A DNA stretch of 36,665 nt, taken from the NCBI GenBank assembly GCA_937922815.1, contig CALAJP010000289.1:1-36665 (forward strand). The letters run 5' to 3'. The position numbers and the translations under genes are program-made. The stretch is from an uncultured Saprospiraceae bacterium (GTDB lineage: Bacteria; Bacteroidota; Bacteroidia; Chitinophagales; Saprospiraceae). This document shows positions 1 through 36,665 of this stretch, piece by piece; the first letter of the stretch is position 1, and each line of letters starts with the position of its first letter. The notes beneath the pieces are model-generated. The model saw only the letters and a program-made list of their open reading frames with translations, searched no databases and had not been told where the DNA came from.

Positions 1-542
1 AATCCCTCCAAATTACCTTTAGAAAATTTAGCCTTTCCAACTTTATTTAGTCTAGGGTCAATGTTGAAGTTTACAGCCGAAGTAAAATCACATTTTTCGA
101 GATTTGTATTCTCAAAAGTAGCATTCATTAAATCACATGAATCAAAACATACTCCTGACAAATTGCTATCCACAAAATCCACCCCTTGCAAAGAAGTAGA
201 TTCAAAAGAACATTTCGTTAGTTTTTTTTCATAGAATGAAGAATCATTCAGTATCGTTTTTTCAAAAGAGATTGAAAAATTTAATTCGCGAGCATAATCG
301 AAACGAATGCCCATCATTTTGCAATTCTTGAAATGTACCCCATTAAAAACAGTTTCTACCACCGAAACCATCGATAAATCACAGTTATCAAAACGACAAT
401 CGACCAAAGAAGAATAATCAATTTTGGTTTGAAAGAAATTGCAATTTATAAATGAGCAGTTTTCATACAAAGCTTTTTCAAGCGTTTTTATTCTGAAATC
501 AACATTCTTAAACTCCTCGTTTTCAATAATTGGTAATGACAT
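1..542 (-). CDS. Pentapeptide-repeat protein (3' end outside window)
   Basis: I translated this frame by hand from ATG at 542-540; it stays open for 180 codons to the window edge, so the C-terminus is missing. The protein is built from five-residue units of the A(D/N)Lxx type, such as CSFIN-CNFFQ near residue 29, CRFDN-CDLSM near 49 and CDLMN-ATFEN near 137, which predict a right-handed quadrilateral beta-helix. Cysteine and phenylalanine at the repeat positions resemble the Qnr/McbG-like group, but this fold does not by itself show gyrase protection, and no catalytic residues are visible. The start lies 11 bases after the stop of the cryptochrome gene, so it is probably the last gene of that operon. 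Family members of this type are about 190 residues, so only a short piece should be lost. The specific function is unknown. Confidence 0.85.
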   Translation of the reverse strand, partial: MSLPIIENEEFKNVDFRIKTLEKALYENCSFINCNFFQTKIDYSSLVDCRFDNCDLSMVSVVETVFNGVHFKNCKMMGIRFDYARELNFSISFEKTILNDSSFYEKKLTKCSFESTSLQGVDFVDSNLSGVCFDSCDLMNATFENTNLEKCDFTSAVNFNIDPRLNKVGKAKFSKGNLEG

Positions 543-553
543 AAGTTTTGTAA

Positions 554-1984
554 TTATAACCAATGATTGAACTTAATGATTGGTCGTGGATAATGAACGC
601 CAAACTTTAATTGGTCGGTATCTTCTACTAAATCGATTCTATGAATTTGGGATGCCTCTAGGTGTGCTAGTTCAGGTAACCATGTTTTCACATAACAGGT
701 ATCAGCATCGTATTTCAGGGCTTGATTAAGAATATTAAATTTGCGATTTTCTCTTGGGTCTGCTCCCACTCCTGCCAAATAATTCCAGTTTCCATAATTT
801 GAACAAGGGTCATAATCTACTAATTGAGATTCAAAATATTCAGCTCCCATTTGCCAATTCAACCCCAACTCATGCACCAAGAAACTCGCTACATTTTGTC
901 TTCCTCTGTTGGACATAAAACCTGTCGCTGCCAATTCTCGCATATTGGCATCAATAAACGGAACTCCCGTACGACCTTGAATCCATAATTTTAATAAGTC
1001 GAAATCTTCTTTCCCTTTGATAGTTTCGGGCTGATTCTTGGTTCCTTTATATTTGAATATATTATTGCCATGTTTTTTTCCCATCAACCTGAAAAAATCT
1101 CTCCACAGCAATTCGAAAACCATATGGTAAGTCGAATCATTCACACCATGAGTTTCTTCAAATTTTTTAATCTCCCAATATATCACTTTAGGAGATAAGG
1201 CTCCTTGTGAAAGCCATGCAGAAAATTTGGAAGAAAAGTGTTTTCCAATAAGACTATTTCTTGTTTTTTTATAGGTTTCTATATGTTTTCCTATGTGAAT
1301 ATATTCGTTTAAATGTTGTAGAGCAGCCGATTCGCCTCCTTTCCAATCAACAGCACTCCTTTTATCCCCTTCGACTTTTTCTAAACCAAAGTTTTCAACA
1401 CTTGGCATCTCTCCTTCTTCTACGTGTTTAGGATACATCGGAAAATCCAAATCTGGAAAAGGTAATGGTTTTCTGATGGGGACAAATTTTTCTACCTCTT
1501 TTCTAAATTGCGTAAACACATCGGGCGTATGCGTTATTGGGAAGGGTAAATCTTGGGTATAAAAGAGCATTTTACCTCTCGAATACCTTATTTCTTGTCC
1601 TATTGACCACAAATTTTTCTCTAAACCATCTTGTACAAATACTTCTTCTTCGGTTCGTTCTCGATTACAAAAAACCCAACTCGATTTTATTTCCTTAGCT
1701 AATTTGGTTAATTCTTCTTCGGGTTTGCCTATTCTGATGATTAAATCGGCTCCAATATTACGTAAATTATGCCTTAGGTTTTCGACCGACTCTATTATAA
1801 ATTGAGTACGATGACTGCTGGTTTTATCAAAGTTGAAATGAGTTGTTTTTTCAAAATTTCGGGGATCAAAAACATAAACAGGCAAAACAAAGTCAGCAGA
1901 ATTAAGTGCTTCGAAAAGTGCTTCATTGTCATTGAGCCTTAGGTCTTGCCTAAACCACATAATTGCTGTTCGATGTTGATGCAT
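554..1984 (-). CDS. DASH-family cryptochrome / photolyase
   Basis: A 476-residue flavoprotein of the cryptochrome/photolyase family. The N-terminal photolyase (Rossmann) domain starts with WFRQDLRLNDN (residues 10-20) and runs to about 140; the C-terminal half is the FAD-binding helical domain, with WRDFFR and the segment TGFMSNRGRQNVASF that is characteristic of the DASH group, followed by the Asp-rich loop around DYDPCSNYGNW. DASH proteins repair cyclobutane pyrimidine dimers in single-stranded or looped DNA with blue light, and some act as light sensors. The length fits bacterial DASH members without a C-terminal extension. It sits between the PAP2 gene (37-base gap) and the pentapeptide gene (11-base gap). 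Whether this copy repairs DNA or signals cannot be told from sequence. Confidence 0.95.
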   Translation of the reverse strand: MHQHRTAIMWFRQDLRLNDNEALFEALNSADFVLPVYVFDPRNFEKTTHFNFDKTSSHRTQFIIESVENLRHNLRNIGADLIIRIGKPEEELTKLAKEIKSSWVFCNRERTEEEVFVQDGLEKNLWSIGQEIRYSRGKMLFYTQDLPFPITHTPDVFTQFRKEVEKFVPIRKPLPFPDLDFPMYPKHVEEGEMPSVENFGLEKVEGDKRSAVDWKGGESAALQHLNEYIHIGKHIETYKKTRNSLIGKHFSSKFSAWLSQGALSPKVIYWEIKKFEETHGVNDSTYHMVFELLWRDFFRLMGKKHGNNIFKYKGTKNQPETIKGKEDFDLLKLWIQGRTGVPFIDANMRELAATGFMSNRGRQNVASFLVHELGLNWQMGAEYFESQLVDYDPCSNYGNWNYLAGVGADPRENRKFNILNQALKYDADTCYVKTWLPELAHLEASQIHRIDLVEDTDQLKFGVHYPRPIIKFNHWL

Positions 1985-2021
1985 AAAATTCTGTTTTAAA
2001 AAAAAGTATTAATTATTTCTA

Positions 2022-2609
2022 TTAGATATTATCGGCTTCAGAAAATTGCCATTTGGGAGGCATTTTTCGATATATATATATCAAAAACAACCCAATTAGC
2101 ATGCCCAACCCACTTCCGAAAATAATATCAATGGGATAATGCACCCCTACATAAACACGGCTAAATGCTATTATTCCAGCCCAAAAGAAGCATAGCCATC
2201 TCCATTTTTTGAATAATAAACCTATGGTCCCGAACCAATACATTCCCAACATAAAATGATTCGTAGCATGCGAAGAAGTAAAGCTATATCCACCGCCACA
2301 ATTTTTAAAAGTGGTTACTTTTTCTTTGATTTCGACATCATTACACGGACGCACTCGCTGAAAATGTGGTTTAATAACTTTACTACTCAATCCGTCAGAG
2401 ATACCAACACCGATTAGACATATTAATAAAAAAGGAAGAACTTTGTTCTTGTTTTTGAAAAACAGCCATACAATAATCCCTAAATACAAGGGTATCCAAG
2501 TCTTTTTGTTCGTTATCCAAGGCATTATGAAATCCCCAAAAGCTGAACTAAGGGTATCATTGAACAAGAAAAATATTTGCTCGTCCAACGCTAAAATTGT
2601 TTCTAGCAT
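2022..2609 (-). CDS. PAP2-family membrane phosphatase
   Basis: A 195-residue integral membrane protein with five to six hydrophobic segments. All three PAP2 (acid phosphatase/lipid phosphatase) motifs are present: K80-x6-R87-P88, then S112-S113-H114 (the usual PSGH is here SSHA), then R151-x5-H157 followed by YPxD161. His114 and His157 are the expected nucleophile and acid/base. Such proteins dephosphorylate lipid substrates such as undecaprenyl pyrophosphate, phosphatidic acid or phosphatidylglycerol phosphate; the substrate here is not predictable. The start codon lies two bases after the methyltransferase stop, which implies translational coupling. Confidence 0.9.
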   Translation of the reverse strand: MLETILALDEQIFFLFNDTLSSAFGDFIMPWITNKKTWIPLYLGIIVWLFFKNKNKVLPFLLICLIGVGISDGLSSKVIKPHFQRVRPCNDVEIKEKVTTFKNCGGGYSFTSSHATNHFMLGMYWFGTIGLLFKKWRWLCFFWAGIIAFSRVYVGVHYPIDIIFGSGLGMLIGLFLIYIYRKMPPKWQFSEADNI

Positions 2610-2611
2610 TA

Positions 2612-3346
2612 TTATTTCTTTTTGGCAATTAAAATAACTCTATCCGAATTGTTTTTATCATAATTTTCTAAAGAATAACTTCCAACTGTATTAATAATTT
2701 CAAACTGATTTTGTTGAAGCATTCGCGTTAAATCTGAATATGTAAAGGCAGAAACGCTTTCTTGAAAAGCATATTTTTTACCTTCGTATTCGAAATTAAT
2801 ATTCTTGATAATATCTTTATCGGTAATTTTTCGGCTTATTTTAAAGTCGATATTCTGTTTGGTTACGATTTCTTCAGAAACTAATTTTTCGGCTACTTTA
2901 TAAAAATTAAAATAGTCGATTACAAACATTCCTCCTGGTTTGAGACTTCGGTGTATGTTCCGAAGGACTTGGTGATTTTCAGATTCTGTTTTAAAATATC
3001 CAAATGAAGTAAAAAAATTGAATATTAAATCAAAATAGTTGGTTCTAAACAGTTTTCTCATGTCATGGACATAAAACTGAAGCTGTTCGTTGGCAAATTC
3101 CTGTGCTGCTTGAATACTTTCTTCTGACAAATCCACGCCTATCACATGATTTCCTTTTTCTGCCAATGCTCTCGAAAGTCTACCTTTTCCACAAGCTAAA
3201 TCTAAAATAGATGAATTAGATTCAATTAAATATTTTTCAAAAAAATTGGCTACAAAATCATACGCTTCTTTATCACTTCTCTTATCGTACAAAATGTGAT
3301 AAAAAGGTGAGTCGAACCACGTTTCAAACCATTCTTTATTTTCCAT
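2612..3346 (-). CDS. Class I SAM-dependent methyltransferase
   Basis: A 244-residue soluble methyltransferase. The SAM-binding motif I is ILDLACGKGRLS (about residues 48-59), with the acidic end of strand 2 in GVDLS and a motif-II-like stretch FDLIFNFFTSFGYF near residues 105-118; LKPGGMFVIDYF is the typical post-motif strand. Nothing in the sequence names the methyl acceptor. It is the first gene of the unit that continues with PAP2 phosphatase, cryptochrome and pentapeptide protein. A good -7 box lies at 3361-3368, giving a very short leader. The neighbouring PAP2 gene suggests, only weakly, a lipid or small-molecule substrate. Confidence 0.88.
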   Translation of the reverse strand: MENKEWFETWFDSPFYHILYDKRSDKEAYDFVANFFEKYLIESNSSILDLACGKGRLSRALAEKGNHVIGVDLSEESIQAAQEFANEQLQFYVHDMRKLFRTNYFDLIFNFFTSFGYFKTESENHQVLRNIHRSLKPGGMFVIDYFNFYKVAEKLVSEEIVTKQNIDFKISRKITDKDIIKNINFEYEGKKYAFQESVSAFTYSDLTRMLQQNQFEIINTVGSYSLENYDKNNSDRVILIAKKK

Positions 3347-3360
3347 GACTTATTTTTTAA

Positions 3361-3368
3361 CAAAGATA
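3361..3368 (-). promoter_or_regulatory. Bacteroidota -7 box for the methyltransferase operon
   Basis: The minus strand reads TATCTTTG, a full match to the Bacteroidota -7 consensus TAnnTTTG, 14 bases upstream of the ATG at 3346. No TTG is seen at the expected -33 distance, so the promoter call rests on the -7 box and its position. Confidence 0.5.
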
Positions 3369-3565
3369 ATCAAGCATAACTTTTTAATAGTATATCCAAT
3401 CATATCATTTTTTGTTAAATGATGGTTTTTGCCGACAAATAATTGATTTGCAAGTAGCTATATTTTTTATTGTAAGCTCAGTTTCAAAATAGACGAGATG
3501 GTAGTACGAAAGTATTTTGTGTGTTATAATTTATGGTTTAGTTTTTTATTTCTCAAAAAAGAGCC

Positions 3566-4231
3566 TTATTGGAAAGACTTAATTATATCTAAAGCTGTTT
3601 TTGTTTGAGATTTTATTTTCTCCAAATCATAGCTACCATTGTTGTTTTTAGCAATAAGTTTAGATCCTATGCCTACGCAAGTAACACCTGCGTTAAACCA
3701 ACCTTCTAAGCTTTCTTTTGTAGGTGAGACTCCTCCTGTTGGCATGATACTAGTCCATGACTGGGGACCTTTAATTGCTTTGACAAAGTCAGGGCCATAA
3801 ATCCCTCCTGGGAATAATTTCACAATTTCACAACCTAGTTCTTCCGCTCTTGCTATTTCGGCTAAACTTCCACAGCCCGGAGACCACATTACTTTTCGTC
3901 TATTGCAAATCACTGCAATATCTTCCCTTAGAACAGGGGTAACAATAAAATTTGCCCCCAACTGCATGTATAATGAAGCTGCTGCGGCATCAGTAACAGA
4001 ACCGACCCCCATAATCATGCCTGGCAATTCAGAAACAGCATATTTGGTTAGTTCTCCAAAAACTTCATGTGCAAAATCACCTCGTGCCGTAAACTCCATC
4101 AACCTAGCTCCGCCATCATAACAGGCTTTCAAGACCTGTTTAGCCACTTCTATATTATTATGAAAAAACAGAGGTACCAAACCTGTTTCTTTCATTACTT
4201 GTGCAACTTCTATTCTTGTAAATTGTGCCAT
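3566..4231 (-). CDS. eda: KDPG aldolase (2-dehydro-3-deoxyphosphogluconate aldolase)
   Basis: A 221-residue class I aldolase of the KDPG/KHG family, the usual length. Glu46 in MEFTARG and the Schiff-base Lys138 in EIVKLFPG correspond to the catalytic Glu45/Lys133 of the E. coli enzyme, and the phosphate-binding PTGGVS follows at about residue 164. It splits 2-keto-3-deoxy-6-phosphogluconate into pyruvate and glyceraldehyde 3-phosphate, the last step of cytoplasmic alginate monomer breakdown. It is the final gene of the locus, 238 bases after the SDR gene, a gap long enough for its own promoter (a TATTTTTG box lies at 4351-4358) and containing a hairpin just before the start codon. Confidence 0.95.
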   Translation of the reverse strand: MAQFTRIEVAQVMKETGLVPLFFHNNIEVAKQVLKACYDGGARLMEFTARGDFAHEVFGELTKYAVSELPGMIMGVGSVTDAAAASLYMQLGANFIVTPVLREDIAVICNRRKVMWSPGCGSLAEIARAEELGCEIVKLFPGGIYGPDFVKAIKGPQSWTSIMPTGGVSPTKESLEGWFNAGVTCVGIGSKLIAKNNNGSYDLEKIKSQTKTALDIIKSFQ

Positions 4232-4246
4232 ATTTTATATTTAAAA

Positions 4247-4290
4247 AATGAGTTTACCAAAAAACAAAATGAAAGTTTGATAAACTCATT
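4247..4290 (-). promoter_or_regulatory. Hairpin with U-run in the aldolase leader
   Basis: AATGAGTTTA (4247-4256) and TAAACTCATT (4281-4290) are perfect 10-bp inverted repeats around a 24-base loop. In the transcribed (minus) direction the 3' arm runs straight into a run of T and the ATG of the aldolase gene follows 15 bases later. It could be an attenuator or terminator in the SDR-aldolase gap, an operator, or a structure limiting translation initiation. I cannot choose between these from sequence alone. Confidence 0.45.
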
Positions 4291-4350
4291 ATAACCAATC
4301 CCGAATTTATTTTAAAAATTTTACATCCTTTTCAAATGAACCTCATCTTC

Positions 4351-4358
4351 CAAAAATA
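4351..4358 (-). promoter_or_regulatory. Candidate -7 box for the KDPG aldolase gene
   Basis: The minus strand reads TATTTTTG, a match to TAnnTTTG, in the 238-base gap between the SDR and aldolase genes. A -33 TTG is not evident. It would give a leader of about 110 bases carrying the 4247-4290 hairpin. A small 6-bp inverted repeat (TCTAAC 4400-4405 with GTTAGA 4411-4416) upstream might end the SDR transcript. Confidence 0.35.
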
Positions 4359-4469
4359 TCTGTGATTTGATACATTTTTTTCATCATATAAAACTCTTAT
4401 CTAACGTAGGGTTAGAATGCATAAATAGAGTATTCGAAATGTGGCAATTACTTTTCTTTTGCTGTAAAA

Positions 4470-5234
4470 TTAAATTCCTAAAGCTTGACCTCCTCCTATT
4501 TGGATAGTTTCCGCTGTTATAAATGCAGCATCTTTACCCGCTAGAAACGCAACTACAGAAGCTACTTCTTCTGGTTGACCTAATCGGCCCAACATAATAT
4601 TGTTTTTCCAGGAAGCAAAAACTTCTGGTTTAGTAGATTTTATTTGAGCATGAAAAGGAGTATCAATAGTACCTGGAGAAACTGCATTAACTCTAATTCC
4701 ATATTCTGCTAAATCCTTTGCTAAAGCTCTAGTTATAGCATGAACGCCAGCTTTAGATGTGCCGTAAATCCCTGCTCCTGGGCCACCTGCATTCCATCCT
4801 GCATTAGACGTATAATTGATTATAGTTGGGTATTCTCCTTTTTTTAAGAAGGGAATAGCTGCTCTAGAGGCAAAAAATACAGAGTCAAGATTTAATGCCA
4901 TTACATTTCTATAAAATTCTGTAGTCATTTCTTCAAATCGAGAACGTCCTCCTAAACCTCCAGCATTATTTACAAGAACATCTATTCTACCATATTTATC
5001 TCCAATAGTCTTTATATTTGTCGTAACGGCATCCTCGTTTGTAACATCAAATCCACAATATTCGGCAGAAATACCTTCTTTGGTTAACTCTTCTACTTTT
5101 TTTACGCCTATATCGTCTCGAATACCGTTTAAGACTACAGTATAACCATCCTTACCCAATCTTTTAGCAACTTCGAATCCAATACCTCCTGTCGCTCCTG
5201 TGACAATAGCTACTTTACCTTTGTTCTTATTCAT
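4470..5234 (-). CDS. SDR oxidoreductase, probable DEH reductase (DEH to KDG)
   Basis: A 254-residue classical short-chain dehydrogenase/reductase. The cofactor loop GATGGIG lies at residues 13-19, NNAGG at 89-93, and the catalytic triad is Ser143, Tyr157 and Lys161 in YGTSK; the C-terminal GGGQALGI is typical. In alginate loci, an SDR of this kind reduces 4-deoxy-L-erythro-5-hexoseulose uronate (DEH) to 2-keto-3-deoxygluconate with NAD(P)H. Its position between the uronate transporter and KDPG aldolase supports that role, but the substrate is inferred from context and not from a diagnostic residue. Cofactor preference is undetermined. Confidence 0.88.
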   Translation of the reverse strand: MNKNKGKVAIVTGATGGIGFEVAKRLGKDGYTVVLNGIRDDIGVKKVEELTKEGISAEYCGFDVTNEDAVTTNIKTIGDKYGRIDVLVNNAGGLGGRSRFEEMTTEFYRNVMALNLDSVFFASRAAIPFLKKGEYPTIINYTSNAGWNAGGPGAGIYGTSKAGVHAITRALAKDLAEYGIRVNAVSPGTIDTPFHAQIKSTKPEVFASWKNNIMLGRLGQPEEVASVVAFLAGKDAAFITAETIQIGGGQALGI

Positions 5235-5343
5235 CTTTATTTATTAAGTTTATTTATTATTAATTAGACGTTATTACGAATGAATCTATATGGACTAAAA
5301 TTGTTCTTTTTATTTCATACAATCCAATTTGTAATAACATTTA

Positions 5344-6642
5344 TTATTCTCCCTTAAGTGGTTCTATTTTAGGGCATAAAAACCACACACTTGACATTGC
5401 AATTATCGCCAATGCAGCCCCTATAACAAATGCAGGTGTATAATTTCCTCCTGAAGTAAGCCATGGCACTAACGCAGTTAAACCAAAAGCTCCTAGTTTA
5501 GCTGCCATTCCTGCCATTCCTGCTAATGTGCCTACTGATTTTCCTCCAAACAAATCACTAGGCAATGTTTGTACATTTCCTATAGCTGTTTGAAAACCAA
5601 ATAAAATAACGGCCATTAGTATTACTGCTATTTCAGGGCCTCCAGGATTAGACATAGCCAACAAATTAGGTAACATAATTAAACAGCCAAGTGTTATTAC
5701 CAATTTACGTGTGTTATTTACTGTCCAACCTGCTTTTATTCTATTTTGAGCTAAAAGCCCTCCAAACCAAGCTCCTAACATTGCACCTACATAAGGTACC
5801 CAAGCATAAAAGCCAATTGATTTTACATCCATACCATAAACTTCATGTAAATAAAGAGGTATCCAAAAAATAAACAACCACCAAATAGGGTCAATCGCAG
5901 CAGATGCAATAATAACTCCCCAACTTTCTTTATGCTTTAACATATTACCTATACTAGGGTTATACCCTTCGTCAAATTCACCATTAGCGTCAGAATCTTG
6001 ATTTTGCTGTCCTTTTAATATATAATCGCGCTCTTCTTGTGTTATCCATGGATGTTTAGAAGGTGGCGATTTCACCAAAATCCACCAAGGAATAAGCCAT
6101 AACAAGCCGATTAAACCAACCAAAAGAAAAATGTAATGCCAAGTAAAATAAATAGATAAGAACCCTATCGTAGGAAAAGCGACGATTCCTCCAACAGCAG
6201 CCCCTGAATTAAAAATACCTTGAGCTAAAGCACGCTCTTTTGTTGGAAACCATTCTGCATTTCCTTTAGCAGCACCAGGCCAATTCCCTGCTTCAGAAAC
6301 ACCTAGCAAAGAACGGAAAATAGTAAGGCTCCATACCCCTTTAGCAAAAGCATGCAATGCTGTTGCTATTGACCAAAAGCCTATCGATAGTACAAAACCA
6401 ACTCTTGTACCTACTTTATCAAAAATTTTCCCAAAAATAGCTTGACCAAAGGCATAGGAAAATATAAAAAAAGTCGAGATTAAAGCATAAATTTCCTTTC
6501 TTTCATCAGCTGTTTTGTCAGGATATAATTCCTCTGCCATATCTGGCCATAAGACAGGCAATGCTTGACGGTCAATATAATTAATTACGGTAGCTAATGC
6601 TATCAAACCAATAACCCACCATCTCAATCTTTTTAATTTCAT
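5344..6642 (-). CDS. MFS transporter, hexuronate (ExuT-like) type
   Basis: A 432-residue inner-membrane permease with about 12 hydrophobic segments. It has the marks of the anion:cation symporter branch of MFS that includes the hexuronate transporter ExuT: NYIDRQALPVLWP in the first segment, KIFDKVGTRVGF in the loop after segment 2, and the segment-4/5 stretch GVSEAGNWPGAAKGNAEWFP. It most likely imports DEH or unsaturated mannuronate/guluronate from the periplasm. It follows the GntR gene by 99 bases; a short inverted repeat (AATGAAC 6671-6677, GTTCATT 6689-6695) lies in that gap, but no copy of the TGGTTAACCA operator, so it may be read through from the regulator promoter. Confidence 0.9.
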   Translation of the reverse strand: MKLKRLRWWVIGLIALATVINYIDRQALPVLWPDMAEELYPDKTADERKEIYALISTFFIFSYAFGQAIFGKIFDKVGTRVGFVLSIGFWSIATALHAFAKGVWSLTIFRSLLGVSEAGNWPGAAKGNAEWFPTKERALAQGIFNSGAAVGGIVAFPTIGFLSIYFTWHYIFLLVGLIGLLWLIPWWILVKSPPSKHPWITQEERDYILKGQQNQDSDANGEFDEGYNPSIGNMLKHKESWGVIIASAAIDPIWWLFIFWIPLYLHEVYGMDVKSIGFYAWVPYVGAMLGAWFGGLLAQNRIKAGWTVNNTRKLVITLGCLIMLPNLLAMSNPGGPEIAVILMAVILFGFQTAIGNVQTLPSDLFGGKSVGTLAGMAGMAAKLGAFGLTALVPWLTSGGNYTPAFVIGAALAIIAMSSVWFLCPKIEPLKGE

Positions 6643-6741
6643 TTTTATATTTTTTGATATAAAAGTACCTAATGAACTTGAAGCAACTGTTCATTAAAAA
6701 ATAAAATATTATGTATTAAGAACTCTTTATCTAAGCCTAGA

Positions 6742-7443
6742 TTAGATATTATAACAATATTGATACAAGGCTCTAAAATGTTCTTTCATTTTTTGCTTTG
6801 CTAGTTTCGAATCTTGGTTTAAAATAGCATTATAAATTTCTTCATGTTCTGTTATCCCTCGTATCGCTAAGTTTTTATCACAAACATGATACTTTTCAAA
6901 ATTGGTAATAATTTCAGGAGTAATCATCAACATAAAAGTATTCATTGTACTGTTACCACTGGCTTTAGCAATAGCCAAATGAAACAACAAATCTTCTTGC
7001 ATTGCATCTTCTCCGTTTTCAATCTTTTCTTTATAAGCCTCCAATGCCATCTTCATTTGCTTTAAGTCTTCATCGGTTCTTCTTAAGGCAGCTAGCTTAG
7101 ATGTTTTAAGTTCAAATAGTATTCTAGTTTCGACAAGTGATTTAAAATCGGGTTCATCTAATCTTAGAATATCATCTATCATTCCATTTAACGCAACAAT
7201 ACCTATATTAGCGACAAAAGTTCCACTCTGTGGCTTGGGTTTTAACAAACCATAAAACTCTAATTTATGAATAGCTTCTCTCACATTACTTCTACTAACT
7301 TCAAATTTCTCGGAAAGCATCCTTTCCGAAGGAAGTTTATCTCCTGGTTCTAAATTTTTATGATTAATAATATCCCTGATTCCTCTAATTATTAAATTTT
7401 GAACTTTTTTATTCTCATTTTTAGCAAGTGCGTCTAATTCCAT
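6742..7443 (-). CDS. FadR-subfamily GntR transcriptional regulator of the alginate locus
   Basis: A 233-residue regulator. Residues 14-78 form the GntR winged helix-turn-helix (LPSERMLSEKFEVSRSNVRE, ending in the wing SGTFV). Residues about 100-228 form the FCD effector domain, and the metal-binding set Asp151, His155, His200 and His222 is intact, so a metal-assisted carboxylate ligand such as DEH or KDG is plausible. The palindrome TTGGTTAACCAA lies 18 bases upstream of its start and the same core lies before the SusC and PL6 operons, so I infer that it represses itself and both structural operons and is released by an alginate breakdown product. The gene separates the outer-membrane/surface genes from the uptake and catabolic genes. 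Confidence 0.93.
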   Translation of the reverse strand: MELDALAKNENKKVQNLIIRGIRDIINHKNLEPGDKLPSERMLSEKFEVSRSNVREAIHKLEFYGLLKPKPQSGTFVANIGIVALNGMIDDILRLDEPDFKSLVETRILFELKTSKLAALRRTDEDLKQMKMALEAYKEKIENGEDAMQEDLLFHLAIAKASGNSTMNTFMLMITPEIITNFEKYHVCDKNLAIRGITEHEEIYNAILNQDSKLAKQKMKEHFRALYQYCYNI

Positions 7444-7460
7444 TTACTTGATATTATAAG

Positions 7461-7472
7461 TTGGTTAACCAA
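7461..7472. promoter_or_regulatory. Operator 1: palindrome at the GntR promoter
   Basis: TTGGTTAACCAA is a perfect 12-bp palindrome. Its core TGGTTAACCA starts 12 bases downstream of a -7 box and recurs only upstream of the SusC and PL6 genes. It matches the TGGT-N2-ACCA form known for the hexuronate regulators ExuR/UxuR of the same FadR-type family. No second copy lies 13 bp away here. Confidence 0.75.
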
Positions 7473-7483
7473 ATACATTTTCG

Positions 7484-7516
7484 TAAATATATTAAAACAA
7501 AACTTTTTAAATCAAA
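7484..7516 (-). promoter_or_regulatory. Promoter of the GntR gene
   Basis: On the minus strand TTTG (7513-7516) is followed after 21 bases by TATATTTA (7484-7491), a one-mismatch -7 box. The -33 element begins right at the end of the PL7 gene (stop at 7517), so the regulator has its own promoter in the 73-base gap. The operator at 7461-7472 would cover the start of transcription. Confidence 0.55.
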
Positions 7517-8398
7517 TTAATGAAATACTTTTAGTTTATAGTACTCAACTTTCGAGCTCGCCCAATCATCTTGGGTTATCAAATAGTTACCTGCTTTAAA
7601 ATAATTTTCAAATATTCCCCACTTTTGAATATGAATATCATCATATACTTTCGAGGAGTCATTCATTATTACCTCCATTCTTCCTTCGCTTACTTTCACC
7701 TCTAAAGTAAACTTATCAAACCCAACATATTCGGGAAACGTATATCCTTCATCATCTCCCCAAGCAGAGGTATGTAACATTTCAGTGTTAGTAGCATTTA
7801 AATCTTTTAAGACTTTGGTTTTTACTCTAATTTTACCATTTACCCAATATATTTTCAACATAGGGGGCGCGTTATTGTCATCTTCACCGATTAAATCTCT
7901 TTGGCTATTAGTTAAGCGACCATGTATTTGCATAATAATAGCTCTATGATAATCTTCGTCAGAATCTTTGGTAATCTCCCCCATAGCCAAAGTTCCTTTC
8001 ATCGTTCCTCCTTGAGCAAACGTCCAATTGGTATTATTGCTTCCAGGAATCATCTGTTCTCGTAGCTCCGTTCTCGAATAGGATGAGTTTGTTGTAGATG
8101 CTCCAGGGTAAGTATAAAATACTAATGCTCCTTTTATTGAATCATTATACATAAATGGCTTTAATGTTTCATTATTCGCATAATCTAAAATTTTAGGTGG
8201 TTTTACTTCTGTTGGGTTTCCTATCGGTAAAGTTACTTTCCAATTGTTCAAGTCAATATCAGGTAATTCGTAAGATGTTGTATCCATAAACTGACTAGGA
8301 GGACTTTCAACAATAGTATCTGTTACAAGATCATTGTGTGTACTTTTACAACTTGATAAAAAAATTAAACTTACAATCAATATTGACCAATAATTCAT
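7517..8398 (-). CDS. PL7 alginate lyase, lipoprotein
   Basis: A 293-residue secreted lyase of the alginate lyase 2 (PL7) jelly-roll fold. A lipoprotein signal ends at Cys17 (FLSSC). The three PL7 motifs are seen: SRTELRE at 108-114, QIH at 157-159 and YFKAGNY at 266-272, so the catalytic Arg109, Gln157, His159 and Tyr272 are present. The last motif normally reads YxKAGxYxQ; here the final position is Ile274, with a Gln two residues later, a departure that could affect sugar binding. QIH rather than QVH is often linked with guluronate-containing substrates. It is the last gene of the SusC operon and is probably on the cell surface, releasing oligosaccharides for SusCD. Confidence 0.92.
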   Translation of the reverse strand: MNYWSILIVSLIFLSSCKSTHNDLVTDTIVESPPSQFMDTTSYELPDIDLNNWKVTLPIGNPTEVKPPKILDYANNETLKPFMYNDSIKGALVFYTYPGASTTNSSYSRTELREQMIPGSNNTNWTFAQGGTMKGTLAMGEITKDSDEDYHRAIIMQIHGRLTNSQRDLIGEDDNNAPPMLKIYWVNGKIRVKTKVLKDLNATNTEMLHTSAWGDDEGYTFPEYVGFDKFTLEVKVSEGRMEVIMNDSSKVYDDIHIQKWGIFENYFKAGNYLITQDDWASSKVEYYKLKVFH

Positions 8399-8456
8399 TT
8401 CTCTATTTTTAATTAAAAAACAAGTAACTACAAATACTATTATTTGCTATATACAA

Positions 8457-10409
8457 TCAATTAGCAGTCAAAGTAACATTATCAAGAAAGACTTCATTAC
8501 TACCATCAACTGCATTTAGTGACCTAACATAAATAACAATTTTATTTGAAGATGCTGTGAAATCAAAAGAACTAGTAGTAAACATTGACTTGGAAGTATT
8601 AAAATCATTCGTAATGTTATAATATGCATCAATAGAAGAATGGCTTTTAGAGGCATCAATATCAGCTTCTGTCGTAATTTCTTCGTTTAATATAAATACT
8701 TCTGTATTGATGTCTTCAGCTTCCGACCTCGTATCAATAGTGAATTTATAACTTGCTCCCTGCTCTACGGTAACCAGTTGGTACATACGGCGGTCATTAC
8801 TACTAAATTTAGCTCCTCTTGATGCATTTCCGTCACCAGTATTCGCAGGTTGTTCGTTGGATCCATAAGTTGCATCTATATAGTCATTCAAATCCGTATT
8901 ATTCCAAAGTGCTCTGTATGGACTAGGAACAGTTTCACCGCTTCCGTCAAGAGCTTTGACTGTTGAATTGGGAGTCATGTCCCAAGCATCAACATTATCT
9001 CCATTATCTATTCCTGTAAAATCATCTAAAGTTCCATTAAGGACTTGGACTATAAATCCTTGTGCTACGGTAATCTGTTGTATAGATTTATCAATAGCTC
9101 CAGTAACACTGTAAGCAGTTAAAGTTACGTCATAAACACCGTCTTCAGTATAAGTATGTGTAGGGTTCATTCCTGTAAATTGGAATCCATTCCCAAATTC
9201 CCATAATAGCATTACTGCACCCACTGAAGCATCTGTAAAAGTGTATGTTTTATAATCGTTTGGATCTACTTGAAAAGTAAAGTCTGCTGACACAGGCGCC
9301 TGTATGTCTATTCCTTGACTTAAAGATGTTGATAAATTGGCTTCATTGGTTGCTGTAAGCGTTACGGTATAAGTATCGTGGGTATCATAAACATGAGTTG
9401 GAGACTCTTCTGTTGAAGTATTTCCATCTCCAAAATCCCACAAATAGCTCGTAGCTCCTGTAGATTCATTACTAAAAGAATACTCCAAAAAGTTAGTTTC
9501 ACTTTGTGCAGAACTAAAACCCGCAGAAGGGGGCACTGCTCCGTCTGCGCCTACATCAATAGTAAAATCATCAAGTCTCGCTTCAACAGGTCCATTATAA
9601 AAATAAATAGCTACTGTATTATTTGCCCCTGAACTAAATGCTAAAGTCTGTTGAATATAAGTTGCAGGGTCTTCTGTATCGTTTACTGTTACCGAAGCGA
9701 TAGTTGCAGCAAGTGCTTCTTCTCGAGATGTAGGAACACCATTTTCTGTTATACCTAATATAGATACTGTTACCCAAGGGTCAGTTGCATTACTTAACAT
9801 CGTATAATAGAATCTAAGGTCGTAATTCGTTTCTGGTTCTACAGCAATTTCTTGATAACCAATCCGAGATTCATCATTCGGTAATTTAGCTGCTTGATCA
9901 CCGAAAGAAACAGGACTACTACTAATTTGGATTACACCACCTAAATCACTGTTTCTCCAAGAATCTCTTCCATCTCCTCCTCCTTCAGGTAAAGCATCGT
10001 CTTCAAAACCTGATTCAATAATGATAGGCTGAAATGGACCTTCAACCACAATAACATCTATTGTAACCGTGCTGACGACTCCTAATGCATCAGCCGCTTT
10101 TAATGTTACACTATAAGTTCCTTCTCCTTCTTCGAAAGTATATGTTGGGTCTTTTTCCATAGAAATATTATCGCTTCCAAAATTCCATTCAAAAAGGGTT
10201 GCCTCCGTAGAAAGGTTCGTAAAATTAATCGTTCTAAAGTCTTCAAGAGTAGAAGCATAAGAGAAGTTAGCCTGAGGCAACGCTGTATCGGGTTTAGAAT
10301 TGGAGTCAGGTAAATCATCTCGAAAAATTTCATTCCCAACGCAACCAACCATAAACAAGCTAAAAAGCATCATTACTAAACCAACAAAAGCATTTATTTT
10401 ATATTTCAT
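8457..10409 (-). CDS. PKD/CBM-like surface glycan-binding lipoprotein
   Basis: A 650-residue lipoprotein (signal ending at Cys23, LFMVGC) directly after susD-like, the position of SusE/SusF-type surface glycan-binding proteins. Domains in order: PKD 1 at about 45-123; a beta-sandwich region at 128-290 (starting IIESGFED, ending ARLDDFTIDVG) that looks like a CBM4/9-type module; PKD 2 at 293-370 with the classic WDFGDGNTS; PKD 3 at 372-450 with WEFGNG; and a second CBM-like region at 455-650 ending in VFLDNVTLTAN. No catalytic motif is seen. I infer that it holds alginate at the surface for the PL7 lyase and SusCD. The CBM assignment rests on the pattern of start and end strands and is uncertain; the PKD calls are firm. 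Confidence 0.88.
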   Translation of the reverse strand: MKYKINAFVGLVMMLFSLFMVGCVGNEIFRDDLPDSNSKPDTALPQANFSYASTLEDFRTINFTNLSTEATLFEWNFGSDNISMEKDPTYTFEEGEGTYSVTLKAADALGVVSTVTIDVIVVEGPFQPIIIESGFEDDALPEGGGDGRDSWRNSDLGGVIQISSSPVSFGDQAAKLPNDESRIGYQEIAVEPETNYDLRFYYTMLSNATDPWVTVSILGITENGVPTSREEALAATIASVTVNDTEDPATYIQQTLAFSSGANNTVAIYFYNGPVEARLDDFTIDVGADGAVPPSAGFSSAQSETNFLEYSFSNESTGATSYLWDFGDGNTSTEESPTHVYDTHDTYTVTLTATNEANLSTSLSQGIDIQAPVSADFTFQVDPNDYKTYTFTDASVGAVMLLWEFGNGFQFTGMNPTHTYTEDGVYDVTLTAYSVTGAIDKSIQQITVAQGFIVQVLNGTLDDFTGIDNGDNVDAWDMTPNSTVKALDGSGETVPSPYRALWNNTDLNDYIDATYGSNEQPANTGDGNASRGAKFSSNDRRMYQLVTVEQGASYKFTIDTRSEAEDINTEVFILNEEITTEADIDASKSHSSIDAYYNITNDFNTSKSMFTTSSFDFTASSNKIVIYVRSLNAVDGSNEVFLDNVTLTAN

Positions 10410-10426
10410 AATTAACTTTTTTAATA

Positions 10427-11881
10427 TTAATAACCAGGGTTTTGTGTTAAAATACCTCCACTTAAATTTATTTCGCTTGAAGGAATTGGTAATAATAGTG
10501 CTCTAGAAGTAAATACATATCCTCTATCCACAGCATGTGCACTTAATACATTTTCTGCTACGCCGAACCTAAGAAGATCGAACCAACGTTGATTCTCAAA
10601 CGCAAGTTCTACACGTCTTTCAGTTAGCAAATCCTCTTTAGTAACATTAGAAACCAAATCCGTTAGCCCTGCTCTATTTCGAACTTGCTGAAAAGAATTT
10701 AAAGCTCCAGAATCACTTGTTTGTGTACCATCACCAATCAAAGACTCTACATGCATCAAAAGCACATCGGCATAACGCAAAGCAATGTAATCATTACCTG
10801 CATCACGAGTGCTTGCTCCATATGACGGAGGTGAAGTAGTAATGTCAGATCCTTCTGGTAAAAATTTGGCAACTTCATTTTCATCCTGTCCAAGAAAACC
10901 TAAATTGGTGATAGAAGTAGCTGTTCTGTTCCCCCCATACATGGCAAAATCCATAAAAAGGTTAGCGTTTACAATGTTCTGTCCGTCTTCCCTTCCTTGT
11001 CGGAAAGCAGAAGTATATTCAGATGAAAAACTTTGACTTTCTTGAGCGTTGCCTGTTTCATATTGAATCGCAAAAATTATTTCATCATTCAGTTCTGAAT
11101 AAAAGACATCATTAAAATCATTTACTAAAGTATAATCTTGACTAGCTATAATATCTTCACATAATTGTTGAGCTGCTGAATAATTAGGGCTTGATTGTGT
11201 CAAATAAACTTTAGCGAGTATTCCTTGAGCGGCTGCTTTTGAAGCTCTAGACTTATAGCTGTTATCCAAATTATTAATAGCTTCTTGCAAATCTGCTATA
11301 ATTTGAATATAAATTTGTTCCGTAGAGATTCTCGTAAAAAGAGCTTCAGTATCATCAGCTTGTGTTACCGATGTTACTAAAGGTACATCGCCAAACATTC
11401 TAACCAATTTAAAATAGGCATACGCTCTTAAAAACTTTGCTTCGGCTGCGTACCTTGCTTGGTTAGTAGGGTCTGCTACATCAATAAAATCCAATACGTT
11501 GTTTGCTCTAAAAATAGCTTGATACATTGAAGCATAATAATCTTCAGATTCTACATTATTTGCCTCAACAGTATATCTATGAAAATCAGATTTAGACCCT
11601 TCTAATGTTGCGTTTCTTGTATTATCAGAACGATGTTCAGTCAAAAGGTGCTCAAATTGAAGCCCTCTGTTAACATTACCAATATTGGTTACTGTGTTTT
11701 CATTAACCCCTTGAAAAGCATCATAAATCCCTACAATTCCCGCTAACACATCTTGGTCGGATTGAAAAAACCCTTCAACAGTAATCGCAGAATCGGGTAA
11801 TGGGTTCAAAAAACGGTCTGAATCACAAGACGCAATAACAAAACCCGCCGCAACTATTAATAAATATTTTATATTTTTCAT
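10427..11881 (-). CDS. SusD/RagB-family outer-membrane lipoprotein
   Basis: A 484-residue SusD-like protein with a lipoprotein signal ending at Cys19 (VIASC), the N-terminal FLNPLPDSAITVEGFF segment typical of the family, a TPR-rich middle (AEAKFLRAYAYFKLVRMFGDVPLV) and the C-terminal ERRVELAFENQRWFDLLRFG block. SusD proteins form the lid on the SusC barrel and bind the glycan; here alginate oligosaccharide is the likely ligand from the surrounding lyases. It lies 17 bases from both the SusC gene and the PKD lipoprotein gene, so the three are co-transcribed. Confidence 0.97.
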   Translation of the reverse strand: MKNIKYLLIVAAGFVIASCDSDRFLNPLPDSAITVEGFFQSDQDVLAGIVGIYDAFQGVNENTVTNIGNVNRGLQFEHLLTEHRSDNTRNATLEGSKSDFHRYTVEANNVESEDYYASMYQAIFRANNVLDFIDVADPTNQARYAAEAKFLRAYAYFKLVRMFGDVPLVTSVTQADDTEALFTRISTEQIYIQIIADLQEAINNLDNSYKSRASKAAAQGILAKVYLTQSSPNYSAAQQLCEDIIASQDYTLVNDFNDVFYSELNDEIIFAIQYETGNAQESQSFSSEYTSAFRQGREDGQNIVNANLFMDFAMYGGNRTATSITNLGFLGQDENEVAKFLPEGSDITTSPPSYGASTRDAGNDYIALRYADVLLMHVESLIGDGTQTSDSGALNSFQQVRNRAGLTDLVSNVTKEDLLTERRVELAFENQRWFDLLRFGVAENVLSAHAVDRGYVFTSRALLLPIPSSEINLSGGILTQNPGY

Positions 11882-11898
11882 GATTTGTTTTTTTTCGA

Positions 11899-14800
11899 TT
11901 AAAAATCCAAGTTTAAACCAAAAGTTACTGTTCTAAATATAGGTGTACCTGCTCTTTGTGAACCGTAAGCTCTAGGATTGCTACCGTCTACATGTTCTGG
12001 GTTGAATCCATGGTAGTCATCAGCTGTAACATAGAGTAGATTTTGAGCTGTTGCATAAACTCTTAATCCTGCAAAACCAATTTTAGATAAAATATCTTTA
12101 GACATATTATAACCTAGTGTTACATTTCTTAATGAAAAGTAATCTGCACTTGCAATAACCTCGCTCGTCAATACTTTTTCTTGGATAAAAGATTCGTGTG
12201 GCACTACACCGTCAGCAACTGCTTGTGCTTCGCCACCACTCTTAGTTCTATTTCCAAACCAATTATAGAAATATTGGTCTCCAATATTATTTACTTGGGC
12301 TCCTAAGCTTCCTTGAATCATAAATGAAAAGTCAAAATCTCCATATTTGAATTCATTGGTAAAACTATAAATCAAGTCTGGATATGGGTCTCCTAATATA
12401 GTCTTATCTTCTTCTGTAATAATACCATCTCCATTCAAATCTTTTACAATAGTGTCGTCTGCCTCTCCATTAATTCTATTCCAAGGATTATCAACATAAG
12501 CTGTTCTAAAAGCAACTTCATCATAAGCTTCCTCGTCAACTACATATCCCCAAAATGATGAAATAGGTTGCCCTACTCTATTAATCCATTGAGAATTTCT
12601 TCCATAAGTATCTTCTAATAAAGCATTATTTGAATTTCCAAAATCTAATAACTCATTTTGATTTGTAGAAGCGATTATCGTTGAATTCCAAGAAAATTTC
12701 CCTTCGGCTATATTTTTAGTTCTTAACTCAAATTCCCATCCTCTATTTTGAACTTTTCCTAGATTAACAATACCTGAATTGAAGCCCGAGATATAGGACA
12801 CAGGGTTTTCCAAAAGTAATTTATCACTTGTTCTACTATAATAATCAATAGATCCTGATATTTTATTATTTAAAAACCCAAAATCTATAGCAGGGTTAAA
12901 TTCTTCAGATGCTTCCCATTGTAATGAAGCATTCACTATATTAAGAGGTGAAACACCTGGCGAAATTCCTCCTTCTATTATCGCATTAGTACTTTCTAAT
13001 AAAGCCAAATAAGGCCAAACATTAACAATATCATCGCCTACATTAAAGTTCTCTGAACCTGTAAGACCGTAACTAATTCTAAGTTTTAATCGACTAACAA
13101 TGCTACTATTCTGTAAAAAAGCTTCATTATGAGCATTCCAACCTATAGATGCGGCAGGGAAATTACCCCATTTTGTACTCAAACCAAAAACAGAACTTCC
13201 ATCTCTTCTAAAAGAAGCATTAATCAAATACTTGTCAGCAAAAGCATAATTAACTCTAGCAAAATATCCTATTTTATTCCTTTCTGTATTTATTTCCTCA
13301 AATTCGGAAATAGCGGTAGCCCCCTGTAAATTTTTCAATAAATCATTCGTATAACCATTACCTGTTATATCACTATTTTCTGAAGTTCGTCGCTGTATAG
13401 TTACTCCTCCAAGTAAGTTGATTTCATGTCCTTTCCCAAGATCTCTATTATAAGCTAAAGTATTATCTGAAATAATTCTCGTCCTAAATCTTTCTTGTAA
13501 ATTGTATTGAGACCTACTTGCACCAGCTGCATGGTAGTTAGTACCATCCCACCTTGTTCTTTTTCTTTGATCCAAAGTAATACCAAGAGAAGTCTTTGCT
13601 GTTAATCCATCTATTATTTTATAGCTCAAATAAGTAGATCCGAATAGTTTAGTATTGAATTCGTAGTGCTCTCGTTCAACATATTGTTGAAAAGGATTTG
13701 AATCCCCTGAAGTACGAGGTCTTTCGGTGTTACCATCATCATCCAAGTCCAAATTTACTAGATGGTCTTCCCAAAAGTAGTCCCCAACGCCAACATTTGG
13801 GTAATCATCACGATCAATATATTGCAATGTTTCTTCGGTATGATAGATAGGTAACCATGGTGATTGTCGAGTAGGATTATGTATTGATGTTGGTAATCTC
13901 CTTTGTGTAGAGTACGAAGGTGTCGCCCTTACGCCCATTTTAAGTTTTTTACCTAATTTTGTATCCAGTTTTAATGTCCCTGTAAACAATTTATAGTCAT
14001 CTGTTATCACAACTCCTTCGTCGTGTAAATACCTTAAAGATGTGCTAAATTTGGTGTTTTCGGAACCGCCACGTGCAGATAAAGAATGGCTTGTTATATT
14101 TCCTTGTTCAAAAAAAACATCTTGCCAATCTCTATCAACACCAGTAATACTAACTAATTCTTGTGCATATATTGTTTCACCTGAAAGAGTACCAGTAGCT
14201 GCCTGCTCTTCTTCTGCCCAAGCGGCAACACTCTTTCTATAATCATCACTCCCGTGTGCATTTTTAAATCCTATATAGGTTTGATAACTAAATTTTGTCT
14301 TTCCTGCCTTACCACTTTTGGTAGTTATCATAATGACTCCGTTAGAACCCTCACTTCCATAAATAGCGGCAGAAGCTGCATCTTTTAAGACTTCAAAAGA
14401 TTCAACATCGTTCATATCTAAATTACCAAGAAATTCCGAACTTACTACAATACCATCTACTACCACGGCTGGTCCAGAATCAGCAGTCACTGAACCTACC
14501 CCTCTTATCGTAATAGTAGGAGCACCACCAGCTTCTGCATTAGTAGCTTGGATATTAACCCCAGATACTTGCCCTATCAAAGCATCATCAGCTCTTGCTA
14601 CTGCTATTTGATCTAGAGTCTCATTTTTTACCTTAGAAATGGCTCCAGTAAGATGTGATTTTTTTTGTGTTCCATACCCAACTACAACTATCTCGTCTAA
14701 TATACTTGAACCTTCTAATAAAACTACATTAAGGGTTTCTTGTCCTGTAATTATAATCTGTTGATCAGTAAAACCTATAAACGTAAACTCTACTACATCT

Positions 14801-15006
14801 CCACTCTTGACTTCTAATGAAAATTTCCCGTCAATGTCTGTCGAAGTTCCGATAGTAGAGTTTAAGACTTGGGCTGTAACTCCAATAAGCGGCTCGTTAT
14901 CTACACTCGAAGTAACTACTCCAGTTAACTTATACGTTTCTTGTGCGAAGGAGCTAACATTTAATAACATTAGCAAAAACAGGGTTATTGTAAATTTTAG
15001 TTTCAT
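11899..15006 (-). CDS. SusC/RagA-family TonB-dependent transporter
   Basis: A 1035-residue outer-membrane transporter. I start it at the ATG at 15006, where a normal signal peptide (MKLKFTITLFLLMLLNVSSFAQ) begins; an in-frame ATG at 15057 would add 17 residues in front of the signal and overlaps the operator region. A carboxypeptidase-regulatory-like domain covers about 28-105, then the DEIVVVGYGTQKK segment, the plug domain (about 110-225, with ITIRGVGS and PAVVVDG) and the beta-barrel ending in VTFGLNLDF with terminal Phe. It imports alginate oligosaccharides with TonB energy together with the SusD partner encoded next. The promoter and tandem operator lie at 15061-15105. Confidence 0.97.
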   Translation of the reverse strand: MKLKFTITLFLLMLLNVSSFAQETYKLTGVVTSSVDNEPLIGVTAQVLNSTIGTSTDIDGKFSLEVKSGDVVEFTFIGFTDQQIIITGQETLNVVLLEGSSILDEIVVVGYGTQKKSHLTGAISKVKNETLDQIAVARADDALIGQVSGVNIQATNAEAGGAPTITIRGVGSVTADSGPAVVVDGIVVSSEFLGNLDMNDVESFEVLKDAASAAIYGSEGSNGVIMITTKSGKAGKTKFSYQTYIGFKNAHGSDDYRKSVAAWAEEEQAATGTLSGETIYAQELVSITGVDRDWQDVFFEQGNITSHSLSARGGSENTKFSTSLRYLHDEGVVITDDYKLFTGTLKLDTKLGKKLKMGVRATPSYSTQRRLPTSIHNPTRQSPWLPIYHTEETLQYIDRDDYPNVGVGDYFWEDHLVNLDLDDDGNTERPRTSGDSNPFQQYVEREHYEFNTKLFGSTYLSYKIIDGLTAKTSLGITLDQRKRTRWDGTNYHAAGASRSQYNLQERFRTRIISDNTLAYNRDLGKGHEINLLGGVTIQRRTSENSDITGNGYTNDLLKNLQGATAISEFEEINTERNKIGYFARVNYAFADKYLINASFRRDGSSVFGLSTKWGNFPAASIGWNAHNEAFLQNSSIVSRLKLRISYGLTGSENFNVGDDIVNVWPYLALLESTNAIIEGGISPGVSPLNIVNASLQWEASEEFNPAIDFGFLNNKISGSIDYYSRTSDKLLLENPVSYISGFNSGIVNLGKVQNRGWEFELRTKNIAEGKFSWNSTIIASTNQNELLDFGNSNNALLEDTYGRNSQWINRVGQPISSFWGYVVDEEAYDEVAFRTAYVDNPWNRINGEADDTIVKDLNGDGIITEEDKTILGDPYPDLIYSFTNEFKYGDFDFSFMIQGSLGAQVNNIGDQYFYNWFGNRTKSGGEAQAVADGVVPHESFIQEKVLTSEVIASADYFSLRNVTLGYNMSKDILSKIGFAGLRVYATAQNLLYVTADDYHGFNPEHVDGSNPRAYGSQRAGTPIFRTVTFGLNLDF

Positions 15007-15060
15007 AATTACTTTTTTGTTTTTTAAGAATGTTCTTACGAAGAATATAGAATACATTCA

Positions 15061-15086
15061 TTTGGTACACCAGTTTGGTTAACCAG
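15061..15086. promoter_or_regulatory. Operator 2: tandem 13-bp operator pair at the SusC promoter
   Basis: Two 13-base units lie side by side: TTTGGTACACCAG (15061-15073) and TTTGGTTAACCAG (15074-15086), 11 of 13 bases identical. The promoter-side unit carries the perfect core TGGTTAACCA (15076-15085); the gene-side unit carries the degenerate core TGGTACACCA (15063-15072). Both fit TGGT-N2-ACCA. The pair would sit over the first transcribed bases, where a bound GntR dimer would block the polymerase. Confidence 0.75.
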
Positions 15087-15097
15087 TTTCATTATTC

Positions 15098-15105
15098 CAA
15101 ATATA
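15098..15105 (-). promoter_or_regulatory. -7 box of the SusC operon promoter
   Basis: The minus strand reads TATATTTG, a full match to TAnnTTTG, 12 bases upstream of the operator core. The -33 region is T-rich without a clear TTG. Predicted transcription would begin near 15091, leaving a leader of about 85 bases before the ATG at 15006. Confidence 0.6.
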
Positions 15106-15220
15106 TAAACAAAATTTCGTTAATTAAAACATTTTCATTATTAAATTTTAAAAAAACAACAACTAACCATTTTTTACATTAAACTCCCTCTACTAAACTA
15201 ACAGATTTACAAAAATTAAT

Positions 15221-15250
15221 ACTTCTATTTATGATACGCTTAGTAGAAGT
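15221..15250 (-). terminator. Candidate terminator after the KdgF gene
   Basis: ACTTCTA (15221-15227) and TAGAAGT (15244-15250) form a 7-bp stem; in the minus direction the stem is followed by TATTAATTTTTG. It lies about 65 bases past the KdgF stop and before the SusC promoter, so it could separate the two operons. The remainder of 15107-15315 shows no gene. Confidence 0.35.
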
Positions 15251-15315
15251 TTTATTCAAAACAGCCTCCCCTAACACCAAATAAGAATATATTTCTGTTA
15301 AGAGCGAGTATTTTT

Positions 15316-15690
15316 TCAAGGCTTATCTCCAAAATAAGACACAGCACCTCCACTTAAAAAATCTTCTCTTACAGGGCTAAAAGTGTCGATTAACATACCT
15401 TCTTCTAAGCAAACTGCACTGTGTAATAAATTAGGCTCAATATATACACCATCTCCTGCTTCTACAATTTTTTTAACCCCATCAATTTCGAATTCAAATT
15501 TTCCAGAAACACAATAAGTCGCTTGAGTATGAAAATGCTGATGTGGAGCACCTAATGCACCTTTTTCGAACTTTACTTTTACCATCATAATTTGATTATC
15601 ATAACCTAAAAATTTTCTTGATACACCACCACCAAGGGCTTCCCATTCCATATTCTTTGTTATCAGGTACTTTTCGCTAAATCTTTTCAT
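15316..15690 (-). CDS. kdgF: KdgF-like cupin, unsaturated uronate to DEH conversion
   Basis: A 124-residue single-domain cupin. It shows the KdgF pattern: GGGVSRKFLGYD near the start, the metal-ligand cluster HQHFHTQATY (His50, His52, His54, Gln56), a later ligand His90 in NLLHSAVC, and the conserved FSPVREDFL near the end. KdgF enzymes speed the ring opening of 4,5-unsaturated monouronates made by exolyases such as PL17 to the linear DEH. There is no signal peptide, so it acts in the cytoplasm. It starts 15 bases after the PL17 gene, consistent with coupling of exolysis and ring opening. Confidence 0.95.
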   Translation of the reverse strand: MKRFSEKYLITKNMEWEALGGGVSRKFLGYDNQIMMVKVKFEKGALGAPHQHFHTQATYCVSGKFEFEIDGVKKIVEAGDGVYIEPNLLHSAVCLEEGMLIDTFSPVREDFLSGGAVSYFGDKP

Positions 15691-15705
15691 AAGTTTAATT
15701 GTATT

Positions 15706-17970
15706 TTATTTGAAATAATAATTACCTGTCCATAGGTAATCTTTTCCATTAATTTTTACGCTGTGTTTTTGTGATGATAGTAAATTTGCTGTTATAAACA
15801 ATGTTTTTTTGTTGTTTGCAAGAGTAATTTCTATCGCTGTATACATATCTGTATCTAATACAACTTTTAGTTCTACAATACTACTTTTAGAGTTTACTGC
15901 AGATTCTGTAACGGGACTATAAGATCCATGTGATTCGATTGTAGAAACAAAAAGCGTGTTTTGGCTGTTGTCTCGCCTTAACATTAATGCGGGGTCTCTT
16001 CTCAAATTAAATTCAGGGTCATTGGCTCCAATTCTTGTAAAGAATAGTTCGTCATTACCATTCGTAATTGAAGTTAAGGTGTAAAAATTTCGGTTATTTA
16101 ACCATGTTAATTTACTATTTCCACTAACAGCATTGGCTCTTCCTTCAACAAATAGGTGTTGATAGCCATTTTTATCACCCAAAGCAGATAATGTTTTAGG
16201 TGTTTTGTATTCAAAGTTTGTTTGTATCACTTGACCGAAAAAATAGTATGGGAAATCATATTTATTAACTTTATCAGAAATTACCTTCATAATATCTAAT
16301 ACATATGGCTTTTCTAAATTTTCATCTTTTATAACTGCCATTGTACGCAATAGCTCTGTTCCTGAGTAGGCGTTGCGTTCGATAGCACTTGCCACCTGCA
16401 CCACTTCATTATCTGAAGAGAAATAATTTAACACAGAATGGTGTTGACTTCCTATTTCATACTTACCGTTAAAATGGGAGGTTTCATTTTGCGTAACTGT
16501 GTTATGTGCAATGGTTTGTTTTGCCCAAGTCTTGTTTTCTTTTAAGTAATTCCCCCCTCCTTTTTGCTCAATATTTACAAATCTTGACAAACCATAGTCT
16601 TGAAGAACTTCGTCTCCATCTTCATATAATGAATATGATAATTTATCATAATGGCCATGACTAGAGCCTTGTGATGCATACTTAAACACCAGTTCTATAT
16701 CTTCATTTCTTAATATGGCAACACCGCCTTGTTTTCCTTTTGATCCATCCGAAAGATTAATGGATTTTTTCTCAAAAGGCACAGCTTTTTTGTTTTTAAT
16801 TCCTAAAGCTACAGCCAAACCAGAATCGTCTAGCAACACGCTACCTTGCTCTGTTGCGATGGATAATAACCCAGGGGCCTGTGTACCAAAATGATACGAA
16901 ATATCTACTGCCGTAACTAAAGCACTTGTATAATAAGACATTCCTTTTTGACCATCATTAAGCGGAAAAAACTCACCGTCAGCGTCAGATAAATTAAGTA
17001 AGGCATTAATTGATTTTAACAAAACACTATCTTTATATTCAAAGATTTTCAATTCTGGTTTAACATTATGTAATCCCTCAGCAAAAATCAAAAAAGGATA
17101 CATGGCATACCGTTGGTAATAGGGACCTTCATTATAATAACCGTCTGGTGAAAAGGGCTCTTCGATATTAGCTAAAAATCCAGCTTTTCCATCTTTATTT
17201 AAAAAACCACCGTCATCATCTTTTTCTTTGGCATCTAATTTTAAATCTTTAATTCCGTAGAGTGCTCGGTCAATTAATTCTTGATCATCCATCACCAAAC
17301 CAATCATACCTACAGCGGCATTCCCCCATGTGCTATGATTATGAACTCTTTGGTAAAACTGTGGACTGTTTATTGAAATATGGTCTGCAAATGGTCTAAA
17401 TAAATTAGTTTCTAATTGATTACGTTCTTCTTCCGATAAATAATCATAGATACAATCATAAGCTTGACTTACATAAACTAACCAGTTCGAGTCGTTTAAA
17501 CATTGCCAAAACAATTTACCTCTTGCATAGGATCGAGTTTTAGGGTGCAATGGCAATGTTTTATACATAGCTTCATATTGCATAAGCATGTCTTTTACAT
17601 ACTTGGCATATTTTTCGTCATCTAAAATTTGATATAATACACCAGCTTTTTGCAGTACTACCATATTACGTTTGTGCCGTACATGCGTATATCCTCCAGA
17701 ATAATCTTTAGGTATTGGTGTGTCTATGCCTAATGCAATTTCCGCATCAATTTCTTCTTTAACAGCTTTTAAGGTTTTATCAAAAATTGGAACCGTTCCT
17801 AAATTAGCTCTAATTTCTTCAACCCCTTTTTTTGTTAAGATTAACTTTGGATGTTGAGACGAATCACTTTTAATAATTTTAGGAATAGATTGTTCTTTAC
17901 AAGAAAAGACAATCAAAGCCATAAATAGTAGTAAGATGTTTAATTGGAAATATTTTGATAGATTCGTCAT
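15706..17970 (-). CDS. PL17 oligoalginate lyase, lipoprotein
   Basis: A 754-residue exolytic lyase with a lipoprotein signal ending at Cys24 (IVFSC). The N-terminal half is the alginate-lyase alpha/alpha-toroid (about 40-400), with Asn211-His212 in VHNHSTWGN and the Tyr-rich EGPYYQRYAMY (281-291), which match the Asn/His and catalytic Tyr region of the PL17 enzyme Alg17C. The C-terminal half is the heparinase II/III-like beta-sheet domain, with the metal-type motif SSHGHYDKLSY and HNTVTQNE. It releases unsaturated monouronate from oligoalginate, probably in the periplasm. The start lies 4 bases after the upstream PL7 stop. Confidence 0.95.
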   Translation of the reverse strand: MTNLSKYFQLNILLLFMALIVFSCKEQSIPKIIKSDSSQHPKLILTKKGVEEIRANLGTVPIFDKTLKAVKEEIDAEIALGIDTPIPKDYSGGYTHVRHKRNMVVLQKAGVLYQILDDEKYAKYVKDMLMQYEAMYKTLPLHPKTRSYARGKLFWQCLNDSNWLVYVSQAYDCIYDYLSEEERNQLETNLFRPFADHISINSPQFYQRVHNHSTWGNAAVGMIGLVMDDQELIDRALYGIKDLKLDAKEKDDDGGFLNKDGKAGFLANIEEPFSPDGYYNEGPYYQRYAMYPFLIFAEGLHNVKPELKIFEYKDSVLLKSINALLNLSDADGEFFPLNDGQKGMSYYTSALVTAVDISYHFGTQAPGLLSIATEQGSVLLDDSGLAVALGIKNKKAVPFEKKSINLSDGSKGKQGGVAILRNEDIELVFKYASQGSSHGHYDKLSYSLYEDGDEVLQDYGLSRFVNIEQKGGGNYLKENKTWAKQTIAHNTVTQNETSHFNGKYEIGSQHHSVLNYFSSDNEVVQVASAIERNAYSGTELLRTMAVIKDENLEKPYVLDIMKVISDKVNKYDFPYYFFGQVIQTNFEYKTPKTLSALGDKNGYQHLFVEGRANAVSGNSKLTWLNNRNFYTLTSITNGNDELFFTRIGANDPEFNLRRDPALMLRRDNSQNTLFVSTIESHGSYSPVTESAVNSKSSIVELKVVLDTDMYTAIEITLANNKKTLFITANLLSSQKHSVKINGKDYLWTGNYYFK

Positions 17971-17974
17971 AAAT

Positions 17975-19015
17975 TTAATTTTTTATTGGCTTTGTCCCTT
18001 CCCCCACTGTTGCATTTTTAAACCACACCTCAGCATAACTCCCGTTATCATATTGCTTAACAATATCGCCTCCATAAATCTCAGATTTAGTACTTTTGGC
18101 ATTAGCCTGATTATATGCACCTTGCTTAAAATAATTTATTTCGCCCGCATACGCTTTTTTACGTTCAATGCCTTTACCTTTATCCTTATTGGCGTAAACT
18201 CGTAAAACTTGTTCAGGAATATCAGTACGCGTTGCAAATTCTGATTCGATTAAACTCTTTGTAAATTGAACTGTTTTGTGACCGTCGCTCATAAAAGTGA
18301 GATACATAATCCCATTATAAACATTTACTTCGTAGCTAAATTCTTCGCCTAGTTCTATCCCATCTTCTGGTTCTTTTGGATATTTGGTTGGATTAGTACC
18401 AACAACTGAAAAATCATGCCCCCAAACTACAGTAGAGTAATCAAATCTCCCAATGTTATCGCCTTTTGTATTGATTTCATAATTCCAAAATACAGAGCCT
18501 TTTGTATGGCTTGGGAATTTTTTATAATAAATTTTCAAAGGTTCGTTTTCGTGTCCTTCATCACTATGAATTTGTCCAATAACTACTGAATATGAAGAGG
18601 CAACTGTAGCATCTCCTGTTGTTGAGACGTGTTGCACCTTTAATGTTCCTGTTAATTTACCTCCTGTTTCTGGTATCCAGTGTTTTTTTTGACCAAGTTC
18701 AGACCTTGTATTGCTTGAAGTCTTTGAAGTAATACCTGAATTAGGTGTTTTATAAACAACCCAATCAATATTATTCTCATTGGCAACATAAAAAAAACCT
18801 TTTTTCTCAAAATTCATTAAATCTTCAGACCGTGTACCATCGCCTAAAAGAATTTTCCATTCATCCATAAAAGGAATAACATCACTAGGATATTTGACTC
18901 CCTTTGACATTTCGCTTTGAACTTTTTTTGCTTGTTCTTTACAACTACTAATCACCAAAAAAAGGCTAACCATTAATAGTACTTGGAATATCGATTTAAT
19001 AGTTATCGTGTGCAT
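17975..19015 (-). CDS. PL7-superfamily alginate lyase, lipoprotein
   Basis: A 346-residue lyase with a lipoprotein signal ending at Cys25 (VISSC). The three motifs of the alginate lyase 2 fold are complete: SNTRSELGQ (Arg104, Glu106), QIH at 148-150 and YFKQGAYNQ at 305-313, giving the expected Arg, Gln, His150 and Tyr311. NEPLKIYYKKFPSHTKGSVFW (about 157-177) resembles the branch of PL7 that includes marine gammaproteobacterial enzymes; PL18 is a close relative that I cannot exclude. It differs strongly from the other PL7 copy in this locus, so the two are not recent duplicates and probably differ in cut preference. It lies between the KDG kinase (57 bases) and the PL17 gene. Confidence 0.9.
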   Translation of the reverse strand: MHTITIKSIFQVLLMVSLFLVISSCKEQAKKVQSEMSKGVKYPSDVIPFMDEWKILLGDGTRSEDLMNFEKKGFFYVANENNIDWVVYKTPNSGITSKTSSNTRSELGQKKHWIPETGGKLTGTLKVQHVSTTGDATVASSYSVVIGQIHSDEGHENEPLKIYYKKFPSHTKGSVFWNYEINTKGDNIGRFDYSTVVWGHDFSVVGTNPTKYPKEPEDGIELGEEFSYEVNVYNGIMYLTFMSDGHKTVQFTKSLIESEFATRTDIPEQVLRVYANKDKGKGIERKKAYAGEINYFKQGAYNQANAKSTKSEIYGGDIVKQYDNGSYAEVWFKNATVGEGTKPIKN

Positions 19016-19072
19016 TTATTTATTATTTAGTCCTTTCGCTGTTTTAGCTTTCATATAGTTTCCTTTCAAAAT

Positions 19073-20074
19073 CTACCTCCTTATTGCCCCAGAAGTATCG
19101 CCCTGCATTAAACTTTCTACATTTTCCAAAGACACCATATTCGCATCTCCTAAAATGGTATGTTTTAAAGCACAGGCGGAGGAAGCAAAAGATATAGCTT
19201 GTTCATCATCGTAATGCAATAGGCCATAAATAAGACCTGCAGCAAAGGCATCTCCTGTACCAACACGATCTATAATATGAGTTATGTTCAACATGTCGGA
19301 TTTCATATATTCTTTACCGTTCCACAATTTGCCTTGAATTTGGTTATGAGAAGCATTTAACGTTTTTCTTGTTTTTTTCACCACTTTCTTAATCTTAGGA
19401 AAAGTGTCTATCAACTGCTTCGCCAAAGAAAGGAATTTATCTTCAGGTTCGCCCAATCCAAACATCTCTTTGATGCCGTGGCTGCTGGTAATTACGACGT
19501 CGCAATTTTGTGTCAAGTCAGATATAACTTCCTGCATAGTCTTTCCGTATTTCCACATATTATTACGTGAATTAATATCTCCTGAGACTGGTATTCCCAA
19601 TTTATTTGCCATTTTGATTGCGTTTAGACAACACTGCGCTGCCCCCTCCGAAATGGCAGGAGTAATCCCTGTCCAATGAAACCAATCAGCATCTTTGAGA
19701 ATCTCTTCCCAATCCACCATTGAAGGCTTTATTAAGGAGAAAGAAGACCCTTCTCTTTCGTAAATTACCTGACTAGATCTATGTACTGCCCCTTTTTCAA
19801 GAAAATATTTCCCCATCATGTCATCTCCATAAATCACATGCTCTGTATTTATCCAATGTTTGCGTAAAAACTGTGCCGCCGCTTTTCCAATAGCATTGTC
19901 TGGAAAACGAGTCACATGAGCAGCTTTCATGCCCAAATAAGCACATGAAATAGCTACGTTTGCTTCACCGCCTCCATACACAAGTTCGAAAGAAGAAGCC
20001 TGAGAAAATTTCTCATATCCCGGTGGGGATAGACGCATCATTACTTCACCAAATGTTACTATTTTTTTTGCCAT
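19073..20074 (-). CDS. kdgK: 2-keto-3-deoxygluconate kinase (PfkB family)
   Basis: A 333-residue ribokinase-family sugar kinase. The N-terminal glycine signature is GGGEANVA (34-41) and the C-terminal PfkB signature is DRVGTGDAFAAG (269-280) with the catalytic base Asp275. It phosphorylates KDG to KDPG, the substrate of the aldolase at 3566-4231. There is no signal peptide, so it is cytoplasmic although it lies among genes for secreted lyases. It starts 5 bases after the PL6 stop. The family assignment is firm; KDG as substrate comes from overall similarity and context. Confidence 0.93.
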   Translation of the reverse strand: MAKKIVTFGEVMMRLSPPGYEKFSQASSFELVYGGGEANVAISCAYLGMKAAHVTRFPDNAIGKAAAQFLRKHWINTEHVIYGDDMMGKYFLEKGAVHRSSQVIYEREGSSFSLIKPSMVDWEEILKDADWFHWTGITPAISEGAAQCCLNAIKMANKLGIPVSGDINSRNNMWKYGKTMQEVISDLTQNCDVVITSSHGIKEMFGLGEPEDKFLSLAKQLIDTFPKIKKVVKKTRKTLNASHNQIQGKLWNGKEYMKSDMLNITHIIDRVGTGDAFAAGLIYGLLHYDDEQAISFASSACALKHTILGDANMVSLENVESLMQGDTSGAIRR

Positions 20075-20079
20075 AATTT

Positions 20080-22413
20080 TTAGTACATCAATTTCATAAC
20101 TAAATTCTCTTCAGTTATTATTTTTCCTGAATTAATTAAATTGTTCTCTGATTCTATATTATTTTTCGCTCCCCATAAAATAGACACAAAATCTACTGCA
20201 TTGTTATTAAATGTGTTTTTAGTAATATTTACATTCACAATACCATTATGGTTTAGTAATCTTTTATTTTTCTCTTTTGCACCACAATTCGTAAATGTAC
20301 TATTGTAAATTAAAAGGTTTCCTCCAATTGTAGATTCATCATAACCACCTCTATAATAATCGATAACATTAGCTTTTACATTATTGAAATCACAGTTTTT
20401 TATGGTTAAATATTCAGTATTATAATCGCCTTTATCGTTTGTTTCTTCAGATAATTCTATGCCATTTTCACAATCTCTAATTAATGAATTTTCAAAAGTA
20501 ATTCGCTCTGCAAAAGACTCTTTATATACCTTTAATACATAATCAAAATTACTTATCTCAGCGTTAGACACGGTTAAACCGAAATGGTTAGACATGTTTT
20601 TCTTTAAACTAGCAAAGGCATAATTCGTGTTATTTCCTTTTAAGTTTAAATTATTTACGGTTAGTTTTCCTTTAGACTGCAAAGAAAATAATGGAGTGGC
20701 TTTAGTACCCAAAAACACAAGCTGTGCTTTTGCTCCCGTTTGAGACTGAATAGTAAGCGTTTTATTAATCACTAAAGACTCCTTTATCTTATGGACTCCT
20801 TCTGCAATAGCGATAATATCACCATTACTAGCATTATTAATTTGGGTTTGTAAGTCTTCGGCTTTAGCTACTATATGTGTTATTGGCACTCTAGGTTCTA
20901 CTACATTCGAATACCATGATGTTCCATATTTAGATTTATCTAAAATATTAGGATTGGAAACATCCGTACCTATTACTGCTCCAATACCTTTATTATTAGC
21001 TCTAGAGTTTCCAAACAAATCGGTCTCAATAGTATTAAAATCAAAACCATTAAACGCTTCAAAATCATTAGGAATATCCGTAGGAATCATAATATAATCA
21101 GATATTTTTTCAAGTGTAAATGGAACCTCAATAATCCCACCATTAAAATTATTGAACTTTACACCTTGATTATTTATGATGTTATTTTTAAAAGTGACTC
21201 CATCAGCTTTGTCGTTTTCAACAACAATATTTTCTAGCCCTTTTGCATTATAAATTATATTATTAGCAACTGTAGTTCGAATTGCTCTCGCTGAACGAAT
21301 TTCAGATTTTGGCAACACATCAGCTTGAGCAATGTTTGTTCCGACACCAAATTGCCATGGCGAGCTACAATTTATATAGGTGTTATATGCAACAACAACA
21401 TCGGTAACCTGATTATAACGATTTAATGGCGACTTAGGGATACCATTCATTACAGCTAATGGACTTCTAAAACTCTTTCCTTTTAGACCATAAAAATAGT
21501 TATTCACAACCCAATGCCCTGTATTTATGATTCTAATTCCACCATAGTTCTCGTTCTTACCATCACCAATAAAATAATTCCCATCAATGGTAGCGTAATT
21601 TCCATGACGGGTAACTAAAGAGCCTTCACTTTTATAAAACACATTATTTTTGAAAACATTAAAATTGGTTTTACTTGAAATAATCTCAACTTCACCATTA
21701 CATTCTTCAAATAAATTATTAGCTACTAAGGTATGACTTGGAGACATAGAAGTATAACTATCGCCTAATTGAATCGATTCACCGCTTGGGCCTCCTTTTA
21801 CAGGCCTTGGTCCAAAATGGTTGTTGATAATTTTGTGGTAATTATTAATACTTTCTATCCCCGCAATATTTATTCTTACTGTTGGTCCTTTATTGGTTTT
21901 ACCTGCTATGTAAGAATTGCTTAATTCATTATGTCTTCCCCAGAAATTAACCCATAAATCTTTTTTATCACGTTTGGGTTGATTAAAATCTTCTATAACA
22001 CAATTAGTGACTTTACAATTATTAGCTATTTCGTCTGGTTTATCTTTATTCGTTATTTTAAAGTCTATAACCGCATTAGATGGCGAAAATCCATTTTTAA
22101 AATGCAAGCCTTCTACCGTTAAATATTCCCCTCCGAATTTCAAATATGATTGACCTTCAATAGTGACTTTACCTGCTGTTTGAGCTTTTAAAGTTATAGG
22201 TTTTTCTTTTGTTCCTTTTCCTCTAAATTTTATTTGAACATCTTTCCAAACACCATTTTTCAAAGCAATATTATCTCCAGGTTCTGCTTTTTTTATAATC
22301 TCATTAAGTTCAGCTAAATCAGAAACCACAATTAAGTTATTGTTATCCTGACAAGAAAAGTTAAAAACTAAAATAGTAAGTATTATTACTTTAAAAAACA
22401 GAGTTGATTTCAT
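20080..22413 (-). CDS. PL6 alginate lyase, lipoprotein (copy B)
   Basis: A 777-residue lyase of the PL6 (chondroitinase-B/alginate lyase) family. A lipoprotein signal ends at Cys21 (FNFSC). Residues 27-430 form a parallel beta-helix containing the PL6 core: Glu241, Glu243, Lys248 and Arg269-His270. Their spacing equals that of the calcium-binding Glu213/Glu215 and catalytic Lys220/Arg241 of AlyGC, so catalysis should be intact and calcium-dependent. A second beta-helix follows from about 505 (ITHIVAKAEDLQTQIN) to the end, as in two-domain PL6 enzymes. It lies 24 bases after the other PL6 gene, to which it is clearly paralogous. Confidence 0.93.
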   Translation of the reverse strand: MKSTLFFKVIILTILVFNFSCQDNNNLIVVSDLAELNEIIKKAEPGDNIALKNGVWKDVQIKFRGKGTKEKPITLKAQTAGKVTIEGQSYLKFGGEYLTVEGLHFKNGFSPSNAVIDFKITNKDKPDEIANNCKVTNCVIEDFNQPKRDKKDLWVNFWGRHNELSNSYIAGKTNKGPTVRINIAGIESINNYHKIINNHFGPRPVKGGPSGESIQLGDSYTSMSPSHTLVANNLFEECNGEVEIISSKTNFNVFKNNVFYKSEGSLVTRHGNYATIDGNYFIGDGKNENYGGIRIINTGHWVVNNYFYGLKGKSFRSPLAVMNGIPKSPLNRYNQVTDVVVAYNTYINCSSPWQFGVGTNIAQADVLPKSEIRSARAIRTTVANNIIYNAKGLENIVVENDKADGVTFKNNIINNQGVKFNNFNGGIIEVPFTLEKISDYIMIPTDIPNDFEAFNGFDFNTIETDLFGNSRANNKGIGAVIGTDVSNPNILDKSKYGTSWYSNVVEPRVPITHIVAKAEDLQTQINNASNGDIIAIAEGVHKIKESLVINKTLTIQSQTGAKAQLVFLGTKATPLFSLQSKGKLTVNNLNLKGNNTNYAFASLKKNMSNHFGLTVSNAEISNFDYVLKVYKESFAERITFENSLIRDCENGIELSEETNDKGDYNTEYLTIKNCDFNNVKANVIDYYRGGYDESTIGGNLLIYNSTFTNCGAKEKNKRLLNHNGIVNVNITKNTFNNNAVDFVSILWGAKNNIESENNLINSGKIITEENLVMKLMY

Positions 22414-22437
22414 ATTTTTTGATATTAGTTGGTGGTT

Positions 22438-24831
22438 TTAATTTCTTAATAAGCCAATAATATTTATTTTATTATTTTCTTTTAATAGAATAGATTTTGC
22501 ACTTGGAATAAAGTTCTTTTTATCCTCCCATTTTGGATTTTTATAAAATATATTTTTCTGAATAGCCCCTTTAGCGGTAGATACCGTACCGCAAGCATTA
22601 AAAACACAGTTTTCAATAAAAGAACCTTCTCCTTCTAAATTTATTGGGGTAATGATTTCGTAGCTATTCTGAAACACTGTATTAGTGATGGATACTTGAG
22701 GAATGTTTTTAGTTTTAATAATCTTGCCCTTTTCTATGTTAGCTACATTACTAAATATAGAATTGGTTATTAATAATTTCCCCTTACCTGTATGCGTTAA
22801 ATAACCTGTTTTTGTATAATTTATAGCATGTTCTTCAATGTTTTGAAAAACGGAGTTATGAATCAATATTGTATTCGCATTATATTTACCTATACTATTT
22901 TTCTCATAGGACAAATTCAACCCTCTATAACTATTTGCAAAGCGAGAATTTTTAATACTTATTGTATCCGCTAAAGTCCCCACGTAGGCTTTAAAAATAC
23001 TTCCTCCTTTTTTGTTGTTAAAATTTTTAAATTGACAATTATCAATAAATAAATTATACAATTCATTATTTTCTTTATCAGGGGAAACAATAGCGTATTT
23101 TACTTGTGTGTCATTATTTCCATCAAATACTATATTTTCAAACACTACTTTAGCTCCTTCCTTTATTCTAAAAAAGTAATTTAATGGTTTTTCTAATTTA
23201 TTTGCAGCTTTGATTGTAGTGTTTCCAGTTCCAACAATTGTAATTTGTGCCCCCAGTTTCTGTGTTTTTTCTTGAACATAAACGCCATCTTTTAAGCGTA
23301 TTGTTGTAATTCCATTTGCTTTCTTAATAGCTTTTGACAACGTTCCTACTCCCGGTTCTACTGTGATATTTTGGGGTTCAATAATTTCAATAGGTTCAAT
23401 AATATGTGGGTTCCAACTAGGTCCAGTTTTCATTCTCAAAGCAATAGGGTTCTTTTTATTCCCCAAATTAAACGCTCCTACTACAAATGGATTTCTCTCC
23501 GATTTTACGATATCTAAGACAGGGCTTTTCTCGTCTTTATATTTTGAAATCAATTCAGGATTTTCACTATTAGGCATTGGTAATGCCCCTAATAACTCCC
23601 AATTTATATTAACTTTAGTACATAAACTTTCATCTACTTCTGCACTAGACTCTACGATATTGTTTTCGAAACTGATTCCTGAAACATCATCCAAAATCTC
23701 AAATATTTTTCCTCCATCAGCATTTGTAATTAAATTGTTCGCAAAAACGGTATTCAGAGGCGTTAGCGTTAGTTCTTCGTTTTTTCCTGCACCAAAAACT
23801 ATTTGCCCACAATTGATTAAAGTATTGTTCTGAACATTTACATTTTTAACCTGATGATACCTATTTAAAGGTGAATTTTTAACCCCATTAACTAAAACAA
23901 TAGGCCCTCTAAACCCTGCTCCTTTCAGACCAATCATTAGATTATTTCTAACAACATGACCTTCGTTTATGATTCTAATGCCACCTGTTTTGGAAACATT
24001 ATTTCCAAGAAACACATTTCTTTCGACGATAGCATTATTCCCATGTCTTAATGTCAAAGTACCTTTGCTCTCTAAAAATAAATTATTTCTAAAAATATTA
24101 TTTGCAGATTTATTTGATATTATTTCTATTTCCCCATCACAGTTTTTAAATATATTATTTTCAACAATAGTGTTCGAAGATTTCATTGAATTAGTACTTG
24201 TTCCAATTCTAATCGTTTCACCTCCATTTACCCCTAATTCTGGTCTTTTGCCAAAAAAATTGTGATCTATTCTATGATTATTTTCAATGGACTCGTCTCC
24301 TTTTAGCCAAACAACCAAGGTTGTTCCTTCATTTTTTTTGCCTGTAAAATTATTATGATCTACCCTATTATTCTTTCCCCACAAATCCACCCAATGAGAT
24401 TTTACCGTTTTATCTAAAGGGTTGTAGTAAGAAATAGCGGTATTACTTAACCTACAATTATTAGCTATTTCTTTAGAACTTTTCCGAAAAGAGATAATTG
24501 ATTTAGAAGTTGGGTTTCCATCTTTAAACCATAACCCACTAACTGTAATATACTCCCCTGCAATTGTCATTTTAGAGTCTCCCGTAATTATTACTTGTCC
24601 TGCTGTTTCTGCTTTTACCGTTATAGGTTTTTCTTTTGTACCAATTCCTTTTATGTTTAATACTACATTTTTCCATTCTCCATTTTTCAAAATGATGGTA
24701 GTTCCTTCAGATACATTTTTTATAACTTCATTAAATTTTTGTATATTCTCTACTACAATAGATGCTTCTTGTGAAAACAAGAAACTTGTATTTAATAAAA
24801 ATAACACCAGGGCAAATGTTTGTTTATGCAT
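22438..24831 (-). CDS. PL6 alginate lyase, signal-peptidase-I type (copy A)
   Basis: A 797-residue PL6 lyase and the first gene of its operon. The N-terminus has a normal cleavable signal (SFLFSQEA) without a lipobox Cys, in contrast to copy B. The catalytic set is Glu234, Glu236, Lys241 and Arg262-His263 with the same spacing as in AlyGC. The first beta-helix runs to about 430 and the second from about 485 (NITVEPGVGTLSKAIKKANG). It is probably a soluble periplasmic enzyme, while copy B is membrane-anchored. The operator pair and -7 box lie 20-60 bases upstream. Confidence 0.93.
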   Translation of the reverse strand: MHKQTFALVLFLLNTSFLFSQEASIVVENIQKFNEVIKNVSEGTTIILKNGEWKNVVLNIKGIGTKEKPITVKAETAGQVIITGDSKMTIAGEYITVSGLWFKDGNPTSKSIISFRKSSKEIANNCRLSNTAISYYNPLDKTVKSHWVDLWGKNNRVDHNNFTGKKNEGTTLVVWLKGDESIENNHRIDHNFFGKRPELGVNGGETIRIGTSTNSMKSSNTIVENNIFKNCDGEIEIISNKSANNIFRNNLFLESKGTLTLRHGNNAIVERNVFLGNNVSKTGGIRIINEGHVVRNNLMIGLKGAGFRGPIVLVNGVKNSPLNRYHQVKNVNVQNNTLINCGQIVFGAGKNEELTLTPLNTVFANNLITNADGGKIFEILDDVSGISFENNIVESSAEVDESLCTKVNINWELLGALPMPNSENPELISKYKDEKSPVLDIVKSERNPFVVGAFNLGNKKNPIALRMKTGPSWNPHIIEPIEIIEPQNITVEPGVGTLSKAIKKANGITTIRLKDGVYVQEKTQKLGAQITIVGTGNTTIKAANKLEKPLNYFFRIKEGAKVVFENIVFDGNNDTQVKYAIVSPDKENNELYNLFIDNCQFKNFNNKKGGSIFKAYVGTLADTISIKNSRFANSYRGLNLSYEKNSIGKYNANTILIHNSVFQNIEEHAINYTKTGYLTHTGKGKLLITNSIFSNVANIEKGKIIKTKNIPQVSITNTVFQNSYEIITPINLEGEGSFIENCVFNACGTVSTAKGAIQKNIFYKNPKWEDKKNFIPSAKSILLKENNKINIIGLLRN

Positions 24832-24848
24832 TGAATTACATTATTATA

Positions 24849-24874
24849 TTTGGAAAACCAAACTGGTTAACCAA
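24849..24874. promoter_or_regulatory. Operator 3: tandem 13-bp operator pair at the PL6 promoter
   Basis: The perfect core TGGTTAACCA lies at 24864-24873 and a degenerate core TGGAAAACCA at 24851-24860, exactly 13 bases apart as at the SusC promoter and in the same order (degenerate copy on the gene side). The units are TTTGGAAAACCAA and ACTGGTTAACCAA. The pair lies 18-43 bases before the ATG at 24831. Confidence 0.72.
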
Positions 24875-24884
24875 TTAAACATTC

Positions 24885-24892
24885 CCAATATA
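24885..24892 (-). promoter_or_regulatory. -7 box of the PL6 operon promoter
   Basis: The minus strand reads TATATTGG, one mismatch from TAnnTTTG, 11 bases upstream of the operator core. The sequence TATATTGGGAAT parallels TATATTTGGAAT at the SusC promoter. No clear -33 TTG is seen. Confidence 0.5.
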
Positions 24893-25215
24893 TTAAAATT
24901 AGTTGATTAATAAAAAGAAATCTATAAAATTTATCATCCCCCTTTTATTGGGATTGGTTATTAATGCTTTCTAAATAGAGTAAAATTACTATTAAAATTC
25001 TTCGTTAGATATATCTAACTAGCTTAATGAGACAAAAGAATTAATTCACTATATTGAAAAGTGCTAACCCGACAATAGAGTTGTTCTTTATGACATTGTA
25101 ATTTACTTTATTAAAGTTATAGCGTCGTTTATCAAATTTAGGTATCTAGAAAACGAGCAAAATTATTGTAATTTGTGAAGACAGAAATGGGTTCTGAGTA
25201 ATGAAATAAATAGCT
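24893..25215. other. Intergenic stretch with a 16-bp palindrome
   Basis: No convincing gene lies here. GTTAGATATATCTAAC at 25004-25019 is a perfect 16-bp palindrome of unknown role, about 110 bases upstream of the PL6 promoter. The rest is AT-rich and contains stop codons in all frames apart from short shadows. Confidence 0.5.
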
Positions 25216-25403
25216 TTGAAAATAGTAACTTGGAATTGTAATGGAGCATTTAGAAAAAAAATCGACAGAATTATCACATTGACTATGTTTTTGGCTCAAG
25301 TGAATTTGAAAAAATATTAACAAAATTAGAGGTTGGGACTGCTAAAAATTGGTTAGATATCAGCGACCATATGCCAATAATAACTGAATATGAAAAATTA
25401 TAA
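25216..25403 (+). pseudogene. Remnant of an endonuclease/exonuclease/phosphatase (EEP) gene
   Basis: Two pieces of one protein family lie in different frames. From 25216 the frame reads LKIVTWNCNGAFRKK, the N-terminal strand and metal-ligand Asn of EEP nucleases (normally starting MKIVTWN). From about 25257 the next frame reads NYHIDYVFGS and ends WLDISDHMPIITEYEKL before TAA at 25401-25403; HIDYVF and SDHMP are the C-terminal EEP motifs that carry the catalytic Asp and His. The intervening core of roughly 180 residues is gone and the frame is shifted, so an internal deletion has left a non-functional scar. The first codon is TTG. The parent was probably a chromosomal exonuclease-III-like or EEP-family protein. 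Confidence 0.75.
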
Positions 25404-25476
25404 ATAATTCCTCATTATCGCCTACTAAATAAAACACTTCACAAATGTTTGTTTAATGCGTACTCATCAAAAAGAT

Positions 25477-26091
25477 ATGTCTATAAAAATCCAAGCCTAC
25501 ATTTTCATAATTTGTCTCTCTATAGCTTGCAATAAAGCAGACAATAATTCAACTAAAAGAACTCAATCGAAAACGGGTACTGAGAAATTATTTAAAAATA
25601 AACTTGACTTCGTTTACAATTCCAATTACATAGCCAAATCCTTTGATTTTCCCGTCGGAAAGCCAAACGCAAAAGGATATTATAATGCTCAAAAGTTTCT
25701 TGTAAATAATCATTTAGGAGATGATTGGAATGCAGTGACTGGTGGAAATACCGATTTAGGAGACCCTATTTACTCAATAGCAAACGGGTATGTTAAACTT
25801 GCTAAGAACTATGGCGGAGGATGGGGAAATGTGATTCGGATAATACACAAAATGCCGAACGGAAAACTTGTGGAATCGTTATATGCACACTGTGATGAAA
25901 TTCTAGTGAAAGAAAAACAGTGGGTTAAAAAAGGAATGAAAATCGGAACTATCGGAAATGCTGGTGGGCAATACCTCGCACATCTGCACTTCGAAATTAG
26001 AAGTAATATTAATTTACCAATAGGTCCTGGTTATTCAACCGTTACAGATGGATATCTAAACCCAACAAAATTCATAAAGCAAAACAGATAA
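25477..26091 (+). CDS. M23-family peptidase lipoprotein
   Basis: A 204-residue protein when started at the ATG at 25477, which places a lipoprotein signal ending at Cys18 (LSIAC) at the N-terminus; an ATG at 25456 would add seven polar residues before it. The LytM/M23 zinc site is complete: His79-x3-Asp83 (HLGDD), His138 in LYAHCD and His169-x-His171 in HLHFE. M23 enzymes cut peptidoglycan cross-bridges, or in some cases other glycine-rich peptides. The protein is a single short catalytic domain without LysM or coiled coil. It is the first plus-strand gene after the alginate locus and lies 278 bases before the giant surface protein. Confidence 0.9.
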   Translation: MSIKIQAYIFIICLSIACNKADNNSTKRTQSKTGTEKLFKNKLDFVYNSNYIAKSFDFPVGKPNAKGYYNAQKFLVNNHLGDDWNAVTGGNTDLGDPIYSIANGYVKLAKNYGGGWGNVIRIIHKMPNGKLVESLYAHCDEILVKEKQWVKKGMKIGTIGNAGGQYLAHLHFEIRSNINLPIGPGYSTVTDGYLNPTKFIKQNR

Positions 26092-26107
26092 AAGATATAA
26101 TGAACAA

Positions 26108-26138
26108 CAATAGCTGTACTTAAAAATGAGAGCTATTG
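26108..26138 (+). terminator. Weak hairpin after the M23 peptidase gene
   Basis: CAATAGCT (26108-26115) and AGCTATTG (26131-26138) form a perfect 8-bp stem with a 15-base loop, 17 bases past the stop. It is followed by ATTTAAAC and not by a T-run, so termination is uncertain. A second 7-bp inverted repeat (TGCTACA/TGTAGCA, 26203-26225) lies further on. Confidence 0.3.
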
Positions 26139-26328
26139 ATTTAAACTTAAGTCCGTCAAATTAAATCAAAGTTTAGTAAATTCGTGATTTTAGCTTGATT
26201 TGTGCTACAAAAAACTAATGTAGCAATTACTAAAAATAGGCTAGCCACAAAATTAATTCTAAAACTCATCGTTTTTTTAGGAAATATTTTATTCTTGCAA
26301 CCTAAAAAGAAGTTACTACAACAATCCG

Positions 26329-26336
26329 TACCTTTG
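26329..26336 (+). promoter_or_regulatory. -7 box of the giant surface-protein gene
   Basis: TACCTTTG is a full match to TAnnTTTG and lies 33 bases upstream of the chosen start codon at 26370. No -33 TTG is found at the usual spacing. The box lies inside the upstream in-frame extension, which supports the downstream start. Confidence 0.5.
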
Positions 26337-26369
26337 AATACTATTCTTATTGAAAATTTAATTAAAAAA

Positions 26370-29300
26370 ATGAAAAACCATTTTATTACTGCCAAGCTAT
26401 TTCCTTCCTTGTTGTTTATAATGGTCTTAGTAAATTCAAATCTGTTTGCTCAGAATGATTTAACCGTTATTCAAGCAGACAATTTTGGGCTTTCTCCAGA
26501 CAATTTAGCCAAACAATTCTTGAACCAAGATGGAATATTAGTCACTAATGTCACTTATGTTGGAGATACTTCTGCGACTGGCGTTTTTCAAAACGGATCC
26601 TCTTTTTTGGATATAGACCAAGGTATTATTTTGAGTACGGGATTAATTCAACAAAACCCTTTACTGCCTAACGAAAGAGGAATTATTGATTCTGCTGCCG
26701 CATTGTCTAATACGGATTTAAAAGAAAGTCCCATTTTAGGCGGTTTGCAGGCTATCGCACCAACTGAAACATTATTGGATCAAAGTTATTATGAAATTAA
26801 TTTTATTTCCTTTGGAGATTCTGTAGTTATAGACTTGGTTTATGCTTCTGAAAACTATTTCGAAGATCCTTGTTTTCAAGTTTCAAATCCTAATTTAGAA
26901 CCCGATGTTTTAGGTGTGTTTTTGGATGGAACCAACCCAAACGGAACAGATTATGATTTATCCACAAACTTAGCCAAGGTCAATGTTCCAGGAAAAGGGG
27001 ATGCTCTAATTAATAGTTTTAACTTTTTTGACCCCATTCCTTTAAGCTGTGGTACCATCCCTTTTGCTCCTGAGCTTTCAGATCAATATATTGACAATGA
27101 TGGCAAATCGGAATTTATTTTTGATGGACATACGAAAGTTCAATCTATTGGTGCAAGAGTAAATTCGTGCGAAACGTATAAATTAATTGTTGGTATAGCA
27201 GACATAGGCGACCCATTCAATGATAGTGGTGTGTTTTTGAGAATGCGAAGCGTAGGAAATGCAGACAACACCGCTCAAATATCGAGAAGAACACGTTCTA
27301 ATGGTACTAATCCTTTTTTATCAGAATCATGTCAAGATACTGGTTTTATAAATTTTTTATATCCTGCACCTACACAAACAGACCTAACTTACGATTTGAA
27401 AATAGTATCTTCAACAGCCTTGGCAGGTGCTGATTTTGAAATTTTTCCGTCAACAATAACTGTTCCCTCAGGAAGTAACTCTTTCAATGTGCCCATAATC
27501 CCTATTCAAGATGAACTTGATGATGATGGAGAATTATTAAGTATCGAAATCATACCTACCAACAAAGATGGTATTCTTGATATTACTCGATGTATTCCCG
27601 ATACGGTTCAGTTTATTATTCGAGACTCGGTATTGGCAATCGAAACCCTATTTTCGGACACTTCCGTTTGTCTTTCTAATAGTTTAGACATCACAACCGC
27701 TCAAACAGGTTCATTTACGAATAACCTAAGTGGCTCATTTTCTAAAACCGAAAATGCTCCCATTGGAGTATTAAACAATGAAGAACCTTTAGTTTCTGTT
27801 TTAAATGTGAGTGGATTGCCGTTTAATAGACTCGAAGCAGGTATTTTGACTAGAGTTTGTATCGATAGTCTTTCTCATTTTGCTAGAGAAGATTTGGATA
27901 TTTTCTTACAAGCTCCGTCAGGTGACATTTTAGAACTTTCAACGGATAATGGTGGCAATACAACGACAACTACCCGCCAAGAATTTAAAAGAACTTGTTT
28001 TACACCCTCTAGTACTGAAATTATACATGATGGAAATCCACAATTTGGAGAACCTTATGCCAGCGATAATATTCTAACAGGCGATTTTCAACCAGAAGGA
28101 GAATGGTCTGACCTATGGAATACTAACGGAAGTCCTAATGGAGATTGGAAGTTGATTATTAATGACGATAGACCTACGGTTGGTAATGGAGATTTAGGAA
28201 GTTGGTCCTTAGAATTTATTCCTGATCATCAAGTTTCTTTCAATTGGTCTCCAGCCACACAACTAAGTGCTGATAACTTAACTACGGTTACTTATACCCC
28301 AGCATCGTTGGGAGATAAAGAGTTTATTGTAACGGCAACTGATAATTTTGGATGTGTAGTAACCGACACGGTTAAAGTATCTGTTTTTGAAGACCAAACT
28401 ACTCCTATTCCTACTATCCAAAACGATTCTACAGAAACTTCATTTAGGATGAATTGGACTAGCGCATCAACAGATGTAACCTATCAAGTACGTTTAGATA
28501 ATGGCGATTGGATTAATGTTGGAAATGTTGAAACCTATCTATTTGAAGGACTCGCCAAAGGAACAGAATATTCAGTTTCGTTAAGGATTGCAGAACCTTG
28601 TGCCACCTTGGAAGAAACGGTATTAGCAAGAACTATCAATTGTCTTAATAGGGTTTCTACTTCTGCTCAATCGCTAAGTAATTGCCCTTCCCAAAACATA
28701 GGAACGCTCAGCCTTCAAAACAATTCGCCTATTCAATACCCTCCTTACACTTATCGGTGGAGTCATGACGAAACGCTCAATGCTCCCGAAGCACTGAACT
28801 TGACAAAGGGCTTTTATAGTGTTACGATAACTGATAATAATGGCTGTACGGACCAACAAACCTTGCAAGTACAAGAATTAGAACTAAACGGGAATCCAAT
28901 TATTACTGACGCTAGCTGTTTTTATGAAGCTGACGGAACGGTAGCTATCAATGTTCAGAATGGTAATGGTAATTATTTGTATAATTTTGGCGATGGATTT
29001 TTACCTGACAATTTCAAAGACGGTATTGCCGCAGGAATGCATACTTTTTTCGTTTCCGATGCTGCGGGTTGTGTACTAGAAGTACCTCTTGTGGTAAAAA
29101 GCCAACTTTCCGAAATCAATTTAGTACCTGACTATGTTGAACCTAACTGCAAAGGCGAAGAATCTGGAAAGATATTTGTAAAATTTTCGCCAGAAGAAAA
29201 TGCCCCATACACTTATCAGTGGTACGAGTATGACCAAAACACAGGTAACCCTATTTCTCTTACAGGACAGACTACTGACACTTTAAATATTGCAGGGATT

Positions 29301-31397
29301 GGTAAAATATATGGCGTCGAAGTTAGCGATGCTAGTGGTTGTGTAAAACCACTAGCAGATACTTTTGCTTTAATTAGTGAACCCGATTCTGTTTTTGCTG
29401 CCATTTCTCCACTCAAAGAAATTTCTTGTACGGGAAACTCGGACGCTATACTAAAAGCTACTGCTACAGGAGGAAATGCTCCTTATCAATTTACGTGGCA
29501 AGGAGGAACCATTGGTGATACTATTAGGAATATTCCTGTTGGAATCGCGAATGTAATGGTAACAGATGCTAATGGTTGTACCAATAATAGTAGTTACGAA
29601 GTAACAGAACCAATTCCTTTGTCTATTAATTTTCCTTTGGGAAATTCGCAAACGGGATGTTTCTTTAATCCTAACGAACTGACTCTTCAAACAGAAATCA
29701 CTGGAGGGACAATGAACCCATCTGGACCATTAGGCGATTCTTATGATTATAAATGGTTTTCTCCTCAGTCCGAGCTAGAAAGTGTAGAACGAGACTTGGT
29801 AACGATGAGCAACGATACAGGTTGGCATGTATTCCAAGTAACCGACCTTAATGAATGTATGGCAAAAGACTCTATTTTAGTAACATCATTTGAAACCATG
29901 AGTTTTAATGTTATCGAAACCGATAATGTTTGTTTCGGGAAGCAAGAAGGACAAGTAAGCATTAATATTTTTATCGCAGGCGTAGATGAAACCAATAACT
30001 TAACCTTGCAATGGGATAATATTAATTCAAATGAATTTCCTCAGAACGAAACTTCGGCTTCATTGAGCAATCTACCTAACGGTAATTTTAAATTGACAAG
30101 TACTGACTTTAGAAACTGTACTCAAGATACAATTATCAATATTACCTCTCCAGAAAAGATAAACCTTAATCCTATTATAAAGGCGGAAACTTGCCACTTG
30201 GACAATACGGGCGAAATATCATTAAACCCAACAGGAGGCACTGGTACCTACACATATAGCTGGAGTGTACCTAACTCTGGCAATACCTCAGGATTGACCA
30301 GTCTAGCCATTGGAAGATATAATGTTGAAGTAACAGACGGCAACTCTTGCCTTCAAATAGATAGTTTCTTAATTAAACCTGGTGATAACCTAATCATTGA
30401 TTCTACGATTACTCATAATTCTTGTTTTGGCGATTCTACAGGCGAAATATCATTAAATGTTCTTGGTAATAAAGACCAATATTTCTATGAATGGGAAAAT
30501 GGAGATACAAGCAGCACGATAAGTGAATTAATTAACGACCGTTATTCTGTCACAATTTCTGACAAAGACAACTGTACTTACATTTATGAGTTCGAAATAA
30601 ATTCGCCTTCTCTTATTCAAGTAGATAAAGATACTTCGAACATAAGTTGTAATGGAGGAGAGGATGGATTTATTAACTTTTTTCCAGAAGGAGGAACGCC
30701 CCCTTATAATTACAGCCTTAATGATGGACCTTTCCTCAACCAATCTTCTTTTATTAAATTAGAGGCCGATACATTTCAAATCACCATTCGAGATAGTAAA
30801 GGTTGTCTAACGGATATTGATACAACGACCTTGACAGAACCCGACGCAATTCTGGGAGACGAGAGCACTTTGGATACTTTAGTTGACCAATTTTCTGATA
30901 TCAAATTTGAATATCCTTTTGCCCAAGTCAACAATAATTTTATTGTTAGTTGGAAAGATTTAACAAAACCAGATTCTATTTCCCCTACTTTTGCTTATGA
31001 CACGACAATTTTAGTAGATAAAAATTTCGATTTGCTAATAACCGCACTAGACCTAACCACAGGCTGTTCCGAGTCAGATGTCATTCAAGTATCCATCATT
31101 AAAAACCATGAATTATACGTACCAACAGGCTTTACCCCTAATGGAGATTTGAAAAATGATATATTATTAGTTCATGGTCAAAAGAATATCGAAATCTTAG
31201 AATTTAAAGTTTATAACCGTTGGGGAAACCTAATGTACGAACAATCTAACTTTATGTCCAATCAAGAAGTATTGGGCTGGGATGGTACTTTTAAAGATAA
31301 AGAAATGGATTCAGGAGTTTATATATGGACTGCCGAAGTTAAGTTTCCAGATAACACTACGTCATTCTTTAAAGGTAAAACTACCCTGTTTAGGTAG
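26370..31397 (+). CDS. Giant T9SS-exported surface protein with SprB-like repeats
   Basis: 1675 residues from the ATG at 26370, where a signal peptide (FIMVLVNSNLFAQ) starts; the frame is open upstream to 26202 but that part has no signal character. Domains: a choice-of-anchor L domain at about 30-330 (DNFGLSPDNLAKQFL); a Calx-beta-like part near 335-420; a proprotein-convertase P-domain at about 455-615 (FAREDLDIFLQAPSG, GDWKLIINDD); a fibronectin III-like unit near 680-745; repeated SprB-type units at about 757-1490 (ISCNGGEDGFI, GGTPPYNYS and similar); and a type B T9SS sorting domain at about 1580-1675 (YVPTGFTPNGD, FKVYNRWGNLMYE, GWDGTFKDKEMDSGVYIW). Such proteins are exported through type IX secretion and serve as cell-surface adhesins, in some species in gliding. 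The ligand is unknown. Confidence 0.93.
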   Translation: MKNHFITAKLFPSLLFIMVLVNSNLFAQNDLTVIQADNFGLSPDNLAKQFLNQDGILVTNVTYVGDTSATGVFQNGSSFLDIDQGIILSTGLIQQNPLLPNERGIIDSAAALSNTDLKESPILGGLQAIAPTETLLDQSYYEINFISFGDSVVIDLVYASENYFEDPCFQVSNPNLEPDVLGVFLDGTNPNGTDYDLSTNLAKVNVPGKGDALINSFNFFDPIPLSCGTIPFAPELSDQYIDNDGKSEFIFDGHTKVQSIGARVNSCETYKLIVGIADIGDPFNDSGVFLRMRSVGNADNTAQISRRTRSNGTNPFLSESCQDTGFINFLYPAPTQTDLTYDLKIVSSTALAGADFEIFPSTITVPSGSNSFNVPIIPIQDELDDDGELLSIEIIPTNKDGILDITRCIPDTVQFIIRDSVLAIETLFSDTSVCLSNSLDITTAQTGSFTNNLSGSFSKTENAPIGVLNNEEPLVSVLNVSGLPFNRLEAGILTRVCIDSLSHFAREDLDIFLQAPSGDILELSTDNGGNTTTTTRQEFKRTCFTPSSTEIIHDGNPQFGEPYASDNILTGDFQPEGEWSDLWNTNGSPNGDWKLIINDDRPTVGNGDLGSWSLEFIPDHQVSFNWSPATQLSADNLTTVTYTPASLGDKEFIVTATDNFGCVVTDTVKVSVFEDQTTPIPTIQNDSTETSFRMNWTSASTDVTYQVRLDNGDWINVGNVETYLFEGLAKGTEYSVSLRIAEPCATLEETVLARTINCLNRVSTSAQSLSNCPSQNIGTLSLQNNSPIQYPPYTYRWSHDETLNAPEALNLTKGFYSVTITDNNGCTDQQTLQVQELELNGNPIITDASCFYEADGTVAINVQNGNGNYLYNFGDGFLPDNFKDGIAAGMHTFFVSDAAGCVLEVPLVVKSQLSEINLVPDYVEPNCKGEESGKIFVKFSPEENAPYTYQWYEYDQNTGNPISLTGQTTDTLNIAGIGKIYGVEVSDASGCVKPLADTFALISEPDSVFAAISPLKEISCTGNSDAILKATATGGNAPYQFTWQGGTIGDTIRNIPVGIANVMVTDANGCTNNSSYEVTEPIPLSINFPLGNSQTGCFFNPNELTLQTEITGGTMNPSGPLGDSYDYKWFSPQSELESVERDLVTMSNDTGWHVFQVTDLNECMAKDSILVTSFETMSFNVIETDNVCFGKQEGQVSINIFIAGVDETNNLTLQWDNINSNEFPQNETSASLSNLPNGNFKLTSTDFRNCTQDTIINITSPEKINLNPIIKAETCHLDNTGEISLNPTGGTGTYTYSWSVPNSGNTSGLTSLAIGRYNVEVTDGNSCLQIDSFLIKPGDNLIIDSTITHNSCFGDSTGEISLNVLGNKDQYFYEWENGDTSSTISELINDRYSVTISDKDNCTYIYEFEINSPSLIQVDKDTSNISCNGGEDGFINFFPEGGTPPYNYSLNDGPFLNQSSFIKLEADTFQITIRDSKGCLTDIDTTTLTEPDAILGDESTLDTLVDQFSDIKFEYPFAQVNNNFIVSWKDLTKPDSISPTFAYDTTILVDKNFDLLITALDLTTGCSESDVIQVSIIKNHELYVPTGFTPNGDLKNDILLVHGQKNIEILEFKVYNRWGNLMYEQSNFMSNQEVLGWDGTFKDKEMDSGVYIWTAEVKFPDNTTSFFKGKTTLFR

Positions 31398-31781
31398 TCA
31401 CAATTTTAACTATTTTGTTATCGATTAATACAAAGAGCTTAATATATTTACGATATATCGAACGAACATATTTAAATTGTTGTTATATTCGATTATCAAT
31501 ATAAAAAGATTTTATCTTAAAAATATTTGTTTTAATGGTTGTGTTTTAGTTTTCGTGGGCAACAGTTCTTCTGTTGCTCATCTTTTTTTAAACCAATTTC
31601 ATACCAGTTTTTTTAGTTGCTTATCATTTAACTCTCCTATCAGAAGTAAGATTATTGTTACATTTTAAAACTCTTCAATCTGTCACTAATACGACTTTTC
31701 TTTTCTAGTTAATTTATCCAAAAAACTTTCAACTTTTCTGATTTTCAACTGTTTACCCCTAAAATGGTAAATATCTAAAAT
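31398..31781. other. 384-base intergenic region
   Basis: No convincing gene is present; a 63-codon frame at 31477-31668 lacks a plausible start context and is broken by the terminator hairpin. The region holds the terminator at 31557-31589 and the upstream sequence of the TIGR01777 gene, where I see no clear TAnnTTTG box. Confidence 0.6.
31557..31589 (+). terminator. Rho-independent terminator after the giant surface-protein gene
   Basis: GGGCAACAG (31557-31565), loop TTCTT, and CTGTTGCTC (31571-31579) form a 9-bp stem with one G-U pair, followed by a run of seven T at 31583-31589. It lies 160 bases past the stop codon at 31397. Confidence 0.75.
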
Positions 31782-32690
31782 ATGGAAACAAATTCATCAA
31801 AAGTCTTAATAGCAGGTGGAACAGGTGCTATTGGCAAGCAATTAGAACAAAAACTAAACATTCTTGGCTTTACAACTTCTATTTTGACAAGAAATCCCAA
31901 AAGCAAAAACCATATATTTTGGAATCCTTCTACCAATGAAATCGACAACTCTACTCTATTAGACCACTCTATAATAATTAATTTGTCTGGAGAAAACCTA
32001 TCCAATCGGCGGTGGACTACTAGCGTAAAGGAAAGATTATTAAAAAGTAGAGTCGATGGTAATAATTTATTAAAAAAACAAATCATAGACTTAAACTGGA
32101 AACCATCTTTATTTATTTCTGCTTCCGCTATTGGGTTTTATGGCGACCAGAGTGCTGATAAAGTATTAAATGAAAATAATGAACCAGGAGAAGGCTTTAT
32201 GGCTATGATTTGCAAACAATGGGAACATTCCGCAAATGAAATCCAAAAAATAGGAATACCAACTGCCATACTAAGAATTGGCATCGTGCTATTTAATGGT
32301 GGTGCATTGAAAGAAATGCTACCTAGTTATACTTTTAGAATAGGCACGTATTTTGGAGACGGGAAACAAGTTTTTAGTTGGATTCATATGGATGATTTGA
32401 TAGATATGGTTGCTCTTATTCTAAAAAATAAGCTAACAGGGGTCTATAATGCTGTTGCTCCAAACCCTGTCGATAACAAAAAGTTTGCTTATACTATTGG
32501 AGACGTAAAAAAAGGAAAACATATCATTCTCCCTGTTCCTAAAGCCCTTTTAAAAATAGCCCTAGGCGAAATGTCTCAGATTGTCTTAAATGGAAATCGA
32601 GTATCCTCAAAAAAAATACAGGATGCTGGGTTTCAATTCCAATATCCTGTATTAAATGAAGCTATAAAAGCTATTATCAATAAATCTTAG
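31782..32690 (+). CDS. TIGR01777-family NAD(P)-binding epimerase-like protein
   Basis: A 302-residue extended-SDR protein. The nucleotide-binding loop GGTGAIG is at residues 12-18, NLSGENLSNRRW near 68-79 and SASAIGFYG near 113-121 are hallmarks of the TIGR01777/SulA-like (YfcH) family, and the C-terminal part after about 250 fits the small DUF1731 domain. The family's reaction is not known. The last four bases of the gene overlap the convergent HAD gene, including both stop codons. It is preceded by a terminator, so it is transcribed alone. Confidence 0.92.
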   Translation: METNSSKVLIAGGTGAIGKQLEQKLNILGFTTSILTRNPKSKNHIFWNPSTNEIDNSTLLDHSIIINLSGENLSNRRWTTSVKERLLKSRVDGNNLLKKQIIDLNWKPSLFISASAIGFYGDQSADKVLNENNEPGEGFMAMICKQWEHSANEIQKIGIPTAILRIGIVLFNGGALKEMLPSYTFRIGTYFGDGKQVFSWIHMDDLIDMVALILKNKLTGVYNAVAPNPVDNKKFAYTIGDVKKGKHIILPVPKALLKIALGEMSQIVLNGNRVSSKKIQDAGFQFQYPVLNEAIKAIINKS

Positions 32691-33115
32691 TGCTTAAATA
32701 CCTCAATATCTCTTGTCTGAACCACTAAATCTGTGAATTTGCCCTTAAATCTAGTCGCTTTCACAATATGGTTATCAATCCAATGGTAGTTACCACCTCT
32801 TGGCTTACCAAATAAAATACTATGATATTTGAAGTTATGTTTCTTTAACCATTCTTCCGTTACCCCCCTGTGTTCTTCTGTTCTAGAAGTAAAGAAGCAA
32901 ATATTATGACCTTCTTCATACCACTTGTTAAGAATTTTCAAAGCATCAGGAAAAGGAACAGCCGTGCTCATTCTTTCAGGTTCTTCATTTGGAATATCAT
33001 CACAAATAGTTCCATCTATGTCGATAAGGAAATTTTTCACATCTTCTGGAAGAACAGGACTGATTGTCTCTCCCTTCTCATTGTAAATTTCTTTTAAATT
33101 TTTCTGATCGCTCAT
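32687..33115 (-). CDS. Small HAD-superfamily phosphatase-like protein
   Basis: A 142-residue protein carrying a minimal HAD fold: motif I DIDGT with Asp32 and Asp34, motif II FTSR with Thr76/Ser77, motif III Lys104 in GKPRGG and a possible motif IV Asp114 in HWIDNH. There is almost no cap, so a macromolecular or small phosphorylated substrate is possible. Close Bacteroidota relatives are often labelled phosphoheptose isomerase, but nothing here resembles a SIS-domain isomerase, so I do not use that name. Its stop codon overlaps the stop of the TIGR01777 gene on the other strand. A TATTTTTG box lies at 33155-33162. Confidence 0.85.
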   Translation of the reverse strand: MSDQKNLKEIYNEKGETISPVLPEDVKNFLIDIDGTICDDIPNEEPERMSTAVPFPDALKILNKWYEEGHNICFFTSRTEEHRGVTEEWLKKHNFKYHSILFGKPRGGNYHWIDNHIVKATRFKGKFTDLVVQTRDIEVFKH

Positions 33116-33154
33116 ATTGTACTTCTGATTTTAAAATTTTCAAAAAATGCTTAG

Positions 33155-33162
33155 CAAAAATA
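33155..33162 (-). promoter_or_regulatory. -7 box of the HAD gene
   Basis: The minus strand reads TATTTTTG, a match to TAnnTTTG, 39 bases upstream of the start codon. The -33 region is AT-rich without a clear TTG. Confidence 0.45.
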
Positions 33163-33242
33163 CGATTTTTATCAATATACTATCGTTATTATTTAAATAA
33201 TTATAAAAAATTAACAATATCTTCATATTAATGAATATTCAA

Positions 33243-33665
33243 CTACATCGGGTTTAATGCTTGATAATAAACCAACATCCATCGATTACCTACCTTAGCA
33301 AAACGTCTTTCTATTCCATAGCCTGTTTGTTTATAAACTACTTTTTCGGTTACAAAATGTTCATTCAACGTAATAAACGTATGTTTCATTTGGTTATCTT
33401 TATTATCAATTTTTTTATGTATTTCCCAATTGGTAGCGTTCCACTTAAACGAGCCTTCAACATAATTTTCATCTACATTTTCGGGTTTACCGTCTAATGG
33501 AAAAATGATACTTTGTATTTGAAAAGTAGAATCTGAATGAAATTTTTGATAAAATTCATTAAACCTTTCGGGTAATTTCCCTTGTTTGAGTTCGCTTTTT
33601 GAGCATCCCTGAAAAGCAAAAATCGTTAAAAATAAACAGAATATAAAAAATAACTTCTTGTGCAT
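33243..33665 (-). CDS. Small lipoprotein, DUF4348-like
   Basis: A 140-residue lipoprotein with a signal ending at Cys21 (AFQGC). The mature part has RFNEFYQKFHSDSTFQIQSIIFPL near residues 34-57 and RFAKVGNRWMLVYYQAL near the end, which resemble the DUF4348 family of Bacteroidota lipoproteins with an NTF2-like fold. Function is unknown. It stands alone, with 127 bases before the HAD gene downstream and a long gap upstream. The family name is from memory of its pattern and should be treated as likely and not certain. Confidence 0.75.
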   Translation of the reverse strand: MHKKLFFIFCLFLTIFAFQGCSKSELKQGKLPERFNEFYQKFHSDSTFQIQSIIFPLDGKPENVDENYVEGSFKWNATNWEIHKKIDNKDNQMKHTFITLNEHFVTEKVVYKQTGYGIERRFAKVGNRWMLVYYQALNPM

Positions 33666-33995
33666 GTTTTGTAATTTAAAGTTTGAACTTGTAAAAATAT
33701 AAAACTAAAACAACTTCGTCTCTGTTCCATTTATTATATTCTGTAACTAGCTTTCGAAATAAAAAATATTGATAGTTAGTTAACCTCTTAGCATATTTAA
33801 AAAAATTAGCCCAAAAAATATTCAAACATGATTAGGCAATGAAAATCAATCTATTCTAACTAAAAAAATGTCTTCTAATCTATAAAAATTCAGTTATTTA
33901 ACTAAATTTGCCCACATATTAGTTTAATGTGTAATCACGTTACCTCTATTCTTAAAAGTGTAATTCTTGTACAAAATTTAATGTTCGTACCGATT
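33666..33995. other. Intergenic region between divergent genes
   Basis: AT-rich with no convincing gene. TAAATTTG at 33903-33910 (plus strand) matches the -7 consensus and could drive the small reading frame at 33996-34109; on the minus strand only imperfect boxes are seen before the lipoprotein gene. Confidence 0.4.
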
Positions 33996-34109
33996 ATGAG
34001 TAAAACAAAAAAAGTAGTAAGCTTCTGTGTTGGATGTTTTTTGGGGTTATTGACATTTCTTCTTTTTGCTTCTCTATATATTTATATCTTTCCTTTCAAG
34101 CCTAGTTAA
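33996..34109 (+). CDS. Possible 37-residue single-span membrane peptide
   Basis: From the ATG at 33996 the frame encodes 37 residues: a basic start (MSKTKKV), one hydrophobic span of about 22 residues (FCVGCFLGLLTFLLFASLYI) and a short tail ending in FKPS. The layout is that of a small inner-membrane peptide. An earlier ATG at 33927 would add 23 residues but begins only 17 bases after the -7 box at 33903-33910. No family is recognised and no operon partner is near, so this may still be chance. Confidence 0.3.
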   Translation: MSKTKKVVSFCVGCFLGLLTFLLFASLYIYIFPFKPS

Positions 34110-34329
34110 AAATCACTCCCCTTAGGTTTAATCCATTCTCTTTTTTTAGTCTTTCCCCCTATCAATCAGTCCCAGAATAACATCTAAAATACTTTAATAC
34201 TCTTTCATTTAGTATATTATACGTGCACAGTTATTGGCTTGTGAAATTATAAATAATTCTATGTTATTTGACATTTTTTCTTTAAATTAGTACCAATATC
34301 AAAGCATTTATTACACCAAAAGATTAATA
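34110..34329. other. Intergenic region before the beta-barrel gene
   Basis: 220 AT-rich bases with no gene. I see no full TAnnTTTG box at a usual distance from the start at 34330; TAAATTAG near 34285 is the nearest partial match. Confidence 0.35.
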
Positions 34330-35229
34330 ATGAAAAGCCAAAACACTCCATTCTTCAAGAAACTTATTCTAATGGTTTTCTTACTCAATTCTTATTTTTT
34401 AGTTCAATCACAGATTAAAAAGGGAAATTTCTTAGCAGAAGCGAATGGCAATATTTTCTTTTCTTCAAAAGAAAAATCTAACAATTCTAATAATTTACCA
34501 ATAGGTACATTAAGTGGTTTAGATGGTTTTTATTTAGAAAAAAACGCCTCCTTTAGTGTTAATTTGGGCGTTGGTTATGCTATTTCAAAAAATCATATAA
34601 TTGGCTTGTCTGTTGAATATGGAAAATCAACAAAGGATATTTCTGACCTTACTTCATCTACTATCCCCATTTCTCCAACTGAAGGCTATACTAGCTACAA
34701 CGTAGAAAGGAGCTTAGATTCTAAAAATACAATTAAAGAATTTTCTTCAGGAATCTATTATCGACATTTCATTCAAATTACTCCCAAACTATTTGTATCA
34801 CCAAGAGTAGACTTTAGGTATCAACAAATAAATTTTGTAACCAATGCCGAAGTAATAGAAAAAACGGATGGAGTTATTATCCTTGGTGGGGTTGATGGAT
34901 CGATTGGAGTTCCTAATGGAGATATTTATGGTAATCAATTCGATTCAACCTTTATTTTTCCACAACCTCCTCAAAACAATATAAATAAACTTCATAATGA
35001 GATGAATTACAATCAAAAGAGCATTGGGGCTGCTTTATCAAGCCAATTAATGTATCAATTCAATAGTAGATTTGGTGTGCAGATTAAGTTTTTGGAGGCT
35101 AGTCTTGATCGAAGGTTCAAGGATTCAAGGTTTCCGAATCAAAACCAAAGTTTCACTACAACTGATTTTGATATTAATCCTAAAAATTGGGAATATGGCG
35201 TATATTTTATATTAGGAAACGTTCAATAA
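34330..35229 (+). CDS. Predicted outer-membrane beta-barrel protein
   Basis: A 299-residue protein with a signal peptide (LILMVFLLNSYFLVQSQ, residues about 12-28) and alternating amphipathic strands typical of small barrels, for example FSVNLGVGYAISKNHIIGLSVEYG near 74-97 and FSSGIYYRHFIQITPKLFVSPRVDFRY near 138-164. The last strand WEYGVYFILGNVQ does not end in Phe but fits porin-like family members of Bacteroidota. There is no enzymatic motif and the function is unknown. It ends 16 bases before the bidirectional terminator. Confidence 0.75.
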   Translation: MKSQNTPFFKKLILMVFLLNSYFLVQSQIKKGNFLAEANGNIFFSSKEKSNNSNNLPIGTLSGLDGFYLEKNASFSVNLGVGYAISKNHIIGLSVEYGKSTKDISDLTSSTIPISPTEGYTSYNVERSLDSKNTIKEFSSGIYYRHFIQITPKLFVSPRVDFRYQQINFVTNAEVIEKTDGVIILGGVDGSIGVPNGDIYGNQFDSTFIFPQPPQNNINKLHNEMNYNQKSIGAALSSQLMYQFNSRFGVQIKFLEASLDRRFKDSRFPNQNQSFTTTDFDINPKNWEYGVYFILGNVQ

Positions 35230-35245
35230 GATAAAGAGTTGAAAA

Positions 35246-35286
35246 CACAAAACCTCTATTTGCAAGTTGTAAATAGAGGTTTTGTG
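35246..35286. terminator. Perfect bidirectional terminator
   Basis: Arms at 35246-35261 (starting CACAAAACCTC) and 35271-35286 are perfectly complementary over 16 bp around a 9-base loop, GCAAGTTGT. The A-rich left flank and T-rich inner arm provide a U-run in both directions, so the hairpin serves both the plus-strand barrel gene and the minus-strand MFS gene that converge on it. Confidence 0.85.
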
Positions 35287-35304
35287 AAATTATTTTTTAA
35301 TTCG

Positions 35305-36639
35305 CTACTGTGTCAATTCCTCCTGTAATTCTTCCAACGACTTCCCTTTTGTTTCAGGCATTACAAACAATACCCAAAGCAATTGGAAAGTCATAAATAC
35401 GCCAAAAAAGATAAATATAGGATAAGGGTTTTCTTTGAATATTCCATACGAAGAATCTAAGAAAATAGGCGTAATTGCCGTTATGATAGCCGCAAAAACC
35501 CAATGCGTTCCCGAACCGAATGATTGTCCGTTGGCACGAATAGAAGTTGGAAATATTTCAGATATAAACACCCAAATAACGGCTCCTTGTCCAATGGCAT
35601 GCGACGCAATAAACAAACAAATAAAGCTTAATAAAGAAATACTATTAGCGTCGGAATAGAAACAATAAGCTACCGCAAAAAGACTGACAATATAACCAAT
35701 AGAACCAAAAACCAATAACGTTTTTCTACCCAATTTATCAACTAATGACATTCCTAATATAGTAAAAACCAAATTTACTAACCCTATTGAAATAGAACTA
35801 CCCAAAGACTCTTTGCCTGCCAAACCTGCCTGTTCTAAAATTTCTGGTGCATAATAAAGGATAAAATTAATTCCTGATAGTTGATTGAAAAATGCAATCG
35901 CAAAAGCTAACTTTAAGGGTGTAGAAAACTTAACAGAAAATAATTTTTCTTTAACGCCTTCAGTCACTGACTGTTTAATCTCAGAAAGTGATTCTTCGAT
36001 ATTTTTTATCCCCAAACGTTCCAGTACCGACCGGGCTCCATTTACATCATTTTTATACAACAATAACCATCGAGGACTATTCGGAACTCCCAATACCAAA
36101 ATACTATAAATAATTGCAGGAATCGCTTCAACACCAAGCATAACTCTCCAATCATTATCCCCTCCTACTCCTACCAGAAGGTAATTACTGATAAAAGCGA
36201 TAAATATTCCCAACACAATCATAAATTGATAGCGAGCTACTATTCTACCTCTATTTTCTTTCGTCGATACTTCTGATAAATATGTTGGAACTGTTACACT
36301 AGAAGCACCGACCCCTACTCCTCCTATGAATCTAAAAAACGAAAACATGTATGGATCAAAAGCTATGGCTGAACCAATCGCAGAAATGGTATATAGTACC
36401 CCTATCCAAAACAAGGTTTTCTTTCTACCTAATTTGTCCGTAGGAATACCGCCAAACATAGCTCCAATCACGGTTCCCCACAACGCCATTGACATTATAA
36501 ACCAACCATGAAAAGCAGGGCTAGTCCCCCAAAGTTCTTTGATAGGCAAGTTAGCTCCTGAAATGACAACGGTATCAAAACCGAAAAGAAACCCAGCCAA
36601 TGCTACGGTGAGTGTCCAAATAGAGTTTTTGTTTTTCAT
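35305..36639 (-). CDS. Sugar-porter family MFS transporter
   Basis: A 444-residue 12-segment permease of the MFS sugar-porter family. Signatures: DKLGRKKT after segment 2, RFIGGVGVGASSVTVPTYLSE at segment 4/5, VPNSPRWLL before the central loop, NQLSGINFILYYAPEI at segment 7, DKLGRKTL after segment 8 and the terminal PETKGKSLEE. These are sugar:proton symporters such as XylE; the substrate is a hexose or pentose that cannot be specified. No sugar kinase or glycoside hydrolase is beside it in the window, and the upstream end of the window hides any operon partner. Confidence 0.93.
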   Translation of the reverse strand: MKNKNSIWTLTVALAGFLFGFDTVVISGANLPIKELWGTSPAFHGWFIMSMALWGTVIGAMFGGIPTDKLGRKKTLFWIGVLYTISAIGSAIAFDPYMFSFFRFIGGVGVGASSVTVPTYLSEVSTKENRGRIVARYQFMIVLGIFIAFISNYLLVGVGGDNDWRVMLGVEAIPAIIYSILVLGVPNSPRWLLLYKNDVNGARSVLERLGIKNIEESLSEIKQSVTEGVKEKLFSVKFSTPLKLAFAIAFFNQLSGINFILYYAPEILEQAGLAGKESLGSSISIGLVNLVFTILGMSLVDKLGRKTLLVFGSIGYIVSLFAVAYCFYSDANSISLLSFICLFIASHAIGQGAVIWVFISEIFPTSIRANGQSFGSGTHWVFAAIITAITPIFLDSSYGIFKENPYPIFIFFGVFMTFQLLWVLFVMPETKGKSLEELQEELTQ

Positions 36640-36665
36640 AGTGATGTTTAAGTTTTAATTATACT

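Follow-up and report, generated by a model that had tools for sequence, protein, structure and literature searches.

Probable single and double operators of an AusR-type GntR regulator at three predicted promoters of an alginate utilisation locus

UxuR and ExuR belong to a different phylum and a different pathway from the system analyzed here. AusR of Zobellia galactanivorans, which contains an FCD domain, was reportedly described by Dudek et al. in NAR in 2020. In the passages of the published accounts considered here, AusR is a GntR-family repressor of alginate genes that is relieved by alginate breakdown products (PMC7874173, PMC8286568), and it binds operators present as one, two or three copies (PMC7874173). 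The passages on the FadR subfamily in PMC4494728 give the consensus TKGT/ACMA, with two bases between GT and AC in UxuR sites and three in ExuR sites, for a set of regulators that, in those passages, includes none from Bacteroidetes.

In the window, i.e. the whole analyzed stretch of 36,665 nucleotides, the regulator gene shares an alginate utilisation locus with genes for SusC/SusD, alginate lyases, KDG kinase and aldolase. The locus genes form three predicted transcription units. In the list below, the SusC-like and SusD-like proteins were named by recognition and the PL6-like and PL17-like proteins by our own reading, whereas the MFS transporter, SDR and KDPG aldolase come from the ORF list and a Pfam scan. 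We take Chondroitinas_B to be PL6; our own reading likewise underlies the names PL17, KdgF and KDG kinase.

15316..24831, minus strand: predicted transcription unit 1, six ORFs, PL6 to KdgF-like cupin
22438-24831, minus strand: PL6, ORF (Pfam Chondroitinas_B)
20080-22413, minus strand: PL6-like, ORF
19073-20074, minus strand: KDG kinase-like, ORF (Pfam PfkB)
17975-19015, minus strand: PL7 of unit 1, ORF (Pfam Alginate_lyase2)
15706-17970, minus strand: PL17-like, ORF
15316-15690, minus strand: KdgF-like cupin, ORF (Pfam Cupin_2)
7517..15057, minus strand: predicted transcription unit 2, four ORFs, SusC-like to PL7
11899-15057, minus strand: SusC-like, ORF
10427-11881, minus strand: SusD-like, ORF
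8457-10409, minus strand: PKD-repeat protein, ORF (Pfam PKD)
7517-8398, minus strand: PL7 alginate lyase of unit 2, ORF (Pfam Alginate_lyase2)
3566..7443, minus strand: predicted transcription unit 3, GntR, MFS transporter, SDR and KDPG aldolase
6742..7443, minus strand: FadR-type GntR regulator (GntR HTH and FCD), AusR-like, with conserved D151, H155, H200 and H222
5344-6642, minus strand: MFS transporter
4470-5234, minus strand: SDR / DEH reductase-like
3566-4231, minus strand: KDPG aldolase, after a 238-bp gap

No terminator-like site was found in 3300-7600.

Three exact copies of TGGTTAACCA occur in the window, one per predicted promoter of the alginate locus and each of them intergenic, and there is no fourth. 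The mean count in shuffled sequences was 0.07, and three copies were reached in 0 of 100 shuffles, which bears out the preliminary description on the number and place of these sites. Its second observation, that each operator lies 11-12 bases past a -7 box, also holds: on the minus strand the gap that separates the operator from the 8-base TAnnTTTG-type box before it is 12 bases at GntR, 12 at susC and 11 at PL6. No clear -33 TTG was seen by eye at the susC and PL6 promoters. The predicted positions below take the box to span -12 to -5, as given in a passage of PMC9723704, and would place the starts near 7479, 15093 and 24880.

7484..7491, minus strand: -7 box of the GntR promoter, TATATTTA, 5/6 consensus letters
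7462..7471, minus strand: operator O2 of the GntR/ausR-like gene, TGGTTAACCA, predicted +9 to +18
15098..15105, minus strand: -7 box of the susC promoter, TATATTTG, 6/6 consensus letters
15076..15085, minus strand: operator O2 of the susC promoter, TGGTTAACCA, predicted +9 to +18
15063..15072, minus strand: second operator O3 of the susC promoter, TGGTGTACCA in the minus-strand reading (TGGTACACCA), predicted +22 to +31
24885..24892, minus strand: -7 box of the PL6 promoter, TATATTGG, 5/6 consensus letters
24864..24873, minus strand: operator O2 of the PL6 promoter, TGGTTAACCA, predicted +8 to +17
24851..24860, minus strand: second, imperfect O3 of the PL6 promoter, TGGTTTTCCA in the minus-strand reading, TGGAAAACCA on the plus strand, predicted +21 to +30

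The original picture of one operator per promoter stands at the GntR gene but not at susC and PL6, where second copies had been overlooked. At susC the second copy is another perfect TGGT-N2-ACCA, and at both promoters it lies exactly 13 bp downstream of the main copy. The alginate promoters of the window carry a single operator at GntR and a double one at susC and PL6; at none of the three was a third operator seen, or one that overlaps the -7 box.

In the 3.88-Mb genome TGGTTAACCA occurs 7 times, compared with 13 occurrences of a reversed-pattern control. The four copies elsewhere all lie within open frames: a 94-aa frame (contig C81), a 131-aa frame (C290) and, judging by their translations, presumably a uvrA-like gene (C157) and a tsf-like gene (C262). 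The concern that the motif might be common elsewhere therefore comes down to four coding copies, with none outside open frames. The looser TGGTNNACCA, with 67 places in the genome against 72 in the reversed control, is not rare, and this count by itself would suit chance palindromes near promoters; the argument for operators thus rests on position, tandem form and conservation. The tandem TGGN4CCA-N3-TGGN4CCA is found only at the susC and PL6 promoters of the window, with 0 in the control. A search for TGGTNNACCA-N13/14-AATATA returned five strand-rows, namely the three sites, a reverse-strand row of the PL6 operator, and C248:1439; since the reversed control also yields a row (1), this pattern by itself is weak evidence. 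The C248:1439 site, a candidate operator outside the locus, is part of a hairpin with a T-run behind it, between exbD-like genes, and was rejected, as it looks like a terminator. The genome-wide tandem search found no regulon beyond the locus, and the box-operator search gave C248:1439 alone; a lone distant operator elsewhere in the genome is possible, 50 of the 67 TGGTNNACCA places having been listed.

Conservation was analyzed in the loci of the best 80 of 574 confirmed relatives (L042-L121), nearly all of them Flavobacteriaceae, so all these counts concern the closest relatives. Upstream counts omit matches that start after query residue 40 or have less than 250 nt upstream, and denominators are given after that omission. 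Looking up to 300 nt upstream in the best 80 of 574 loci, we find the operator ahead of susC in 71 of 77 cases, as the suggested search of related genomes was expected to find, and ahead of the regulator gene in 51 of 82; it precedes PKD (0/54), kdgF (0/57) and eda (0/54) in no case and susD in 4/74. Five rearranged half-sites used as a control occur in 0/82 regulator upstreams of these 80 of 574 loci, and TGGT ranks first there among all 256 half-sites (120/153, the next one reaching 41). Four of the six susC misses in the best 80 of 574 loci are second susC genes where the other susC of the locus carries the site. Autoregulation is not universal, since 31 of the 82 regulator upstreams of the best 80 of 574 loci are without a perfect site. 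Among these 31, a site with one mismatch lies at -19 to -35 in 6 and solely near -95 to -114 in another 3, and the remaining 22 have nothing nearer than two mismatches. Two of the best 80 of 574 loci (L042 and L119, on short contigs) lack a perfect operator altogether. The best-box gap is 11 or 12 at 37 of 50 regulator promoters. In the window's own family or order the operator is present in 33 of 36 regulator upstreams, a set formed from the best-scoring part of the matches after those with no usable start or fewer than 180 codons (including L143) were dropped. Chance is barely credible as the source of the three copies, and we rejected it on the shuffles, the genome-wide tandem search and the fixed registers conserved in the best 80 of 574 loci.

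The tandem clusters of the relatives have their first copy overlapping a -7 box, with at least 5/6 box letters, in 98 of 104 cases (best 80 of 574 loci). The control value is 11.5% (5165 of 44935 TGG on both strands); as scoring took whichever strand was better, a fair control is nearer twice 11.5%. At 92 of the 104 clusters the better box lies on the same strand as the nearest recognised gene; at 9 it lies on the other strand, and 3 are ties. The susC promoters were read from matches with 45% identity or more and a start no later than query residue 60 (50 counted, L087 omitted at a contig edge). A peak at 25 in the susC box-to-operator gap, obtained from 34 upstreams with the box required to be fully upstream, was discarded as misleading, since the box overlaps the first operator. 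The elements of the window sit in predicted transcribed leaders and might for that reason act in RNA, as a hairpin or riboswitch-like leader, instead of as DNA operators. We rejected this very improbable explanation by reasoning, as a 10-base palindrome without a gap leaves no loop and the first copy of the relatives, at the box, is outside the transcript.

The regulator of the locus has both domains of its type (PF00392, E 2.3e-16; PF07729, E 2.1e-23) and is the sole FCD match in the genome. Its D151, H155, H200 and H222 are unchanged in 118 of 118 compared relatives and align with D, H, H and H of chain 2di3, which we take to be metal ligands; the FadR-type GntR protein with an intact putative FCD metal site, as first described, is therefore present inside the locus. 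In a tree of 119 rows, whose bootstrap had not fully settled, the regulator groups with five Flavobacteriaceae proteins (set of 6, support 100/90), on an AusR-like side of 85 rows (100/100, midpoint root). By this tree it belongs to the same clade as the alginate-locus regulators of Flavobacteriaceae.

The proposed link between this GntR protein and the operators is supported by the sole FCD match, by the Asp/His/His/His residues unchanged in 118 of 118 compared relatives, by the operator before the regulator gene and susC in relatives, and by the AusR precedent. The dyads could instead be real operators of another regulator (non-FCD GntR, LacI-type or other), the neighbouring GntR controlling something else. 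Several GntR subfamilies bind palindromes of such form, according to passages of PMC4494728, and the sole-match count covers FCD regulators, with non-FCD ones outside it. However, the operator also lies ahead of the GntR gene in 51/82 Flavobacteriaceae-type upstreams (best 80 of 574 loci) and in 33/36 of its own family or order, operator spacing appears to track regulator clade in a small sample, and AusR, as far as its described passages go, is a precedent; we consider another regulator unlikely.

We conclude that the sites are very probably operators of the locus-encoded AusR-type repressor (GntR/FadR subfamily, FCD), which would be released by an alginate breakdown product. A regulator dimer would bind each TGGTNNACCA dyad, the main one over about +8 to +18 at all three promoters and the second over about +21 to +31 at susC and PL6. 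With dyads at about +8 to +31, the bound repressor is predicted to block transcription start and/or the first steps of RNA polymerase, and the single operator at the GntR gene points to autoregulation. KDG, DEH or a short unsaturated oligo-uronate in the FCD pocket may then release the DNA. The gene cluster would thus be off until alginate is present, a type of switch known from marine flavobacteria. Sequence alone hereby supports the pairing of a regulator with its operators for a carbon-cycling pathway, in a host apparently outside the family of its description, and the tandem TGGN4CCA-N3-TGGN4CCA adjoining a TAnnTTTG box is suggested as a finder of AusR-like regulons.

The cassette was probably acquired from Flavobacteriaceae, as suggested by several compared genes, not all of which agree. 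Transfer is favoured by the regulator (best identity 82% in Flavobacteriaceae vs 62% among 199 other own-family genomes) and by SusC (78% vs 71%), whereas the SDR (89% vs 88%) is without discrimination. The host appears, from such identities, to be outside Flavobacteriaceae, since in the 198 further own-family genomes sampled no regulator exceeds 62%, compared with 72-82% in the best 80 of 574 Flavobacteriaceae-type loci. This fits the flanking photolyase, with 53-62% in 6 of 7 own-family genomes (47% in the seventh) and no long match above 45% in 11 Flavobacteriaceae genomes. The fit of EF-Ts, encoded on another contig, is weak (60-70% own-family vs 44-63% Flavobacteriaceae, overlapping, with 1 of 12 without a match), and the flanking epimerase does not discriminate between the families. 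An assembly chimera at the locus is possible.

A sister GntR clade in the window's own family resembles the window system in being FCD-type with TTGGTNNACCAA operators at the -7 box, and in 24 of the 29 loci compared its genes adjoin SusC- or PL-like ones. Its members differ in being 43-52% identical to the window regulator (34 rows), in an operator core that is mostly CA/TG instead of the TA/AA of the window type, and in a tandem period of mostly 15 bp, compared with 13 bp in the window's regulator clade. In this small sample the spacing of the operators seems to go with the regulator clade, not the host family. We tentatively propose, at slightly less than even chances, a fixed lattice anchored on the -7 box, in which O1 would share its first TG with the box and O2 and O3 would lie at one and two periods. 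If the regulator clade, and not the host, sets the period, regulator and lattice would move between families as one unit, and the window would be a transferred cassette without O1. Its promoters, with O2/O3 only and O1 lost or never had, would then be leakier, or the polymerase would be stopped elsewhere. The 13- and 15-bp periods also pose a testable question on the packing of neighbouring FadR-type dimers on DNA, and another on how cassettes stay regulated after transfer.

Across the best 80 of 574 loci, the alginate-locus GntR proteins, 72-82% identical to the window regulator, share its operator, its 13-bp period and the box-to-operator gap at the regulator gene; their tandem clusters usually start with an operator overlapping the -7 box, whereas those of the window do not. 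The likeness to ExuR/UxuR sites proposed in the preliminary description holds in part: the sites share the FadR-subfamily consensus TKGT/ACMA, and the GT-to-AC gap of 2 bases at all four perfect window sites (TGGT-N2-ACCA) is that of UxuR, but the ExuR gap of 3 does not fit (both as given in passages of PMC4494728). The closest known system is AusR of Zobellia. Compared with what its passages describe, the window has a host inferred to be outside Flavobacteriaceae, no third and no box-overlapping operator, and a KDG kinase in the PL6 unit; the box-fixed lattice, the 13/15-bp clade periods, the missing first operator and the probable Flavobacteriaceae origin are absent from the AusR descriptions in the passages of PMC7874173, PMC8286568 and PMC8073546. 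Going by those same passages, AusR and the window system are alike in a GntR regulator within an alginate utilisation locus, in single and double operators at alginate promoters and in release by breakdown products, which is predicted here.

The motif TGGTTAACCA was found in exactly three perfect copies in the window (shuffle mean 0.07), as claimed in the preliminary description, each preceding a gene of the alginate locus, whose genes all lie on the minus strand. The sites and the regulator gene are as follows, O1, O2 and O3 being successive operator registers counted from the -7 box:

6742-7443, minus strand: regulator gene, 233 aa, GntR helix-turn-helix and FCD domain
7462-7471, minus strand: TGGTTAACCA, operator O2 of the GntR gene, 18 bases before its start codon
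15076-15085, minus strand: TGGTTAACCA, operator O2 of susC, between the KdgF-like cupin gene and susC
24864-24873, minus strand: TGGTTAACCA, operator O2 of PL6, ahead of the first PL6 gene

A TAnnTTTG-type -7 box precedes the operator by 12 (GntR), 12 (susC) and 11 (PL6) bases, in agreement with the 11-12 bases described before. Taking the span of -12 to -5 given for the Flavobacterium psychrophilum -7 box in passages of PMC9723704, we predicted transcription starts at 7479, 15093 and 24880, relative to which the operators are computed to occupy +9 to +18 (GntR, susC) and +8 to +17 (PL6). The preliminary description missed second copies (O3) located on the minus strand exactly 13 bp downstream of the susC (TGGTGTACCA) and PL6 (TGGTTTTCCA) operators. 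The window promoters possess O2 at all three and O3 at two of them, with no recognisable O1 at any of the three. The tandem TGGN4CCA-N3-TGGN4CCA occurs at two places in the 3.88-Mb genome, both here (susC, PL6), and the reversed-pattern control yielded none in the same 3.88 Mb. Four further copies of the motif exist in the genome, all lying within open coding frames. A TGGTAAACCA on contig C248 of the same genome (locus L146, 1428-1461), adjoining exbD-like genes, resembles the operator pattern but is part of a perfect hairpin with a T-run, and was read as a terminator-like element.

For SusC (gene 11899-15057), translation probably begins downstream of the start called at 15057: 17 codons later there is a signal-peptide-like start, MKLKFT, with a leader of ~87 nt from the predicted transcription start. 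The PL6-PL7-PL17 unit contains a KDG kinase-like gene (19073-20074), which stands beside the aldolase in many relatives. Adjoining the locus on the opposite strand, 26202-31397 encodes a secreted-looking 1731-aa repeat protein, which starts at a GTG codon and presumably has a gliding/type IX secretion-like C-terminal region.

The regulator is the sole FCD match in the genome (96.57% complete). Its Asp151, His155, His200 and His222 are invariant in 118/118 relatives, in line with the intact FCD metal site reported before for this FadR-type GntR protein, and align with the Asp/His/His/His of chain 2di3, which we take to be metal ligands. This chain is identified as LldR in PMC4494728.

Operator conservation was analyzed in the best 80 of 574 relatives from named genomes (regulator identity 72-82%, nearly all titled Flavobacteriaceae or its genera). 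In 78 of these 80 loci, an alginate-lyase gene of the window finds a match. Within 300 nt upstream, short or truncated matches being excluded, TGGTNNACCA precedes susC in 71/77 cases, the regulator in 51/82 and PL6 in 6/9. It is rarer before PL17 (6/25), PL7b (4/18) and MFS (5/75) genes, and before mostly internal genes: PKD (0/54), kdgF (0/57), eda (0/54), kdgK (1/57), SDR (2/99), susD (4/74) and PL7a (2/47). Second susC genes account for four of the six susC misses; counted by locus, 71/73 have an operator before a susC gene. TGGT ranks first of all 256 half-sites (120/153 susC and regulator upstreams; runner-up, 41), and the five other arrangements of the half-site gave 0/82 regulator upstreams. 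A perfect site is missing from 31 regulator upstreams: six of them contain a one-mismatch variant between -19 and -35, three contain one further upstream and 22 contain none. No perfect operator was found in L042 (12.0 kb examined) or L119 (5.4 kb examined).

In some Polaribacter and other loci (L044, L054, L068, L071, L106, near 10.76-10.82 kb), the regulator and MFS genes are separated by an additional operator or tandem pair, perhaps splitting the unit. In many loci (e.g. L044, L055, L062, L071), TGGTGGACCA recurs downstream of the SDR start, at about 12.55-12.98 kb, and is probably coding sequence and not an operator. The regulator gene occurs twice in L081, L120 and L026; L108 and L109, two contig ends of one Kriegella aquimaris genome, have identical regulator proteins and near-upstream stretches, reflecting either duplication or an assembly break.

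Promoter geometry was measured in the same 80 loci. Tandem clusters number 104, in 75/80 loci, and their first operator overlaps the -7 box, with TG common to both; on the better strand, six box letters are present at 94/104 and at least five at 98/104 (baseline for any TGG in the loci on a given strand, at least five letters: 5165/44935). The box strand is that of the nearest recognised gene at 92/104 clusters, and neighbouring copies before susC are spaced 13 bp in 110/112 cases. At Flavobacteriaceae-type regulator promoters, the gap from the best box to the operator is 11 bases in 28 cases and 12 in 9, together 37/50. These overlaps, gaps and spacings place O1 at about -6 to +4, O2 at +8 to +17 and O3 at +21 to +30, and the regulator gene has its one operator at O2.

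A different spacing appears in the window's own family or order, represented by 36 regulator rows, the best-scoring part of the matches. At least one TGGTNNACCA lies within 200 nt in 33/36, and a SusC- or PL-like match adjoins the regulator in 24/29 loci (L010-L038). Spacing is 15 in 17/26 neighbour pairs, 14 once and 16 three times; CA or TG predominates in the core, as against TA or AA in Flavobacteriaceae. Here too, the box is overlapped by the first operator in 15/33 rows, while in 9/33 the operator lies 13-14 bases past it; a box of at least five letters is absent in 4/33. In the tree, two own-family regulators, from genomes G192 and G160 (L010, L011), belong to the AusR-like side, and near them are 13- or 26-bp pairs (L040 7811/7824, L041 973/986, L039 14687/14713). 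This small sample suggests that operator period follows the regulator, not the host, with the caveat that the 15-bp pairs come from upstream of regulator genes and the 13-bp pairs mostly from upstream of susC.

The closest group of the window regulator in the tree (100/90) contains five Flavobacteriaceae proteins: three from Polaribacter, one from Tenacibaculum and one other. Its identity is 82% to Flavobacteriaceae versus at most 62% to its own family, and that of SusC 78% versus 71%; no regulator exceeds 62% in the other genomes of the 199-genome own-family sample, or 50% in the other 59 relatives searched. Since close regulators are found in Flavobacteriaceae and none above 62% in the own family, we infer that the latter lies outside Flavobacteriaceae. 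The flanking photolyase clearly fits the own family and EF-Ts does so weakly, while the SDR and flanking epimerase do not discriminate. The regulated cassette (3566-24831) was likely transferred from Flavobacteriaceae into another family's genome; a contig artefact may be an alternative to this transfer.

The sites, their geometry and conservation and the sole FCD match are established here, as is, on a small sample, a link between operator spacing and regulator clade. By analogy with AusR and from operator position, the bound repressor would block promoter opening or early elongation, the GntR gene would be autoregulated through one operator, and an alginate-derived ligand would release the repressor. 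According to passages of PMC7874173, PMC8286568 and PMC8073546, most alginate genes of Zobellia galactanivorans are repressed by AusR, a GntR protein that binds promoters with single, double or triple operator copies, its binding being inhibited by alginate-derived intermediates or oligosaccharides. A literature search with the exact motif letters and alginate returned nothing on this system, as judged by titles or passages. The survey of PMC4494728, whose set is without Bacteroidetes FadR-type regulators, gives the FadR-subfamily consensus as TKGT/ACMA, the gap being 2 in UxuR sites and 3 in ExuR sites. With this survey and the AusR precedent, the system belongs to an already known kind: the window operators and the GntR protein are very probably a further case of AusR-type regulation, well predicted in the preliminary description from raw sequence.
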